From Pigmentiphaga sp. NML030171 (lineage in GTDB: Bacteria; Pseudomonadota; Gammaproteobacteria; Burkholderiales; Burkholderiaceae_B), in NCBI RefSeq assembly GCF_002188635.1, contig NZ_NINX01000039.1, positions 248,001 through 312,000 of the forward strand: DNA of 64,000 nucleotides, written 5' to 3'. Shown piece after piece: positions 1 to 64,000 of the stretch. The notes under the pieces are model-generated. The model ran no database searches. It saw only the letters and a list, made by a program, of their open reading frames with translations, and was not told where the DNA came from. Both the position numbers and the translations under genes were made by a program. Every line of letters begins with the position of its first letter. The stretch's first letter is position 1.

Positions 1-155
1 CCGTTTTCCTGGATGAAGTCACGGAGGACTTCGATGTCCTTGTAATCGATCTGGTCGACGCCGGCTGCCGTGAAGCGGCAGAACTTGCGGCGCTTGAACA
101 GCGGATTCTGTTGACCGAACTTCTTCTTTTCCTTGCGTTTGCCGAATGCGGCCAT
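1..155 (-). CDS. rpsR: 30S ribosomal protein S18, 3' part cut by window edge
   Basis: This encodes small-subunit protein S18, which binds the 30S platform next to S6. The reading frame begins at the ATG complementary to 153-155 with the basic start [12 protein letters not shown]. It continues through a segment containing FKRRKFCRF and GVDQIDYKD, typical of S18. About 51 codons are visible before the window ends, so the C-terminus is missing. It is the last visible gene of the rpsF-priB-rpsR operon, 28 bp after priB. S18 acts with S6 as an autoregulatory complex in many bacteria, which fits the long rpsF leader upstream. The identification is secure from sequence and order. Confidence 0.95.
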
Positions 156-183
156 GATGTACCTCTTGGGTATTCAATCCGTT

Positions 184-516
184 TCACACCTGGGGCTGTC
201 CTGCCGGCCCGCCCTCCTCGCCCTGCCGGACGATGGCGGCCTGCTGGATGTGCAGCCTCAGTCTGCTTGAACCTTTCCGGGTCGGTGCCAGGAACCCTTC
301 GATCCGGATCGACCGGCCCAGCGCCTCGCGCTCGAGCCTGCCGGCCAGATCGCCGACGACGACTGCGTTGACGAGCATCTCGACCCGGCGGGGTCTCCCG
401 CCTTCGATCAGCTCGGATTCGTGGGCAAGCGCCAGTTCCAGCACCGGGATTCCGGCGGGGGTATACCTGAGCGGCTTGCACTCGACCACCTGGGCGGTCA
501 GATGAACCTTGTTCAA
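184..516 (-). CDS. priB: Primosomal replication protein N (PriB)
   Basis: This is a 110-residue single-domain OB-fold protein that binds single-stranded DNA and bridges PriA to DnaT/DnaB during restart of collapsed replication forks. It begins NKVHLTAQVVE and has the alternating beta-strand pattern of single-stranded DNA-binding proteins (VLELALAHES, VEMLVNAVVVGD, IRIEGFL). Its place between rpsF and rpsR is diagnostic of priB. The start is a TTG at 514-516, because no in-frame ATG lies nearby and the protein already has full family length. The ribosome binding site is weak, which with translation from the rpsF message may keep expression low. Confidence 0.92.
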   Translation of the reverse strand: MNKVHLTAQVVECKPLRYTPAGIPVLELALAHESELIEGGRPRRVEMLVNAVVVGDLAGRLEREALGRSIRIEGFLAPTRKGSSRLRLHIQQAAIVRQGEEGGPAGQPQV

Positions 517-610
517 CGCCGTGTCGTCCGTGGCATCGACGGGCTCCCGCTACGGCGGGCCTGCGATGCGGGCGGTCGGCAACGACCTGTCATGCCAGTC
601 CAGCCGGGGC

Positions 611-982
611 TCAGGCCTCGGCGGGGGCGGCTTCGGTGGACACCTTGCGGGCCTCCTCGCGCTCGACGATCTTCATCATCGGCGACGGGGCGGTCTCGGC
701 CTTCTTCATCTTGACGACGAGATGGCGCAGCACGGCATCGTTGTAGCGGAAAGCGTGCTCGAGTTCGTCCAGCGTGAGTTGGCCGCACTCGATGTTCATG
801 CACACGTAGTGAGCCTTGACGAGCTTCTGGATCGGGTACGCCAGCTGGCGGCGGCCCCAGTCTTCCAGACGGTGGATCGTGCCGCCCTGGCTGGTGATCA
901 GCGACTTGTAACGGTCGACCATGGCCGGAACCTGCTCGCTCTGGTCCGGGTGAACGATGAAAACTACTTCATAGTGACGCAT
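611..982 (-). CDS. rpsF: 30S ribosomal protein S6
   Basis: Ribosomal protein S6 (123 residues) pairs with S18 on the 30S platform. The N-terminus [17 protein letters not shown] and the segment containing [17 protein letters not shown] are hallmark S6 sequence. The C-terminus is a short acidic/alanine tail. The start ATG is preceded by AAGGAG seven bases upstream. It is the first gene of the operon with priB (94 bp downstream) and rpsR. A good promoter lies at 1116-1144, leaving a leader of roughly 125 nt that could host S6:S18 feedback control. Confidence 0.96.
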
Positions 983-1005
983 CGAAGCTCCTTATGGATG
1001 GTCCC

Positions 1006-1028
1006 GCGGGCGTCCGGATGGGGCCCGC
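1006..1028 (-). promoter_or_regulatory. Hairpin in the rpsF leader, possible S6:S18 control element
   Basis: On the minus-strand message, GCGGGC (1023-1028 side) can pair with GCCCGC (1006-1011 side) around an 11-nt loop. The hairpin lies about 25-45 nt before the rpsF start. Many bacteria carry an S6:S18-binding leader at this place. Only the simple hairpin is evident here; the bulged CCG element of the known motif was not confirmed. Confidence 0.35.
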
Positions 1029-1115
1029 TGTAGGCGCAAGTCCGCTCAAGCGTCTAGAGTCGGACAAGGGATCAATCTGGCGAAAAAATGGCTTCCGCCA
1101 AAAATCAAGCCCTCT

Positions 1116-1144
1116 ATTATCGCCCGCAGAAGGGCAAAAAGCAA
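1116..1144 (-). promoter_or_regulatory. Sigma-70 type promoter for rpsF-priB-rpsR
   Basis: Read on the minus strand, TTGCTT (1139-1144) and GATAAT (1116-1121) are separated by 17 bp, a good match to the housekeeping promoter. Transcription would start near 1109, about 125 nt before the rpsF ATG. Confidence 0.65.
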
Positions 1145-1156
1145 GCCAAAGGCCCG

Positions 1157-1195
1157 AGAACCGCCGTGCGGCGTGGTTTCGGGGCCCATTTCCGG
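1157..1195 (-). terminator. Possible terminator after the asparaginase gene
   Basis: An imperfect GC-rich inverted repeat (GGCCCGAGAACC... against ...GGTTTCGGGGCC) lies about 50 bp after the asparaginase stop. On the minus strand it is followed by a T-rich stretch (TTTGGCTTGCTTTTT). The T run is displaced from the stem, so this is a moderate call. Confidence 0.4.
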
Positions 1196-1245
1196 GCATG
1201 GATGCACCGCCGCGGTTGCGGGCTGGCCGGCCTCGCACGGGCGGA

Positions 1246-2205
1246 TCAATACGTGTCGAAGGCGCCCTGGATGTCGTCCATGCCCGCGCCCAGCGCCAGC
1301 ATCAGCAGCACGCGCGCCTTCCACGGCGACAGCGTACCGGCGCCGGGCAGCCCGCCCGAGGCCGCGACGCAGCCGCTGCCCGTGCGGGTCGCGCGGACCA
1401 CGGCCACGCCGCCGCGCTCCAGTCCGTCCAGCGCCTCTTGCGCGTCGGCGCTGGCCGAACCGTTGCCGGTCCCGGCCCAGACCAGGCCGCGCGCCCCGGT
1501 GGATCCCACCGCCCGGATCAGGGCGGCCGAGCCGCCGGCATAGCCGGCCAGCACCTCGACCGGAGGCAGCGGCGTGGCGGCCGTGAAAGGCGTGGCGCTG
1601 GTGTGCGGACGTTCCGGCCGCCCCATCCAGGCGACCCGGCCGTCCTGGACCCAGCCCAGGGCGCCCGCGTTGGGCGAAGCAAAGGCATCGGGCCGGTTGG
1701 CATTGGTCTTGGACGCGTCGCGCGCGCCCAGGATCTGGTGGTTGAGCACGACCAGCACGCCGCGCCCGGCCGCCTGCGGATGGGCGGCCACCGTGGCCGC
1801 GTCCAGCAGGTTCAGCGGGCCGTCGGGAGACAGCGCGGTCGCCGGGCGCATCGCGCCCACCAGAACCACCGGCCTGTCGGTCTTGAGCACCAGGTGGAGG
1901 TAATACGCGCTTTCCTCGAGCGTGTCCGTACCGTGGGTGACGATCACGCCGTCGGCGCCTGCGTCGAGCAGTGACTGCACCCGCCCGGCCAGCGACTGCC
2001 AGAAGGCGGGCGTGGCGTTCTTGCTGTCGATGGCCGCGAACTGCTCGGCCCGGATGTCGGCCACTTCGTCCAGGCCTGGCACGCTGGCGCACAGCTCGGC
2101 CACGTCCAGCGCGCCGGCGGCATAGGCCATCGTGGCCTGGGGGCGGGCGCCGGCCCCGGCGATGGTGCCGCCGGTGGCGACGATGCAAAGACGTGGCAGG
2201 GACAT
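1246..2205 (-). CDS. L-asparaginase
   Basis: This 319-residue enzyme hydrolyses L-asparagine to aspartate and ammonia. Both signature motifs are present: TGGTIAG at residues 11-17, holding the nucleophilic threonine, and HGTDTLEES at 91-99, holding the second catalytic Thr-Asp pair. There is no signal peptide ([13 protein letters not shown]), so a cytoplasmic enzyme is expected. The start is the ATG at 2203-2205. The frame stays open upstream, but upstream codons overlap lexA control DNA and lack similarity to the family. The gene is transcribed divergently from lexA and stands alone. Whether glutamine is also a substrate cannot be told from sequence. Confidence 0.9.
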
Positions 2206-2304
2206 GGCGGACGCGGGCACGGAAGGACGAGAGCCCGATGATACCCGCGGCCGGATTGGCGTTCCCGCGACACTTGCGTTTTTCGCTTGCGTCGCGCATC
2301 GATA

Positions 2305-2320
2305 CTGTATAAAAATACAG
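2305..2320 (+). promoter_or_regulatory. LexA operator (SOS box)
   Basis: CTGTATAAAAATACAG matches the E. coli-type SOS box CTGT-N8-ACAG exactly, with the AT-rich centre. It lies 76 bp before the lexA ATG, as expected for LexA autoregulation, and would also control imuA downstream. It sits between divergent genes, so some effect on the asparaginase promoter is possible. Confidence 0.9.
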
Positions 2321-2395
2321 TTACTGGATAAAACCACAGAAGCCCGACACGCGCCGTCGCCACCCGGTGGCGGGCGCCCCGCCACGGAGCCCGAG

Positions 2396-3046
2396 ATGTC
2401 CAAGCTGACCGCACGCCAACAAGAAATCCTGGATCTCATTCGCCAGGCCATCGTCAAGACCGGCTTTCCGCCCACCCGGGCCGAAATCGCCCAGGCGCTG
2501 GGCTTTCGCTCGCCCAACGCGGCCGAGGAACACCTGAAGGCGCTGGCGCGCAAGGGCGTACTGGAATTGTCCGCGGGCACCTCCCGCGGGATACGGCTGA
2601 AAGACCCCGTCGCGGCCGAACCGCCGCTCCAGCTCACGCACCCCGTGCTGGCGCAACTGGTGCTACCGCTGGTGGGCCGGGTCGCCGCCGGCAGCCCCAT
2701 CCTGGCCACCGAGCACATCGACAAGGAAATCGGCGTGGACGAGGCCCTGTTCTCGCAGCGGCCCGACTACCTGCTCAAGGTACGCGGCAACAGCATGCGC
2801 GACGCCGGCATCCTCGACGGCGACCTGCTCGCGGTCAAGAAGGCCGCCCAGGCCCGCGACGGGCAGATCATCGTGGCCCGCCTGGGCGACGACGTCACCG
2901 TCAAGGAACTGCGCTACACCGAAACCGGCCTGAGCCTGCTGCCGGCCAATCCCGACTTCCAACCCATCGAAGTCGATCGCGAGCGCGACGATTTCGCGCT
3001 CGAGGGCATCGCCGTCGGCCTGATCCGGGCCGGCCTGGTGCATTGA
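2396..3046 (+). CDS. lexA: LexA repressor
   Basis: LexA (216 residues) represses the SOS regulon and cleaves itself when RecA filaments form on damaged DNA. The N-terminal winged helix-turn-helix spans roughly residues 1-70, starting [15 protein letters not shown]. The self-cleavage site is Ala98-Gly99 in GRVAAGSP. The catalytic pair is Ser133 (GNSMRDAG) and Lys170 (VTVKELR). Start ATG 2396 gives the standard family N-terminus and length. A perfect SOS box lies upstream. imuA follows after 21 bp, so the two probably form one damage-inducible transcript. Confidence 0.98.
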
Positions 3047-3067
3047 AGACCCAGACGGACGACCATC

Positions 3068-3937
3068 ATGAAACACTGCACGCCCAGCTCCAGTCTTTCC
3101 AGCGGCTTTCCCGCGCTCGACGCCGCCCTGCCCCAGGCCGGATGGCCCGTCGGCGCACTTACCGAAATCCTGGTCCCGCGCGTCGGGCATGGCGAGTTGA
3201 ACCTGCTCGGCCCGCTGCTGAGCCGGCTCACCAAGGCCGGCCGCACGGTGGCCTTGCTGGTGCCGCCGTACTTGTCCTACGCCCCCGCGCTGATCCAGCA
3301 CGGCGTTTCGCTGGAATGCGTCAAGCTCGTGCGCACCGACCACCCCCTGGACGGCCTGGACCAGCTGGAATCCGGCGTGCGGGCGGGCGAGTTCGCGGCG
3401 CTGGTCGCCATCCTGCCCCCTGACCAGGCGGCCGCGCAATCCGAAAGCACGGTGCGCCGCCTGTACATGGCCGCGCGGCTGGCCGCCTGCCCCGCCTTCC
3501 TGTTCCATACCTGCAGCACGCCCGCCACGACCTCGGCATCCCAATTGCGGCTGCTGGCGGACATGAGCCAGGCCGGCCAGATCCGGCTCCAGCGCATCGC
3601 GCCGGCTGCCCAGGGCGGCGAAGGCGCGGTCACGCTGGACATCGGCCAGCAAACGGTGCGTGCGGGGTTCAAGCCGGGGTTCAAACGTGCGGCCGGGCTC
3701 GCCGCGGCGGGAACGCACACGCGCACCGCCGAGGAAACGGACACGCATGGCACGGATGCGGATACGCTGCCGGCGCAACGGCCCATCATCCCGCGAACCG
3801 GGCAACATGGGCCGCATGCCAAACCGACTCCCGCGAATCGCAGCCCGTGGCCCTTCAAGCAACGTCGCGGCGCAAGCAGCAGCCGAAGCTATCCTTCCGC
3901 ACTGGCGCTGCTGTTTTCTCGAGGCTGGAACGCCTGA
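3068..3937 (+). CDS. imuA: ImuA-like SOS mutagenesis accessory protein
   Basis: ImuA proteins, sometimes labelled SulA-like, are RecA-related accessory factors of the ImuA-ImuB-DnaE2 mutagenic polymerase. The first 200 residues fit the family (FPALDAALPQAGWPVGALTEI, with a RecA-fold core). It follows lexA by 21 bp, so SOS induction is likely. Two things are odd. First, neither imuB nor dnaE2 follows; a strong terminator comes next at 4002. Second, the last 80-90 residues are basic, low-complexity sequence without family similarity, while the +2 frame across 3841-3966 reads a plausible tail ending SRLERLSLPTALAAG. A frameshift near the 3' end or a variable tail are both possible. Confidence 0.75.
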   Translation: MKHCTPSSSLSSGFPALDAALPQAGWPVGALTEILVPRVGHGELNLLGPLLSRLTKAGRTVALLVPPYLSYAPALIQHGVSLECVKLVRTDHPLDGLDQLESGVRAGEFAALVAILPPDQAAAQSESTVRRLYMAARLAACPAFLFHTCSTPATTSASQLRLLADMSQAGQIRLQRIAPAAQGGEGAVTLDIGQQTVRAGFKPGFKRAAGLAAAGTHTRTAEETDTHGTDADTLPAQRPIIPRTGQHGPHAKPTPANRSPWPFKQRRGASSSRSYPSALALLFSRGWNA

Positions 3938-4001
3938 GTCTCCCTACGGCACTCGCAGCAGGATAAGACTGCTGCGGAGCCTGTGCTCCGATGCTCCATT
4001 G

Positions 4002-4033
4002 CCCACGAATTTTTGAAATTCGTGGGCTTTTTT
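4002..4033 (+). terminator. Rho-independent terminator after lexA-imuA
   Basis: A perfect 11-bp stem (CCCACGAATTT at 4002-4012 with AAATTCGTGGG at 4016-4026) has a 3-nt loop and is followed by CTTTTTT. It is a strong plus-strand terminator 65 bp after the imuA stop. Confidence 0.9.
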
Positions 4034-4176
4034 ACGTCTCACCGGCGGATCTACGCACTTGCGGAAGTTGTTGTAAGCCAGCAATCCCCCCCCATTTGGA
4101 GTACGTATTTTTTCGTACTCATTGCTAGGCTGGTTGCTCCACTCCCCTCGCTGCGCCAATCCCGGAAGAGGCCATC

Positions 4177-4584
4177 ATGCAAGCGAAATCCCACGTCCTC
4201 CACGCCCTTGCGGTACTTGCCACGGCTGCGGCCGCATCCGTCTGGTGTGCCAGCGCGGCTGCCCAAGGCGTCTCGATCGGAGGCTCGGGTTCAAGCTCGG
4301 GTTCGGACGGCCCCCGTGCCGTCGAGGAACAGTCCGCAGCCATCAGCTACAGCTCTCGCGCGGCGGCCTGCGCACGGGCCAAGTCCCGCGCCTCGGAGTT
4401 CGCCCAGCGCAAGAGCAACTTCAAGGACATCAGTCTGGGCGCCTGCGACTGCTCCTCCACCAAGACCAAGCCGTGGCAGCCAGCATTGCAGGCTCAATAC
4501 GCGATGGAAACAGGCATGCCCCCTCCCACAGGTCCTGTCGACACCCACGAATGCACGGTCACCGCCCGTATTTCGCTCAAATAG
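4177..4584 (+). CDS. Small exported protein with four mature cysteines, unknown function
   Basis: This 135-residue protein is not recognised. It has a clear Sec signal peptide: positive start MQAKS, a hydrophobic core around residues 10-28, and a small-residue cleavage region near SAAAQG. The mature part begins with a Gly/Ser-rich linker (IGGSGSSSGSDG). It carries four cysteines (AAAC, GACDC, HEC), compatible with two disulfides in the periplasm or outside the cell. The ribosome binding site is GGAAGAGG. It is followed by a second small exported protein after 16 bp, so the two are probably co-transcribed. Their position between imuA and rlmB looks like an accessory insertion. Confidence 0.7.
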   Translation: MQAKSHVLHALAVLATAAAASVWCASAAAQGVSIGGSGSSSGSDGPRAVEEQSAAISYSSRAAACARAKSRASEFAQRKSNFKDISLGACDCSSTKTKPWQPALQAQYAMETGMPPPTGPVDTHECTVTARISLK

Positions 4585-4600
4585 CCGCCAGAGACGAGCC

Positions 4601-4927
4601 ATGAAGAAACGCGGGAAAACCAGGGGCCGATCAATGGCGGCAATGGCCGGTCTGATCGCATGGGCGGCATGCTGGCCGGCTTATGCCTTTAGCGAGTCAG
4701 ATCCACTAGACAATGGCTATGGAACCCCCGGCGACTACTCCCAAGACTACGAAGTCCTGTCCGAAAGAATCGTTTTCCACAGCAGGCTGATCAGCAACAA
4801 AAGAATGTACACCGGAGGGGAAATCAATAGAAAAACCGGCCGAATAAGCATTGAAACCACGGAGATGGCTAACAACTTCAGCGGCGTATGCAGCGTGGGA
4901 AGCTATGTCCCGGACACCAAGTTTTGA
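4601..4927 (+). CDS. Small exported protein, unknown function
   Basis: This 108-residue protein is not recognised. The N-terminus MKKRGKTRGRS is strongly basic, followed by a hydrophobic stretch ending in AACWPAYAFS, which fits a Sec signal peptide cleaved after AYA. The mature protein is about 78 residues, polar and tyrosine-rich, with one cysteine. The DNA of the mature part is clearly less GC-rich than its neighbours, with codons such as AAT, AGA and ATA that are rare in this window. This suggests recent acquisition. It forms a probable two-gene unit with the preceding exported protein; the product pair could be a secreted or envelope system, but nothing visible fixes the role. Confidence 0.6.
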   Translation: MKKRGKTRGRSMAAMAGLIAWAACWPAYAFSESDPLDNGYGTPGDYSQDYEVLSERIVFHSRLISNKRMYTGGEINRKTGRISIETTEMANNFSGVCSVGSYVPDTKF

Positions 4928-5033
4928 GCGCCGCCCTGACAGGATCAGCGGCAGATTGAACACTCCGCTTGCCAGCGGCCAGTGCAGGAAAATCGAGGCG
5001 TCCGAGAAACTGTTCTGACGCCTCCCGGCCGTT

Positions 5034-5774
5034 CTACTTCGCCGCCCGCTGTCTGAGCGTCTCGTACATGCAGACGGCCGACGCCACGCTGACGTTCAGG
5101 CTTTCCACGGACCCTTGCATGGGGATCCGGACCAGTTGATCGCAGGTGTCGCGGGTCAGGCGGCGCATGCCCTCGCCTTCGGCGCCCATGACCCAGGCGA
5201 TGGGCTGGCGAGCGTCCACGTCGTACATGGTCTCGGTGGCTTCGTCGTCGGTCCCGACCACCCAGACGCCGCGCTCCTTCAGGCTGCGCATGGTCCGAGC
5301 CAGATTGGTCACGGTCAGGTAGGGAACGCTGTCTGCGGCCCCGCAGGCCACGCGCTGGACGGTCGTGTTCAGGCCCACGGCCCGGTCGCGGGGCGCGATC
5401 ACCGCATGGACGCCGGCCCCGTCCGCGGTTCTCAGGCAGGCACCCAGGTTGTGCGGATCGGTGACGCCGTCCAGCACCAGCAGGAAGGCCGGGCCCTCGG
5501 CATCGTCCAGCACTTCATCCACGTCCATCGCCAATTCCAGCGACTCCGCCAGCGCGACCACGCCCTGGTGGCGCTGCCCCTTGGCCAGCCCGTCCAGGCG
5601 CGTCTGCGCCACGGGATGCACCTTGCATCCGGCGGCCTGGGCTTGTTCGACCAGCGTCAGCATGCGCCGGTCGCGGCGTGCCTCCTCGACGTAGATATCC
5701 TTGATCGACGCCGGCGCATGGCGCAGCCGTGCGGCCACCGCGTGGAATCCGACCAAAACCTGGCTTGCTGCCAT
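5034..5774 (-). CDS. rlmB: 23S rRNA (guanosine-2251-2'-O)-methyltransferase RlmB
   Basis: RlmB (246 residues) 2'-O-methylates G2251 in the P-loop of 23S rRNA using S-adenosylmethionine. It belongs to the SpoU/TrmH knot-fold family. The N-terminal substrate-binding part ([12 protein letters not shown]) is followed by the three SpoU motifs: [26 protein letters not shown], and [12 protein letters not shown] near the C-terminus. The gene follows rnr on the same strand after about 96 bp, the same rnr-rlmB order as in E. coli. A hairpin in the gap may partly terminate the rnr message. Confidence 0.95.
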
Positions 5775-5810
5775 CTTTCACCCCGACATGAATACCTGCC
5801 GCGACGCGGC

Positions 5811-5847
5811 GGCAAAAACGACGCGGCGCTGCCCCAGGCAGCGCCGC
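5811..5847 (-). terminator. Hairpin between rnr and rlmB, likely terminator or attenuator
   Basis: An 11-bp perfect stem (5823-5833 with 5837-5847, loop CCA) is followed on the minus strand by GTCGTTTTTGCC. The T run is short and offset by three bases, so it may reduce rather than abolish read-through from rnr into rlmB. Confidence 0.55.
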
Positions 5848-5870
5848 AATGCCGTTATTAGACCAGAGAT

Positions 5871-8321
5871 TCAGTGCCGCTTGCCGCGGCCATGCTTGGC
5901 CGCCGCGCGCTTGCCGCTGCGCGCGCTGGCGGGTTTCTCCGGAGCGGCGTGCTTCTTTGCCGCGGCCTTCTTGCCCTTGGGCATCTTCGACATGTCGGTC
6001 AGCAGCACGGCCTTGGGCTTGGCCGGCTTGCGCTCGGGCGCGGGCGCGCTGTCGCGCTTGATGGCCTTGCGCAGTCCCTCGTAGGTCACGCCCTTGACCA
6101 GCTTGAATTCGATGCGGCGTGCCTCGAGGTCGACGCGGGCCACCTGCACCTGCATCTTGTCGGTCAGGCGATAGCGCATACCCGTACGTTCGCCGCGCAG
6201 CTCGTGCAGGCCGTCGTTGAACTGGAAGTACTCTGCGCCCAGTTCGGACACGTGGACCAACCCTTCGACGTGGAGTTCGTCCAGCGTGACGAACACGCCG
6301 AAAGGCGCGACGCCGGTGACCGTGCCGCTGAAGACGTCGCCCACGCGTTCGCGCATGTACCAGCACTTGAGCCAGGCCTCGACGTCGCGCGAGGCATCGT
6401 CGGCGCGCCGTTCATTGGCCGAGCAGAACAGGCCCAGTTTTTCCCACAGGGCGTGCTCCTGCTCCTTGGCGGTGCCAGGCATGACCGGCATGTCTTCCAG
6501 CGCGTTGGGGACATAGCGCTTGCCGTGCAGCAGCGCCTTGATCACGCGATGGGTAAGCAGGTCGGGATAGCGCCGGATCGGCGAGGTGAAGTGGGCATAG
6601 GCCGGATAGGCCAGGCCGAAGTGGCCGACGTTGTCCGGGCTGTACATCGCCTGCTGCATGGACCGCAGTGCCATGGTCTGCAGCAGCGGCGCGTCGGGCC
6701 GGTTCTTGGCGCTGGCCAGCAGCGCCGAGTAATCGGCCGCGGCCGGTTTGTCGCCGCCGCCCAGCGACAGGCCGAGCGTTTTCAGGAAGTCGCGCAGGGC
6801 CTGCAGTTTTTCCGGGGTGGGCCCTTCATGGATGCGGTAGAGCCCCGGATGCTTGCTGCGCTCCATGAAGTCGGCCGCGCAGGTGTTGGCGGCCAGCATG
6901 CATTCCTCGATCAGTTTGTGGGCATCGTTGCGCACGTAGGGAACGATGCTCTGGATGCGGCCCAGTTCATTGCAGACGATCTTGGTCTCGACCGTGTCGA
7001 AGTCGATCGCGCCCCGCTTCTCGCGGGCCAGCGCCAGCAACTGGTACAACGCATAGAGGTCCTGGATCTGCGGCAGGACGTCCGCATGCTTGCGCGCGGC
7101 CGGCCCGTCGGGCTGCTGCAGCGCCGCCCAGACCTCGGTATAGGTGGTGCGCGCATGCGAGTGCATGACGGCGTTGTAGAACTGGTAGGCCTGGACCGTC
7201 CCGCCCTTGGCGCCGGTGGCGGGAATCACCATGTCGCACACCAGCACCAGCCGGTCGACGTTGGGATTCAGCGAGCACAGGCCGTTGGAGAGTTTTTCCG
7301 GCAGCATGGGGATGACCTTGCGCGGAAAATACACGCTGGTGCTGCGCTCGAGCGCATCGGCGTCCAGCGCGTCGCCGGGCGTGACGTAGTGCGCCACGTC
7401 GGCGATGGCGACGATCAGCCGCCACCCTGCCCGCTTGCGGGCCCCCGTGCCCAGTTCCACGCGTTCGCAGTAGACGGCGTCGTCGAAGTCGCGGGCATCC
7501 TCGCCGTCTATGGTGATCAGCGGAACGTCGCGCAGGTCGTAGCGTCCGGCCAGGTCGCCCTTGACCACCTCGGCGGGCAGGCGCTCGGCGCGCGCCAGCG
7601 CCTTGGCCGAGAACTCATGCGGCACGTCGAACTTGCGGACGGCGATCTCGATCTCCATCCCGGGATCGTCGATCTCGCCCAGGATCTCGACCACGCGGCC
7701 CAGCGGCTGCGTATGCCGCGTGGGCTGCTCGATGATCTCGACCGTGACGACCTGGCCGTGCTGCGCCTGGGCGGTTTCGCCGGGCGGCACGAGGATGTCG
7801 TGCTTGATCCGCTGGTCCTCGGGCACCACGATCGAGAGGCCCCGCTCGTTCAGGAAACGCCCCACCAGCTTGTTGGTGCGCCGCTCCAGCACCTCGACGA
7901 TGGTGCCTTCGGGCTTGCCGCGGTAGTCGCTGCCGGCCGGCCGCACCAGCACGCGGTCGCCGTGCAGGACCTTCAGCATTTCCTTGGGCGGCAGGAAAAG
8001 GTCGGTCTGGCCGTCGTCGCGGATCAGGAAGCCGAAACCGTCGCGGTGCCCCTGTACGCGGCCGGCGATGAAGTCGAGCTTGGTCGACAGCAGCAGCGCG
8101 CCCTTGCGGTTCTGCATCAACTGGCCGTCGCGCTCCATGGCGGCGAGCCGGCGCTCGAAGCCCACGCTGCCCGGGTCCACACCCAGTCGACGCGCCAGTT
8201 CCGCCGGAGCGATGGGGGCATTCGCCTCCCGCAGCAATCCTAGGATTTGCTCGCGAGTGGGCACGTCGGGATCGAAGTCCGCGGGCGTAGAGGGAAGATT
8301 GTTATGGGATCGAGTTGTCAA
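5871..8321 (-). CDS. rnr: Ribonuclease R
   Basis: RNase R is a processive 3'-5' exoribonuclease that degrades structured RNA, acts in rRNA quality control and is often cold-induced. The 816-residue protein has an N-terminal winged-helix region (about 20-90), cold-shock-like OB domains, and the RNB catalytic domain with the acidic metal site GEDARDFDDAV. A C-terminal S1 domain (GDVFSGTVTGVAPFGVFV) is followed by a lysine/arginine-rich tail of about 65 residues, typical of RNase R and not RNase II. The start is taken as TTG 8319-8321 because no upstream or nearby in-frame ATG exists. The gene heads an rnr-rlmB unit and faces away from the tRNA-Leu pair. Confidence 0.95.
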   Translation of the reverse strand: MTTRSHNNLPSTPADFDPDVPTREQILGLLREANAPIAPAELARRLGVDPGSVGFERRLAAMERDGQLMQNRKGALLLSTKLDFIAGRVQGHRDGFGFLIRDDGQTDLFLPPKEMLKVLHGDRVLVRPAGSDYRGKPEGTIVEVLERRTNKLVGRFLNERGLSIVVPEDQRIKHDILVPPGETAQAQHGQVVTVEIIEQPTRHTQPLGRVVEILGEIDDPGMEIEIAVRKFDVPHEFSAKALARAERLPAEVVKGDLAGRYDLRDVPLITIDGEDARDFDDAVYCERVELGTGARKRAGWRLIVAIADVAHYVTPGDALDADALERSTSVYFPRKVIPMLPEKLSNGLCSLNPNVDRLVLVCDMVIPATGAKGGTVQAYQFYNAVMHSHARTTYTEVWAALQQPDGPAARKHADVLPQIQDLYALYQLLALAREKRGAIDFDTVETKIVCNELGRIQSIVPYVRNDAHKLIEECMLAANTCAADFMERSKHPGLYRIHEGPTPEKLQALRDFLKTLGLSLGGGDKPAAADYSALLASAKNRPDAPLLQTMALRSMQQAMYSPDNVGHFGLAYPAYAHFTSPIRRYPDLLTHRVIKALLHGKRYVPNALEDMPVMPGTAKEQEHALWEKLGLFCSANERRADDASRDVEAWLKCWYMRERVGDVFSGTVTGVAPFGVFVTLDELHVEGLVHVSELGAEYFQFNDGLHELRGERTGMRYRLTDKMQVQVARVDLEARRIEFKLVKGVTYEGLRKAIKRDSAPAPERKPAKPKAVLLTDMSKMPKGKKAAAKKHAAPEKPASARSGKRAAAKHGRGKRH

Positions 8322-8435
8322 AGTTTCAGGTTCTCTTTATAATGCGCAGCTTCTGTTGCTACTGCCCCGCATGCAACGGTACACGCAAGGAATAACTTGA
8401 GTTTACCGCAGCAAATGTTAGGCCGTTGCGACAAT

Positions 8436-8520
<85 letters not shown>

Positions 8521-8606
8521 ATTCTTTGGCAGGCGCAAGCCTTCCAGGTAGTTGGAAATCCGAGTTGGAATACCCGCTCGAAGGGTGGTTTTGGTTGTAC
8601 GGCAGT

Positions 8607-8691
<85 letters not shown>

Positions 8692-8731
8692 ACTGATGGC
8701 AGTTCCGGATCCGGCAGGATCCGCAGGCAAG

Positions 8732-8761
8732 ACCCCGCAGCTTCGGTTGGCGGGGTTTTTT
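8732..8761 (+). terminator. Terminator of the tRNA-Leu operon
   Basis: ACCCCGC (8732-8738) pairs with GCGGGGT (8750-8756) and runs into six T. It ends the tandem tRNA transcript 40 bp after the second tRNA. Confidence 0.88.
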
Positions 8762-8783
8762 GTTGCCTGCGCGCATCAGGACA

Positions 8784-9761
8784 TCAATCGATGCGGATGT
8801 TGGCCGCCTTCACCACGTCGGCGTACTTGCGCAGATCGGCCTCGATCTGGCCGCGGAACTCCGCCGGCGTATTGCCCGATGCGACGATGCCCAGCCCCGC
8901 CAGACGCTCCTTTACCTCGGGCTGGAACACCACGGCCCGGATCTCCCGCTGCAGGCGGTCGACGATCGCGGACGGCGTGCCCGCTGGCGCCAGGATACCT
9001 ATCCACGACGTCACTTCGAACCCCGGCACCGTCTCGGCCACGGTAGGCACGTCCGGCAACGACGCCAGGCGCTGCGCGCTGGACACCGCCACGGCGCGCA
9101 TCTGGCCGCGCTGGATGAAGGGGTACGCCCCCGCCACGGCCGTATACAGCATGGGCAGCGTCCCGCCGACCACGTCGGCCATGGCCTGGCCGCCGCCCTT
9201 GTAGGGAATGTGGACGAAATTGGCGCCCGTGCGCACCCGCAGCAACTCACCCGCCAGGTGCGGCGTGCTGCCGGTGCCGGCGCTGCCATACGAGACGCCG
9301 GCCGGGTTGCGCTTGGAGTAGGCGACCAGTGACGCGAAATCGGTCACCGGCAGCGCGGGGTTGGTCACGATGACCAGCGCGGCATCGCCGATCTTGCTGA
9401 CGGGGGCAAGGTCGCGCAAGGTGTCGAACGGTACCTTGGCATAGACGTGGGGATTGATGACCAGGGTGCCATCGAAACCCACCACCAGCGTGTAGCCATC
9501 CGGCGCGGCCGTGGCCGCGAGCTGCGTGCCGATGTTGCCTGAAGCGCCGGGTTTGTTCTCCACCACCACCTGCTGGCCCAGCCGGTGGCCGAGGTGCTCG
9601 GCCACGATGCGGGCGCCGGTGTCGGTCACGCCGCCGGGTGCGAACGGCACGATCAGCCGGATCGGCTTGGCCGGGTACGTCTCGGCGCGGACGCTTCCGG
9701 CCGCCAGGCAAAGCGCGGCCAGCAAGGGCGCGGAAAATGCGGATAGCCATCGTATCGCCAT
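8784..9761 (-). CDS. Bug/TctC family periplasmic binding protein
   Basis: This 325-residue exported protein belongs to the Bordetella uptake gene (Bug) family of tripartite tricarboxylate-type binding proteins, which usually bind carboxylates. A signal peptide ends near AAGSVRAETYPAKPI. The typical Bug signatures follow: PIRLIVPFAPGG, VVVENKPGASGNIG, PDGYTLVVG, and VHIPYKGGGQAM. The ATG at 9759-9761 has AGGAGG eight bases upstream. It is the second gene of an operon with the CaiB-type CoA-transferase (29 bp gap), so it probably delivers an acid that is activated to a CoA thioester. No membrane components TctA/TctB lie nearby. Confidence 0.9.
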   Translation of the reverse strand: MAIRWLSAFSAPLLAALCLAAGSVRAETYPAKPIRLIVPFAPGGVTDTGARIVAEHLGHRLGQQVVVENKPGASGNIGTQLAATAAPDGYTLVVGFDGTLVINPHVYAKVPFDTLRDLAPVSKIGDAALVIVTNPALPVTDFASLVAYSKRNPAGVSYGSAGTGSTPHLAGELLRVRTGANFVHIPYKGGGQAMADVVGGTLPMLYTAVAGAYPFIQRGQMRAVAVSSAQRLASLPDVPTVAETVPGFEVTSWIGILAPAGTPSAIVDRLQREIRAVVFQPEVKERLAGLGIVASGNTPAEFRGQIEADLRKYADVVKAANIRID

Positions 9762-9790
9762 GTTGTCTCCTCCTCGTGTTGGTCTTGTCG

Positions 9791-10987
9791 TCAGCCGATC
9801 ACGCCTTGTCCGCGCAGGCTGGCCAGCCGGTCCGGGGCATAGCCCAGCCAGTCGCCCAGCACGGCGTCGGTCTGGGCACCCAGCCGCGGCGGCGCGCCGA
9901 AGGTCGCCGCCGCCGAGCCCGAGAGCTTGACCGGATTGCCCGGCATGCGCAGGGACGTTCCATCCGGCAGCGGCACCTCGGCCACCATGCCGCGCGCCAC
10001 CACCTGCGGGTCGGCCAGCGCCTGCGCGAAGTCGTTGACCGGGCCGCAGGGAATGCGGGCGGCCTCCAGCCGCGCGAGCCAATGCGCGGTGGGCTGCTTG
10101 CGCAGCTCGGCCGAGATGATCTCGTCGATGCGCGCCTTGTCGGCGAAGCGCACCGGCTGCTGGCGATACTCCGGTCGCCGCAGCTCGGGCACGTCGATGA
10201 ACTCCACGAAGCGCTCGAAGAAGGCGTCGCCGATGCAGGCGATGATGATGTGGCCGTCCGCGGTCGGATAGCAGTTGTAGGGCACGTGTACGAAATGGCC
10301 GTTGCCGATGCCCTCGGGAATCTGGCCGGACATGAAGTACATCGTGGCCATGTAGTTCAGCAGCGAAATCTGCACGTCCAGCATGGCGATGTCGACGTGC
10401 TGCCCTCTGCCCGTCCGCTCGCGCTCGACCAGGGCCGCCAGCACGCCTATCGCGCCGAAGGTGCCCCCGCCCAGGTCGCCGATGGGGATGCCGCTGCGCA
10501 TCGGCCCGGTGGCCGGCGTGCCGGTGATCGACATGCCGCCGCCCATGGCCTGCACCACCTGGTCGAACGCCGGACGCTGCGTGGCCGGCCCGGTCTGCCC
10601 GAATCCCGTCACCGAGCAGGTGACGATGCGTGGATTGACCTTGGCCAGCGACGCATGATCGATACCCAGCCTTTCGGTCACTCCCACGCTGAAATTGTCG
10701 AACACCACGTCGGCGCGCCGCACCAGGTCCAGGAAGATCTCGCGGCCCGCCGGCTGCTTCAGGTCGACGCAGACGCTTTCCTTGTTCCGGTTCAGCGTGA
10801 CGTAGTAGGCGCCCATGCCGTCGCGCGAATGCTGCGGGTCGTTCTCGAGCAGCCGGCGCGTGCCTTCGCCTCGCCCGGGAGGTTCGACCTTGATCGTGCG
10901 GGCGCCCAGGTCGGCCAGCAGCATGGTGCCGTAGGGCCCGGAAAGCATGTGGGTCAGATCCAGCACGGTAATGTGTTCGAGGGCCAA
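9791..10987 (-). CDS. CaiB/BaiF family (class III) CoA-transferase
   Basis: Class III CoA-transferases move coenzyme A between carboxylic acids through an aspartyl anhydride. The 398-residue protein starts LEHITVLDLTHMLSGPYGTMLLADLGA, the standard family N-terminus. It carries the conserved aspartate in RPAFDQVVQAMGG (about residue 142). The chosen start is TTG 10985-10987, preceded by AAGGAG eight bases upstream, giving exactly the family start; a longer frame to 11116 lacks a ribosome site and would run over the promoter. A consensus sigma-54 promoter lies at 11021-11036. The operon continues into the Bug gene. The acyl substrate is unknown. Confidence 0.88.
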   Translation of the reverse strand: MALEHITVLDLTHMLSGPYGTMLLADLGARTIKVEPPGRGEGTRRLLENDPQHSRDGMGAYYVTLNRNKESVCVDLKQPAGREIFLDLVRRADVVFDNFSVGVTERLGIDHASLAKVNPRIVTCSVTGFGQTGPATQRPAFDQVVQAMGGGMSITGTPATGPMRSGIPIGDLGGGTFGAIGVLAALVERERTGRGQHVDIAMLDVQISLLNYMATMYFMSGQIPEGIGNGHFVHVPYNCYPTADGHIIIACIGDAFFERFVEFIDVPELRRPEYRQQPVRFADKARIDEIISAELRKQPTAHWLARLEAARIPCGPVNDFAQALADPQVVARGMVAEVPLPDGTSLRMPGNPVKLSGSAAATFGAPPRLGAQTDAVLGDWLGYAPDRLASLRGQGVIG

Positions 10988-11020
10988 TCCGGTATCTCCT
11001 TGAAGACGATGCCGGGACAC

Positions 11021-11036
11021 TGCAATCCCCGTGCCA
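11021..11036 (-). promoter_or_regulatory. Sigma-54 (-24/-12) promoter of the CoA-transferase/Bug operon
   Basis: On the minus strand the sequence TGGCACGGGGATTGCA matches the RpoN consensus TGGCACG-N4-TTGCA at every fixed position. It ends 34 bp before the TTG start of the CoA-transferase gene, leaving room for a short leader with its AAGGAG site. A sigma-54 activator gene is transcribed divergently just upstream. Confidence 0.88.
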
Positions 11037-11121
11037 TCCGAGGTTTGCGCGCCAAGCCCTTGATCCATCGGCGTTTTCCCGGAATGGCGACTTTGTCCGG
11101 ACGTTTCATGGAACAATCATG

Positions 11122-11138
11122 AGACGAACCGTACGTCT
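11122..11138. promoter_or_regulatory. Inverted repeat, candidate activator binding site
   Basis: AGACG-N7-CGTCT lies about 100 bp upstream of the sigma-54 promoter and just before the activator's own start codon. That is the usual place for enhancer-type sites of sigma-54 activators. A flanking TCATG...CATGA pair extends the symmetry. The site is inferred from position and symmetry only. Confidence 0.45.
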
Positions 11139-11147
11139 TACCAAGAC

Positions 11148-13148
<2,001 letters not shown>

Positions 13149-13218
13149 CTTCCGGCACACGCGGGCATGGCTGGCGTTGGCTTCGCCATCCCACCAGCCG
13201 TTCCGGATCACTGGCAGC

Positions 13219-13251
13219 AAAAAAGCCCGGCAGGGATGGCTCCCACCGGGC
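13219..13251 (-). terminator. Terminator after the phosphoribosyltransferase gene
   Basis: GCCCGG (13225-13230) and CCGGGC (13246-13251) form a stem with an inner GGGA/TCCC pairing. On the minus strand it is followed by TTTTTT. It ends the hisZ-purA-phosphoribosyltransferase direction of transcription. Confidence 0.85.
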
Positions 13252-13275
13252 TTTCGCGCACGACGCAGGCGACGA

Positions 13276-13812
13276 TCAGTCGCTCTTGCCCTTGCGCACC
13301 CAGGCTTCGAGCTGATACGGCCGGATGCTGTCGTAGTCCTCGAACGGCTGGTGGATCCAAGGATTGGTGGGCAGCTTCTGCACGTAATAGTCGGGCACCA
13401 CCTTCGAGTGCCCCTTGAACCACAGCACGGCCGTGCGCATTTCCGTGATCGCCGTGAACTGCTGCAGCAGATGCTGGTGCACACGATCGAAGGTCACGCC
13501 CGTGTCGACCATGTCGTCGACCAGCAGCACCTTGCCTTCCAGCGTGCCGCGCGTGATCGTGATGAACTGCGCGATGTCCAGGCGGCCCTGCTCCGTGCCG
13601 GCCGCCTCGCGGTAGCTGCTGGTGGCCAGGATGCCCAGGGGCACGTCGTAGATGCGCGAGAGCACGTCGCCCACGCGCATGCCGCCGCGGGCCAGGCAGA
13701 CGATCTGGTCGAACTTCCAGCCCGACTGGTGGACTTGCAGGGCCAGTTGTTCGATGAGCTGGTTGTAGCGGTCCCAGCTGATCCAGAGATCTTTGTCGGT
13801 ATCTTGCTGCAT
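13276..13812 (-). CDS. Phosphoribosyltransferase (xanthine/guanine type)
   Basis: This 178-residue cytosolic protein has the phosphoribosyltransferase fold. The PRPP-binding motif is VLLVDDMVDTG, with an upstream GG-containing loop in VCLARGGMRVGD. Such proteins salvage purine bases with PRPP; the neighbour purA supports a role in purine metabolism, though the base is not certain. ATG 13810-13812 is chosen because the possible TTG at 13830 lies inside the T run of the purA terminator. The terminator between purA and this gene suggests it is partly uncoupled from purA. Confidence 0.85.
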   Translation of the reverse strand: MQQDTDKDLWISWDRYNQLIEQLALQVHQSGWKFDQIVCLARGGMRVGDVLSRIYDVPLGILATSSYREAAGTEQGRLDIAQFITITRGTLEGKVLLVDDMVDTGVTFDRVHQHLLQQFTAITEMRTAVLWFKGHSKVVPDYYVQKLPTNPWIHQPFEDYDSIRPYQLEAWVRKGKSD

Positions 13813-13828
13813 GGTGTGCGGATGTTGC

Positions 13829-13853
13829 AAAAAAGCCCCGGATCAACCGGGGC
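13829..13853 (-). terminator. Terminator after purA
   Basis: GCCCCGG/CCGGGGC (13835-13841 with 13847-13853) encloses a 5-nt loop and is followed on the minus strand by six T. It lies 23 bp after the purA stop and 17 bp before the next gene's start codon. Confidence 0.88.
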
Positions 13854-13875
13854 GCCAGGATGGATTCGGGTCCGA

Positions 13876-15186
<1,311 letters not shown>

Positions 15187-15209
15187 CTAAAATCCGCCCG
15201 CGACGGGCG

Positions 15210-16403
15210 TCAGATTGCGGTGGGTGGGGATGGCCGGGCGGCGGTCTCGGCGCTGGCCAGGGGTTCGACCCGCCAGGCGCCGTCGCGCAGCACCAGCTCG
15301 CGATCGCAGACGAATTCCTGCTGATCGTGTTCATGTCCGGGCAGGATCTGGACCACGATCTGGCCGGCGGCGCGCAGCGCGCGCACGGCTTCCACCAGAC
15401 CGGGCTCGAGGCCCCACGGGGCGCGCACCGCCGGACTGGCGGTGGCGGGCGCCAGCAGCCCGGCCAATTCGCGCAGATCCAGGCTGAAGCCCGTGGCCGG
15501 ACGCGCACGCCCGAATACCCTGCCGACGTCGTCGTAGCGGCCGCCGCGCACGACCGCATTGGGCCAGCCGCCGCAATAGACCGCGAAGACCACGCCGGTG
15601 TGATAGTTGAAGCTGCGCACGTCGGCCAGGTCGATGCCGATGTCCACGCCCGGCAGCGCCTTGGCCAGCGAGGCCAGCATGTCCAGCGCCTGGCTGATGC
15701 GGGGCAGCGCGGGCAGCGCCGCGCGGGCCTTCTCCAGCACGTCCAGTTCGCCGTACAGCGTCGGCAGCACCTGGAGCGCCTGGGCGGTGGCCGGCGCCAG
15801 CCCGGGGCTCAGCGCCGCCAGGCCGGGGATGTCCTTTTCGCGCAGCAGGCCGAAGATCTCGTCGGCGCGGGCCGCCGCGGCCGGATCGGTTTCCAGCAGC
15901 GCCCGCACCACGTCCAGGTGGCTGAGGTCGATCCGGTAATCGGCCACGCCGGCGCGGCGGACACTTTCCAGCGCCAGTTGCAGGATTTCGATGTCGGCCT
16001 CGGGGCCGGCATGGCCATACAGCTCGGCGCCGATCTGCAGCGGCTCGCGCGTGGCCCAGAGACCGCGCGGCAAGGTGTGCAGCACGCTTCCGCAATAGCA
16101 CAGGCGGGTGGTGCCGGCCCGGTTGAGCAGGTGCGCGTCGATGCGCGTCACCTGGGGCGTCATGTCGGCCCGGATGCCGAGCGAGCGGCCCGACATCTGG
16201 TCCACCAGTTTGAAGGTGTGCAGGTCCATGTCGCCTCCGCTGGCCGACAGCAGCGAGTCGAGGTACTCCACCAGCGGCGGCATGACGAGCTCATAGCCAT
16301 AGGTGCGGTACAGGTCCAGCAACAAGCGGCGCAATTCTTCTATGCGCCGGGCCTCGGCCGGCAGGATGTCTGCCAGGCTTTCGGGCAACAGCCATTTGCC
16401 CAT
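15210..16403 (-). CDS. hisZ: ATP phosphoribosyltransferase regulatory subunit HisZ
   Basis: HisZ is a histidyl-tRNA-synthetase paralogue without tRNA charging activity; it forms the regulatory subunit of short-form HisG in histidine biosynthesis. The 397-residue protein starts [15 protein letters not shown] and keeps the class II synthetase core ([28 protein letters not shown]). The start is ATG 16401-16403; a TTG eight codons upstream is less likely. Authentic hisS is elsewhere in the window (26.9-28.2 kb), which supports the HisZ call. In relatives the gene directly follows hflC, but here a UbiD/Bug segment lies between them. Confidence 0.93.
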
Positions 16404-16442
16404 GCGGGGATCTCGCAAACGATTCAATGAAAACGATGGACG

Positions 16443-16491
16443 AAAAAAAAGCGGCTGCGGGTATGCACACGTGCAAGCCCATCAACCGCTT
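16443..16491 (-). terminator. Orphan minus-strand terminator just upstream of hisZ
   Basis: On the minus strand AAGCGGTTG pairs with CAGCCGCTT, with inner GGG/CCC and TGCAC/GTGCA pairing, and runs into eight T. It is a strong hairpin 40 bp before hisZ. No minus-strand gene lies immediately upstream (16.5-19.6 kb is plus-strand). It may be the old hflC terminator, or an attenuator in a hisZ leader. Confidence 0.7.
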
Positions 16492-16516
16492 CTTCCAAGC
16501 TTGGGTCGCCCGAATC

Positions 16517-16531
16517 GCACCAAGTTGGTGC
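16517..16531. promoter_or_regulatory. Palindrome resembling an NtrC site
   Basis: GCACCAAGTTGGTGC is a perfect palindrome matching the GCACC-N5-GGTGC form of NtrC-binding sites. It lies 114 bp before hisZ and 245 bp before the UbiD gene. No sigma-54 promoter accompanies it, so NtrC binding is only a possibility; any dimeric regulator could use it. Confidence 0.35.
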
Positions 16532-16775
16532 AATGATGAATTCGGACATACCTCTTGGCTTACACGCTATTGTCCGCTCGAATCACGACAAAATCAAGCT
16601 TGCGTGGTGCGGGGCCGACGCATTGTTCACGTTCTTCTATCACGTCATTCAAATGTTTTGCTTACGCCCCACGGTGGGGTGCATTTAAATAACGCGGCAG
16701 CCCGGACCGATGGGCGGCGCCGCGACGGCGGCGGCCCGGAGGTCCTCTTTCCCGAACCAGCCCCCGGAGACCGCC

Positions 16776-18314
16776 GTGCCTTCGCCTTCCCCCGCCCTGC
16801 CCGACCTGGACGCCTTCCGTCTCAGGCGCTTCCTGGAATCCCTGGACGAGGGTGCCCTGGTGCGCGAGCCCGAAGCGGCCTTGCGCGACGTCGCCGCCAT
16901 CCTGGAGCGCAGCCCCAAGGCGGTCCTCATCGAACGCCCTGGCGGCGCCGACACGCCGCTGTGCGGCAACGCCGCGGGCAGCCGCGAACGGCTCGCCCTG
17001 GCATTCGGCACGACGCCGGCCGAACTGCCCGCCGAAGTGACCCGGCGGCTGCGCAACCGGCCCGAGTTCGTGGAGATCCCGGCGTCCCGGGCCCCCGTCC
17101 AGCAGATCGTCCTGCAAGGCGATGACTGCGACCTTACCCGGTTGCCCGTCCACCTACAGCACGGACTGGACGGAGCGCCCTATATTTCCGCCTCCATCGA
17201 TTTCACGCGGGACCCCGACACCGGCTGGACCAACGTGGGCGTGCGCCGCCTCATGCTGCGCGGCCGCCGCACGGCCGGGATAGACCTGGTCGCGCCGTCG
17301 GACCTGCGCGCCCTGTACCTGAAGCAGGCGGGCCGCGGCCAGCGGGTACCCATCGCCTTCGCGGTGGGCTCGAACCCCATCGACCACATCGCCGCCACCA
17401 TGCGCATTCCCGGCGACGAGCTGGGCCTGCTTTCCAGCCTGCGGGCCGCCCCGCTGCCCGTGGTCAAGTGCGTGACCAACGACCTGCTGGTGCCGGCCGA
17501 CGCGGAATTCATCATCGAAGGCTATCTGGACGAGGCCGGCCACGTCGAGCCCGAGGGCCCCTACGGCGAGTTCCTGGGCTACTACGGCGTGGTCAAGAAG
17601 AATCCGCTGTTCCACGTGACGGCCATCACGCGCCGGCGCGACGCCGTGTTCCAGACCGCCACCATCAGCGGCCCCAACATGGCCTGGACCGATACCGCGC
17701 AGCTGAACGCGCTGCGCACCGAAGTGATGATCTGGCGCGCGCTCGAGACCGCGGTGCGGGAAGTGCGCGGCGTCTTCGCCGCGCCGGCCAACGGCGGCAT
17801 GTTCAACGTGCGCATCGCCTTGCAGCAGCGCGTGCCGGGCGAGGCCCGCAACGCCATCGCCGCGGTGTTCGGCTCGCTCTCGAACGTCAAGCACGTATTC
17901 GTGGTCGATCCCGACATCGACATCTTCTCGGATGCGCAGATGGACTGGGCCCTGGGCACCCGATTCCAGGCCGATCGCGACCTGGTGATCCAGACCGGCA
18001 TGCGCGCCATGCCGCTGGACCCCTCGCTGAACGGCGCCCGCACCGGGGCCAAGGCGGGTTTCGACCTGACCCTGCCCCTGCTCGCCCCGGGCACGCAACG
18101 TCCCCTGGAATACCGGGTTCCCGCCGCCCCGCGCTACGAGGGCGCCCGCTTCGCCTCCCTCGAGGAAGCGCTGGAGGACGGCCCCAAGTACTTCGAGGAG
18201 CTGATGGCCGCGACCGGCAGCGACGACGGCCGCGAGATCGTGCGCTGGCTGGAGGATACCGCCGGCAAGCGTCCCCTGGCCCGGGATGAAGAAGGCCGCT
18301 ACCACTTCCGTTGA
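16776..18314 (+). CDS. UbiD family decarboxylase
   Basis: UbiD enzymes (de)carboxylate aromatic or alpha,beta-unsaturated acids using prenylated FMN made by a UbiX partner. The 512-residue protein has the family core, including SNPIDHIAATM, the acidic active-site stretch EPEGPYGEFLGYYG, and NMAWTDTAQLNALRTE. The start is GTG 16776, with GGAG seven bases upstream; an earlier ATG at 16710 has no ribosome site. It is followed after 61 bp by a Bug binding protein, suggesting uptake and decarboxylation of one organic acid. No ubiX-like gene is adjacent. The pair sits where hflC and hisZ are adjacent in relatives, so it was probably inserted. Confidence 0.88.
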   Translation: MPSPSPALPDLDAFRLRRFLESLDEGALVREPEAALRDVAAILERSPKAVLIERPGGADTPLCGNAAGSRERLALAFGTTPAELPAEVTRRLRNRPEFVEIPASRAPVQQIVLQGDDCDLTRLPVHLQHGLDGAPYISASIDFTRDPDTGWTNVGVRRLMLRGRRTAGIDLVAPSDLRALYLKQAGRGQRVPIAFAVGSNPIDHIAATMRIPGDELGLLSSLRAAPLPVVKCVTNDLLVPADAEFIIEGYLDEAGHVEPEGPYGEFLGYYGVVKKNPLFHVTAITRRRDAVFQTATISGPNMAWTDTAQLNALRTEVMIWRALETAVREVRGVFAAPANGGMFNVRIALQQRVPGEARNAIAAVFGSLSNVKHVFVVDPDIDIFSDAQMDWALGTRFQADRDLVIQTGMRAMPLDPSLNGARTGAKAGFDLTLPLLAPGTQRPLEYRVPAAPRYEGARFASLEEALEDGPKYFEELMAATGSDDGREIVRWLEDTAGKRPLARDEEGRYHFR

Positions 18315-18375
18315 TTTTCCACGGCAAACGACGGGGCGGCGGCACGGCCGACCAGCCCCGCACAGGAGACACGCC

Positions 18376-19395
18376 ATGACCCAACCGCTGAGCCGGCGCC
18401 CCGCCGGCCTGGATACCCATCGCCGTACCCTGCTCGCGGCGCTTGCCGCCACGGGGCTGTTCGCCTGCCAGCCGGCGTCCGCCCAGGATGCCGCGACCGA
18501 TTTCCCGACCAAGCCGATCCGGATCATCTCCCCCCACTCGGCCGGCGGGCTGGGCGATACCTTCGCCCGCTACATCGCTCAGCAACTGTCGGCGACCTTC
18601 AACCAGCCCGTGATCGTGGAAAACCGCCCCGGCGCCAGCCAGACCATCGCCGCCGAGACCGTGGCCAAGGCACCGCCCGACGGCTATACGCTGCTGATCG
18701 CCACGCAAAGCGCCATGGTGTTCAATCCCCTGCTGCGCAAGCAGCTGCCCTACGATTCGCAGCGGGACTTCACCCCCATCTCCATGCTGTTCGACACGCC
18801 CACCTACCTGGTGGTCAACAAGGCCCTGCCCATGCGCACCGTGGCCGACCTCATCGCCGCCGCCAAAGCCTCGCCCGGCAAGTACACCTATGCCTCGCTG
18901 GGCTCCGGCAGCTCGCACCATCTGCTGGCGGAAATGTTCAAGAAACAGGCCGGCGTGGACATCCTGCACGTGCCCTACAAGGGCAGCTCCAATGCCAGCA
19001 CGGACCTGATCGCCGGCCAGGTCGACATGATGTTCGAAGGCGGCGCCTCGTCCCTGCCCCACGTCCGCGCCGGCAAGCTCACGGCGCTGGCCACTTCGGG
19101 TGAAAAGCGCACCGAGATCATGCCCGACCTGCCCACGATCAACGAAACGCTGCCAGGCTTCAGCGCCAACGTCTGGTTCGCCCTGTCCGGCCCCGCCGGC
19201 ATGCCGGCCCCCGTCGTCGCCAAACTGAACCGCGAAGTCGTCCGTATCCTGAAGCAACCCGCCACGCACGACAAATTCGTCGACCTGGGCGTGGAACTGC
19301 TGCCCAGCACCCCCCAGGAAATGGCCGACCGCATCCGCACGGAAATCCCCGAATGGCGCGCCGTCGTCAAAGCCGCTGGCATTACTCCTGAGTAG
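18376..19395 (+). CDS. Bug/TctC family periplasmic binding protein
   Basis: This 339-residue exported solute-binding protein follows the UbiD gene. It has a twin-arginine-like start (HRRTLLAALAATGLFACQPASAQ), then family motifs PIRIISPHSAGG, VIVENRPGASQTIA, PPDGYTLLIA and LHVPYKGSSNAS. The ATG at 18376 has AGGAG upstream. The signal could be cut at ASA-QD, or lipid-modified at the cysteine of LFAC; the lipobox is weak. It probably captures the substrate of the UbiD enzyme. The stop is followed after 5 bp by a composite repeat element containing a terminator. Confidence 0.9.
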   Translation: MTQPLSRRPAGLDTHRRTLLAALAATGLFACQPASAQDAATDFPTKPIRIISPHSAGGLGDTFARYIAQQLSATFNQPVIVENRPGASQTIAAETVAKAPPDGYTLLIATQSAMVFNPLLRKQLPYDSQRDFTPISMLFDTPTYLVVNKALPMRTVADLIAAAKASPGKYTYASLGSGSSHHLLAEMFKKQAGVDILHVPYKGSSNASTDLIAGQVDMMFEGGASSLPHVRAGKLTALATSGEKRTEIMPDLPTINETLPGFSANVWFALSGPAGMPAPVVAKLNREVVRILKQPATHDKFVDLGVELLPSTPQEMADRIRTEIPEWRAVVKAAGITPE

Positions 19396-19400
19396 AGGAT

Positions 19401-19477
19401 CCCCCCTACGCGCTGACGCGCGCCCCCCAGGGGGCGGCACTGGCGGACCGGCGGAGCCGGATCCGCTGTGCCCTGGG
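19401..19477 (+). repeat. Repeat unit alpha, copy in element 1
   Basis: It runs from CCCCCCTACGCGC to CCCTGGG. It can form three hairpins: CGCGC/GCGCG, CCCCC/GGGGG, and a longer one with GGCAC/GTGCC, GGCGGA/TCCGC and CCGGC/GCCGG arms. Confidence 0.85.
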
Positions 19478-19497
19478 TCTGGAGACGCTCAGGAAAG

Positions 19498-19531
19498 AAA
19501 AACGGCCTTGCTTGCGTGCAAGGCCGTTTTT
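19498..19531. terminator. Bidirectional terminator hairpin of element 1
   Basis: AACGGCCTTGC (19501-19511) pairs perfectly with GCAAGGCCGTT (19518-19528), with flanking A and T runs on both sides. It can therefore end transcription of both the Bug gene and hflC. Confidence 0.88.
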
Positions 19532-19584
19532 ATTTTCAACCGAACCGGATGCTAGGCAATATCGCCAGTCCCCGCCAGCCCTTT

Positions 19585-19667
19585 GGTACCCCAGGATGCG
19601 GTGGATCCGGCTTTGCCGGTCCACCCGCATCGCCCCCTGGGGGGCGCCCGGAGGGCGTAGGGGGGGG
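19585..19667 (-). repeat. Repeat unit beta, copy in element 1
   Basis: On the minus strand it reads from CCCCCCCTACGCCC to GGGGTACC. It uses the arms CGCCC/GGGCG-like, CCCCC/GGGGG and GATGC/GCATC with GGTGGA/TCCACC. It ends at the base before the hflC stop codon. Confidence 0.85.
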
Positions 19668-20540
19668 TCAATTCGCAGCTGGTGATTTCATGAAGCGGAA
19701 GAACTCCGAACTCGGGTCCACCACCAGCATGTCGGACTTGGAGCCGAACGAGCTGCGGTAGGCTTCCAGGCTCTTGTAGAAGCGATAGAAGTCGCGGTCC
19801 TGGCCGAAGGCCTGCGCGTAGACGGCGGAGGCCTTGGCGTCGCCCTCGCCCTTGATTTCCTGGGCCTTGCGGTAGGCTTCGGCCAGGATGACCTCGCGCT
19901 GGCGGTCGGCATCGGCACGGATCTTCTCGCCCTCGGCGGCGCCGATGGAACGCTGCTCGTTGGCCACGCGCTTGCGCTCGGCTTCCATCCGGCGATAGAC
20001 CGACTCGGAGATCTCGGGCACGAAATCCACGCGCTTGAGACGCACGTCGACGATCTCGACCCCCAGGAGCTTGGCCGCCGCTTCGGTGTTGGTGCGGATC
20101 TCCTGCATGATCTTGTCACGCTCCTTGGAGGTGACGTCGTTCACGGTGCGGCGGTTGATCGAGGCATTCAGCGCATCGCGGATCAGCGCCAGCAGGCGCT
20201 CCTGCGCCGCACGCTCGTTACCGCCGAAGGTGACGTAGTAGGTGCGCGGATTGGAGATGCGCCACTTCACGAAAGCGTCGATCAGCAGGTTCTTCTTTTC
20301 CGAGGTCTGCACCCGCTCGCTGTCGGCGGAGTCGATGGTCAGGATGCGCTTGTCGAACTGCTGCACGTTCTGGAACGGCGGCGGCAGCTTGAAATACAGG
20401 CCAGGTTCGTCGATGACTTCCTTGATTTCACCCAGGGCGAAGACGACGGCATAGTTGCGTTCGTTGACGACGAACACGCACGACGACAATACGGCCACCC
20501 CCACGAGTAGACCGATTACCGCAGGAATCAAACGGTCCAT
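19668..20540 (-). CDS. hflC: Membrane protease modulator HflC
   Basis: HflC is an SPFH/stomatin-like inner-membrane protein that with HflK forms a large periplasmic-facing cage around FtsH and modulates membrane protein turnover. The 290-residue protein has one N-terminal membrane segment (IPAVIGLLVGVAVLSSCVFVV), the SPFH domain (about 20-200) and an alanine/charged coiled coil (EAERKRVANEQRSIGAAEGE). It follows hflK after 15 bp in the hfq-hflX-hflK-hflC series. Confidence 0.96.
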   Translation of the reverse strand: MDRLIPAVIGLLVGVAVLSSCVFVVNERNYAVVFALGEIKEVIDEPGLYFKLPPPFQNVQQFDKRILTIDSADSERVQTSEKKNLLIDAFVKWRISNPRTYYVTFGGNERAAQERLLALIRDALNASINRRTVNDVTSKERDKIMQEIRTNTEAAAKLLGVEIVDVRLKRVDFVPEISESVYRRMEAERKRVANEQRSIGAAEGEKIRADADRQREVILAEAYRKAQEIKGEGDAKASAVYAQAFGQDRDFYRFYKSLEAYRSSFGSKSDMLVVDPSSEFFRFMKSPAAN

Positions 20541-20555
20541 GCTATTCCTTCTCGA

Positions 20556-21863
20556 TTATCTGTTGCGGTCCCGCGAGCGCAGCGCGTCGCGTCCAGCTTC
20601 CGGCAGCACGCTGCCGGCCAGCGGCGGCGGCACGTTCACGGACGAGGAGCCGCTCGCGGCGGACGACGAGCGCGCCCCGGCCGCGGACTCGTGCGACACC
20701 TGCTGCATCAGCTTGTCCAGCGGCAGGTACAGCAGGTTGCTGCCGTTGCGCGTGTCCACCAGCACCTTCGAGGTGTTGGTGAAGACCTGCTGCATGGTCT
20801 CGAGATAGAGGCGGTCCCGCGTGACCTGCGGCGCCTTCTTGTACTCGGTCAGCACCTGGGAGAAGCGCGCGGCGTCGCCCTCGGCGCTCTCGACGATGCG
20901 CTGGCGGTAGGCCTCGGCTTCCTGGATCAGGCGCGACGCGGCGCCCGAGGCGCGGGGAACCACGTCGTTGGCATAGGCCTGGCCTTCGTTGATCTGGCGC
21001 TCGCGGTCCTGCCCGGCCTTGACCGCGTCGTCGAACGCGGCCTGCACCTGCTCGGGCGGCTGGGCGTTCTGGATCGCCACGGTGCTGACCAGGACGCCGG
21101 TACGGTACAGATCCATGATCTGCTGCATCAGCGCCGCGACTTCCGTGGCCACTTCGGTACGCCCCTCGTACAGCACGAAGTCCATCTTCTTCTTGCCGAC
21201 GATCTCGCGCATGGCGGTCTCGGCGGCCTGCTTGACCGCTTCGTCGGGACCACGGTTGTTGAAGAGGTAATCGCGCGCGCCCGTTTCCTTCAACCGGTAC
21301 TGGACCACGAACTGCATGTCGACGATGTTCTCGTCGTCGGTCAGCATCAGGGACTCCTGCAACACCTTGCTGCGCGAGGTATTGCGGAAGCCCACCTCGA
21401 TGGTGCGCAATTGCGAGAGATTGACGGTCTCGTGGCTCTGGATGGGATACGGCAGGCGCCATTGGAAACCCGCCCGCGTGGTTTCCTTGTACTTGCCGAA
21501 CTGCGTGATGACGGCGACCTGCCCTTCCTGGACGATGAAGAAGCCCGAGGCGAGCCACAGCAGGGCCACCACGACCACGACGACCAGCAGGCCGACGCCG
21601 GTACCCCGCGAGGACGGCGAAAAACGGCCACCGCCGTTGTTGCCGCCGCCGGGAGGCCCCGAGGGCTTGCGGCCGAACAGGCCGCTGAGCCTGCGGTTGA
21701 AATCGCGCCACAACTCGTCGAGATCCGGCGGTCCGCCGTTATTGTTGTCCCGTCCGTCGTTCTGTGGACGCCGGGGAGGCTCGTTGCCGGAGCCACCGCC
21801 GCTTCCGCGGCCCCAGTTCGAGTCGTTCAGATTGAATATTCGAATTATCGCAGGCAGACGCAT
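20556..21863 (-). CDS. hflK: FtsH protease activity modulator HflK
   Basis: HflK partners HflC and FtsH in the inner membrane. The 435-residue protein has a cytosolic Gly/Asn/Pro-rich N-terminus (about 1-85), a membrane span near residues 90-110 (VGLLVVVVVVALLWLASGFF), the SPFH domain and a C-terminal coiled coil, then a Ser/Ala-rich tail. Start at 21863 gives the usual MRLPxIIRIFNLNDSNWGRG-like N-terminus; the ATG of MRLP has no strong ribosome site. It lies 38 bp after hflX. Confidence 0.95.
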   Translation of the reverse strand: MRLPAIIRIFNLNDSNWGRGSGGGSGNEPPRRPQNDGRDNNNGGPPDLDELWRDFNRRLSGLFGRKPSGPPGGGNNGGGRFSPSSRGTGVGLLVVVVVVALLWLASGFFIVQEGQVAVITQFGKYKETTRAGFQWRLPYPIQSHETVNLSQLRTIEVGFRNTSRSKVLQESLMLTDDENIVDMQFVVQYRLKETGARDYLFNNRGPDEAVKQAAETAMREIVGKKKMDFVLYEGRTEVATEVAALMQQIMDLYRTGVLVSTVAIQNAQPPEQVQAAFDDAVKAGQDRERQINEGQAYANDVVPRASGAASRLIQEAEAYRQRIVESAEGDAARFSQVLTEYKKAPQVTRDRLYLETMQQVFTNTSKVLVDTRNGSNLLYLPLDKLMQQVSHESAAGARSSSAASGSSSVNVPPPLAGSVLPEAGRDALRSRDRNR

Positions 21864-21901
21864 CTTTGTAGTAAGCGAAGCGGACGGGCCGAACCCGTCG
21901 C

Positions 21902-23053
21902 CTAGGATCGGGCGTCGGCCGTGGGGCCGACGGACGAAGACAGCGTACGAAAGCGTGGGTCGCTACTATTATTACCTGTGACCACGGGATCTGCCTGTCC
22001 GGCCTCGACGATGGCACCCCGCAGTGCATCCAGGCCGGTACGTTCGATCGCGCTGACGAACACTCGCGAGATCGTACCATGCTCGTCGCGCTCGACTCCC
22101 GCCTCGTGGCTGCTGCGGTCGATCTTGTTGTAGACCAGGATGCGGGGAATGTCCGCCGCCCCGATCTCCTCCAGGACCTTGTCGACCTCGGCGATCTGTT
22201 CGTCGCGCTGGGGGCAGGACGCGTCCACGACATGCAGCAGCAGGTCGGCATGGACGGTTTCCTCGAGCGTGGCCTTGAACGCCGCGATGAGCGTATGCGG
22301 CAACTCGCGGATGAAGCCGACGGTGTCGGACACGACCACCGAACCGGCACCCTCGATCCAGATGCGCCGGGTGGTGGTGTCCAGGGTGGCGAAGAGCTGG
22401 TCGGCCGCATAGACGTCGGCCCGGGTCAGCGCGTTGAACAGCGTGGACTTGCCGGCGTTGGTATAGCCCACCAGCGAGACCGAGAGCGCCCCGCCCCGCG
22501 CGCGCGAACGGCGCTGGGTCTGCCGCTGTCGTTCGAGCTTGTCCAGGCGCTCGCGCAGGTACCGGACCTTGTCGCCGATCATGCGGCGGTCCATTTCCAG
22601 CTGGGATTCACCCGGGCCCCGCATGCCTATGCCGCCGCGCTGGCGTTCCAGGTGGGACCACATCCGGGTCAGGCGCGTGGCCAGGTGCTGCAACTGGGCC
22701 AGCTCGACCTGGAGCTTGCCTTCGTGGCTATGGGCGCGCAACGCGAAGATGTCCAGGATGAGTGCGACCCGGTCCACCACCCGTATCTTCAGGGCGCGTT
22801 CCAGGTTGCGCTGCTGGGCAGGCGTCAGGTTGTGGTTGAACAGGATGATCTCGGCCTGGCCGGCCGCAGCCGCCAGGGCGATTTCTTCCGCCTTGCCCGA
22901 CCCCACGAAGAGCGCTGCATCAGGACGCGCCCGTCGGGCAATGATGGTGTCGACGATCTGCGCGCCGGCCCCCTTGGCCAGCATGATGAATTCGTCGGTC
23001 TGGGCCTGGAACTCGGGCTCGCCGAAGTCCACGCTGACGATCAGCGCGCGCAT
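21902..23053 (-). CDS. hflX: GTPase HflX
   Basis: HflX is a ribosome-binding GTPase that splits stalled or heat-damaged 70S ribosomes. The N-terminal domain includes VSVDFGEPEFQAQTDEF and the glycine-rich GGIGMRGPGESQLEMDRR linker. The G domain starts near residue 200 with GYTNAGKST (G1), followed by DTVGFIRELPH (G3) and YNKID (G4). ATG 23051-23053 gives 383 residues. A TTG at 23107 would extend it by 18 residues but would overlap hfq; the ribosome site is weak in both cases. The gene follows hfq, as in E. coli. Confidence 0.93.
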   Translation of the reverse strand: MRALIVSVDFGEPEFQAQTDEFIMLAKGAGAQIVDTIIARRARPDAALFVGSGKAEEIALAAAAGQAEIILFNHNLTPAQQRNLERALKIRVVDRVALILDIFALRAHSHEGKLQVELAQLQHLATRLTRMWSHLERQRGGIGMRGPGESQLEMDRRMIGDKVRYLRERLDKLERQRQTQRRSRARGGALSVSLVGYTNAGKSTLFNALTRADVYAADQLFATLDTTTRRIWIEGAGSVVVSDTVGFIRELPHTLIAAFKATLEETVHADLLLHVVDASCPQRDEQIAEVDKVLEEIGAADIPRILVYNKIDRSSHEAGVERDEHGTISRVFVSAIERTGLDALRGAIVEAGQADPVVTGNNSSDPRFRTLSSSVGPTADARS

Positions 23054-23087
23054 CAGCGGCCCGTGGTTCTGCCCGGTAGGAGTTGGA

Positions 23088-23324
23088 TTAGTCTGCAGCG
23101 GCTTCAACCTGGAAATTGACCGGGCGCGAGGGCACGACGGTCGAAATGGCGTGTTTGTAGACCATTTGTGTCACGGTATTGCGCAGCAGGACCACGTACT
23201 GATCGAAGGATTCGATCTGGCCTTGCAGCTTGATGCCGTTGACGAGGTAAATGGAGACGGGTACGTGCTCTTTACGCAGCACGTTAAGGAAGGGGTCTTG
23301 TAGCAATTGCCCTTTATTGCTCAT
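23088..23324 (-). CDS. hfq: RNA chaperone Hfq
   Basis: Hfq forms a hexameric ring that matches small RNAs to mRNAs. The 78-residue protein has the Sm1 region ([21 protein letters not shown]) and Sm2 signature (VYKHAIST), with a short C-terminus ending VEAAAD. The start is ATG 23322-23324 (MSNKGQLL), the canonical Hfq N-terminus. It lies between der and hflX, the order seen in related beta-proteobacteria. Confidence 0.98.
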
Positions 23325-23497
23325 TAGTGGGCTCCTGGATGTGTTTTTCTTGGCGGATGCCAACTCTGTTACTGTACCGGGTTTTCCCCAGGGAAACTAG
23401 CGAATCTCAAAACTGAGAAGAAGACCGCTTTTTTCCCCAAATCCCATGTGGGGACGCGGTTGCGTTCCCACAAGAGCACGTCCCGGAAGATACTCGG

Positions 23498-24904
23498 CTA
23501 CCCCGCCTTGTCGAGATAAGGATTCCTCGAGTTTCTGAACTCGATTCTCAATGGAGTGCCTTCGAGCCGGAAAGTTTCCCGGAACCGGGTTTCGAGGAAC
23601 CTGCGATACGAATCGGGGATTTCGTCCAGGGCGCTGCCATGGACCACGATCAGCGGCGGATTCTGGCCACCCTGGTGGGCGTAGCGCAGCTTGGGCCGGA
23701 AGATTCCCTTGCGCGGCGGTTGCTGCTGCTCGACCGCGGCCTGCAGCGTGCGGGTCAGCTTGGGCGTGGAAAGCTTGGCGAAGGCCGCCGCATGGGCCGA
23801 CTCGATGGACTTGAGCAGCGGCCCGATGCCGGCGCCGCGCAGCGCCGAAACCGTATGCATCTTGGCGAACGACAGGAAGCGCAGCTTGCGTTCGAACTCC
23901 CGCTTGATCTCGTCGCGGCGCTCGCTGTCGGCGCGGTCCCACTTGTTGATCGCCACCACCAGCGCGCGCCCGGTCTCCAGCACGAAACCGGCGATGTGGG
24001 CGTCCTGCTCGGAGATTTCCGCGCTGGCGTCCAGCATCAGCAGCACGACGTTGCTGGCCTCGATCGCCTGCAGCGTCTTGATGACGGAGAATTTCTCGAT
24101 CGCCTCGAACACCTTGCCGCGCTTGCGCAGTCCGGCGGTGTCGATCAGGGTGTAGCGGCGCCCGCCCCGCTCGAACTCGATCTCGATGGCGTCGCGGGTG
24201 GTGCCCGGCTGGTCGAAGGCGATGACCCGCTCCTCGCCCAGCAGCGTATTCACGAGCGTGGACTTGCCGACGTTCGGACGCCCGACGATGGCGAGCTTGA
24301 TGCGGTGGTCGATGGCGTCGACCGGCGAGAAGGCTTCCTCGTCCGTTTGCCGGGCCGTTTCGGCGGCTTCGTCGTCGTCCACCTCGGGCGCCGTCTCGAC
24401 CAGGCCTCGCAGCGCCTCCTCGATCATGTCCACCACGCCGTCGCCATGGGCGGACGAAATCGCGTGCGGCTCGCCCAGCCCCAGTTCGTAGAACTCGGCC
24501 GCGGCGGCGGCGCGCGACATGCCTTCCACCTTGTTGACCGCCAGCAGCACCTTGCGTCCGGAACGGCGCAGGCGCTCGGCGATCTCGCGGTCATGGCCGG
24601 TCAGGCCCACGCGTCCGTCGGTCAGGAACACGATGGCGTCGGCCTCGTCCACCGCCTGCACGGTCTGCTTGGCCATCTCGGCCATGATGCCGTTCTTGGC
24701 CACCGGCTCGAAACCACCGGTGTCCACGACGATGAAGGGATGATCCCCCACCCTGCCCTCGCCATAGTGGCGATCGCGCGTGAGCCCGGGGAAATCGGCC
24801 ACGAGCGCGTCGCGCGAGCGGGTCAGCCGGTTGAACAACGTGGATTTGCCCACGTTGGGCCGTCCCACCAGGACGACCACCGGTTTGAAGACAGCGGGTT
24901 TCAT
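23498..24904 (-). CDS. der: Ribosome biogenesis GTPase Der (EngA)
   Basis: Der has two tandem GTPase domains and helps assemble the 50S subunit. Both P-loops read GRPNVGKST (near residues 15 and 215). DTGGFEP and DTAGLRKRG are the switch II regions, and an acidic linker joins the domains. A KH-like domain follows to about residue 460. The start is ATG 24902-24904 ([14 protein letters not shown]), giving 468 residues; an earlier ATG at 24934 would overlap bamB. The rodZ-ispG-hisS-yfgM-bamB-der order is a conserved gammaproteobacterial and betaproteobacterial arrangement. Confidence 0.96.
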
Positions 24905-24920
24905 CGTCGAAAAGCCTTGC

Positions 24921-26099
24921 TCATTGACCGACATTGATCAGGGTCAGATTACCCTTGGAAGTCTGCACCAGCACCCCGCGGTCGGTCGCCACGGGCTGGG
25001 AAAGAATGGCGCTGCCGTCGGTGGCGATGCGCGCCAGCAGGGTGCCGTCCTCGCGTTGCAGGAAATGCACGTAGCCCTGGTAGTCGCCCAGGGCGATGGC
25101 GCGGCCCACCGAGGCCGGCGCGGTCAGGCCGCGGTTCTGCAGCACGTCCTGTTTCCAAATGTTCGCGCCGCTGTCCAGGGCGAAGCCGAAGACCACGCTG
25201 CGGTCGTTCGCCGCATAGGCGAAGCGCACGTCGGCGGTCAGGCCGGTCACGCTGGAGAACTCGCGGGACCAGGTCGAATTGCCCGACCCCACGTCGAAGC
25301 AGTTGATGCGGCCCTGGTAGGTGACGGCGCACAGTTGGCGGCCCGAGATGACCGGCGCGCCGACCACGTCGGCCACGCGCTCGAGTTCGCTCGCGCCGCT
25401 GGGGTTGGCGACCGTGCCTTCCCAGCGCACCGCGCCGCTGTTCGTGGCGATGGCGATCAGCTTGCCGCCCGGCAGGCCGGTGAAGATATAGCCGCCGGAC
25501 AGCAACATTTCGCCCGGCGCGCGCAGGGCCAGGGCCGGGCCCGGACGCTGGACGCTCCAGCGGCGCTTGCCGCTCTCGGCGTCGTACGCCTGGATGCGGT
25601 AGTCGCCGCTGCGCACCACCACCAGGCCCTCGCCCACCAGGGGCGGAATGGTGATCTCGCTGGAAGCCTGGGCGCGCCATTTGATCGCGCCGGTATCGTC
25701 AAAGGCGATCACTTCGCCGCGCGGCGTCGCGACCGCCGTCACGCGGCCGTCGCTGCCCACGCCCGCGGACAAATCTGTCTTGGCCGAGGAGCGCCAGATC
25801 TCGGCACCAGTGGCCAGCGCGTATTTGCCGACCGAACCGTTGCCCGTGGCGGCGTAGACCGCGTCGCCGACGACCACGGGCACGAAGCCCACGCCGCCCT
25901 TGCTGCCCACCGACACCGACCAGCCGCTGCTGACCGGCAGCGTGGCGTTGAAGTTGGTGAGCGGAGCCGGCGGATACCGCGGCTTCTCGCTCGAGAACAG
26001 GGAACATCCGGCCAGGGCCAGCACTGCCGCCAGCGCGGCGGCGCGGCGCAGGTGGCGCCAGCCCAGGCGCTCGCCGGTAAAGCCGTTATGCAACGTCAT
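24921..26099 (-). CDS. bamB: Outer membrane protein assembly factor BamB
   Basis: BamB is a lipoprotein of the BAM complex that helps insert beta-barrel proteins. The 392-residue protein has a signal peptide with lipobox LALAGC (Cys32), then an eight-bladed PQQ-type beta-propeller, seen as repeated units such as [18 protein letters not shown] and [17 protein letters not shown]. The ATG at 26097-26099 overlaps the yfgM stop (TGATG), so the two are translationally coupled. Confidence 0.95.
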
Positions 26100-26731
26100 C
26101 AAGCGCCTCCCAGGGCATCGAGTTTCAGTTGGATGGACGAGCGCAGGTCGGTCGACGCGTCGAGCTTGGCCAGCGCCTCTTCATAGGCCTTGCGCGCCTC
26201 GTCCCGCTTGCCCTGCCCGGCCAGCACGTCGCCCCGGCGGTCGGCGTACAGCGCGGCAAAGGATGCGGGCGGCTGCGGCGCCAGCACACCCAGCGCCTCG
26301 TCGTAGCTCTTCTCGTCCAGCAGCAGGCCCGCCAGCCGCAGGCGGGCCACGGCGGCCAGGGCCTCGTCGCCGCTGCGATCGGCCACCCATTGCAACTGGG
26401 CGCGGGCCGAGCGGGCGTCGCCGGCTTTTTCATAGGCATGGGCGGCCAGCAGCGCGGCGCGCGGGGCGTAGCCCGTGCCGGAATACTGTTCCAGGATGGT
26501 GCCGGCGGCATCCTTGACGCGAGTCAGGTCGCCCGCCTCGGCTGCTTTCTCCAGGGCCTCGAACTGCGCCAGGGCGTTCGCGGCCTGGTTGCGCTGGTAC
26601 CACTGCCAGCCGTTCCAGGCGGCCGCGGCCAGCAGCACGATGGTCGCCACGGCAAGGATGAAGTTACCGTACTTCGCCCACCATGCCTTGAGGGATTCCA
26701 GTTGTTCCTGTTCTTCGATGTCGTAGGCCAT
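26099..26731 (-). CDS. yfgM: YfgM-type membrane-anchored tetratricopeptide protein
   Basis: YfgM is an ancillary inner-membrane protein of the Sec translocon that works with the chaperone PpiD. The 210-residue protein has a cytosolic start (MAYDIEEQEQLESLKAWW), one membrane span (FILAVATIVLLAAAAWNGW, about 24-43) and periplasmic TPR-like helices. It lies between hisS and bamB, with its stop overlapping the bamB start. Confidence 0.9.
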   Translation of the reverse strand: MAYDIEEQEQLESLKAWWAKYGNFILAVATIVLLAAAAWNGWQWYQRNQAANALAQFEALEKAAEAGDLTRVKDAAGTILEQYSGTGYAPRAALLAAHAYEKAGDARSARAQLQWVADRSGDEALAAVARLRLAGLLLDEKSYDEALGVLAPQPPASFAALYADRRGDVLAGQGKRDEARKAYEEALAKLDASTDLRSSIQLKLDALGGA

Positions 26732-26855
26732 TTATGCCCCGGTTGATGTGGTGATCGCAAGAGTAGTGGCGGGCCGGCCGGCGGCCCGTGCGGACTCCGA
26801 GAGCCGCAAGATTAACGGATTCGGCGCCGATTCGTATCCGGGCCCGCGCGCACGG

Positions 26856-28151
26856 CTATTCAGGGCCGCCCGCCCGGACCAGTTCCTCTACCAGGAAAGC
26901 CGGCAGCTCGGCCATGGCGACGCGGCGCTGGGCCACGCCCTCGGCCCGCAGCGCCTTGACGCTGGCCGCGCCTTCGGCCATTTCGTCCTCGCCCAGGATG
27001 ACGGCGTATTCCGCCCCGCTGCCGTCGGCGCGCTTCATCTGCGACTTGAAGCTGCCGCCGCCGCAGTGCAGGACGACGTCCAGGCCCGCATCGCGCAGGT
27101 CCTCGGCCAGCCGCATCGCCGCGCGCGCCGCGGGCTCGCCCTGGTGCAACACATAGACGTCGCACTCGGGCTGCGGTTCCGCGGGCTGCGCCTGGGACCA
27201 CAGGTCCAGCAGGCGCTCGACGCCGATGGCGAAGCCCACGGCCGGCGTCGGCTTGCCGCCCAGCAGCGAAACCAGGCCGTCGTAGCGGCCACCGCCGCAC
27301 ACCGTGCCCTGGGCGCCCAGGCGATCGGTCACCCACTCGAACACGGTCAGGTTGTAGTAGTCCAGGCCCCGCACCAGCCGGGGGTTCACCCGGTAGGCGA
27401 TGCCCGCATCCTCGAGCCGCTGGCGCACGCCGTCGAAATGGGCCCGCGAGGCCTCGCCCAGGTAGTCCAGCAGGCGCGGCGCGTTGTCGGCCATCTCCTG
27501 CAAGGCCGGATTCTTGGTATCCAGGACGCGCAGCGGATTCGTGTACAGCCGGCGCTGGCCGTCCTCGTCCAGCTGGTCCTTGAACCCTTCCAGGTAGGTG
27601 ATCAAGGCCTGCCGGTGCGCCAGGCGCTCCTCGGCCGAGCCCAGCGAATTGATCTCCAGCCGGATGTCCGTCAGGCCCAGGATCTTCCAGAGCCGCGCCA
27701 GCATCAGGATCAGCTCGACGTCGACGTCCGGCCCGGCAAAACCCAGGGCTTCCACGTCGATCTGGTGGAACTGGCGGTAGCGGCCGCGCTGCGGGCGTTC
27801 ATGGCGGAATACCGGCCCGATCGCGAACACCCGCTGGGGCCGGTCGTAGGTCAGGTTGTGCTCGATGGTGGCGCGCACCATGCCCGCGGTGAACTCAGGA
27901 CGCATCGTCAGCGACTCGCCGTTCAGCGAATCGGTGAAGCTGTACATCTCTTTCTCGACGATGTCGGTGACTTCGCCGATCCCGCGCGTGAAAAGCCGCG
28001 TCTGTTCGAGCACGGGGGTGCGCAGGTTGCGGTAGCCATAGCTGCGCAGCCACTCGCGCACCAGCGACTCCAGCCGCTCCCACTGGCCCGAATCGGCCGG
28101 CAGGATGTCGTTCATGCCGCGGATCGCGGTCACTTTCTTGAAACTATTCAT
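26856..28151 (-). CDS. hisS: Histidyl-tRNA synthetase
   Basis: HisRS (431 residues) charges tRNA-His. Class II motifs are visible: motif 2 with [20 protein letters not shown], the histidine-binding LVRGLDYYN, and motif 3 [10 protein letters not shown]-terminal anticodon-binding domain follows. The start is ATG 28149-28151 ([18 protein letters not shown]). Just upstream is a lone alpha repeat, whose end places GGGGGGGG six bases before the ATG; this G run may act as the ribosome binding site. ispG precedes and yfgM follows on the same strand. Confidence 0.97.
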
Positions 28152-28157
28152 GTAGGT

Positions 28158-28236
28158 CCCCCCCCTACGCGCTTCGCGCGCCCCCCCCGGGGGGCGGCAC
28201 TGGCGGACCGGCGGAGCCGGATCCGCTGTGCCCTGG
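28158..28236 (+). repeat. Solitary repeat unit alpha upstream of hisS
   Basis: This is a full alpha unit (TCCCCCCCCTACGCGC to CCCTGG) in the 118-bp gap between ispG and hisS, both on the minus strand. The H2 stem is slightly longer than elsewhere (CCCCCCCC/GGGGGG). Its G-run end lies seven bases from the hisS start. It has no beta partner and no central terminator. Confidence 0.85.
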
Positions 28237-28269
28237 ATTGCCGTCCAGGGGCTGCTAGGGGTGTAAAGG

Positions 28270-29553
28270 TTATCTCTTGCTGTAGCGATTCTCGACGTAG
28301 CTTTCCACCAATGCCTGGAACTCCCGGGCGATGTGTTCGCCCTTGAGCGTGACCGAGCGCTGGCCGTCGATGAAGACCGGCGCGACCGGCTGCTCGCCCG
28401 TGCCCGGCAGGCTGATGCCGATGTCCGCGAACTTGCTCTCGCCCGGGCCGTTGACCACGCAGCCCATGACCGCGACGTGCAGGTTCTCGGCACCCGGGTA
28501 TTTCAGGCGCCACACGGGCATCTGCGCGCGCAGGTAGCTCTGGATGTCGGCGGCCAGTTCCTGGAACACCGTGCTGCTGGTCCGGCCGCAGCCCGGACAG
28601 GCGACGACCACCGGCGCGAAGGCGCGCAGGCCCAGGCTTTGCAGGATCTCCTGGGCCACCACGACCTCGCGGGCACGGTCGCCGTTGGGCTCCGGCGTCA
28701 GCGATACGCGGATCGTATCGCCTATACCCTCCTGCAGCAGGATGCCCATCGCCGCGGTCGAGGCCACGATGCCCTTGCTGCCCATGCCCGCCTCGGTCAA
28801 TCCCAGGTGCAGCGGGTAGTCGCAGCGGCGCGAGATGTCGCGGTAGACCGCGATCAGGTCCTGGGCGTTGCTGACCTTGCACGACAGGATGATGCGGTCG
28901 CCCGGCAGGCCCAGTTCCTCGGCGCGCCGGGCATTGTCGATCGCGGATACCACCAGCGCGTCGCGCATCACGGACTGGGCATCCCAGGGCCGCGCCCGGC
29001 GGCCGTTCTCGTCCATCATGCGGGCCAGCAGGTCCTGGTCCAGGCTGCCCCAGTTCACGCCTATGCGCACCGGTTTCTCGTGGCGGCAGGCCACCTCGAT
29101 CATCTGCGCGAAATTGTCGTCGCGCTTCTTCCCCGCGCCCATGTTCCCGGGGTTGATGCGGTACTTGGACAGCGCCTGCGCGCACTCCGGATACTGGGTC
29201 AGCAGCTTGTGGCCGTTGTAGTGGAAATCGCCCACCAGCGGCACATCCACGCCCATGCGGTCGAGCTGCTCGCGTATCGCGGGCACCTCGCGGGCCGCCT
29301 CGGCGGTATTCACGGTGATACGCACCACCTCGGAGCCGGCCAGGGCCAGCTCCTTGACCTGGATCGCGGTGGCGATGGCGTCGGCCGTGTCCGTGTTGGT
29401 CATGGACTGCACCATGACCGGCGCATCGCCGCCGACGGCGACCGACTTGCCTTCCCAGGAGATGCGGACCTGGCGCGTGGGCCGGCGGGCCGCCGGGCCG
29501 GCGGGGAACGGCTCGGCCTCGGCGTTGGCGGTCGTGGACGGACTAGGATTCAT
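28270..29553 (-). CDS. ispG: 4-hydroxy-3-methylbut-2-enyl diphosphate synthase
   Basis: IspG (GcpE) performs the reductive ring opening of MEcPP to HMBPP in the non-mevalonate isoprenoid pathway, using a [4Fe-4S] cluster. The 427-residue protein has the TIM-barrel part ([26 protein letters not shown]) and the cluster cysteines in CPGCGRTSS and [12 protein letters not shown]. The start is ATG 29551-29553. It follows rodZ after 7 bp. Confidence 0.97.
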
Positions 29554-29560
29554 GATGCGG

Positions 29561-30493
29561 CTACTGGAGGGTGAGCCGGGCGACGTTGTCCCGGCGATAC
29601 GGCGCGAGATCGACGGGCGCGCCGCGCCAGGTCAAGTCTACCCCGTTGACATTGCCGATCACGACACGATACGGGGCGCCCGCCACGTCCAGCTCATACG
29701 GTTCGCCGGCGGGAATGATCCGCGACACCGCCACGGTGCCGTCGGCGCGCCGGACTTCCACCCAGCTTGCCTGCTTCAGGGTCAGGGCAAGGCCGGGCGC
29801 CGGAGCTGGCGCCGCTGCGGCGGGGGCCGGTTCGGGCGCAGGCGTGGGTAGGGGCGCGGGTGCGACCGGAGCGGTGGACGCCGGCGCGGCCTCCGCCGGC
29901 GTGGCCGGCGCCGGTTCAGCCGTCGTGGCCAGCGGCGTTTCAGTCTGGACCGAGGTCATGCCTGCCGCGGGCGTCTCCAGGCCGGCCGTGGAAGCCTGCC
30001 CGAACGAAAGCTTGCCTTGCTGGCTGAGCGCGTAGCCCAGCAGGACCAGCGCCAGCACCGCCATCACGCCGCCCACCAGCCAAGGGGCCAGCCTCCTGCG
30101 GCTGGCGGCCACCGGCCAGGCGCGGCCCGACGAATGCGCCAGCGGGCTGGACAACGACGACGCCTGCTCGAGCGACACCGGATCGGCCACCTGCAGCTGC
30201 GGCGACAGCGCCTGCAGCAAAGGCGCCGGATCCTGGTCCAGCAGCCGTGCGTAATTGCGCACGAAGCCCCGCAGCGGCATGCCTTGCGGCAGCTCGCTCC
30301 ACTGTTCGTTCTCGAGCGCGCGGATCTGGCGCACGGCGAACTTCAGGCGATCGGACACATATTCCTGCGACCAGCCACGCGCCTCGCGCAGGCGTGCCAG
30401 CTCCGGCCCTACCGACGACGAAGACGGCGAGCCGGCGGCGGGCGCCTGGCCCTCCTGCCTTCCGGCGGCACCGGTTTCGTGGGGTTCAGACAT
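29561..30493 (-). CDS. rodZ: RodZ-type helix-turn-helix membrane protein
   Basis: RodZ links MreB filaments to the cell-wall elongation machinery. The 310-residue protein has a cytosolic helix-turn-helix ([22 protein letters not shown], about 30-95), a membrane span ([19 protein letters not shown], about 138-156), a Pro/Ala-rich linker, and a C-terminal periplasmic DUF4115 beta domain ([16 protein letters not shown]). It lies between rlmN and ispG, as in E. coli. Confidence 0.92.
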
Positions 30494-30547
30494 CGACGAC
30501 TCCTTGTCCGGCCCTGCCGCAACGGCCGGACCGGCACCGCGGTTGCA

Positions 30548-31762
30548 TCATTCGCGCACCTCCACGATGCGGCCGAAGCGGGTCTCGCCCGCCAGGCGTT
30601 CCTTGAGGCGGGTGCGATCCTTGACCTCGCCGGCCAACTGCCCGCAGGCCGCGTCGATGTCGTCGCCGCGCGTCTTGCGCACGGTGGTGACGATGCCGGC
30701 GTCCATCAGGCGCTGCGCGAACAGCCTGACACGGGCCGTGGGCGAGCGCTTGAGCCCGGACTGCGGGAAGGGATTGAACGGAATGAGGTTGAACTTGCAC
30801 GACACCTGCCGCGCAATGTCTATCAATTGCTTGGCATGCTCGTCGCCATCGTTGATGCCGTCGAGCATGACGTATTCGAAAGTGATGAAGTCGCGCGGGG
30901 CGAACTCGAGGTAGCGCTGGCACGCCGCGATCAGCTCCCGCAGCGGATACTTGCGGTTCAGCGGCACGAGGTCGTCGCGCAACGCGTCGTTGGGCGCGTG
31001 CAGCGACACCGCCAGCGCGACCGGGCAGTCGCGCGAGAGACGGTCCATCATCGGCACCACGCCCGACGTCGACACCGTGACCCGGCGGCGCGACAACCCA
31101 TAGGCATTGTCGTCCAGCATCAGGCGCAGCGCCGATACCGTGTTGTCGTAGTTGAGCAGGGGTTCGCCCATGCCCATCATGACGACGTTGCTGATGACCC
31201 GGTCGTCCTGCGTGGCCAGCGGCGCGGGCATGCCGCCCGACAGGCGCGCGCCGTCGCGGTCGGCCTCGACCGTGCGGCGCGCCAGCCACAGCTGGCCGAT
31301 GATCTCGTCGACCCCCAGGTTGCGGTTGAAGCCCTGGTGGCCGGTGGAACAGAAACGGCAGGCGACGGTGCAGCCGGCCTGCGTCGATATGCACAGCGTG
31401 CCGCGGTCGTCCTCGGGAATGAAGACGGTTTCGATGGCATTGCCGTTGCCGACGTCCAGCAGCCACTTGCGCGTGCCGTCGGCCGACTTGTGGGCGGTGA
31501 CGACCTCGGGCAGCCGTACCTCGCAATGTCGCGCGAGCTTTTCGCGGAAGGACTTGGCCAGATCCGACATCTGCTCGAAATCGTCCACGCCGCGCTGGTG
31601 CAGCCAGCGCTGCAACTGCTTGGCGCGGAACGGCTTGTCCCCCCATTTTTCCACCAGCGAGGCGAGCTCGGCCCCGTCCAGCCCCAGCAGGTTGATGCGC
31701 GGGGATTCGGAACGTGGAACCTCGGCCTGCGCGGCCTCGGCGAGCGGCGAGATAGTATTCAT
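30548..31762 (-). CDS. rlmN: 23S rRNA/tRNA adenine-C2 methyltransferase RlmN
   Basis: RlmN is a radical-SAM enzyme that methylates C2 of A2503 in 23S rRNA and A37 in some tRNAs. The 404-residue protein has the [4Fe-4S] motif C131-x3-C135-x2-C138 (CTVACRFC) and the SAM-binding [12 protein letters not shown]. The ATG at 31760-31762 has AGGAGG upstream. It lies between ndk and rodZ, the E. coli order. Confidence 0.96.
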
Positions 31763-31794
31763 CCCGGCCTCCTGGGAAAAACGGACATCCGGGC

Positions 31795-32220
31795 TCAGCG
31801 GCTGTGGATGTTCAGTTCGGGGAAGAAGAAGGCGACTTCAACCTTGGCGGTCTCGACGGCGTCCGAGCCATGCACGGCGTTGGCGTCGATGCTGTCGGCG
31901 AAATCGGCGCGGATCGTGCCCTTCTCGGCCTTCTTCGGATCGGTCGCGCCCATCAGGTCGCGGTTCTTCTGGATGGCGTTCTCGCCTTCCAGCACTTGCA
32001 CGAACACGGGACCGGAGACCATGAAGTCGACCAGGTCCTTGAAGAAGGGGCGCGCGGCATGCACGGCATAGAAGCGCTCGGCGTCGCTGCGCGAGAGTTG
32101 CATCATGCGCGCGGCGACGACCTTGAGGCCGGCAGCCTCGAAACGGGAAACGATCTGGCCGATGACGTTCTTGGAAACGGCGTCCGGCTTGATGATCGAC
32201 AGGGTGCGCTCGATAGCCAT
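31795..32220 (-). CDS. ndk: Nucleoside diphosphate kinase
   Basis: Ndk balances nucleoside triphosphate pools by phosphotransfer through a histidine. The 141-residue protein begins [14 protein letters not shown] and has the active-site His117 in NAVHGSDA. The start is ATG 32218-32220. It heads the minus-strand ndk-rlmN-rodZ-ispG-hisS-yfgM-bamB-der run. Confidence 0.98.
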
Positions 32221-32432
32221 CAAAAACTCCAATAAAAACAAATACTTTGAGGGGAACTTAAACGTTAAATTGTATCACGGCTCCTTGACAGGACCGCTAC
32301 CCCCGCCCCCCTCGGACGGACCGTGCCGGTCCTACTGGAACCGGGCGGAACCCTGCGGCATACTTGGGGTCAGACACATCATGCCCTCGCGGGGCGAAAC
32401 AGAGCAAAAAGACCACAAGGAGTCGCTCGACC

Positions 32433-33134
32433 ATGAACGATCTACGCACTTCTCCCTTCAACAGGACCGGGACTGCGCCCGGCGAAGTCGCGCGCAATCG
32501 CGTATTGCGCAACACCTACTGGCTGCTCGCGCTGTCGCTGATCCCCACCGTGCTGGGCGCGGCGATCGGCGTGGGCACCGGTCTCGCCCAGGTCATGGGC
32601 GGCAGCCCCGGCCTGACCACCATGGTGTTCCTGATCGGCGCCTTCGGCCTCATGTTCGCCATCCAGAAGAACAAGGACAACGGGCTGGGCGTCGCCCTGC
32701 TGCTGGCCTTCACCTTCTTCATGGGACTGATGCTGTCCCGCATGATCGGCTTCGTCATGGGCATGGCCAACGGGTCCACGCTCATCATGACCGCCTTCGG
32801 CGGCACCGCCGTGGTGTTCGGCACCATGGCCCTGCTGTCCACCACGATCAAGCGCGACCTGTCCGGCCTGGGCAAATGGCTGTTCGTCGGCGCCATCCTG
32901 ATCCTCGTGGCGGCCCTGGCCAATATCTTCCTGCAACTGCCGGCGCTGATGCTGACCATCTCGGTCCTGGCCATCGGCATCTTCTCGGCCTTCATGCTGG
33001 TCGACCTGCAGCGCGTCGTCAACGGCGGCGAGACCAACTATGTCTCGGCCACCCTGGCGATCTACCTGGACATCTATAACGTCTTCGTGAACCTGCTGAT
33101 GCTCCTGGGCATCTTCGGCGGAGAACGAGAGTAG
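32433..33134 (+). CDS. Bax inhibitor-1/YccA family membrane protein
   Basis: This 233-residue inner-membrane protein has about seven hydrophobic spans from residue 28 to the end. It has the family's late conserved segment FSAFMLVDLQRVVNGGETNYVSATL-like, shortened here to its key residues. YccA of E. coli interacts with FtsH and protects SecY from degradation; relatives may form pH-gated leak channels. The ATG at 32433 has AAGGAG upstream. It is divergent from ndk and convergent with rlmD across composite element 2. Confidence 0.9.
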   Translation: MNDLRTSPFNRTGTAPGEVARNRVLRNTYWLLALSLIPTVLGAAIGVGTGLAQVMGGSPGLTTMVFLIGAFGLMFAIQKNKDNGLGVALLLAFTFFMGLMLSRMIGFVMGMANGSTLIMTAFGGTAVVFGTMALLSTTIKRDLSGLGKWLFVGAILILVAALANIFLQLPALMLTISVLAIGIFSAFMLVDLQRVVNGGETNYVSATLAIYLDIYNVFVNLLMLLGIFGGERE

Positions 33135-33139
33135 AAGAT

Positions 33140-33216
33140 CCCCCCTACGCGCTTACGCGCGCCCCCCAGGGGGCGGCACTGGCGGACCGGCGGAGCCGGA
33201 TCCGCTGTGCCCTGGG
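33140..33216 (+). repeat. Repeat unit alpha, copy in element 2
   Basis: It begins 5 bp after the yccA-like stop. It differs from the element 1 copy mainly in one loop base of the first hairpin (CGCGC-TTA-CGCGC). Confidence 0.85.
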
Positions 33217-33236
33217 TCTGGGGGCACTCAGGAAAT

Positions 33237-33270
33237 AAAAACGGCCTTGCTTGCACGCAAGGCCGTTTTC
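33237..33270. terminator. Bidirectional terminator hairpin of element 2
   Basis: AAAACGGCCTTGC (33238-33250) pairs with GCAAGGCCGTTTT (33257-33269) around TTGCAC. The loop differs from element 1 while the stem is unchanged. A and T tracts flank it on both strands. Confidence 0.88.
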
Positions 33271-33323
33271 TTTTTCAACCGAACCGGATGCCAGGCAGCA
33301 TCGCCAGTCCCCGCCAGCCCGTT

Positions 33324-33406
33324 GGTACCCCAGGATGCGCTGGATCCGGCTTTGCCGGTCCACCCGCATCGCCCCCTTGAGGGGGCGCCCGAAGGGCGTG
33401 GGGGTG
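33324..33406 (-). repeat. Repeat unit beta, copy in element 2
   Basis: This beta unit is in opposite orientation to the first alpha. The middle stem is CCCCCTTGAGGGGG, and the G run at its end is interrupted (GTGGGGGTGGG), so it is somewhat decayed. Confidence 0.8.
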
Positions 33407-33416
33407 GGCTTCCCTT

Positions 33417-33468
33417 CCGGTCCGCCAGTGCCGCCCCCTGGGGGGCGCGCGTCAGCGCGTAGGGGGGG
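33417..33468 (-). repeat. Truncated alpha unit next to rlmD
   Basis: This keeps the first two hairpins and one arm of the third, then breaks at CCGG. It ends with seven G beside the rlmD stop. It implies a later insertion or a partial deletion in this element. Confidence 0.8.
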
Positions 33469-33470
33469 AT

Positions 33471-34841
33471 TCATTCCAGCACAGCGATGGATTCCACGTG
33501 GGCGGTATGGGGGAACATGTTGACCACGCCTGCCGCCTTCAAGGTATAGCCGCCCTCGTGCACCAGGATGGCGGCGTCGCGGGCCAGGGTGGCGGGGTTA
33601 CAGGAGACGTAGACGATGCGCCGGGGGCGGTCGGCGCCCAGTGTCGTCAGGGCTTTGGCGACGGCCAGGGCGCCTTCGCGCGGGGGGTCGATCAGCATGC
33701 GGTCGAAGTGGCCCAGGCTGCGCAGCCACGCCTCGTCCACCTCGAACAGGTTCAGGGTCGAGAATGCCGTATGCGCGTCCACGCCATGCCGGCGGGCGGC
33801 TTCCAGCGCCCGGTCGGTCAGGGCCTGGCTGCCTTCCACGCCCACCACCTCGCGGCAGCGGGTCGCCAGCGCCAGCGTGAAATTGCCCAGGCCGCAGAAC
33901 AGGTCGGCCACCCGATCCCCGGGCTGGGGGTCGAGCAGCGCGATTGCGCGCGACACCAGCACCCGGTTGATCGCGTGGTTGACCTGGGTGAAGTCGGTCG
34001 GCTTGAAGGGCATGCGCAGCCCGAACTCCGGCAGCGTGTAGGCCAGTCCGTCGATGTCCTCGGGCTCCAGCGGATGGACCGTGTCGGGGCCCTTGGGCTG
34101 TAGCCACCAATGGATGCCATGGCGCGCCGCGAATGCGCGCAGCACGGCCAGGTCCTCGTCCACCAGCGGGACCAGGTGGCGCAGCACCAGCACGACCTGG
34201 CTATCGCCCACGGCGACCTCGATCTGCGGCACGCGGTCGCGCGCGGGCATGGCCGCGACCATCTCGCGCAAGGGCACCAGCAGCGAAGCCACATGCGGAT
34301 GCAGGACATGGCATTCGCGCATGTCGGCCACGTAGCTGCTCTTGCGCTCGCGAAAGCCCACCAGCACCCCGCCCTTCTTCACGACCACCCGCACCGACAG
34401 CCGCGCGCGGTAGCGGTATCCCCAGGCCGGGCCGTGGATGGGCGGCAGGACACGTTGCGGCACCAGCTTGCCGATGTGCCAGAGGGTGTCTTCCAGCACG
34501 CGTTGCTTGATCGCCACCTGCGCCGCCGGATCCACGTGCTGCATGGCACAGCCGCCGCACACGCCGAAATGCGCGCAGCGCGGCGCCACGCGCTGCGACG
34601 ACGCCCGCACCACGCTCTCGACCTCGGCCAGTTCGTAGGAGGGCTTGCGCTTGGTCACCTTCAGCATCACGCGTTCGCCGGGCAGCGCGCCATCGACGAA
34701 CACCACCTTGCCCTGGCGGCGCGCGATACCGCGCCCTTCCAGGTCCACCGATTCGATGGCCACGGAACCATCGTCGGATTCGACGGCAACAGCCGCCCCT
34801 TCCAGGCCGTCCGCGGCCGCGATTTCTGCTTCTTGACTCAT
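33471..34841 (-). CDS. rlmD: 23S rRNA (uracil-1939-C5)-methyltransferase RlmD
   Basis: RlmD methylates U1939 of 23S rRNA with SAM. The 456-residue protein has an N-terminal TRAM-like domain (about 25-85). The [4Fe-4S] cysteines are [10 protein letters not shown] in the N-terminal half plus one further on. The SAM-binding [14 protein letters not shown] and catalytic cysteine motif [11 protein letters not shown] are in the C-terminal domain. The start is ATG 34839-34841 ([12 protein letters not shown]). The stop lies against a composite repeat element. Confidence 0.94.
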
Positions 34842-34872
34842 GTTCGGAATATCAGTTTTCCCGCGCGGCGTG

Positions 34873-35655
34873 CTAGCGCGAGGCGGGCCAGTTCGCCAGG
34901 TATTCACGCCAGTGAGGCAGGTCCAGCGTTTCCAGCGTGCTGCGCACGAGGTCCACTTCGGCGTCGTACTGGCTGCGCGACAGCATGCCGCGCATCAGCC
35001 GGAAGCGGCAGTAGACCAGCCAGGTGTTGACGACGTCGGTCTCGCAATAGGCGCGCACCTCTTCCTGGCGCCCGGAACTCCACGCGGGCCAGACCTGGCT
35101 GCCGTCCATGCCCATCTTGCCCGGGAAGCCGCACAGCTTGGCCAATTCGTCCAGGGGCGCGTTGGCGCGTCCATTGTATTTCGCCAGCAGGTCCATCAGG
35201 TCGCAATGCCGGTTGTGGTAGCGGCTGATGTAGTTGCTGTAGCGGAAATCGCGGTCGTCCTCGCCCATGTCCCAGTAGCGCGAGGCCTGGATGCCATGGA
35301 TCAGCCCGCGATAGTGCAGGACCGGCAGGTCGAAGCCCGAGCCGTTCCAGCTGATGAGCTGCGGCGTGTAGCGATCGATGGTCTTGAAGAAACCGGAGAT
35401 CAGCGTGGCCTCGGGATCGTCGGCCTTGCCTATGCACTTGACGCGAAACCCGTCGTCATCGCGGAACACGCACCCCACCACCGCGATTTTCTGCAGGTGC
35501 AGCGGCAGGAAGTCGTGCCCCACGGCTTCGCGGCGGGCCGCCGTGGCACGCTCGACCACCTCGGCATCGGGGACGTCCTCGCCCCACCCGTTCAGCGCGC
35601 GCAGGCCTTCCACGTCGGGAATGGTTTCCAGGTCGAAGACCAGCATCGGTGTCAT
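34873..35655 (-). CDS. 3'-5' exonuclease, PolB-exonuclease-like (DEDDy)
   Basis: This 260-residue protein matches the predicted PolB-type 3'-5' exonuclease family. The DEDDy acidic residues are visible: [10 protein letters not shown] at the N-terminus (motif I), [12 protein letters not shown] (motif II), and [13 protein letters not shown] (motif III). A role in DNA or RNA trimming is likely but not defined for the family. It lies 8 bp after an nlpD-like gene and 31 bp before rlmD. Confidence 0.85.
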
Positions 35656-35663
35656 GGCGGGCC

Positions 35664-36605
35664 TCAGCGCGGCGGCAGGTAGCCGGCCGGATCGACGGGA
35701 CGGCCCTGGCGCCTGATCTCGAAATGCACGCGCGGCGACTCGGCGTCGGTGCTGCCCAGTTCGGCGATCTTCTGCCCACGCCGCACGGCCTGCCCTTCCT
35801 TGACCAGCATGGCGCGGTTGTGCGCGTAGGCGGACAGGAAGGTGTTGTTGTGCTTGATGATGATCAGTTGCCCGTAGCCGCGCAGGCCGCTGCCGCTATA
35901 GACCACCTTGCCGTCGCCCGCGGCCAGCACGGGATCGCCCGGGGTGCCGGCGATGTCCAGGCCCTTGTTGCGGGTCTCGTGGAAGTTCTCGATGATCTTG
36001 CCGTTGGCGGGCCAGCCCCACTCCACCCGCTCGCTGGCCGGATCGTTGCGCGCGGCGGGCGGCGTGGCCGGAGTCGCCGGCGGCGCCACGGGTTCGGCCG
36101 GCGCCGGGGACGGCGTCGCGGGGGCAGGCGCCGGCGTGCCCAGCGGCCGCGAGGCCGACTGCGACGGCGCGGGTACCGGCGTGACCTGCGCCACGCTGGA
36201 ATCGGCGGGCTTGGCGGTGGTCGAACCTGGGCGCGTCACGCGCAGGACCTGGCCCGGCCGGATCTGGTTGGGGTCCTCGAGGCTGTTCCACTGCGCGATG
36301 TCGCGCCAGTCCTCGCCGTGGTCCAGGGCGATACGGATCAGCGTGTCGCCGCGCTTGACGATGTAGGTATCGGCATCGATCAGTCGCGAGGATTCGCGGC
36401 CCGCGGTGGCCGCGGGGCCGCTCGGCTGCTTGGCCGGCGTGGTCCGGTCGACGACCGGTACCGTCCTGGGTGCCGTGCCGCAGGCCGCGAGCACCAATGC
36501 GCAGCCCGTCCAGAGCAGCACCTGTCGTGCGGTCCTTTCGAGCGTCCCCGCGCCCAGGCGGGGTCGATTGGTTTCGTCGCGGCCCGGCTTGCGCCAATTC
36601 TGCAT
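35664..36605 (-). CDS. nlpD: NlpD-like LysM/M23 lipoprotein
   Basis: NlpD-type lipoproteins activate the amidase AmiC during daughter-cell separation. The 313-residue protein has a lipobox (ALVLAACG), a LysM domain (YIVKRGDTLIRIAL, about 85-130), a long Pro/Ala linker and a LytM/M23 domain. The zinc site is degenerate: the first His position reads NKGLD and the second HxH motif reads VHFEIR, as in non-hydrolytic NlpD/EnvC activators. ATG 36603-36605 has AGGAG eight bases upstream. It follows surE-pcm as in E. coli, but rpoS, which commonly comes next, is absent here. Confidence 0.88.
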   Translation of the reverse strand: MQNWRKPGRDETNRPRLGAGTLERTARQVLLWTGCALVLAACGTAPRTVPVVDRTTPAKQPSGPAATAGRESSRLIDADTYIVKRGDTLIRIALDHGEDWRDIAQWNSLEDPNQIRPGQVLRVTRPGSTTAKPADSSVAQVTPVPAPSQSASRPLGTPAPAPATPSPAPAEPVAPPATPATPPAARNDPASERVEWGWPANGKIIENFHETRNKGLDIAGTPGDPVLAAGDGKVVYSGSGLRGYGQLIIIKHNNTFLSAYAHNRAMLVKEGQAVRRGQKIAELGSTDAESPRVHFEIRRQGRPVDPAGYLPPR

Positions 36606-36622
36606 CCCAGATCTCCTATTCA

Positions 36623-37564
36623 TTACAACAACACGCCGGACTGCAGGGGCACGAAGCGCACCGCCTCCAGTTCGGTTCGCACCCAGCTCTGGGCTCCGGT
36701 GCGCTCGATCATGACCAGTCGCTGCCTGGCCCCCCCTTCCGGGGCCACCAGACGGCCCCCGACCGCCAGTTGCGCCAGCAGCGCATCGGGTATCTTCAGC
36801 CCCGCGGCCGCGACGACGATGGCGTCGAACGGCGCGGCGCTCGGCACGCCCAGCATGCCGTCGCCGAACACCAGGCGCACATGGGGAAGCCGGAAAGGCC
36901 GCAGTTGATTGCGGGCCAGTTCGTGCAAGGCCTTGATGCGCTCGATGGAATACACCTCGCGCGCCACGCCCGCCAGCACGGCGGCCTGGTAGCCGCACCC
37001 TGTTCCGACCTCCAGCACCTTGCCGAGTTCGCGCCCGTTGCGGGCCGCGGCGATCATGCGCGCCACGATCCAGGGCTGCGAAATGGTCTGCCCATGGCCG
37101 ATGGGCAACGCCGCGTCCTCGTAGGCGCGGCTGGCCAGGGCCTCGTCGACGAATCGATGGCGCGGGATCGCGTGGACCGCCTCGAGCACGCGCTCGTCCG
37201 CGATGCCCTGCGCGCGCAGCCGCGCCACCAGCGCGGCGCGCATGCGCTCGGAATTGAGTCCGTGATTGGCCTCGCGCGCCGGCGTGCGGACCTGGATGGG
37301 TGCCGGCACGATCAGCCTGGCGGGCGCCACCCGGGTGTTGCTGTTCGTGGCCCGCGCCTCGTCGGGGCGCAGCGGCCGCGCGGGCGTGCCGCGGGCGACC
37401 GGCGGACGCCCGGTGGTGACGCGCGTATTGCTGTTCGCCGCCGTGACCGGCGGCAACGGCGCGGCGGGCCGCCGGGCGGCCGCGGCGCGGGCTTCCGCCC
37501 CCTCCCGCCGCGGCGCCGGCGCCGGGGTCAACGGTTTGCGCCTATCCATTCCGTGGGGATCCAT
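36623..37564 (-). CDS. pcm: Protein-L-isoaspartate O-methyltransferase with N-terminal extension
   Basis: Pcm repairs isoaspartyl damage in proteins using SAM. The catalytic domain fills the C-terminal two thirds, with [14 protein letters not shown] as the SAM motif and [16 protein letters not shown] before it. The first 100 or so residues are an unusual basic, Pro/Ala/Arg-rich extension carrying two copies of NSNTRV (about residues 43-48 and 72-77). Start codons at 37564 and 37549 both lie inside the surE 3' end; neither has a strong ribosome site, so the first residues are uncertain. The stop (TAA) abuts the nlpD region. Confidence 0.88.
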
Positions 37565-38292
37565 TCGCGCATGGGTTCGAGCTGTGCGTTGTGCGTGAGA
37601 TCGAACCGCAGCGGCGTGACCGACACCGCGCCGTCGGCGCAGGCGTGGAAGTCAGTGCCGGGCGTGGCGTCGGCGGCCTTGCCCGCCGGGCCGATCCAAT
37701 AGACCGGTTCGCCGTACGGGGTGGACGAACGCACCACCGGCTCCGAAGGGTGGCGCCGGCCGAGTCGGGTCACGCGGGGAGGCTTGAGTTCGGACAGGGG
37801 CAGGTTCGGGATATTGACGTTCAGCAGGCTGGGCGCGGCCAGCGGATTGGCGATGAAACGCTCGACGAAGCTGCGGGCGGCCGCCGCCGCCGCGTCCAGG
37901 TGCGTCCAGCCCTTGGATACCTGCGAAAAGGCGATCGACGGCAGGCCGAACAGATAGCCTTCGGTAGCCGCGGCGACCGTGCCGGAGTACAGCGTATCCT
38001 CGCCCATGTTCTGTCCGTCGTTGATGCCGGACACCACCAGGTCGGGGCGCCGGTCCAGGAGCCCGGTCAGCGCCACGTGCACACAATCGGACGGCGTCCC
38101 GTTGACGTACAGGAAGCCGTTGGCCGCGGTGCGTACCGACAGCGGCCGATCGAGCGTGAGCGAATTCGACGATCCGCTGCGATTGGTCTCGGGCGCGACG
38201 ACGATCAGTTCGGCCAGCGGCCGCAGCGCCTCGACCAGCGCGGCCAGCCCGGGCGCGAAATAACCGTCGTCGTTGGAAATCAATATCAACAT
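37528..38292 (-). CDS. surE: 5'/3'-nucleotidase SurE
   Basis: SurE is a metal-dependent nucleotidase acting on nucleoside monophosphates and short polyphosphates, linked to stationary-phase survival. The 254-residue protein has the metal site [10 protein letters not shown] at the N-terminus and the conserved [10 protein letters not shown] and [12 protein letters not shown] motifs. It overlaps pcm at its 3' end and starts the surE-pcm-nlpD unit. Confidence 0.96.
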
Positions 38293-38346
38293 CTATCGCC
38301 CCGACCTCTTACGCAATGCGATCTCCAGTTGGCGTCACCATGGGAT

Positions 38347-38377
38347 AAAAAAAGCCCGCACGGCGTCCCTGCGAGCT
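38347..38377 (-). terminator. Terminator after the LysR-type gene
   Basis: On the minus strand AGCTCGCA pairs with TGCGGGCT (one G-T pair) around a 9-nt loop and runs into seven T. It separates the LysR gene from surE in the 228-bp gap between them. Confidence 0.85.
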
Positions 38378-38520
38378 AGTGTCGTCCGGAAAACCGGCAG
38401 CCTCCCGGTCGCTTGACAGTTCCGGTCCCGCGTCCGTTTCCGGCCCGCCGAGTGCCCCCGGATTGTACATGAGCCCCCCGGCTGCCGTGGCGCTTTCCCC
38501 GGGGAAAGCCGCCTCGGGCC

Positions 38521-39432
38521 CTAGCCCGGGGCGGGCGACTGCCGCTCGTACGCCGCCACCAGCGCATCCAGGAAACCCCGCACCGCCGGCACCAGGCCCC
38601 GCCGCGACGGAAACACCGCCTGCACGATGCCTTCCGGCGGAGAATACCGGGCCAGCGTGACACGCAGCAGGCCAGCCTCGACGTCGGCCGCCACCATCGG
38701 CCAGGGCAGGCAGGCGATGCCCAGTCCCTGCAGCGCCGTGCTGCGCAGCGTGTTCAGGTCGTCGACCGACAGGCGCGGCACGTGCCCTACGGACACTTCC
38801 GCGCCGTCCGGGCCGACGAACCGCCAGACATGCCGCTCGGCCGCCTGCATCATGCTGAGCGTGGGCAGGCGTTCGAGGTCGCGGATATCCTGCGGTTCGC
38901 CGTGGCGCGCGAAGAAGTCCGGCGTGGCCACCAGCACCAGCCTGCTGGTGGCCAGGGGACGCACGACCAGTTCGGAGTCCTCCAGCGGCGGCGTACGCAC
39001 TCGCAATGCGAGATCGAAGCCCTCCTCCACCACGTCCACCCGGCGCGAGGTGGCGTCTATCTGCACGCGCACCTGCGGATAGCGCTCCAGGTACTGCGCG
39101 ACGATGGCACCGATGTCGCTATGCAACAACGTCACCGGGCAGCTGAAGCGGATCAGCCCTTGCGGCTGCGACGTCGTCCTGTCCACCGCTTCGCGGGCGG
39201 CGGCGGCCTCGGCGGCCAGCGCCGCGCAGTGCTGGTAGTAGGTCTGCCCGATCTCGGTCACCGATATCTTGCGCGTGGTGCGATGTAGCAGCCGCACGCC
39301 CAGTTCGTCCTCCAGGGCGGCGATGCGCCGGCTGATGCGCGAGACCGGGATGCCCAATGCCTGGGCGGTCGCGGTATAGCCGCCGTGTTCGACCACCTTG
39401 GCAAACAGATACATGTCGTTGAGGTCCTGCAT
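38521..39432 (-). CDS. LysR family transcriptional regulator
   Basis: This 303-residue regulator has an N-terminal winged helix-turn-helix (DLNDMYLFAKVVEHGGYTAT, then VSRISRRIAALEDELG) and a C-terminal effector-binding domain. It is divergent from azoR with an AT-rich 146-bp gap between them, so it probably controls that gene. The effector is unknown; relatives next to azoR-type genes often respond to quinones or other electrophiles. ATG at 39430-39432. Confidence 0.9.
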   Translation of the reverse strand: MQDLNDMYLFAKVVEHGGYTATAQALGIPVSRISRRIAALEDELGVRLLHRTTRKISVTEIGQTYYQHCAALAAEAAAAREAVDRTTSQPQGLIRFSCPVTLLHSDIGAIVAQYLERYPQVRVQIDATSRRVDVVEEGFDLALRVRTPPLEDSELVVRPLATSRLVLVATPDFFARHGEPQDIRDLERLPTLSMMQAAERHVWRFVGPDGAEVSVGHVPRLSVDDLNTLRSTALQGLGIACLPWPMVAADVEAGLLRVTLARYSPPEGIVQAVFPSRRGLVPAVRGFLDALVAAYERQSPAPG

Positions 39433-39448
39433 GGTCCCCCCGGACGCT

Positions 39449-39477
39449 GAATTATTCCAAATATAGAAAAGTAATTC
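39449..39477. promoter_or_regulatory. AT-rich inverted repeat between the LysR gene and azoR
   Basis: GAATTA (39449-39454) and TAATTC (39472-39477) flank an AT-rich centre near the LysR gene start. Another AGAATTATT copy follows at about 39499. The site fits a LysR-type control region but is based on symmetry alone. Confidence 0.4.
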
Positions 39478-39578
39478 CCAGTGGCGGCAGTTTAAAAAGA
39501 ATTATTGTCGCTATATCTTGTCGATGTGGCGGAAGTCATCCGCATTAACCCTAAGAATTCGACGAACTAGGAATCTTC

Positions 39579-40217
39579 ATGAATATCCTGCACATCGACT
39601 CGAGCTCCACCGGCGCCGCCTCGGTATCCCGCGAACTGACCGCCGCGGTCGTGGAGGCCCTGCGCCACAGCGAACCGCGATCGACGGTCAAGCACCGCGA
39701 TCTGGTTGCCCAGCCGCCGGCGCACCTGGACGGGGCCCTGCTGCAATCGCTGCGCCCCCAGCCCGGTGCCGTGTTCCCCGATGACGAGGGGTTCCGCAAG
39801 GAAGTCGCCTATACCGACGAGCTGCTGGCCGAATTCCTGGCCGCCGACGTGGTGGTGATCGGCGCCCCGATGTACAACTTCTCGATTCCTTCCCAGTTGA
39901 AGGCCTGGATCGACCGTGTCGCCCAGGCCGGCAAGACCTTCCGCTACACCGCCAACGGTCCCGAGGGCCTGGCCGGCGACAAGAAAGTCGTGATCGTTTC
40001 TTCGCGCGGCGGCAAGTATGCCGGCACGCCGGTCGAGACCCTGCTGGATCACCAGGAGTCCTACCTGCGGGCGGTGCTCGGTTTTTTCGGCGTGACCGAC
40101 GTGAGCGTCCTGCGCGCCGAGGGTGTCGCGCTGGGCGGCGAGGCACGCGAAGCGGCCGTCAACCAGGCGCTGGAACAGGCCGGCCTGCTGGCCGAGGAGC
40201 TGGCCGCCGCGGCCTGA
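39579..40217 (+). CDS. azoR: FMN-dependent NADH-azoreductase
   Basis: AzoR-type flavodoxin-fold enzymes reduce quinones and azo compounds by two-electron transfer, protecting against thiol-reactive stress. The 212-residue protein starts MNILHIDSSSTGAASVSREL, the FMN phosphate loop. It continues with GAPMYNFSIPSQLKAWID (FMN and substrate site) and SSRGGKY. ATG 39579 has AGGAA upstream. It is divergent from a LysR regulator. Confidence 0.94.
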   Translation: MNILHIDSSSTGAASVSRELTAAVVEALRHSEPRSTVKHRDLVAQPPAHLDGALLQSLRPQPGAVFPDDEGFRKEVAYTDELLAEFLAADVVVIGAPMYNFSIPSQLKAWIDRVAQAGKTFRYTANGPEGLAGDKKVVIVSSRGGKYAGTPVETLLDHQESYLRAVLGFFGVTDVSVLRAEGVALGGEAREAAVNQALEQAGLLAEELAAAA

Positions 40218-40261
40218 GGCCAGGATGCGGAACGGGTCCCGCCGTCCGGGGCCTGTTCCCG

Positions 40262-41170
40262 CTAGGAGGAGCCTCGCGTACCGTAAAGCAGCAACAGCAG
40301 CCCCAGCACGACCAGTACCATGCCGCCGCGTTCGCGGCGGCTGGCGTGCTGGGCGAAGATCCGCCGCGAGGCGAACTGCGCGAACAGCACCTCCACCAGG
40401 CCCAGCGTGCGGACGTTGGCCGCCGAGGTCAGCGCGAAGCCGATATACCAGCACTGGGACGCGAACGCGCCCATGAAACCCGCCGGCAGCGAAGAGCGCC
40501 ATTGCGCCAGCACGCCGCGCAGCACGTCGCGGCGGAACGCAGCCTGCCAGAGCACCAGCGCGCCCGTCTGCATGATCAGGCCCGCGACCAGCGTCACGCT
40601 GGCGCGCGTGGCGAACGAACCGCTGTCCAGCGCCACGATGGCGCCGCGAAAGGCCACCGCCGACAAGGCGAAGAAAGCCCCGGAAGCGATGCCCAGCAGC
40701 GCCGGCCGCCAGTTGCTGCCCGCCCCCGCGCCAGGCTTCCACGACATGGCCACCACGCCCGCCGTCGCCACCAGGACCGCGCAGGCGCCCATGAGCGAAA
40801 GCGGGTCGCCCAGCACCACCACGGCGAAGATGGCGACCAGCACCGGCTCGGTCTTCACATAGACCGTGCTGAGCGCGAAGTTGCGCAGTTGCATGGTGGC
40901 CAGCATCAGCACGGTCGCCAGGATCTGCGCCGCGGCGGCGGCCGCCGAATACAGCAGGAAACGGCTGTCCAGGTGCGGCAGGGAGTCGCCTCCCACCGCC
41001 AGCACCCCGGCTAGGAACACCAGGGCGAACGGCAGGCCGTACAGGAAGCGGACTTGCGCCGCCCCGAGCGTGCCCAGCGTTTCAGTCAGCCGGTGCTGCA
41101 TGGTGTTGCGCGCCGTTTGCGCGGCGGCGGCGATGAGCGTGGCGGGAATCCAGAGCAGCGAGATGTCCAA
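40262..41170 (-). CDS. EamA/DMT family transporter
   Basis: This 302-residue protein has about ten hydrophobic helices in two repeats of five, the plan of drug/metabolite transporters (EamA). A typical end-of-repeat segment is VYVKTEPVLVAIFAVVVLGD in the first half; its counterpart in the second half contains VRTLGLVEVLFAQFAS. Substrates of this family are diverse, often amino acids or metabolites, and cannot be predicted. It is downstream of, and co-directional with, the AraC-type gene, about 45 bp apart. Confidence 0.88.
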   Translation of the reverse strand: MDISLLWIPATLIAAAAQTARNTMQHRLTETLGTLGAAQVRFLYGLPFALVFLAGVLAVGGDSLPHLDSRFLLYSAAAAAAQILATVLMLATMQLRNFALSTVYVKTEPVLVAIFAVVVLGDPLSLMGACAVLVATAGVVAMSWKPGAGAGSNWRPALLGIASGAFFALSAVAFRGAIVALDSGSFATRASVTLVAGLIMQTGALVLWQAAFRRDVLRGVLAQWRSSLPAGFMGAFASQCWYIGFALTSAANVRTLGLVEVLFAQFASRRIFAQHASRRERGGMVLVVLGLLLLLYGTRGSS

Positions 41171-41215
41171 GGGCGTGGCCTGCGATCGATCAGCCGGCGA
41201 TGATACCGCGCCGCC

Positions 41216-42013
41216 CTACCCTTCGCCCCGGTTGCGTTCGGCCAGGTAACGGCCGGGCGGCTTGCCCATGGCCTTCCTGAACATCGTGATGAAGGCGCTG
41301 ACCGACTCGTAGCCCAGGTCCATCGCCACGCGCTGCACTGCCATGCCGGCGGACAGGCGCTGCAGCGCGACGATGACGTGCAGTTGCTGGCGCCAGCGGC
41401 CGAAACTCATGCCCGTCTCCGCCTTGATCAACCGGGCCAGGCTGCGCTCGCTCATCGCCACCTGCTGCGCCCACTCGGCCACGGTGTTGCGGTTCGCGGG
41501 GTCGGACGCCAGCGCGTCGGCGATGCGGCGCAGGCGGCTGTGCGCGGGCACGGGCAGGTGCAGTTGCTCGGTGGGCATGCGCCCCAGTTGTTCCAGCAGC
41601 ACGCCCACCAGGCGGTGGGTCGGCCCGTCGGGCGGATAGTCGGTGGAGTCGGCCGCCAGGTACAGGATCAGTTCGCGCAACAGCGGCGAAATCGACAGCG
41701 TGCAGCACACTTCGGGCAACGGGGCCGTGTCCGGCTCGACGAACAGCAGGCAGACCTGGCCATGCTGCGACACCCTGTTGCTGTGCGCCATGCCGGGAGG
41801 AATCCAGACCGCGCATTGCGGCGGCACCATCCACAGGCCGGTGGGCACATGGCAGGTGACCGAACCCCGCAGCGCCAGGATCAACTGGCCCTTGCGATGC
41901 CGGTGCACCGGCTGTTCGCTGCGGCGCTGCTGCGCCGTCAGGTGCACCGCCACCACGGGCGCGACCGTGGCGTCCGGATCGAACTCGGCGAAGGCGGCTT
42001 CGAATGCTGGCAT
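41216..42013 (-). CDS. AraC family regulator, NimR-like
   Basis: This 265-residue regulator has an N-terminal cupin-type sensor (HRHRKGQLILALRGSV) and a C-terminal pair of helix-turn-helix motifs (MSERSLARLIKAETGMSFGRW, VAMDLGYESVSAFITMFRK). It is divergent from a CynX/NimT-type exporter. E. coli NimR/NimT has the same arrangement, where NimR represses a 2-nitroimidazole exporter. The 10-bp-periodic TTGGCA repeat next to its start is a likely operator. Confidence 0.9.
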   Translation of the reverse strand: MPAFEAAFAEFDPDATVAPVVAVHLTAQQRRSEQPVHRHRKGQLILALRGSVTCHVPTGLWMVPPQCAVWIPPGMAHSNRVSQHGQVCLLFVEPDTAPLPEVCCTLSISPLLRELILYLAADSTDYPPDGPTHRLVGVLLEQLGRMPTEQLHLPVPAHSRLRRIADALASDPANRNTVAEWAQQVAMSERSLARLIKAETGMSFGRWRQQLHVIVALQRLSAGMAVQRVAMDLGYESVSAFITMFRKAMGKPPGRYLAERNRGEG

Positions 42014-42022
42014 GGCGAACGT

Positions 42023-42038
42023 TTGGCAGATTTTGGCA
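42023..42038. promoter_or_regulatory. Direct repeat TTGGCA-N4-TTGGCA, candidate AraC-type operator
   Basis: Two TTGGCA copies with a 10-bp period lie 10 bp before the AraC-type start codon, in the divergent gap with the exporter. AraC-family proteins often bind such direct repeats. Confidence 0.45.
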
Positions 42039-42089
42039 ATTTAATGTCATCTTATCCAAAGACAGACAGGCGCAAAATGCCTACAGTCC

Positions 42090-43310
42090 ATGGGTATCGT
42101 TTCCGATTGCCGCCCCATGCTCCCGCTTTCCGCTTCGCATTCCGTGTCTCGCCAAGCCTGGCTCATCGCCGGCATCCTGCTGATCGCCTCCAACCTGCGC
42201 GCGCCGGTCACCGGCGTGGCGCCCGTGCTGGACATGATACGGACCAGCCTGGACCTGACCGCCGCCCAGGCGGGCCTGCTCACCACCCTGCCCCTGCTGG
42301 CCTTCGCCGCCGGATCGCCCATCGCGGCCCTGGCTGCCCGCCGGCACGGCCTGGAACGCACGCTGATGGCGGCGCTGCTGACCCTGGTGGCGGGCCTGTG
42401 CCTGCGGTCCTCCGGCGCGGTCTGGGCCCTGTTCGCCGGGACCCTGCTGATCGGCGGTGCCATCGCCTTCGGCAACGTGCTGCTGCCCAGCCTGCTCAAG
42501 CGCGATTTCCCCGGACGCATCGCCAGCCTGACCTCCGCCTATGCGCTGACGATGGGCGTGGCCTCGGGCCTCGCCTCGATGATCGCGGTGCCGCTGGCGC
42601 TCTGGTCCGCCGGCCCGGGGTGGCCGCTGGCCCTGCTCGCCCCCATCGTGATCGCCATCGCCAGCGCCCTCGTCTGGCTGCCTCAACTGCGCACCCCGGC
42701 TCCGGTCGCGGCGCCCGCCGGTCCCACCCAGGCCCGCCCCCGGCCGGTGTGGAAATCGGCGCTGGCGTGGCAGATCACGCTGTTCCTCGGCCTGAACTCG
42801 CTGGTGTATTACATCGTTTCCAGCTGGCTGCCCTCCATGCTGCACGACGCCGGCTACCCGCCGGGCTCGACCGGATCGGTCCATGGCATGTTGCAGATCG
42901 CCTCGGCCGTCGTCGGCCTGCCGCTGCTCGCGCTGGTGCGCCGCGTGCGCGACCAGCGCTGGCTGGCGGTCGGCTGCACGGGACTGTCCATCGCGGCCCT
43001 GCTGGGCCTGCTGGTCGCTCCATCGTGGGCCGCGGCGTGGGCCATCCTGTATGGCTGCGGCGGCGGCGCGTCCATCATCCTGGGGCTGGCATTCGTCAGC
43101 CTGCGTGTCGGCAACGCACAGCAGGCGGCCGCGCTGTCCGGCATGGCCCAGGCCGTGGGCTATTTGCTGGCCGCGGGCGGTCCCACCGCCATCGGCGCGG
43201 TACACGACCTCACGGGCGGATGGACGGTCGCGCTGCTGATCTGCCTGGTCTTTGCCTGCGCCCAGGCCGTGTTCGGCCTGTACGCCGGACGGCACCGCCA
43301 ACTGGCCTAG
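42090..43310 (+). CDS. CynX/NimT family MFS transporter
   Basis: This 406-residue major facilitator protein has twelve predicted spans and the family start AGILLIASNLRAPVTGVAPVLD. CynX/NimT relatives export cyanate-type or nitroimidazole compounds, though true substrates vary. ATG 42090 and 42117 are both possible starts, neither with a ribosome site. It is divergent from the AraC-type regulator, which probably controls it. Confidence 0.88.
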   Translation: MGIVSDCRPMLPLSASHSVSRQAWLIAGILLIASNLRAPVTGVAPVLDMIRTSLDLTAAQAGLLTTLPLLAFAAGSPIAALAARRHGLERTLMAALLTLVAGLCLRSSGAVWALFAGTLLIGGAIAFGNVLLPSLLKRDFPGRIASLTSAYALTMGVASGLASMIAVPLALWSAGPGWPLALLAPIVIAIASALVWLPQLRTPAPVAAPAGPTQARPRPVWKSALAWQITLFLGLNSLVYYIVSSWLPSMLHDAGYPPGSTGSVHGMLQIASAVVGLPLLALVRRVRDQRWLAVGCTGLSIAALLGLLVAPSWAAAWAILYGCGGGASIILGLAFVSLRVGNAQQAAALSGMAQAVGYLLAAGGPTAIGAVHDLTGGWTVALLICLVFACAQAVFGLYAGRHRQLA

Positions 43311-43410
43311 GGCCCGAGACACATAACAGCTTTGATGGCCCGACGATAGGCGGGCCCGGCTCCTCCTTCTAAAGTGTGGCGTGAAAAGAACCACAACAGA
43401 GGAGATGTCC

Positions 43411-44394
43411 ATGGGTTTTCATCGACGACGCGCCTGCCTGGCGCTGACGCAGGCGGCGCTCCTGCTGGCCGTGGCCGGCGGCGCGGGGGCGGCCGGATTT
43501 CCCGATCGCGCGCTGCGGCTCGTCGTTCCGTTTCCCGCCGGAGGCGCCGCCGACATCATGGCACGCGGCCTGGCCCAGCAACTGACGGAGCAACTGGGCC
43601 AGCAGGTGGTGATCGAAAACCGCGGCGGCGCGGGCGGCACGACGGCTGCCGAGGCCGTCGCCCACGCGGCCCCGGACGGCTACACGCTGTTCTTCGCCAC
43701 CATGGGCACGCAGGCCATCAACCCCTCGCTGTACCCCAAGCTGCGCTACGACCCCATCAAGGATTTCGAATACGTCAGCCTGACCCACACCACGCCGCGC
43801 GTGCTGGTCGTCCATCCCTCGGTGCCGGCGAAGACCGTGGAAGAACTGATCGCGCTGGCGAAGGCGCAGCCTGGCGCGCTGACCTACGGCTCGGCCGGCA
43901 ACGGCAGCTCCAGCCACCTGTCGGGCGCGTTGTTCGCATCGATGGCGGATGTGCGGCTGCTGCACGTTCCCTACAAGGGCAGCGCTCCGCTGCTGAACGA
44001 CGTGCTGGCGGGACGGGTGTCCATGACCTTCGATTCGTACGCGGTGTATGCCGAGCACATACGCAGCGGCAAGGTACGCGCGCTGGGCGTCACCAGCCTC
44101 AAGCGCATGAGCGCGCTGCCCGACGTGCCGGCGATCGCCGAAGCCGGCCTGCCCGGCTACGACGTCTCGAACTGGCTCGGGCTGCTGGCCCCCCGGGGCA
44201 CGCCGGCAGCGGTAGTGGACCGGTTGCACGGCGCCGTGGTCCGCGGCATGGCGGACGAGTCCGCGCGGCGCCGGCTGGCGGGCATGGGAATAGAAGCGAC
44301 CTCCAGCACGCCGGCCGAATTCGTCGACATGGTCAGGGCCGAGATTCCCAAGTGGGAAGCCGTGGTGAAGAAATCCGGCGCGACGGTCGACTAG
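43411..44394 (+). CDS. Bug/TctC family periplasmic binding protein
   Basis: This 327-residue exported binding protein has a signal peptide ending near GGAGAAGFPDRALRL. Family motifs follow: RLVVPFPAGGAAD, VVIENRGGAGGTTAAE, PDGYTLFFAT, and LHVPYKGSAPLL. ATG 43411 is chosen because GAGGAG precedes it by 6-7 bp; the ATG at 43405 is too close to it. The gene stands alone, without a catabolic partner, unlike the other two Bug genes in the window. Confidence 0.9.
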   Translation: MGFHRRRACLALTQAALLLAVAGGAGAAGFPDRALRLVVPFPAGGAADIMARGLAQQLTEQLGQQVVIENRGGAGGTTAAEAVAHAAPDGYTLFFATMGTQAINPSLYPKLRYDPIKDFEYVSLTHTTPRVLVVHPSVPAKTVEELIALAKAQPGALTYGSAGNGSSSHLSGALFASMADVRLLHVPYKGSAPLLNDVLAGRVSMTFDSYAVYAEHIRSGKVRALGVTSLKRMSALPDVPAIAEAGLPGYDVSNWLGLLAPRGTPAAVVDRLHGAVVRGMADESARRRLAGMGIEATSSTPAEFVDMVRAEIPKWEAVVKKSGATVD

Positions 44395-44409
44395 GGGCTG
44401 CCCAGCGGC

Positions 44410-45321
44410 TCAGGCGCCCCAGCCCACCGCGCGCATCGTCACGCCCATGTCCGCGGTGGCGCCCGGCGCGATTTCCAGCACGTCGTCCCAGACCCGGGCC
44501 GTCTCGATGCACAACATGTCGCGCCAGGCATCGGGACGGAACTGCGACAGGCGCAGCGATTTGTCCACCCAGGGGTTCCAGACCACGGCCGAACGCGAGC
44601 CCGCCGCGTGGATCTGGATGCTGCGCCGCCAGCCCGGATCGCGGATCTGTATCGGTCCGGACAGGCCGGTATAGATGCGGTCGGTTTCCCCCCGGATGGC
44701 CAGCGGCCCCTCCTGCACCTGCGAGCTCCAGCCCCTCAAGGTATCGACGTAGGCCGCGCCGTCCAACCCTTCGATCGCCACGTCGCGTGCGTCGCTCACG
44801 GCGAAATAGGTATGCAGCGCCTGGCTCAGGGCCAAGGTGTCCGGACCCAGGTTGCGGGTGGACAGGGTCAGCGTGAGCGCATCGCCCAGGCGGATATCCA
44901 GCGCCACGGCGGCCGGGTGGTTCCAGCCGCCGTGGCCGGCCGGCAGGTCCAGCCGCAGCCGCAGGCACGCGGCGTCGCCATCGACCCGCGCCCCGTCTTC
45001 CTGCCAGTCCAGCGCGCGTACGAAACCATGCGCCGGCGCGTCGGCGCCGGGCGCCAGCATCGCGCGGACCGCCTCGGGATTGCGGTCGAACTGGCCGAAC
45101 CACGGCCAGCAGACGGGAATCCCGCCACGCAGCGACGAGCCGGTCCGGAATTCGGCCTGGTCGCTCAGCCATACCACCGGCGGCTGTCCGGTGGGTGCGT
45201 AGTACAGGACCTGCGCGCCCTGGCGCGCCACCAGCGCCTCGCCATGGGGAGAAACCAGGCGCCAGCACGGCAGGCTTTTGACGGTCGTGGCGACGACGGC
45301 CGCCGGACGGTGTGCGCTCAT
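44410..45321 (-). CDS. D-hexose-6-phosphate mutarotase, YeaD-like
   Basis: This 303-residue enzyme of the aldose-1-epimerase superfamily probably interconverts anomers of hexose-6-phosphates. Family features include SLRGGIPVCWPWFG near the N-terminus, APAHGFVRALDW, and the late VVWNPWVDKS and CIETARV segments. It starts 4 bp after the stop of the siderophore-interacting protein gene, so it is probably the last gene of a padR-sip-yeaD operon. A metabolic link to iron or nickel control is not obvious. Confidence 0.87.
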   Translation of the reverse strand: MSAHRPAAVVATTVKSLPCWRLVSPHGEALVARQGAQVLYYAPTGQPPVVWLSDQAEFRTGSSLRGGIPVCWPWFGQFDRNPEAVRAMLAPGADAPAHGFVRALDWQEDGARVDGDAACLRLRLDLPAGHGGWNHPAAVALDIRLGDALTLTLSTRNLGPDTLALSQALHTYFAVSDARDVAIEGLDGAAYVDTLRGWSSQVQEGPLAIRGETDRIYTGLSGPIQIRDPGWRRSIQIHAAGSRSAVVWNPWVDKSLRLSQFRPDAWRDMLCIETARVWDDVLEIAPGATADMGVTMRAVGWGA

Positions 45322-45325
45322 GCCT

Positions 45326-46141
45326 TCAATCCTCGTGCTTGTCGTGGGTGGCCGCGGCGCCCAGCTTCCAGTAGCCGGCCGCCTTGATCCATTCCTTGGG
45401 TAGCTGCCAGTTCTCGACCAAGACCTGGCGCACCCGCTTGGCCACGCCGGACTCGGCCGCGACCCAGGCGTACCAGTCGCCCTGCGGCTTGCCCAGCCCC
45501 GCCACGGCCTGCGCCAGCAGCTCGGGGCTGCCGGGCGCCACGCCGTCGCGATGGACCCAGCGGACGTCCACGTCGGCCCGCGTGTCGAACGACTGCTCCT
45601 CGGCTGCGTCGGCCACTTCGGCCACGACCACGGCGCGCGCGCCCGCGGGCAGTTCTTCCAGCCGGCGGGCGATGGCCGGCAGCGCGGTTTCGTCGCCCAC
45701 CAGCAGATAGCCGTCGAACTCCCCTTCCATCACGAAGGAGCCGCGGGGACCGCCCACGCCCAGGTACTGCCCGGCTTCGGCGCGTGCCGCCCATTCGGCG
45801 GCGGGGCCGTCGCCATGCAGCGCGAACTCGATGTCGAGCTCGCCCGCCTGGGCGTCGTAGCGGCGCGGCGTGTAGTCGCGCGCCGCCGGACGGGGCTGGC
45901 CCTCGGGAAACACCATGCCGTTGGGCCCCGGCGTGGGCACCACCGGCCGCTGCTGGCCGGGCGCGGGAAAGAACAGCTTGACGTGATCGTCGTGCGCGGC
46001 GCTGGAGAAGCCGGCCAGGTCGTCGCCCTCCAGCGTCACCCGCAACAGGCGCGGCGTGACCTTGCGCACCGCGCGCACGCGCAGCAGGCGGAACTTCAGT
46101 TCGTGACGGACGCGGCGCACCGCGCGTTCGGTTTTTTCCAT
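45326..46141 (-). CDS. Siderophore-interacting protein (FAD-dependent ferric reductase)
   Basis: SIP proteins use FAD and NAD(P)H to reduce ferric siderophores in the cytosol and release iron. The 271-residue protein has the FAD motif RDYTPRRYD, a nicotinamide domain (LLVGDETALPAIARRLEELP) and a C-terminal WYAWVAAESGVAKRVRQ-like segment. It follows a PadR-type regulator after 34 bp. The pair matches E. coli YqjI (nickel-responsive PadR) and YqjH (ferric reductase), so metal-responsive control is likely. Confidence 0.92.
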   Translation of the reverse strand: MEKTERAVRRVRHELKFRLLRVRAVRKVTPRLLRVTLEGDDLAGFSSAAHDDHVKLFFPAPGQQRPVVPTPGPNGMVFPEGQPRPAARDYTPRRYDAQAGELDIEFALHGDGPAAEWAARAEAGQYLGVGGPRGSFVMEGEFDGYLLVGDETALPAIARRLEELPAGARAVVVAEVADAAEEQSFDTRADVDVRWVHRDGVAPGSPELLAQAVAGLGKPQGDWYAWVAAESGVAKRVRQVLVENWQLPKEWIKAAGYWKLGAAATHDKHED

Positions 46142-46175
46142 GATGGATCTTTCCAGAATGAGGTTGGAGGAGCGC

Positions 46176-46721
46176 CTACTTGCCCAGGATCTCGGCGGTG
46201 GCGCGTCTCAGGATGGCGGCGATGCGGATGGCCTCGCCGCCCTCACAGGCGCCTGCCTGGAGCAGCGCCTGCTTCAGGCCGTAGCGCGCCAGCATGAGGT
46301 CCTCGGGCGTGCCCGGCGCGATGGTGTCCAGGCCGTCCTCGCCTTCGAACACGCGGCGCACCTGCGCCATGCGGGCGCCCACCTTGGCGAGCTCGGCCAG
46401 GATGCGCTCGGCCTGCCCGCGATGGCGCGCCAGATGGGCGCTGCCTTCCTCGGTCAGGCGATAGCGCTTCTTCGTGCCTTCCACGGAGACCACCGCGTGG
46501 CCCACGTCCTCGAGGTAGGCCAACGCCGGATACACCATGCCCGAACTGGGGTTGTAGAAACCCGACGAGCGCTCGGCCAGTTGCTTGATCAGTTCGTAGC
46601 CGTGGCTGGGCTGCTCTTCCAGCAGCGCCAGCAGGATGAGCTGCAGGTCTTCGGCGGCGAGCTTGCGCCCCATGCGCATGCCCATGCCGCGTCCGCCAGG
46701 AGAAATCTCATTGCGTTGCAT
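46176..46721 (-). CDS. PadR family regulator, YqjI-like
   Basis: This 181-residue repressor has the PadR winged helix (LILLALLEEQPSHGYELIKQL, then SSGMVYPALAYLEDVG) and a C-terminal helical dimer domain. Its start MQRNEISPGGRGMGMRMGRK is methionine-rich but lacks the His-rich tail of E. coli YqjI. Its neighbour is a ferric reductase, as in yqjI-yqjH. A 12-bp-periodic AT-rich element lies 33 bp upstream and is the likely autoregulatory operator. Confidence 0.88.
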   Translation of the reverse strand: MQRNEISPGGRGMGMRMGRKLAAEDLQLILLALLEEQPSHGYELIKQLAERSSGFYNPSSGMVYPALAYLEDVGHAVVSVEGTKKRYRLTEEGSAHLARHRGQAERILAELAKVGARMAQVRRVFEGEDGLDTIAPGTPEDLMLARYGLKQALLQAGACEGGEAIRIAAILRRATAEILGK

Positions 46722-46753
46722 GACCGCCTCCAGCCCATTGCGGGCGGAATGGA

Positions 46754-46792
46754 ATATCTAAAAACATATCTTTCGACATATCTTAAGACATA
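46754..46792. promoter_or_regulatory. 12-bp-periodic ATATCT repeat, likely PadR operator
   Basis: ATATCT occurs at 46754, 46766 and 46778, with ATA again at 46790: an exact 12-bp period. The last copies extend to ACATATCTT. It lies in an AT-rich patch just before the padR-type gene and is also upstream of the epsilon-like gene on the other strand. Confidence 0.6.
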
Positions 46793-46962
46793 AAAAACAG
46801 GATGCCAAGACGGGAAACGCAGCTTGTGGGCTTATCCACCACTTCTGTGGACAAGCTTGGGGATAGCATGACGGGAGCGCGGCCGGAACCGCGTGGCGAC
46901 AGGCTTGGAAACACTTGGCACAAAAGGCGGGCACCGGGCGCCCGCCTGGCCCAAAGGACATC

Positions 46963-47346
46963 ATGCAGATAGACATCGTCAACGCGGAGGCCACCGTCTT
47001 CTCGGGCGAAGGCAACTACGTGCAGCTTCCCGGCAAGGACGGATCGCTGGGGATCCTGCCCGGCCACATCCCCCTGCTGACACTGCTCAAGGAAGGAATG
47101 ATCACCATCCGGCGCGCCGAAGGCGATGAATACGTCTACGTGTCGGGCGGCCTGGCCGAAGTCATGCCTCGCGGCATCACGGTCCTGGCCGACACCGCCG
47201 TGCGCACCACGGGGCTGGACGATGCGCGGGCCGAGCAGGCGCGCGCCGCGGCGCGCGAGCGCATGCACGACCGCCTGGACGCCATGCGCTATGCCGCCGC
47301 GCGCGCCGAGCTCGTGACCAGCCTGGAATTGAAACGCGGCCGCTGA
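46963..47346 (+). CDS. Isolated ATP-synthase epsilon-subunit-like protein
   Basis: This 127-residue protein matches the F-type ATP synthase epsilon subunit. It has the N-terminal beta sandwich (MQIDIVNAEATVFSGEG, LPGKDGSLGILPGHIPLLT, VYVSGGLAEVMP) and a C-terminal helical hairpin (DARAEQARAAARERMHDRLDAM). The C-terminal helices are somewhat short against the usual 135-140 residues. ATG 46963 has AAAGGA upstream. None of its neighbours encodes an ATP synthase subunit, so this is a detached paralogue. Its role is unknown. Confidence 0.85.
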   Translation: MQIDIVNAEATVFSGEGNYVQLPGKDGSLGILPGHIPLLTLLKEGMITIRRAEGDEYVYVSGGLAEVMPRGITVLADTAVRTTGLDDARAEQARAAARERMHDRLDAMRYAAARAELVTSLELKRGR

Positions 47347-47352
47347 GCCGCC

Positions 47353-48069
47353 TCAGTCGGAAATGCTGGGCGCCCAGAAAACCTGGGCGATGGCGGGATT
47401 GCGGCCCAGCTTCTCGGTGACGCGGTCCAGGTCGCTGCCGTGGATGGAGGTGGCCATCAGCGTGGCCTTGATCTCGATCTCCTCGTCGCCGAAGGGCACG
47501 ACCTCCAGGTCGGCCAGCGGATAGTTCGCCTCTTCCAGTTCGGCCTCCAGCGCCGTCAACGCGGCGCTGCGATGGGCCGTGCCGGTGATCACGTGGATGA
47601 TGCTCGTCACCTCGGAGGACAGCACGTCCACCGGCTGACGATTGAAGGTATTGACCACCGGCCGCAGCAGCGTGTTGGCGGCCAGCACGAAGATCGTGGC
47701 CAGCACGGCCTCGGCGATGAGATCCGCACCCGCGCAGGCGCCGATCGCGGCCGATCCCCAGAGCGTGGCGGCGGTGTTCAGGCCGCGCACGTTGCCCTCT
47801 TCCCGCATGATGACCCCGGCCCCCAGGAACCCGACGCCCGAGACCACGTACGAGGCCACCCGCGCCGCGCCGTCCGAGCCCGCGATGCGCATGGCCATGT
47901 CGACGAAGATGGCGGCGCCCAGAGCCACCAGCACGTTGGTCCGCAATCCGGCGGTACGCTGCCGGTACTGTCGCTCCAGCCCGACCAGGGCCCCCAGGAT
48001 GAACGCGCTCGTCAGGCTGACGAGCGTGTCGAGCAGATCCAGCGTCTGGATGTTGGCGATTGCCTTCAT
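47353..48069 (-). CDS. mgtC: MgtC/SapB family membrane protein
   Basis: MgtC proteins limit F-type ATP synthase activity and help survival in low magnesium and in macrophages. The 238-residue protein has about five membrane helices with the signature GALVGLERQYRQRTAGLRTNVLVALGAA in two parts. A C-terminal ACT-like cytosolic domain follows (about 150-238). The ribosome site is GAGGT. A small ACT-like gene precedes it by 90 bp. The adjacent, convergent epsilon-like gene is notable because MgtC targets ATP synthase in Salmonella. Confidence 0.9.
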   Translation of the reverse strand: MKAIANIQTLDLLDTLVSLTSAFILGALVGLERQYRQRTAGLRTNVLVALGAAIFVDMAMRIAGSDGAARVASYVVSGVGFLGAGVIMREEGNVRGLNTAATLWGSAAIGACAGADLIAEAVLATIFVLAANTLLRPVVNTFNRQPVDVLSSEVTSIIHVITGTAHRSAALTALEAELEEANYPLADLEVVPFGDEEIEIKATLMATSIHGSDLDRVTEKLGRNPAIAQVFWAPSISD

Positions 48070-48159
48070 GGGACCTCGTGGGTTGTTCTTGTCGTCGACC
48101 GGAACGGGCCGGTGCCGCGCGTCCGGCCTTCGCAGGATAGCGCGGCCCCGCCGGCGTTT

Positions 48160-48483
48160 TTATTGCAGTTGTTCGTAATGCACACGCTGGATGTCGGGAT
48201 GGCGTCCCAGGCCCAGGGCCACCGAGTTCAACGCGCCGCGCAGGTGCGGCGCGCATTGCAGCGTGACCGACATCCGGTGGATGTCGTCGCCGGACGCGGC
48301 GCTGGCCACGCGCATCTGCGAGATGCGCAGGTCGCGGGCCGACAATTCGGCGTGCAGGTGCTGGCGCAGCCTGTCCAGCCGCGGGCTGGCGCTGAACACC
48401 GTCAGGCGATAGGACTGGAGCTGCTTGCGCGGGGCGCGCGCGGCCTTGCCGCCCCATGCGCTCAGGATATGGGCGAAACGCAT
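48160..48483 (-). CDS. Small ACT-like protein upstream of mgtC
   Basis: This 107-residue protein is mostly one alpha/beta domain (SYRLTVFSASPRLDRLRQHL, then IHRMSVTLQCAPHLRGALN, then HPDIQRVHYEQL). It resembles the C-terminal ACT-like domain of MgtC proteins. ATG 48481-48483 has AGGAGG upstream. It is co-directional with mgtC 90 bp downstream and probably forms an operon with it. It could bind MgtC or sense a ligand, but no function is established from the sequence. Confidence 0.65.
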   Translation of the reverse strand: MRFAHILSAWGGKAARAPRKQLQSYRLTVFSASPRLDRLRQHLHAELSARDLRISQMRVASAASGDDIHRMSVTLQCAPHLRGALNSVALGLGRHPDIQRVHYEQLQ

Positions 48484-48766
48484 GTTGACCTCCTGGCAGA
48501 CAGGAAGACGGACCATGCCGCTCGGCATACGCGGGGAAGCTGCCCGGAGGCAGGAAAAAAGATGGGAACCCTGGCAAAGGGACGACCGCATCCTGGCTTG
48601 GCAGGACGCGGCAGACAAATCTGCGGACCTGCTAAGCGGCGTTTGCCGGAACGGCGGAACTACTGCCGTCGTTATCCACGACTTGCCTCAAGAAAGATTG
48701 GAATCCTTCGATTTTAGCCCAGTCGCGGCCTAGGGACAACCCTAGGCGTCAAACGCTTCGCCTGCT
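48484..48766. other. 283-bp gap upstream of the small ACT-like gene
   Basis: The gap lies between two minus-strand genes. It contains ATGCCG-CT-CGGCAT (48515-48528) and GCAGA-CAAA-TCTGC (48611-48624), both capable of hairpins in the leader of the ACT-like/mgtC transcript. No known magnesium riboswitch was recognised. No gene is seen. Confidence 0.4.
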
Positions 48767-49438
48767 TCAACCGCCTTCGGCATGCCGCGGAAACTGTTGG
48801 TAGACCATGCGTACCCAGTCCTGGATGTAGCGTTCGTAGTGCGCCGCGTCGTGTTGCCAGAGATTGTTCAGGGCCATGCCGCGCACCAGATTCAAGGACA
48901 GGTTCAGCGCCAGTTGCGCCTGCTCGCCGGAAAAACCCGCCTTCCGGAACACCTCCAGCCAAAGCGTGTTGGTCGAGGAGCGGTAGCGCTCCATCACGGG
49001 CAGGATCTTGCTCATCAGGTCCGGGTCGGTCCGCGCCACCATGATGACCTCGATCGCGGCGATGAACGGCCAGTCGAAGTAGACGCTCCAGCAGTCCTTG
49101 ATGAAGCCCTCGATGGGGCGCTCGATCGCCTCGGGCGTATGGGCCTCGCGCTGGCCGCGGCGTATGGATTCCTCGTAGATCTCGGCCGTCGCGGCCACCA
49201 CCAGTTCGGCCTTGGTCGCGTAGTGGTGCATCAGGGCGCCGTTGGACATGCCGGCGCAACGCGCCACTTCCTTGGTGGTCAGGCCGTTGTAGCCCGAGCG
49301 CATCAACACCTCTATCGTCGCCGCCAGCAGGCGCTCGCGCGCGTCGCGGCTGCGGTTTGCCTGCGTGCGCCGCGGGCGCGCGCGCGCCGGTTCGGTCTCG
49401 GGCGTGGGGGACATCGTCTGTGGGCGGTTGGGTGGCAT
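48767..49438 (-). CDS. TetR family regulator
   Basis: This repressor (about 223 residues) has an N-terminal helix-turn-helix (DARERLLAATIEVLMRSGYNG, then VARCAGMSNGALMHHYATKAE) and a C-terminal helical ligand-binding domain. The start is uncertain (49438 or 49414); the region before the DNA-binding domain is arginine-rich and disordered. It is divergent from a Rieske oxygenase gene, whose promoter overlaps a 24-bp palindrome, so it probably represses that operon until an aromatic ligand binds. Confidence 0.88.
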   Translation of the reverse strand: MPPNRPQTMSPTPETEPARARPRRTQANRSRDARERLLAATIEVLMRSGYNGLTTKEVARCAGMSNGALMHHYATKAELVVAATAEIYEESIRRGQREAHTPEAIERPIEGFIKDCWSVYFDWPFIAAIEVIMVARTDPDLMSKILPVMERYRSSTNTLWLEVFRKAGFSGEQAQLALNLSLNLVRGMALNNLWQHDAAHYERYIQDWVRMVYQQFPRHAEGG

Positions 49439-49522
49439 CGCTCCCGGGCATCCTCGATACGGCCAAGGCCGCATCTTAGCCTCCCCTGCCGGCCGCGAGG
49501 CAGGCCTAGGGTTTTCCGCCAC

Positions 49523-49551
49523 TTACAAACCGATCACTCTGTTTGTATAAA
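49523..49551 (+). promoter_or_regulatory. Promoter of the Rieske oxygenase operon
   Basis: TTACAA (49523-49528) and TATAAA (49546-49551) are separated by 17 bp. The promoter lies 45 bp before the start codon and is covered by the TetR-type palindrome. Confidence 0.7.
49524..49547. promoter_or_regulatory. 24-bp palindrome, likely TetR operator
   Basis: TACAAAC (49524-49530) and GTTTGTA (49541-49547) form perfect 7-bp arms around CGATCACTCT. The site overlaps the promoter from -35 to -10, ideal for repression by the divergent TetR-type protein. Confidence 0.75.
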
Positions 49552-49595
49552 TCTCCCCACGAAGCCATTCAAGACGAACGCAAAAGGAGACACCC

Positions 49596-50636
49596 ATGTC
49601 CTTCGTGAAGAACACCTGGTACGTGGCCTGTTGGAGCGACGAGGTCAAGGCCGGTGAACTGTTCACCCGCACCCTGCTGGACGAGCGGGTCGTGTTCTAC
49701 CGCCGGCCGGACGGCACGCCGGTGGCGCTGCGCGACCGCTGCCCCCATCGCTTCATCCCGCTCAGCATGGGTAGGCTCCGTGACGACGTGGTCGAGTGCG
49801 CCTACCACGGCCTGCAATTCGACAGCAGCGGCGCCTGCGTCAGGAATCCTCACGGCGACGGCAGGATCCCCGCCGCGGCCCGCGTGCAGGCCTACACGGT
49901 GCACGACCGCCACGGCATGCTGTGGATCTGGATGGGCGAGGCCGCCGCCGACCCCGCGCTGATCCCCGACTACGGCATGCTGGACGAAGGCTCGGGCTAT
50001 CGCACCAGCCGCGGCCGGCTGCACATCAACGCCAACTACGAACTGATGGGCGAGAACCTGCTCGACCTGAGCCACATCAGCTTCCTGCACGAAGGCCTGC
50101 TGGGCAGCCCCGAGCAGGTCCATGCCAAGCAGGAAGTCGTCCAGGACGGCGACCGCCTGCAATGCAACCGCTGGATGCCCAACGTATCGGTGCCCGGCGT
50201 CTTCGACATGCTGTTCCGCCGCGACGGCCAGCCGGTGGACATGTGGACCAACATGCGCTGGGATCCGCCCGGCTGCTTCCTGCTGGACACCGGCGTGCAC
50301 GCGCCGGGGGAGTCGCGCGAACGCGGCGCCTGGTACTACGGCATCCACATCCTGACCCCGGAGACCGCCCGCACCACGCACTATCACTTCGCCGCCGCTC
50401 GCCCGCCCGGCCCCGAGCTGGATCCCGAGACCAACGCCCGGCTGGCGGAAATGCGCCGCATCGCGTTCGAGGACCAGGACAAGCCCATCATCGACGCGCA
50501 GCAGGATGCCCTGGGCGAGAACGATTTCTGGGACATGAAGCCCGTGCTGCTGAACGTGGACCTCGGGCCGGTGCGCATGCGCCATACGCTCGAACGCCTG
50601 CGCAAGGCCGAAGCCGCGGCCGCCCAGGCGCGCTGA
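49596..50636 (+). CDS. Rieske aromatic oxygenase, VanA-like
   Basis: This 346-residue protein is the oxygenase component of a Rieske non-heme iron system, of the type that demethylates vanillate or hydroxylates related aromatics. The Rieske cluster ligands are C49, H51, C68 and H71 (CPHRF, CAYHG). The mononuclear iron ligands are likely D157, H160 and H165 (LLDLSHISFLHEG). ATG 49596 has AAGGAG upstream. No reductase (VanB-type) gene is adjacent, so electrons must come from elsewhere. A binding protein of an ABC importer follows after 84 bp and probably captures the substrate. Confidence 0.9.
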   Translation: MSFVKNTWYVACWSDEVKAGELFTRTLLDERVVFYRRPDGTPVALRDRCPHRFIPLSMGRLRDDVVECAYHGLQFDSSGACVRNPHGDGRIPAAARVQAYTVHDRHGMLWIWMGEAAADPALIPDYGMLDEGSGYRTSRGRLHINANYELMGENLLDLSHISFLHEGLLGSPEQVHAKQEVVQDGDRLQCNRWMPNVSVPGVFDMLFRRDGQPVDMWTNMRWDPPGCFLLDTGVHAPGESRERGAWYYGIHILTPETARTTHYHFAAARPPGPELDPETNARLAEMRRIAFEDQDKPIIDAQQDALGENDFWDMKPVLLNVDLGPVRMRHTLERLRKAEAAAAQAR

Positions 50637-50720
50637 CCCGTTTTTTGCCGGCCGCGGCGACGTATCGCGGCCGCCTTCCCCGGCAGGCCCGCCCTGCCCC
50701 ACCACCAGGAGACAGACATC

Positions 50721-51890
50721 ATGCACCACCGCTTGCGCAGCGTGGCGGCCGCGGCCGCCCTGATCACGGCCTGTGGCGCCGCCCACGCCCAGGCGCCGAT
50801 CAAGATCGGCTTCATGGGGGAACTGACCGGCCCGCAGGCCGCCGTGGGGCAGGACCAGCTCGACGGCTTCATGCTGCTGGTCGAACGCAACGGCGGCAAG
50901 CTGGGCGGCCATCCGGTCGAGATCCTGCGCGAGGACACCCAGCTCAAGCCCGACGTGGCCAACCAGGCCGCGCGGCGCCTGGTGGAGCGCGAGAAGGTGT
51001 CCATCGTCACCGGCATCTCGTTCTCGAACGTCATGCTGGCCGTGCACAAGTACCTGACCGACCGCGAGGTCTTCGTGATCGGCTCGAACGCGGGCCCCTC
51101 GCAGATCGCCGGGCCGCGGTGCTCGCCCTACCAGTTCATCACCTCCTGGCAAGGCGACCAGGCGTCCGAAGCGGTGGGCCAGTACGCTGCCGACAAGGGC
51201 TACAAACGCGTCGTCGTCCTGGCCCCCAACTACCAGGCCGGGAAGGACACGGTGGCCGGCTTCAAGCGCTACTACAAGGCGCCGCTGGCCGACGAGGTCT
51301 ATACCTCCTTGCAGCAGCTCGACTTCTCCACCGAACTGGCTCAGGCCGCCGCCCGCCAGCCCGATGCGGTATTCGCGTTCTTCCCCGGCGGCCTGGGCGT
51401 CAGCTTCGCCAAGCAGTATGCGCAGTCCGGCCTGCAGAAGACGCCGCTGCTGTCGACCTTCACCATCGACGCCATCTCGCTGCCGGTGCTGGGCGAATCC
51501 GCGCAGGGCATGATCAGCGGCGGCTTCTGGGCGCCCGATTTCGACAATGTCTCGAGCCGCCGTTTCGTCCAGGCGTTCGAGCAGCGCTACAAGCGCATCC
51601 CCTCGAACTACGCGGCCCAGAGCTATGATGCGGCGCTGCTGCTGGACGCTGCCATCGCCCGGGTCCAGGGCCGGGTAAGCGACAAGCCCGCCTTCATGGC
51701 GGCCTTGAAGCAAGCCGATTTTCCTTCGGTGCGAGGCGAGTTCCGCTTCAACAACAACCACTTCCCCTTGCAGGACATGCACGTGCTGCAGGCGGTCAAG
51801 GACGAACAGGGACGCATGACCCTCAAGACGCTGGCCACTCCCTTCCACAAGCAGCCCGACGCCTACCACCGGCAGTGCCCGTTGTCCTGA
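50721..51890 (+). CDS. ABC transporter substrate-binding protein, branched-chain amino acid type
   Basis: This 389-residue exported protein has a signal peptide (AAAALITACGAAHAQAPIKIG) and a type I periplasmic binding fold of the LivJ class (IGFMGELTGPQAAVGQDQLDG). Proteins of this class beside aromatic catabolic genes often bind aromatic acids rather than amino acids. The membrane and ATPase components are not in the window. AGGAG precedes the ATG. It is probably co-transcribed with the Rieske oxygenase. Confidence 0.9.
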   Translation: MHHRLRSVAAAAALITACGAAHAQAPIKIGFMGELTGPQAAVGQDQLDGFMLLVERNGGKLGGHPVEILREDTQLKPDVANQAARRLVEREKVSIVTGISFSNVMLAVHKYLTDREVFVIGSNAGPSQIAGPRCSPYQFITSWQGDQASEAVGQYAADKGYKRVVVLAPNYQAGKDTVAGFKRYYKAPLADEVYTSLQQLDFSTELAQAAARQPDAVFAFFPGGLGVSFAKQYAQSGLQKTPLLSTFTIDAISLPVLGESAQGMISGGFWAPDFDNVSSRRFVQAFEQRYKRIPSNYAAQSYDAALLLDAAIARVQGRVSDKPAFMAALKQADFPSVRGEFRFNNNHFPLQDMHVLQAVKDEQGRMTLKTLATPFHKQPDAYHRQCPLS

Positions 51891-52068
51891 CGCCCGGCGG
51901 CCGGCGTCCCGGGGATGTCGCGGCAAACCAACATTCACCCAAAAACGACAGCAACGGCAAGCCCGGCCGCCTAGACTATGCGAACTCTGGCGGCCGTCCC
52001 CCGGCCGCGGGCTGCCCGCGGGCCCGCATCGGCGCCCAGCGGCGTTGTAGAACCTGCGGGATCCGACA

Positions 52069-53061
52069 TTGAAATCTCAGCTTTTTGCCCGCCTGGCCGG
52101 CGCCCTCGGCCTGTGCGCGGTGTTTGCCGCCTCCGCGGCACCTCCCCCCGTGATCGTCCTGAACTCGCTGGATGCCTCGGTCAGCATCCTCGATCCCTCG
52201 ACCTACGCGGAGTTGCGGCGCGTTCCCACCGGCAAGGAACCCCACCACCTGTACCTGACGCCTGACGAGAAATCGCTGCTGGTGGCCAATGCCGGCAGCG
52301 ACTCGCTCACTTTCTTCGATCCCGCCACCGGCAACGTGCAGCGCACGCTGACCGGCATCGTCGACCCCTACCAGCTCCGTTTCTCGCCCGACATGAAGTG
52401 GTTCGTGACCGCGGCGAACCGGCTCGACCACATCGACATCTACCAGTGGAACGGACAGGCCGGATCGGCCGACCCCAAGCTGGTCAAGCGCATCCCCGCC
52501 GGCCGTACGCCCAGCCACCTGACGATAGACAGCAAGAGCCGCAACCTGTACGTGTCGCTGCAGGACAGCGACCAGTTGATCGCCATCGACCTGGCCACGC
52601 AGACGCCGCTGTGGACCATTCCTTTGGGCAAGACGCCCGCCGACGTCTACATCACCAGCGACGACCGCTACCTGCTGGTCGCCCTGACGGGCGACAGCTA
52701 CGTCGAGGTCTATGACCTGGCGGCCTCGCCCGCCAAGCTCGTCAAGCGCATCCCCACGGCGGCCGGCGCGCACGCCTTCCGGGCCCAGGGCGACGGACGG
52801 CACCTGTTCGTCAGCAACCGCGTGGCCAACACCATCAGCCGCATCGACCTGCAGACCCTGGCGGTGGTCGACGCCTATCCCGCCCCCGGCGGCCCGGACT
52901 GCATGGAAGTGCTGGCCGACGGCAAGACCCTGCTGGTCACCTCGCGCTGGGCCAAGAAGCTCACCGTCATCGACACGGCCACCCGCAAGGTCGTGCACCA
53001 GACCAAGGTGGGCCGCTCGCCCCATGGCGTCTGGACCTTGTCCCATGCGCCGCGCCAGTAG
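52069..53061 (+). CDS. Exported YncE-type beta-propeller protein
   Basis: This 330-residue protein has a short signal peptide (LFARLAGALGLCAVFAASAA) and then repeats of the YncE/YVTN class. Examples are VPTGKEPHHLYLTPDEKSLL, IPAGRTPSHLTIDSKSRNL and IPLGKTPADVYITSDD, building a seven-bladed propeller. Such proteins act as binding platforms in the periplasm. The start is TTG 52069, since no ATG is available near the signal peptide. Its end overlaps the next gene by 17 bp, so it is translationally coupled to a NodB-like deacetylase and a membrane hydroxylase. Confidence 0.82.
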   Translation: MKSQLFARLAGALGLCAVFAASAAPPPVIVLNSLDASVSILDPSTYAELRRVPTGKEPHHLYLTPDEKSLLVANAGSDSLTFFDPATGNVQRTLTGIVDPYQLRFSPDMKWFVTAANRLDHIDIYQWNGQAGSADPKLVKRIPAGRTPSHLTIDSKSRNLYVSLQDSDQLIAIDLATQTPLWTIPLGKTPADVYITSDDRYLLVALTGDSYVEVYDLAASPAKLVKRIPTAAGAHAFRAQGDGRHLFVSNRVANTISRIDLQTLAVVDAYPAPGGPDCMEVLADGKTLLVTSRWAKKLTVIDTATRKVVHQTKVGRSPHGVWTLSHAPRQ

Positions 53062-53851
53062 CCTGGCGCGCGCGGGCGCGGCCGCCCTGCTGCTGGCTGC
53101 CGCTGGCGCCCAGGCCGCGGAATGCGCCCGCCCGGTCTACCTGACCTTCGACACCGGACACATGGGCGTCGCCCCGCTGGTGGCCGAGGTGCTCGACCGC
53201 CAGCAGGTCAAGGCCAGCTTCTTCCTGGCCAACGAAAAGACCCGCGACGGCGGCACCAGCCTGGACGACCGCTGGGCGCCCTGGTGGAAGGCCATGGCGG
53301 CGCGCGGACACGTCTTCGGCTCGCACACCTACGACCATGTGTACTGGCTCGCCAACCTGCCGGGCGGCGGCTTTCGCGTCAAGCCGACCTTCGGCCCGCA
53401 GGCCGGACGGGTCCAGGCCATGAGCGTCGAGGCCTATTGCGCCGAACTGGACCGCAGCGCCGCGCGGTTCAAGGAAATGACCGGGCAGTCCATGCTGCCG
53501 CTGTTCCGCGCCCCCGGCGGCAAGACCTCGGCCGCCCTGCTCCGGGCCGCCGAAGACCGCTGCGGCTATCGCCACGTGGGCTGGGCCGACGCCGGCTTCC
53601 TGGGCGACGAGCTGCCCAGCGACAAATACCCCAACGCCGCGCTGCTGGCGCGCGCCTTGCGCAACATCCGTCCCGGCGATATCTTGATGGCGCACCTGGG
53701 CATCTGGTCCCGTCAGGACCCCTGGGCGCCGGCCGTGCTGGAACCGCTCATCACCGGGCTCAGGCAGAAGGGTTACTGCTTCGCCACGCTGGCCGACCAT
53801 CCGCAATACCGGGCCTGGCTGGCCACGCATCACGTCCATGGAACTCCTTAG
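53045..53851 (+). CDS. Exported NodB-type polysaccharide deacetylase-like protein with altered metal site
   Basis: This 268-residue exported protein has a signal peptide (about 1-25) and the NodB fold. Motif 1 reads TFDTG (D36-T37) where active enzymes have TFDDG, so the second, metal-binding aspartate is replaced by threonine. Motif 2 is kept (H94-T-Y-D-H98), as are RAPGG (R155) and the motif 5 histidine (H217 in ILMAHLG). It may use a changed metal site or have lost activity. ATG 53045 overlaps the YncE-type gene by 17 bp, and its end overlaps the next gene by 14 bp. Confidence 0.85.
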   Translation: MRRASSLARAGAAALLLAAAGAQAAECARPVYLTFDTGHMGVAPLVAEVLDRQQVKASFFLANEKTRDGGTSLDDRWAPWWKAMAARGHVFGSHTYDHVYWLANLPGGGFRVKPTFGPQAGRVQAMSVEAYCAELDRSAARFKEMTGQSMLPLFRAPGGKTSAALLRAAEDRCGYRHVGWADAGFLGDELPSDKYPNAALLARALRNIRPGDILMAHLGIWSRQDPWAPAVLEPLITGLRQKGYCFATLADHPQYRAWLATHHVHGTP

Positions 53852-54806
53852 CGATCTTTTTTCCGGCATGCAGCAGTGGCTGTTCGAGACGCTCGTCCAG
53901 CCCCTGCTCTTTCACCTCGGTCTCGGCAGCATCCTCGAGGACGCCTACGACGGCACCATGTGGCTGCTGCTCGGCGTCGTGCAACTGATCATCATGCTGG
54001 CCGTGTTCGGTCCCCTGCAACGCTGGCGTCCCGTCGAAAAAATCGTCGACCGGACCTCGGTGCGGCTGGACATCCTGTACACCGCCATCCACTCGCTGGG
54101 CCTGTTCCGGCTGGTGCTGTTCTTCACGACCCAGCCGCTGGCCGACCACGTGTTCGGCCAGCTGCACGTGCTGGGATTCTCGCCCTTCCATCTCGACGAG
54201 ATCTGGCCCGGGGTGACCGACCGCGCCTGGGTCAGCCTGATCCTGTACCTGCTGATCTTCGATTTCGTCGACTACGCCTTCCACCGCGCCGAGCATCGCT
54301 TCCAGTGGTTGTGGGCGCTGCACGCCGTCCACCACAGCCAGCGCCAGATGACCATGTGGTCCGACAATCGCAACCACCTGCTCAGCGACCTGCTGCGCGA
54401 CGCGATGGTCGTGCTGGTCTCGCACCTGGTGGGCGTGCCGCCCGGACAATTCGTCATGGTCGTGATCATCACCCGGCTGGTCGAGAGCCTCTCGCACGCC
54501 AACCTGCGGACCGGCTTCGGCCGCATCGGCCAATATCTGGTAGTGGGGCCGAAATTCCACCGGCACCACCACGCCATCGAACCTCCGTCCCTGCCCGGCC
54601 GGCCCGAGGCCAACTACAACTTCGGCGTCCTGTTCCCGATCTGGGACATCCTGCTGCGCACCGCGCGCTTCGACGGCAACTACGGGCCGACCGGCATCAG
54701 CGACCAGCTTCCCGAGCACGGCGGCCGCGACTACGGCCGCGGCTTCCTGGCCCAGCAATGGCTGGGGCTCAAGCGGCTGCTGGGCGGCGCGCCCGGCCGG
54801 AGCTGA
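53838..54806 (+). CDS. Sterol desaturase/fatty-acid hydroxylase family membrane protein
   Basis: This 322-residue inner-membrane protein has several hydrophobic helices and the histidine clusters of di-iron fatty-acid hydroxylases: HRAEH, HAVHH and KFHRHHH. Bacterial members hydroxylate or desaturate lipid chains, carotenoids or other hydrophobic substrates. It is the third of three overlapping genes with an exported propeller and a deacetylase-like protein. The set suggests modification of an envelope lipid or glycolipid, but the substrate is unknown. Confidence 0.85.
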
Positions 54807-54818
54807 ACGGGCCGACGA

Positions 54819-54824
54819 TATAAT
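54819..54824 (+). promoter_or_regulatory. -10 element of the fabA promoter
   Basis: A perfect TATAAT lies 25 bp before the fabA ATG, just after the hydroxylase stop. No clear -35 was found 17 bp upstream, where the sequence is GC-rich. Confidence 0.5.
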
Positions 54825-54849
54825 CCCGGTTTCCAACGAGGACTTCCTA

Positions 54850-55365
54850 ATGCTTGAACAGAACGCCTTCTCCCGTGAAGACCTGCTGCGCTGCGCGCGC
54901 GGCGAATTGTTCGGGAAAGGCAATGCGCAACTGCCGGCCCCCAACATGCTGATGATGGACCGCATCACGCACATCTCGGACCAGGGCGGCAAGTACGGCA
55001 AGGGCCAGGTGATCGCCGAACTGGACATCCATCCCGACCTCTGGTTCTTCGCCTGCCATTTCGAGGGCGACCCGGTCATGCCGGGATGCCTGGGCCTGGA
55101 CGCCATGTGGCAACTGGTGGGCTTCTTCCTGGGCTGGCAGGGCAACCCCGGCCGGGGCCGCGCACTGGGCTCGGGCGAAGTGAAGTTCGTCGGGCAGGTG
55201 CTGCCGACCGCCAAGAAGGTGACCTACACCATCGACATCAAGCGCACCATCAACCGCACGCTGGTGCTGGGCATCGCCGACGGCACCATGAGCGTGGACG
55301 GCCGCGAAATCTACACCGCCGAGGGACTGCGCGTAGGCCTGTTCACTTCCACCGATTCGTTCTGA
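54850..55365 (+). CDS. fabA: 3-hydroxydecanoyl-ACP dehydratase/isomerase FabA
   Basis: FabA dehydrates 3-hydroxydecanoyl-ACP and isomerises the trans-2 bond to cis-3, the entry to unsaturated fatty acids. The 171-residue protein has the catalytic pair His70 ([11 protein letters not shown]) and Asp84 (LGLDAMWQ), exactly as in E. coli. ATG 54850 has GAGGA upstream. fabB, its usual partner, is not adjacent. A NIPSNAP gene follows after 56 bp. Confidence 0.96.
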
Positions 55366-55421
55366 CCGCACGGCCCGGAGCGCCCCTGCGCTCGGGCCGG
55401 CATTCCCCGGGGAGACTTTCC

Positions 55422-55739
55422 ATGCTGTACGACGTTCGCACCTACACGTGCCGGCCCGGCACGATCAAGAAACAGCTCGAGCTCTACCAGGAACTGGGCT
55501 TCGAGGCGCAGCGCAAGCACCTGGGCGACCCGGTGCTGTACCTGCAGACCGAGACCGGCAACGTCAACAGCTTCACCCACATCTGGGCCTACCGCGACGC
55601 CGCCGACCGCATGGCGCGCCGCGCCGCGCTGCAACAGGATCCGGACTGGCAGGTCTACCTGAAGAAAAGCGTGGAGATGGGCAACCTGGTCTCGCAAGAG
55701 AACCACTTGATGGTGCCCACCCCTTTCTTCAAACCGTAG
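55422..55739 (+). CDS. NIPSNAP family protein
   Basis: This 105-residue protein is a single ferredoxin-like alpha/beta domain of the NIPSNAP family (MLYDVRTYTCRPGTIKKQLE, then FTHIWAYRDAADRMARRAAL). Its biochemical role is unknown. ATG 55422 has GGGGAGA upstream. It follows fabA and ends right at composite element 3. Confidence 0.85.
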   Translation: MLYDVRTYTCRPGTIKKQLELYQELGFEAQRKHLGDPVLYLQTETGNVNSFTHIWAYRDAADRMARRAALQQDPDWQVYLKKSVEMGNLVSQENHLMVPTPFFKP

Positions 55740-55745
55740 GGTAGG

Positions 55746-55827
55746 CCCCCCCTACGCCCTTCGGGCGCCCCCCAGGGGGCGATGCGGGTGGACCGGCGGA
55801 GCCGGATCCACCGCATCCTGGGGTACC
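55746..55827 (+). repeat. Repeat unit beta, copy in element 3
   Basis: It runs from CCCCCCTACGCCC to GGGGTACC. Its first hairpin is CGCCC-TTC-GGGCG, and its long hairpin uses the GATGCGG/CCGCATC arms. Confidence 0.85.
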
Positions 55828-55873
55828 AACGGGCTGGCGGGGGACTGGCGCTCTTACCTCTTGTCAGCGTAAA

Positions 55874-55910
55874 CGAGAACGGCCCCGCATCTGATGCAGG
55901 GCCGTTCTCG
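55874..55910. terminator. Bidirectional terminator hairpin of element 3
   Basis: CGAGAACGGCCC (55874-55885) pairs perfectly with GGGCCGTTCTCG (55899-55910). An inner GCAT/ATGC pairing extends it. The stem differs from elements 1 and 2 but the position and function are the same. A and T tracts are weaker here. Confidence 0.75.
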
Positions 55911-55929
55911 TATTCGCGGTCGCCCCAGA

Positions 55930-56006
55930 CCCAGGGCACAGCGGATCCGGCTTTGCCGGTCCGCCAGTGCCGCCCCCTGGGGGGCGCCCGAAGGGCGTAG
56001 GGGGGG
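55930..56006 (-). repeat. Repeat unit alpha, copy in element 3
   Basis: On the minus strand it reads from CCCCCCTACGCCC to CCCTGGG. It has the alpha long-hairpin arms (GGCAC/GTGCC) but a beta-like first hairpin (CGCCC-TTC-GGGCG), so it is a mixture of the two forms. Confidence 0.82.
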
Positions 56007-56016
56007 ACCTCTACCT

Positions 56017-57552
56017 CTACCCTGATCGCTCGCGGAAGGTTTTTACGCTGCCTTCCGCGTCGACCTCTTCCAGGCGGACCTTGAATCCCCATAGCCGGGC
56101 CAGGTGCTTCATCACCTGGTCGGCATCCTCGGCCTGCAAGGGCCTCCCCCGCATCGTCACGTGGCGCAGGACCAGGGACCGGTCGGAATCCCGGTTGTAG
56201 CGCACCACCTGGATGTCCGGCACCTGCATGTCGCGGTTGTGCTGGTCCGCCAGCAGCCGGCGCACCCGCCGGTAGCCGTCGTCATCGTGGATGGCCTCGA
56301 CTTCCAGCTTGGGGTTGGACTCGTGGTCGGCGATCGCGAAGAAGCGGAACTCGCGGATCAGGCGCGGCGACAGGAACTGCGCGATGAAAGACTCGTCCTT
56401 GAAGTTGCGCATCGCGAAGTCCAGCGTCTTCAGCCAATCGCTCCCGGCGATGTCGGGGAACCACTTCCTGTCCTCGGGGGTGGGGTTCTCGCAAATGCGG
56501 CGGATGTCCTGCATCATCGCGAAGCCCAGGGCATACGGGTTGATGCCGCCGTAGCCGCGCTGGTCGAAGCCGCGCTGCGCCACCACGTTGGTGTGGCTTT
56601 GCAGGAACTCGATCATGAAGCCGTCGTTGACCAGCCCCTTCTCGTGCATGCGGTTCAGCAGCGTGTAGTGCCAGAAGGTCGCCCATCCCTCGTTCATGAC
56701 CTTGGTCTGGGTCTGCGGATAGAAGTACTGGGACAGCTTGCGGACAATGCGCACCAGTTCCTTCTGCCAGGGCTCCAGCGAAGGCGAGTATTTCTCGATG
56801 AAATACAGGATGTTCTCTTCCGGCTCCGGCGGGAACACCGCCGGCTTGCCCTCGCGCTCGACGTGGTCGCGCGTGGGCACGGTGCGCCACAGGTCGTTGT
56901 ACTGCTGGCGCGCATACTCCTCGCGCTCGGCCTGGCGCTGCATCTCTTCCCGGTAGGAAATGGGATGCGGCCGCCGGTAGCGGTCCACGCCGTGGGCCAT
57001 CAGCGCGTGGCAGGAATCCAGCGTGGCCTCGACGGCGCTGATGCCGTATTTTTCCTCGCAGTCCATGACGTACTTGCGGGCGAACACCAGGTAGTCCAGC
57101 ACGCCGTCGGCCTCGGTCCACTGCCGGAACAGGTAGTTGCCCTTGAAGAAGGAATTGTGGCCGTAGCAGGCGTGCGCGATCACCAGCGCCTGCATGGCCA
57201 TGGAATTCTCTTCCATCAGGTAGGCGATGCAAGGGTTCGAGTTGATGACGATCTCGTAGGCCAACCCCTGCACGCCACGCCGGTAGGCCTGCTCGTTGCG
57301 GATGAACTCCTTGCCGTAGGACCAGTGGGGATATCCGATAGGCAGGCCGACCGAGGCGTACGCGTCCAGCATCTGCTCGGAAGTGATGACCTCGATCTGG
57401 CTCGGATAGGTGTCCAGCCCGAACTCCCGGGCCACCTCGCCGATGGCTTCGTCATAGCGCTGGATCAGCTCGAAGGTCCATTCCGAGGTGGTCGAGATGG
57501 GCTGGACCGCCCGGGCGGGCGGCGCTTCGCGCGGCGGATGGACGGCGCTCAT
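56017..57552 (-). CDS. SpoVR family protein (YcgB-like)
   Basis: SpoVR proteins are widespread, of unknown activity, and encoded with PrkA and YeaH in most proteobacteria. The 511-residue protein has the family sequence from residue 25 onward, including YPHWSYGKEF, HACYGHNSFFKGNYLF and MNEGWATFWHYTLLNRMHEKG. The start is ATG 57550-57552, which overlaps the yeaH stop by four bases (ATGA). It is the last gene of the prkA-yeaH-spoVR operon. Confidence 0.94.
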   Translation of the reverse strand: MSAVHPPREAPPARAVQPISTTSEWTFELIQRYDEAIGEVAREFGLDTYPSQIEVITSEQMLDAYASVGLPIGYPHWSYGKEFIRNEQAYRRGVQGLAYEIVINSNPCIAYLMEENSMAMQALVIAHACYGHNSFFKGNYLFRQWTEADGVLDYLVFARKYVMDCEEKYGISAVEATLDSCHALMAHGVDRYRRPHPISYREEMQRQAEREEYARQQYNDLWRTVPTRDHVEREGKPAVFPPEPEENILYFIEKYSPSLEPWQKELVRIVRKLSQYFYPQTQTKVMNEGWATFWHYTLLNRMHEKGLVNDGFMIEFLQSHTNVVAQRGFDQRGYGGINPYALGFAMMQDIRRICENPTPEDRKWFPDIAGSDWLKTLDFAMRNFKDESFIAQFLSPRLIREFRFFAIADHESNPKLEVEAIHDDDGYRRVRRLLADQHNRDMQVPDIQVVRYNRDSDRSLVLRHVTMRGRPLQAEDADQVMKHLARLWGFKVRLEEVDAEGSVKTFRERSG

Positions 57553-58808
57553 GCGGTCTCCTTCCTGAACAGGTCGTGCAGCACGCCGAATATCTCGCGC
57601 CGCTCGCGTATGCGCCGCATCGCGAAGTGCGGCGCCGTCTCGCGCTCGTACTCGGCCCACAGGCTGCTCTTGCGCATCTCGTCCACGTCGGGAATCTCGA
57701 TATAGGCGTAGTAGCGCGTGAGCGGCAGCAGGTGTTCGGACAGGAAGCGGGCGCTCTTGGCCGCGTCCGCGCCGAAGGAATCGCCGTCGGTGGCCTGCGC
57801 CGCGTAGACGTTCCAGGTGGCGGGCGAGTAGCGCTCGGTCACGATCTCGTGCATCAGCTCCAGGGCCGAGAGCACCACCGTGCCCCCGCTCTTGGGATCG
57901 TGGAAGAAGGTCTGCTCGTCCACCTCTTCCGCGTTGTCCGTGTGGCGCACGAACACCAGGTCGACGCGTTCGTACTTGCGCGACAGGAATAGGTACAGCA
58001 GCGTGAAGAAGCGCTTGGCGAGGTCCTTCTTGTTCTCGTCCATGGACCCCGAGACGTCCATCAGGCAGAACATCACCGCGCGCGCCACCGGCGATGGTTC
58101 GACCACGCGATGCCGGTAGCGCAGGTCCAGCGAATCGAGGAACGGCACGCGCGCCAGCCGGGACCGGTGCACGTCGATCTCGGCGCGCAGGGCATCGAGC
58201 TCGTCTTCCGGGGCCCCCGCCTCTTCCGACTCCTCCAGCTTCTGCTGCGCCTCCTGCAGCCCCAGCCGCGACCCGCCGCTGAGCGCGATGCGCCGCGACA
58301 GCGAGGTCTTGAGCGTGCGGCCCACGCTCAGCGTGCTGGGCGACCCCGTGGTGGTGTAGCCCGCGCGCCGCCACTTCTGCTGGTTGATCTCGCCTAGCTG
58401 GGTACGGACCAGGTGGGGAAGCTCCATGTCCTCGAAGAAGAGGTTCAGGAACTCCTCCCGCGACAGGCTGAACGTGAACGGATCCACCGAGTCGCCCTCG
58501 CCCGGCTCGGAAGGATCGCCATCGTCGCCGCCCCGGGGCCGGTCGATCTTGTCGCCCTTGGCGAACTCCCGGTTGCCGGGATGGACGATCTCGCGATCCC
58601 CGCCCCTGCCGTAGCGGAAGCTGGGTTCGGAGATGTCCTTGGCCGGGAGGTTGATTTCGCCGCCCTGGTCCATCTCTTCGATGGACCGTTCCTGGACCAG
58701 CTCGCGTACTGCCTTGCGTATCTGGTCCTTGTACCGCCTGATGAAGCGCTCCCGGTTGACAGCGCTCTTGTTACGGCCGTTGAGCCGCCGATCGATGAGT
58801 GAATTCAT
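57549..58808 (-). CDS. yeaH: YeaH/YhbH family protein (DUF444)
   Basis: This 419-residue protein belongs to the PrkA-associated YeaH family, whose role is unclear but tied to stress and nitrogen starvation in E. coli. It has a basic N-terminus, an acidic linker, and a C-terminal von Willebrand A-type domain with the metal motif FCLMDVSGSMDE. ATG 58806-58808 has AGGTGA upstream; a GTG two codons earlier is less likely. It overlaps the next gene by four bases and follows prkA after 11 bp. Confidence 0.94.
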   Translation of the reverse strand: MNSLIDRRLNGRNKSAVNRERFIRRYKDQIRKAVRELVQERSIEEMDQGGEINLPAKDISEPSFRYGRGGDREIVHPGNREFAKGDKIDRPRGGDDGDPSEPGEGDSVDPFTFSLSREEFLNLFFEDMELPHLVRTQLGEINQQKWRRAGYTTTGSPSTLSVGRTLKTSLSRRIALSGGSRLGLQEAQQKLEESEEAGAPEDELDALRAEIDVHRSRLARVPFLDSLDLRYRHRVVEPSPVARAVMFCLMDVSGSMDENKKDLAKRFFTLLYLFLSRKYERVDLVFVRHTDNAEEVDEQTFFHDPKSGGTVVLSALELMHEIVTERYSPATWNVYAAQATDGDSFGADAAKSARFLSEHLLPLTRYYAYIEIPDVDEMRKSSLWAEYERETAPHFAMRRIRERREIFGVLHDLFRKETA

Positions 58809-58819
58809 ATTCACCTAGC

Positions 58820-60745
58820 TCACGAAGACTTCCTCACCCGCAAGTACCACTCGCACAGCAAGCGGACTTGCTTTTCGGTATAGCCTTTCTCGACCATCCG
58901 TTCGACAAAGCTCTCGTGCTTGCGCTTGTCCTCGACCGAGGCCTTGGCGTTGAACGAAATGACCGGGAGCAGATCCTCGGTGTTGGAGAACATCTTCTTC
59001 TCGATCACCTCGCGCAGCTTCTCGTAGCTGGTCCACGCGGGATTGCGGCCGCCGTTGTTGGCACGGGCGCGCAGCACGAAGTTCACGATCTCGTTGCGGA
59101 AATCCTTGGGATTCGCGATGCCCGCCGGTTTCTCGATCTTCTCGAGCTCGGCGTTGAGCGCAGCGCGGTCGAAGCTCTCGCCCGTTTCCGGGTCGCGGAA
59201 CTCCTCGTCCTGGATCCAGCAGTCGGCGAACGTGACGTAGCGGTCGAAGATGTTCTGTCCGTACTCCGAATACGACTCCAGGTACGCCGTCTGGATTTCC
59301 TTGCCGATGAATTCCGCGTAGCGCGGCGCCAGGTAGCCCTTGATGTGCTCCAGATAGCGCCGGCGGATCTCGTCGGGATAGTCCTCGCGGCCGATGCGCT
59401 GCTCCAGCACGTACATCAGGTGCACCGGATTGGCGGCGATCTCGGTCTGGTCGTAGTTGAAGACGCTGGACAGTATCTTGTAGGCGAAGCGCGTCGAGAC
59501 GCCCGTCATGCCCTCGTCGGTGCCGGCGTAGTCCTTGTATTCCTGCAGGACCTTGGCCTTGGGATCGACGTCCTTCAGGCTCTCGCCGTCATAGACCCGC
59601 AGCTTCGAATAGATGCTGGAGTTCTCGGGTTCCTTCAGCCGGGTCAGCACCGAGAACTGCGCCATCATGTCCAGCGTGCCCGGCGCGCATGGCGCCTCGG
59701 CCAGCGAACTGTTCTGCAGCAGCTTGCGGTAGATCTTGACCTCTTCCGACACCTGCAGGCAGTACGGCACCTTGACGATGTAGATACGGTCCAGGAACGC
59801 CTCGTTGTGCTTGTTGTTGCGGAAGGTCTGCCATTCGGACTCGTTGGAATGCGCAAGGATGATCCCGTTGAACGGGATGGCCGAAAACCCTTCGGTGCCC
59901 TTGAAGTTGCCTTCCTGGGTCGCCGTCAGCAAGGGATGCAGCATCTTGATGGGTGCCTTGAACATTTCAACGAATTCGAGCATGCCCTGGTTGGCCAGGC
60001 ACAGCCCTCCCGAATAGCTGTAGGCATCGGGATCGTCTTGCGAGTAGCGGTCCAGCTTGCGGATATCCACCTTGCCGACCAGCGAGGAGATGTCCTGGTT
60101 GTTCTCGTCGCCCGGCTCGGTCTTGGCGATGGCGAGTTGCCGCAGCACCGAAGGCTGGAGCCGGACCACGCGGAACTGCGAGATGTCGCCGTCGAATTCG
60201 TGCAGCCGCTTGATGGCCCAAGGCGACATGATGCCGGTCAGGTAGCGGCGGGGTATGCCGTATTCCTTCTCGAGCTGGTCGCCGAAGCGGTCGGGGTGGA
60301 ACAGGCCCAGCGGCGACTCGTTGACGGGCGAGCCCTTGAGCGCGTAGATGGGGTGCGCTTCCATCAGCGCCTTCAGGCGCTCGGCGATAGACGACTTGCC
60401 GCCGCCGACCGGTCCCAGCAGATAGAGGATTTGCTTGCGTTCTTCCAGCCCCTGGGCCGCGTGCTTGAAGAACGCCACGATCTGGTCGATCACGTCCTCC
60501 ATCCCGAAGAATTCCTTGAAGGCGGGATAGCGCCGGATCATGCGATTGGAAAACAGGCGCGACAACCGTGGATCGTTGCGCGTATCGACCAGCTCGGGCT
60601 CGCCTATCGCGGCAAGCATGCGCTCGGCCGCACTGGCGTAGACCATGGGATCCCGGCGGGCGAGGTCCAGGTACTCCTCGAGAGAAAGTTCGGTTTCCTG
60701 CGTCTTGGCGTATTGAGACTTGAACCCTTCGACGATGTTCAGCAC
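58820..60745 (-). CDS. prkA: PrkA serine protein kinase (YeaG-like)
   Basis: PrkA (641 residues) is a AAA-type serine protein kinase involved in starvation and stress responses. The AAA core has Walker A GPVGGGKSS near residue 110. The C-terminal kinase-like domain follows to the end (VRLLCEWYLRVRKSS). The start is GTG 60743-60745, because GGAGG precedes it by six bases; the TTG two codons upstream would abut GGAGG directly. It heads the prkA-yeaH-spoVR operon. Confidence 0.95.
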   Translation of the reverse strand: MLNIVEGFKSQYAKTQETELSLEEYLDLARRDPMVYASAAERMLAAIGEPELVDTRNDPRLSRLFSNRMIRRYPAFKEFFGMEDVIDQIVAFFKHAAQGLEERKQILYLLGPVGGGKSSIAERLKALMEAHPIYALKGSPVNESPLGLFHPDRFGDQLEKEYGIPRRYLTGIMSPWAIKRLHEFDGDISQFRVVRLQPSVLRQLAIAKTEPGDENNQDISSLVGKVDIRKLDRYSQDDPDAYSYSGGLCLANQGMLEFVEMFKAPIKMLHPLLTATQEGNFKGTEGFSAIPFNGIILAHSNESEWQTFRNNKHNEAFLDRIYIVKVPYCLQVSEEVKIYRKLLQNSSLAEAPCAPGTLDMMAQFSVLTRLKEPENSSIYSKLRVYDGESLKDVDPKAKVLQEYKDYAGTDEGMTGVSTRFAYKILSSVFNYDQTEIAANPVHLMYVLEQRIGREDYPDEIRRRYLEHIKGYLAPRYAEFIGKEIQTAYLESYSEYGQNIFDRYVTFADCWIQDEEFRDPETGESFDRAALNAELEKIEKPAGIANPKDFRNEIVNFVLRARANNGGRNPAWTSYEKLREVIEKKMFSNTEDLLPVISFNAKASVEDKRKHESFVERMVEKGYTEKQVRLLCEWYLRVRKSS

Positions 60746-61247
<502 letters not shown>

Positions 61248-61284
61248 TATACAAGTTCTTGACCTGTATTTGTCGGAACCGAAG

Positions 61285-61322
61285 AAAAAAAGCCCGGTGG
61301 CCACAAGCTGCCGGGCTTTTTG
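61285..61322. terminator. Terminator after tRNA-Pro
   Basis: AGCCCGG (61291-61297) pairs with CCGGGCT (61311-61317), followed by a T run and preceded by an A run. It works on the plus strand for tRNA-Pro and could also serve the minus strand. Confidence 0.85.
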
Positions 61323-61549
61323 TTTTGCTGATTTGTTTCCAGTCAATGCGAACGGAATCGCCCAGGAAAACGTGAAACTGCCGTGATCCTGCATGGCATC
61401 CGACATTGCATTATCTTTTACAAAAACAATCAATAATTTCCGGGCGATTCGTCCGACCAATAACCCTCCTTTTGTCAGGGCCACGTCCGCCAGGCCGTCG
61501 CCCACGGCGTTGTAGTGCCCACTAGGGACATCCGCGCCCGGAGGCGGCG
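61323..61549. other. Non-coding gap between tRNA-Pro terminator and the Lrp gene
   Basis: About 230 bp with no recognisable gene, RNA or strong repeat. It lies downstream of the minus-strand Lrp-type gene. Confidence 0.5.
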
Positions 61550-62029
61550 CTAGCGCGCGCCCGCCGCCCGCAGCGGCAACGCGGTCTTGTAGCGCACCTG
61601 CTTGAGCGCGAAGCTGGAGCGGATCTTCTCGACCTGGGCGATGGGCGACAACTGCTCCAGGATGAAGCTCTCGAGCGCCTGGATGTCCGGCACGGCCACC
61701 CGCAGCAGGTAGTCGGCATCCCCCGTCATCAGGTAGCACTCCATGACTTCCTCGCGGGCGCAGATGGCATCCTCGAATACCTGCAGCGCCTTGCGGTTCT
61801 GCTGCTTCAGGCTGATCGAGATGAACACGTTCAGGTGCAGCCCCAGTTGCTGCGGGTCGAGCAAGGCGACGTACTGGCGGATCAGGCCGGCGGCCTCCAG
61901 CGCCTTGACCCGGGTCAGGCACGGGGATGGCGACAGATGCACCCGGCGCGCCAGTTCCACGTTGGAGATGCTGGCATCGGCCTGGAGCTCGGCCAGGATG
62001 CGCCGGTCGATGTCATCGAGATCGATCAT
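61550..62029 (-). CDS. Lrp/AsnC family regulator
   Basis: This 159-residue regulator has an N-terminal helix-turn-helix ([20 protein letters not shown], then [20 protein letters not shown]) and a C-terminal RAM domain that binds amino acids. It is divergent from a pyruvate-dehydrogenase-type E1 gene; the gap holds three GAATTTTC-type boxes, a typical Lrp-family operator. By analogy with MdeR-MdeB of Pseudomonas it may respond to an amino acid such as methionine, but that is only an inference. Confidence 0.9.
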
Positions 62030-62051
62030 GCTTGATTTCTTCCCCTTGAAA

Positions 62052-62128
62052 GAATTTTCTGCCGCTTATCCCGCTTATTCAAAGAATTTTCGGGGAAAAA
62101 TTCCGGACCTTCAAGCGTAGAATTTTTC
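62052..62128. promoter_or_regulatory. Three GAATTTTC-type boxes, likely Lrp-family operator
   Basis: GAATTTTC occurs at 62052-62059 and 62084-62091, with its inverted partner GAAAAATTC at 62095-62103. GAATTTTTC occurs at 62120-62128. The boxes are about 32-36 bp apart, three helical turns, which suits wrapping by an Lrp octamer. Confidence 0.65.
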
Positions 62129-62152
62129 ATGAAAAGACGAGGAGAGGCAGGC

Positions 62153-64000
62153 ATGTACGACGAATCCCGGCACCTGGCGCGGCTGGACGGCCCGCGAGCC
62201 GACCCCGACCCCATGGAGACCGCCGAATGGCGGGACGCCCTGCTGTCGCTGCTGGAGACGAACGGACCTGAACGCGTACGGCAGATCCTCGACATGCTGG
62301 CGCAGGCGGCTGGCGATTCGGCGGTCGGGTGGCGACCGCCGCGCCATACCCCTTACGTCAACACCATCCCCGTCGAGGCACAGCCCCCCTTCCCCGGCGA
62401 TCTCGCCACCGAAGAGCGGCTGGCCGCGCTGATGCGCTGGAACGCGCTGGCCATGGTGGTCCGCGCCAACCTCGCCCATGGCGAACTGGGCGGGCATATC
62501 GCCAGCTATGCCAGTGCCGCCGATCTGTTCGAGGTCGGCTTCAACCACTTCTTCCGCGGCGGCCCGGCCGGCCAGGCGGACCTGGTGTTCTGCCAGCCCC
62601 ATTCGGCGCCGGGCATCTATGCCCGGGCCTTCCTGGAAGGCCGGCTGCAGGAAGCCGACCTGGCGCACTACCGGCAGGAGATCACCGCGCGGGCGCACGG
62701 GGCGCTCGGCCTGTCCAGCTACCCGCACCCCTGGCTCATGCCCGATTTCTGGCAGTTTCCCACCGGCTCCATGGGCATCGGCCCCATCAACGCCATCTAC
62801 CAGGCGCGTTTCATGCGCTACCTTGCTCACCGCGGCCTGCTGGACACCGCCGGCCGGAAGGTCTGGGGCATCTTCGGCGACGGCGAGATGGACGAGCCCG
62901 AGAGCATGTCGGCGCTGACGCTGGCGGCGCGCGAGGGGCTCGACAATCTCGTCTGGGTGGTGAACTGCAATCTGCAGCGGCTGGACGGTCCGGTGCGCGG
63001 CAACGGCCGCATCGTCGACGAGCTGGAATCCCTGTTCGCGGGCGCCGGCTGGAACGTGATCAAGCTGCTATGGGGGTCGGACTGGGATGGCCTGTTCGCG
63101 CGCGACACCGGCGGCGCCCTGCGGCGGGTCTTCTCGCAGACGGTGGACGGGCAATTGCAGACTTTCGCCGCCAAGGACGGCCGCTTCAACCGCGACCATT
63201 TCTTCGGCCAGGACCCGCAACTGGCCCGGCTGGCGCAGGGCCTGACGGACGAGGAGATCGACCGCCTGCGGCGCGGTGGCCACGATCTGGTGAAGATCCA
63301 TGCCGCCTATCACGCGGCCGCGCGCAGCACGGGGCGCCCCACCGTCATCCTGGCGCAGACCAAGAAAGGCTACGGCATGGGCGAGGCAGGCCAGGGCAAG
63401 ATGACCACCCACCAGCAAAAAAAGCTGGACCGCGACGCCCTGATCGCCTTCCGCGACCGATTCTCGCTGCCACTGAGCGACGATCAGGCCGCATCGCTGG
63501 ACTTCCTGCACCCCGGCGAAGACAGCGCCGAGATCCGCTATCTGCATGCCCGGCGCGGCGAACTCGGCGGCCCCGTGCCGGCCCGATCGCCGCAGGCCGA
63601 TCCGGTGCCGGTGCCCCCGCTGGAACGCTACGCCGGTTTTGCCCTTCAGGCGGACGGCAAGGAAATGTCCACCACAATGGCATTCGTGCGCCTGTTGTCC
63701 AGCCTGCTCAAGGACAGCCGGCTGGGCCCGCGCGTCGTGCCCATCGTCGCCGACGAAGCGCGCACCTTCGGCATGGCGGCGCTGTTCCGGCAGATCGGCA
63801 TCTACTCCAGCGTCGGCCAGCGCTACGAACCCGAGGACATCGGTTCGGTACTGAGCTATCGCGAGGCGCTGGACGGCCAGATCCTGGAGGAAGGCATCAG
63901 CGAGGCCGGCGCGATCAGTTCCTGGACGGCGGCCGCCACCAGCTATGCCGTGCACGGCACGGCGATGCTGCCCTTCTACATCTACTACTCGATGTTCGGC
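62153..64000 (+). CDS. Homodimeric 2-oxoacid (pyruvate) dehydrogenase E1, 5' part
   Basis: This is a homodimeric-type E1 component (AceE-like), which decarboxylates a 2-oxoacid with thiamine diphosphate. The window holds about 616 codons of a protein usually near 890. Visible features are the N-terminal RWNALAMVVRAN, the substrate loop SYPHPWLMPDFWQFPTGSMG, and the thiamine-binding FGDGEMDEPES (about residue 242) to NCNLQRLDGPVRGNG. ATG 62153 has GAGGAG upstream; ATG 62129 has none. Divergence from an Lrp-type regulator suggests a specialised paralogue, for example for 2-oxobutyrate, rather than the housekeeping aceE. Confidence 0.88.
   Translation, partial: MYDESRHLARLDGPRADPDPMETAEWRDALLSLLETNGPERVRQILDMLAQAAGDSAVGWRPPRHTPYVNTIPVEAQPPFPGDLATEERLAALMRWNALAMVVRANLAHGELGGHIASYASAADLFEVGFNHFFRGGPAGQADLVFCQPHSAPGIYARAFLEGRLQEADLAHYRQEITARAHGALGLSSYPHPWLMPDFWQFPTGSMGIGPINAIYQARFMRYLAHRGLLDTAGRKVWGIFGDGEMDEPESMSALTLAAREGLDNLVWVVNCNLQRLDGPVRGNGRIVDELESLFAGAGWNVIKLLWGSDWDGLFARDTGGALRRVFSQTVDGQLQTFAAKDGRFNRDHFFGQDPQLARLAQGLTDEEIDRLRRGGHDLVKIHAAYHAAARSTGRPTVILAQTKKGYGMGEAGQGKMTTHQQKKLDRDALIAFRDRFSLPLSDDQAASLDFLHPGEDSAEIRYLHARRGELGGPVPARSPQADPVPVPPLERYAGFALQADGKEMSTTMAFVRLLSSLLKDSRLGPRVVPIVADEARTFGMAALFRQIGIYSSVGQRYEPEDIGSVLSYREALDGQILEEGISEAGAISSWTAAATSYAVHGTAMLPFYIYYSMFG

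Follow-up and report, generated by a model that had tools for sequence, protein, structure and literature searches.

The three convergent gene junctions described here carry members of a dispersed family of non-coding palindromic repeats that we regard as REP/BIME-like, though not proven REP, and that has probably been reshaped through template switching or palindrome-mediated conversion. We give this reading a probability of roughly 55%. The family stands at 175–260 copies in several related species with no detectable Y1 transposase, and among close relatives one and the same slot is seen in different orientations, with different centres, or empty. It is thus a natural system for the persistence and remodelling of palindromic repeats, and for the replacement of terminators between convergent genes without harm to either gene.

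In the window (the whole stretch of 64,000 nucleotides of Pigmentiphaga sp. NML030171 DNA that was analysed), direct reading and a repeat search confirmed three gaps between convergent genes, each made up of two inward-facing units of about 79 nt and a central hairpin, as given in the preliminary description. Coordinates and bit scores of the units are those of an nhmmer profile of the unit, and terminators were given a d'Aubenton-type score.

18286..19395, plus strand: flanking gene, TctC receptor family (PF03401)
19398..19476, plus strand: element 1 left unit, alpha arms (66 bits); model start 2 nt after the stop of the TctC-family gene
19503..19526, no strand: element 1 central stem, CGGCC..GGCCG between A/T tracts; intrinsic terminator predicted in both directions, 40.8 (+) and 35.7 (−)
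19591..19667, minus strand: element 1 right unit, beta arms (61 bits); abuts the stop of the Band_7 gene
19668..20540, minus strand: flanking gene, SPFH/Band 7 (PF01145)
28160..28236, plus strand: lone unit between two co-directional genes and antisense to each of them (57 bits)
32364..33134, plus strand: flanking gene, Bax1-I family (PF01027)
33137..33215, plus strand: element 2 left unit, alpha (68 bits)
33242..33265, no strand: element 2 central stem; intrinsic terminator predicted in both directions, 33.7 (+) and 38.9 (−)
33330..33409, minus strand: element 2 inner right unit, beta, GGGAAGCCCACCCCC-edge subtype (55 bits)
33415..33470, minus strand: element 2 third unit, truncated to the alpha outer half (37 bits); adjoins the stop of the RNA-methyltransferase gene
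33471..34907, minus strand: flanking gene, tRNA (uracil-5-)-methyltransferase family with TRAM domain (PF05958, PF01938)
55086..55739, plus strand: flanking gene, NIPSNAP (PF07978)
55744..55821, plus strand: element 3 left unit, beta arms (62 bits)
55874..55910, no strand: element 3 central stem CGAGAACGGCC..GGCCGTTCTCG, long, with a poor U-tract; −9.3 (+) and 13.3 (−)
55931..56008, minus strand: element 3 right unit, alpha arms (65 bits)
56017..58374, minus strand: flanking gene, SpoVR (PF04293)

In the repeat search, element 1 (19390–19647) and element 2 (33129–33386) were 93% identical across 258 nt. The stretch 55746–55842 of element 3 was complementary at 96% to 19570–19666 of element 1, so the alpha and beta arms are swapped in element 3; this bears out its reported inversion, and its central stem at 55874..55910 likewise differs from the CGGCC..GGCCG of element 1. 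The core GGACCGGCNNNGCCGGATCC occurs 7 times within the window against 0.10 expected, and the outer half of the unit occurs 3 times against 0.00. Gene models from a home-made caller, in which stops are exact, starts are approximate and a few units overlap called genes, agree with convergent flanks at all three gaps; all six flanking proteins have Pfam matches on the strands given above. The repeats had also been said to reach almost to the stop codons; unit models start between −1 and +8 nt relative to these, except that of element 2's inner right unit, which lies 61 nt away. Element 2 contains a third, truncated unit (about 33415–33470), and the window contains a fourth unit, single and in a co-directional gap (about 28160–28236); both were missing from the preliminary description.

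The proposal of a genome-wide class of repeats was well founded, with about 200 unit copies in the source genome and 175–260 in each of the five related genomes counted. The profile search returned 145 units at 23 bits or more, with noise at 12 bits or less. The unit of about 79 nt consists of a C-tract, a small outer hairpin, CCCCCCAGGGGGC and a REP-sized core hairpin, GGACCGGC-rrA-GCCGGATCC, whose arms covary. The mean pair score of the arms was 7.55 versus 6.03 when shuffled, the highest of 500 shuffles being 6.36; template-switch correction of the palindrome could be the source of this covariation instead of selection. We also considered strand-specific selection on RNA, which would favour G:U over A:C mismatches. 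The bias was strong over copies (62 vs 11) and weak by distinct arm types (21 vs 10, with 16 of the 21 at a single position), and selection on RNA is therefore not claimed. No known RNA family matched the elements at its gathering score, two matches to element 2 being far below it. Carriage by phages or plasmids was rejected as well, since element 1, the sole query, had no match among phages and one partial match, in Methylibium, among plasmids.

The census of junctions showed that the unit follows the 3' ends of genes and not convergence. Of 93 placed clusters, 63 lie at co-directional junctions, 27 at convergent and 3 at divergent ones, which rules out a class of units confined to convergent genes, as the three gaps had first suggested; the preliminary description had itself named such an outcome as its refutation, and for the unit class it applies. 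The grid of stretches together with the window had 279 co-directional junctions, 11 of them with units, 60 convergent junctions, 4 with units, and 58 divergent ones, all free of units. The unit is usually found on the sense strand immediately past a stop codon: sense units (n = 110) start at a median of 4 nt after the stop, 67 of them at −6 to +15 nt, and co-directional single units are sense in 36 cases and antisense in 11. Both observations would suit a hairpin that, when no more than some 15 nt from the stop, makes ribosomes stall or holds back 3' exonucleases, and there is a precedent in PMC12306157, which, citing earlier work, reports that REPs at 15 nt or less from the stop stall ribosomes. 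The gaps are short, however (median 19.5 nt for convergent and 43 nt for co-directional junctions), so that many inserts necessarily lie near a stop and position alone is no proof; we consider it improbable that such an effect explains the family.

Convergence matters for facing pairs, which are present in 34 of the 93 clusters. In the set around listed copies, 18 of these 34 are at convergent junctions versus a background of 60/397 (p = 1.5e-6), and outside the window the figures are 15/31 versus 52/340 (p = 5e-5), whereas single-unit clusters are convergent in 9 of 57 cases and show no enrichment. On the grid outside the window, none of the 52 convergent junctions had a pair and 3 of the 239 co-directional ones did, too few for testing, and the enrichment thus depends on the set sampled around listed copies. 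A preference of pairs, not singles, for convergent junctions, together with the large symmetric palindromes, is what might be expected if the pairs acted as DNA, binding gyrase or a nucleoid protein and absorbing positive supercoils, with RNA irrelevant. E. coli BIMEs bind gyrase. PMC1525189 argues from supercoiling for REPs that lie between convergent genes. Nevertheless, 14 of the 34 paired clusters are co-directional, and we hold such a role to be unlikely as the explanation.

The composite of two facing units measures roughly 205–275 nt, and three modules account for most of the centres: T, of 109–117 nt, with a predicted intrinsic terminator of the AACGGCC..GGCCGTT kind; P, a near-palindromic module of 91–93 nt; and S, a short GGTGC-hairpin. 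T centres occur in 7 of 36 pairs, three of the seven being those of the window, and 6 of the 7 are convergent. P and S centres account for 24 pairs (three in one tandem array), 14 of them at convergent junctions. The halves of the composites reassort. Composites at the same locus are 86.2% identical (n = 19 pairs), barely above the 84.4% for different loci (n = 47). For example, element 1 of relative G002 is 96.3% identical to element 2 of G003 and 85.7% identical to element 1 of G000.

Elements 1 and 2 score above 33 on both strands; when element 1 was shuffled by mononucleotides 100 times, no shuffle scored positive. Five of the seven T centres score in each direction; element 3 is positive in reverse only. 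A separate scan listed, for the stretch holding elements 1 and 2, element 2 (+) as the sole site, and found 0 terminator-like sites in element 3. None of the 29 non-T centres had a positive score, which, with the poor terminator of element 3, argues against termination as a general explanation for the pairs. The bidirectional terminators of the preliminary description are predicted for the T-type centre, do not extend to P and S centres, and in element 3 are reduced to one direction. Among the orthologous junctions without a pair that were scored, 5 of 6 have a forward-scoring terminator of their own, and in this respect elements 1 and 2 look like replacements of native terminators. This apparent replacement and the position of 6 of the 7 T centres at convergent junctions would agree with a family that exists and spreads by selection for ending convergent transcription. 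Against such a dedicated function, T centres are a minority of pairs, P and S centres have no predicted terminator yet are at convergent junctions in 14 of their 24 pairs, and the majority of clusters are single and co-directional. We think it has little chance of being the explanation.

In relatives that are 92–96% identical, the slot is kept while its resident varies in orientation, identity, length or presence. Orthologs of element 1, with units checked against the profile, have alpha on the left in G000 and G007 and beta on the left in G002, G003 and G005. The ortholog of element 2 is inverted in G007, and that of element 3 is inverted in G002 and G007 and missing in G003, where the loss fits a deletion between two GTAG copies. 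The site of the single unit at 28160..28236 has the opposite orientation in G005 and a pair in G008. Hand parsimony on a 29-gene tree, with between-species recombination ignored, gave at least 4 orientation changes at the 3 loci. The calls in orthologs used a 15-bit cut and position limits, which missed some degenerate or edge units, and a few sites scored empty still hold a unit. Most alignments of empty and filled sites are too diverged to fix the insertion boundary; one alignable insertion, in G008, has no obvious target-site duplication. Conversion and inversion are inferred from their endpoints, and independent re-insertion into the same slot would be similar in outcome.

The usual explanation for REP repeats is a resident Y1 transposase, and a transposase acting in trans had been left as a possibility for this family. 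In the strict REP model, a Y1 transposase (RAYT) acting in trans would fill each slot by independent insertion in either orientation. The head-to-head dimers just past stop codons and the enrichment of TAG as the unit-adjoining stop (36/68 vs 109/403, p = 5e-5) match what PMC3733652 describes for REPs, and two Bordetella genomes and one Achromobacter genome have both the core and one Y1 gene. However, PF01797 had no match in the source genome, in any of the 7 high-copy congeners (source genome included) or in five named genomes with high copy numbers, Pigmentiphaga or Pigmentiphaga-like; the control was positive in E. coli and 4 other genomes. The 2.2–3.3 kb around the Bordetella and Achromobacter Y1 genes have hairpins of other kinds and nothing that the profile recognises as a unit (highest score 1.8 bits). 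In 18 of the 88 edge-parsed units (of 113), GTAG is present no more than 12 nt beyond the C-tract on its outer side, and it was rejected as a fixed tag. A RAYT as present driver is not supported, and the strict REP model as a whole appears rather unlikely. An IS110/Piv-type invertase was also discarded as the inverter, as this family is present in 2 of 11 congeners and absent from 5 of the 7 high-copy ones.

In the preferred reading of a REP/BIME-like family remodelled by conversion or template switching, the slots would be stable, with their residents replaced from other copies by template switching or ectopic gene conversion. Since each outer arm shares homology with either arm of whatever copy acts as donor, a centre could be pasted in either orientation, giving flips and half-swaps. 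In elements 1 and 2, a T centre would have supplanted the native terminator and would stop both convergent transcripts. Elsewhere, the unit may act as an RNA hairpin at the 3' end or may simply be tolerated there. The first copies presumably arrived through some mobilisation other than a Y1 transposase now present. We suggest only tentatively that palindromic 3'-end slots are inherited free of any transposase while their residents (orientation, arms and a cargo, which may be a bidirectional terminator) are continually replaced by ectopic conversion from other slots; a species' terminators of convergent genes would then evolve in concert as interchangeable cassettes.

Among the open-access papers listed by literature searches, none dealt with this repeat in Pigmentiphaga. 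The family resembles intrinsic (Rho-independent) bidirectional terminators in the T centres of elements 1 and 2, with their GC stem between A/T tracts, and differs in that T is found in a minority of pairs, its stem sits inside a repeat and element 3 has mostly lost its U-tract. MITEs with internal cargo (NEMIS/Correia or ERIC type) are non-autonomous, inverted-repeat elements of 100–300 nt near genes, and the present family shares all of these properties; unlike them, it shows no target-site duplication at the few sites that could be aligned, and neither of the two IS families tested supplied a partner. Bor repeats of Bordetella, from bacteria related to the source organism, are palindromes of 26–30 nt near coding regions (PMC1590033), to which the family can be likened by description, and the core used here matches 26 and 35 times in two Bordetella genomes. 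The closest comparison is with REP/GTAG-REP (E. coli REP/BIME, Pseudomonas REPs). According to PMC3733652, REP units are intergenic opposed dimers downstream of ORFs, mostly at co-directional and convergent junctions, that often supply or touch a TAG stop, and at convergent junctions most lie less than 20 nt from both stops. The family is like them in all these respects, being one of dispersed palindromes, in part opposed dimers, placed downstream of ORFs. It differs from GTAG-REP in having neither a fixed unpaired GTAG tag nor a Y1 gene in its high-copy genomes. In contrast to REPs of 20–40 nt, its unit is a 79-position HMM with an extra outer hairpin and C-tract, of which the core alone is REP-sized, and its centres are recurring and exchangeable, one of them with a predicted terminator.

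Direct reading of the sequence and a repeat search showed that three convergent gaps of the window are filled as the preliminary description had it, with an alpha and a beta unit facing each other:

19396-19667, convergent gap, element 1
33135-33470, convergent gap, element 2
55740-56012, convergent gap, element 3

Each unit is a palindromic repeat of about 79 nt that reads, from the stop codon inward, as a C run, a small hairpin (TACGCGC-TNA-CGCGCG, TACGCCC-TTC-GGGCGC or other variants), CCCCCCAGGGGGCG, a core hairpin and CCTGG. The core, GGACCGGC-rrA-GCCGGATCC, is flanked by arms, and the alpha (GCACTGGC..GCTGTGC) and beta (ATGCGGGT..ACCGCAT) forms are two among 35 distinct arm combinations in 113 units with an exact core. 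Arm pairing across the core was 7.55, versus 6.03 when arms were randomly dealt (6.36 at the top of 500 shuffles). A 109-aa minus-strand ORF at 33145-33474, which covers the palindrome of element 2, is probably not a gene. Elsewhere in the window, two tRNA-Leu (CAG) genes lie in tandem (8436-8520 and 8607-8691; 95% identity over 93 nt, flanks included).

The suggestion of a genome-wide repeat class was borne out: allowing up to two mismatches, the core had 265 matches in the 5.86-Mb genome (57 contigs), compared with 57 for its reversed control. A unit profile built from exact-core units with mafft and hmmbuild found 145 units in 861 kb of sequence, with a score gap between 23 and 12 bits. To place units relative to genes, we combined the window with twenty 20-kb stretches along five large contigs (397 junctions), contigs known from earlier matches and in one case with core positions already seen. 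All 23 units of this grid were intergenic, at 11/279 co-directional, 4/60 convergent and 0/58 divergent junctions. Outside the window, a unit was present at 10/239 co-directional junctions, three of them with pairs, and at only 1/52 convergent junctions, a single, which marks the window as unusual.

A larger sample pooled the grid and window with stretches around the first 100 exact cores listed (contigs 1-13), giving 95 clusters, of which two at stretch ends were left out. The 93 placed clusters were mostly co-directional (63, with 27 convergent and 3 divergent), so that the expected convergent placement did not hold for units at large; it held as a preference of the paired form. Clusters with a facing pair were convergent in 18 cases, co-directional in 14 and divergent in 2; each pair had two opportunities to enter the list, which should leave gene orientation within pairs unbiased. 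Single units were co-directional in 47 cases, convergent in 9 and divergent in 1, and two further co-directional clusters held several units without a facing pair. The enrichment of pairs persisted outside the window (15/31 convergent versus 52/340, p = 5e-5) and was greater against background junctions with gaps of at least 60 nt (12/155 convergent), although the grid outside the window, with its few pairs, speaks against it (0/52 convergent versus 3/239 co-directional junctions). Co-directional singles were sense in 36 cases versus antisense in 11 (p = 3e-4), and the median distance from stop codon to sense unit was 4 nt, with the first of the model's 79 positions as the unit start (quartiles -2 and 36, n = 110). 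TAG stops were enriched beside units in this genome (36/68 versus 109/403 genes overall). In one 796-nt gap between a convergent gene pair (contig C12, from 60415; locus L211), the composite pair occurs three times in tandem.

The centres of 36 facing pairs were of type S (46-47 nt, 5 cases), P (91-93 nt, 19), T (109-117 nt, 7) or other (5). P centres, three of which belong to a single tandem array, are near-palindromic, and their recurring half-sequences reassort around a central CTGGCAGCCAG. By a home-coded d'Aubenton-type score, T centres scored as intrinsic terminators in 5/7 cases forward, 5/7 reverse and 4/7 both, versus 0/29 of the others. The proposed bidirectional terminator was predicted for elements 1 and 2, strongly in both directions (33.7 to 40.8), but within the class it was confined to T centres, and element 3 scored poorly (-9.3 and 13.3). 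A separate scan gave no terminator-like site at element 3, and around elements 1 and 2 its list contained only element 2 (+). A unit-free terminator with a T-like stem at position 198912 of contig C45, conserved in three congeners (G002, G003, G007), could plausibly have given rise to the T stem.

We then compared orthologous junctions in the window's genome (G000) and ten congeners (G001-G010), confirming units by profile. At element 1, 5 of the 10 orthologs found carried a pair; G008 had a single unit next to an intact native terminator, G009 no unit and its own A/T-flanked terminator, and no unit was found in G001, G004 and G006, where the right gene was not located. The stop codon left of element 1 was TAG in all five genomes with the pair; in five others it was TAA (4) or TGA (1). 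Element 2 pairs occurred in G000, G002, G003, G005 (right gene not located) and G007; G004 and G008 had pairs with other centres or none, and G001, G006, G009 and G010 no unit. Among six scored junctions without a pair, five had a forward-scoring terminator, three of them two-way, and the element 2 junction of G009 had none. That five of these six have their own terminator suggests that elements 1 and 2 took the place of native ones. Element 3 had pairs in G000, G002 and G007, a remnant in G005, one unit at rearranged junctions in G004 and G008, and none found at the non-alignable junctions of G001, G006, G009 and G010; the 10-nt gap of G003 fits a deletion between the stop-codon GTAG and the far-end GTAG. 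At the element 3 junctions of G002 and G007 (loci L246 and L248), the inverted repeat does not stop with the unit but reaches into the ends of both genes (GAGCTAGAG..CTCTAGCTC; GGGGTAGAG..CTCTACCCC), a pattern that copying of one flank onto the other would give.

Element orientation varied among genomes 92-96% identical, and the three loci require at least four orientation changes, by hand parsimony, on an unrooted 29-gene tree, (G002,(G007,G003),(G000,G005)). Composite identity does not track locus: it was 86.2% within loci (n = 19 pairs) versus 84.4% between loci (n = 47), for the 12 of 13 composites that fitted the extraction pattern (element 1 of G003 left out). A comparison of 120 junctions along a 132-kb part of the window's contig, 102 of which could be followed in four or more genomes, gave eight with a unit in one genome or more (one of the eight degenerate), and all eight varied between genomes in presence, number, orientation or centre. 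Gene conversion may remodel these residents.

Strict matches to the outer half of the unit numbered 74-115 in seven of 11 genomes of the genus and 0-2 in the remaining four, with one match in total in 50 genomes of other genera. The core exceeded its control in all 16 named Burkholderiales-type genomes compared, each picked because an earlier search had matched it. Five genomes had 175-260 matches (P. kullae, P. humi, Pigmentiphaga sp. NML080357, SAGV5 and bacterium 67-32); Caldimonas mangrovi had 77, two Bordetella and three Achromobacter genomes had 17-35, and the lowest count was that of C. caldifontis (8 versus 4 for the control). A unit-like copy (36 bits) on the Methylibium petroleiphilum plasmid RPME01 (locus L317, 3001-3062) sits within an annotated transposase CDS whose N-terminus is of the HTH_Tnp_1 type.

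A REP-associated tyrosine transposase, raised as a possible mover, was not found: Y1 (PF01797) had no match in any of the seven high-copy genomes, and its sole trace in the genus was a 31-position fragment in low-copy G009. IS110 was present in 2/11 congeners. Among the 16 named genomes, Y1 genes occurred in two Bordetella, A. agilis and C. caldifontis; the fetched Y1 loci held no unit above noise and contained other hairpins, of the GGTGCCTGACACC kind in Bordetella. In Bordetella sp. BOR01 (locus L277, about 630-1200), several close copies of a GGTGCCTGACACC...GGTGTCAGGCACC hairpin lie beside the Y1 gene and may form with it a genuine RAYT-REP pair that has no relation to the unit.

Overall, the preliminary description had recognized something real and genome-wide and had partly misread it: the feature is a REP-like repeat of gene 3' ends, in which pairs favour convergent junctions and a terminator is only one of several centres. 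What is new is the missing Y1 transposase in high-copy genomes, the predicted terminator cargo, which seems to have supplanted native terminators, and residents that appear to flip and swap within fixed slots. Several papers describe Bor repeats in Bordetella (PMC1590033), stem-loop counts in that genus (PMC2267715), a supercoiling argument for REPs (PMC1525189) and, citing earlier work, ribosome stalling by REPs within 15 nt of the stop (PMC12306157). According to PMC3733652, REPs form opposed dimers, are found chiefly between ORFs that run in one direction or converge, and often provide TAG stops; where the ORFs converge, most REPs of the two families drawn are no more than 20 bp from either stop. 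Since the same pattern is reported there for REPs, that of the unit is not new in kind.
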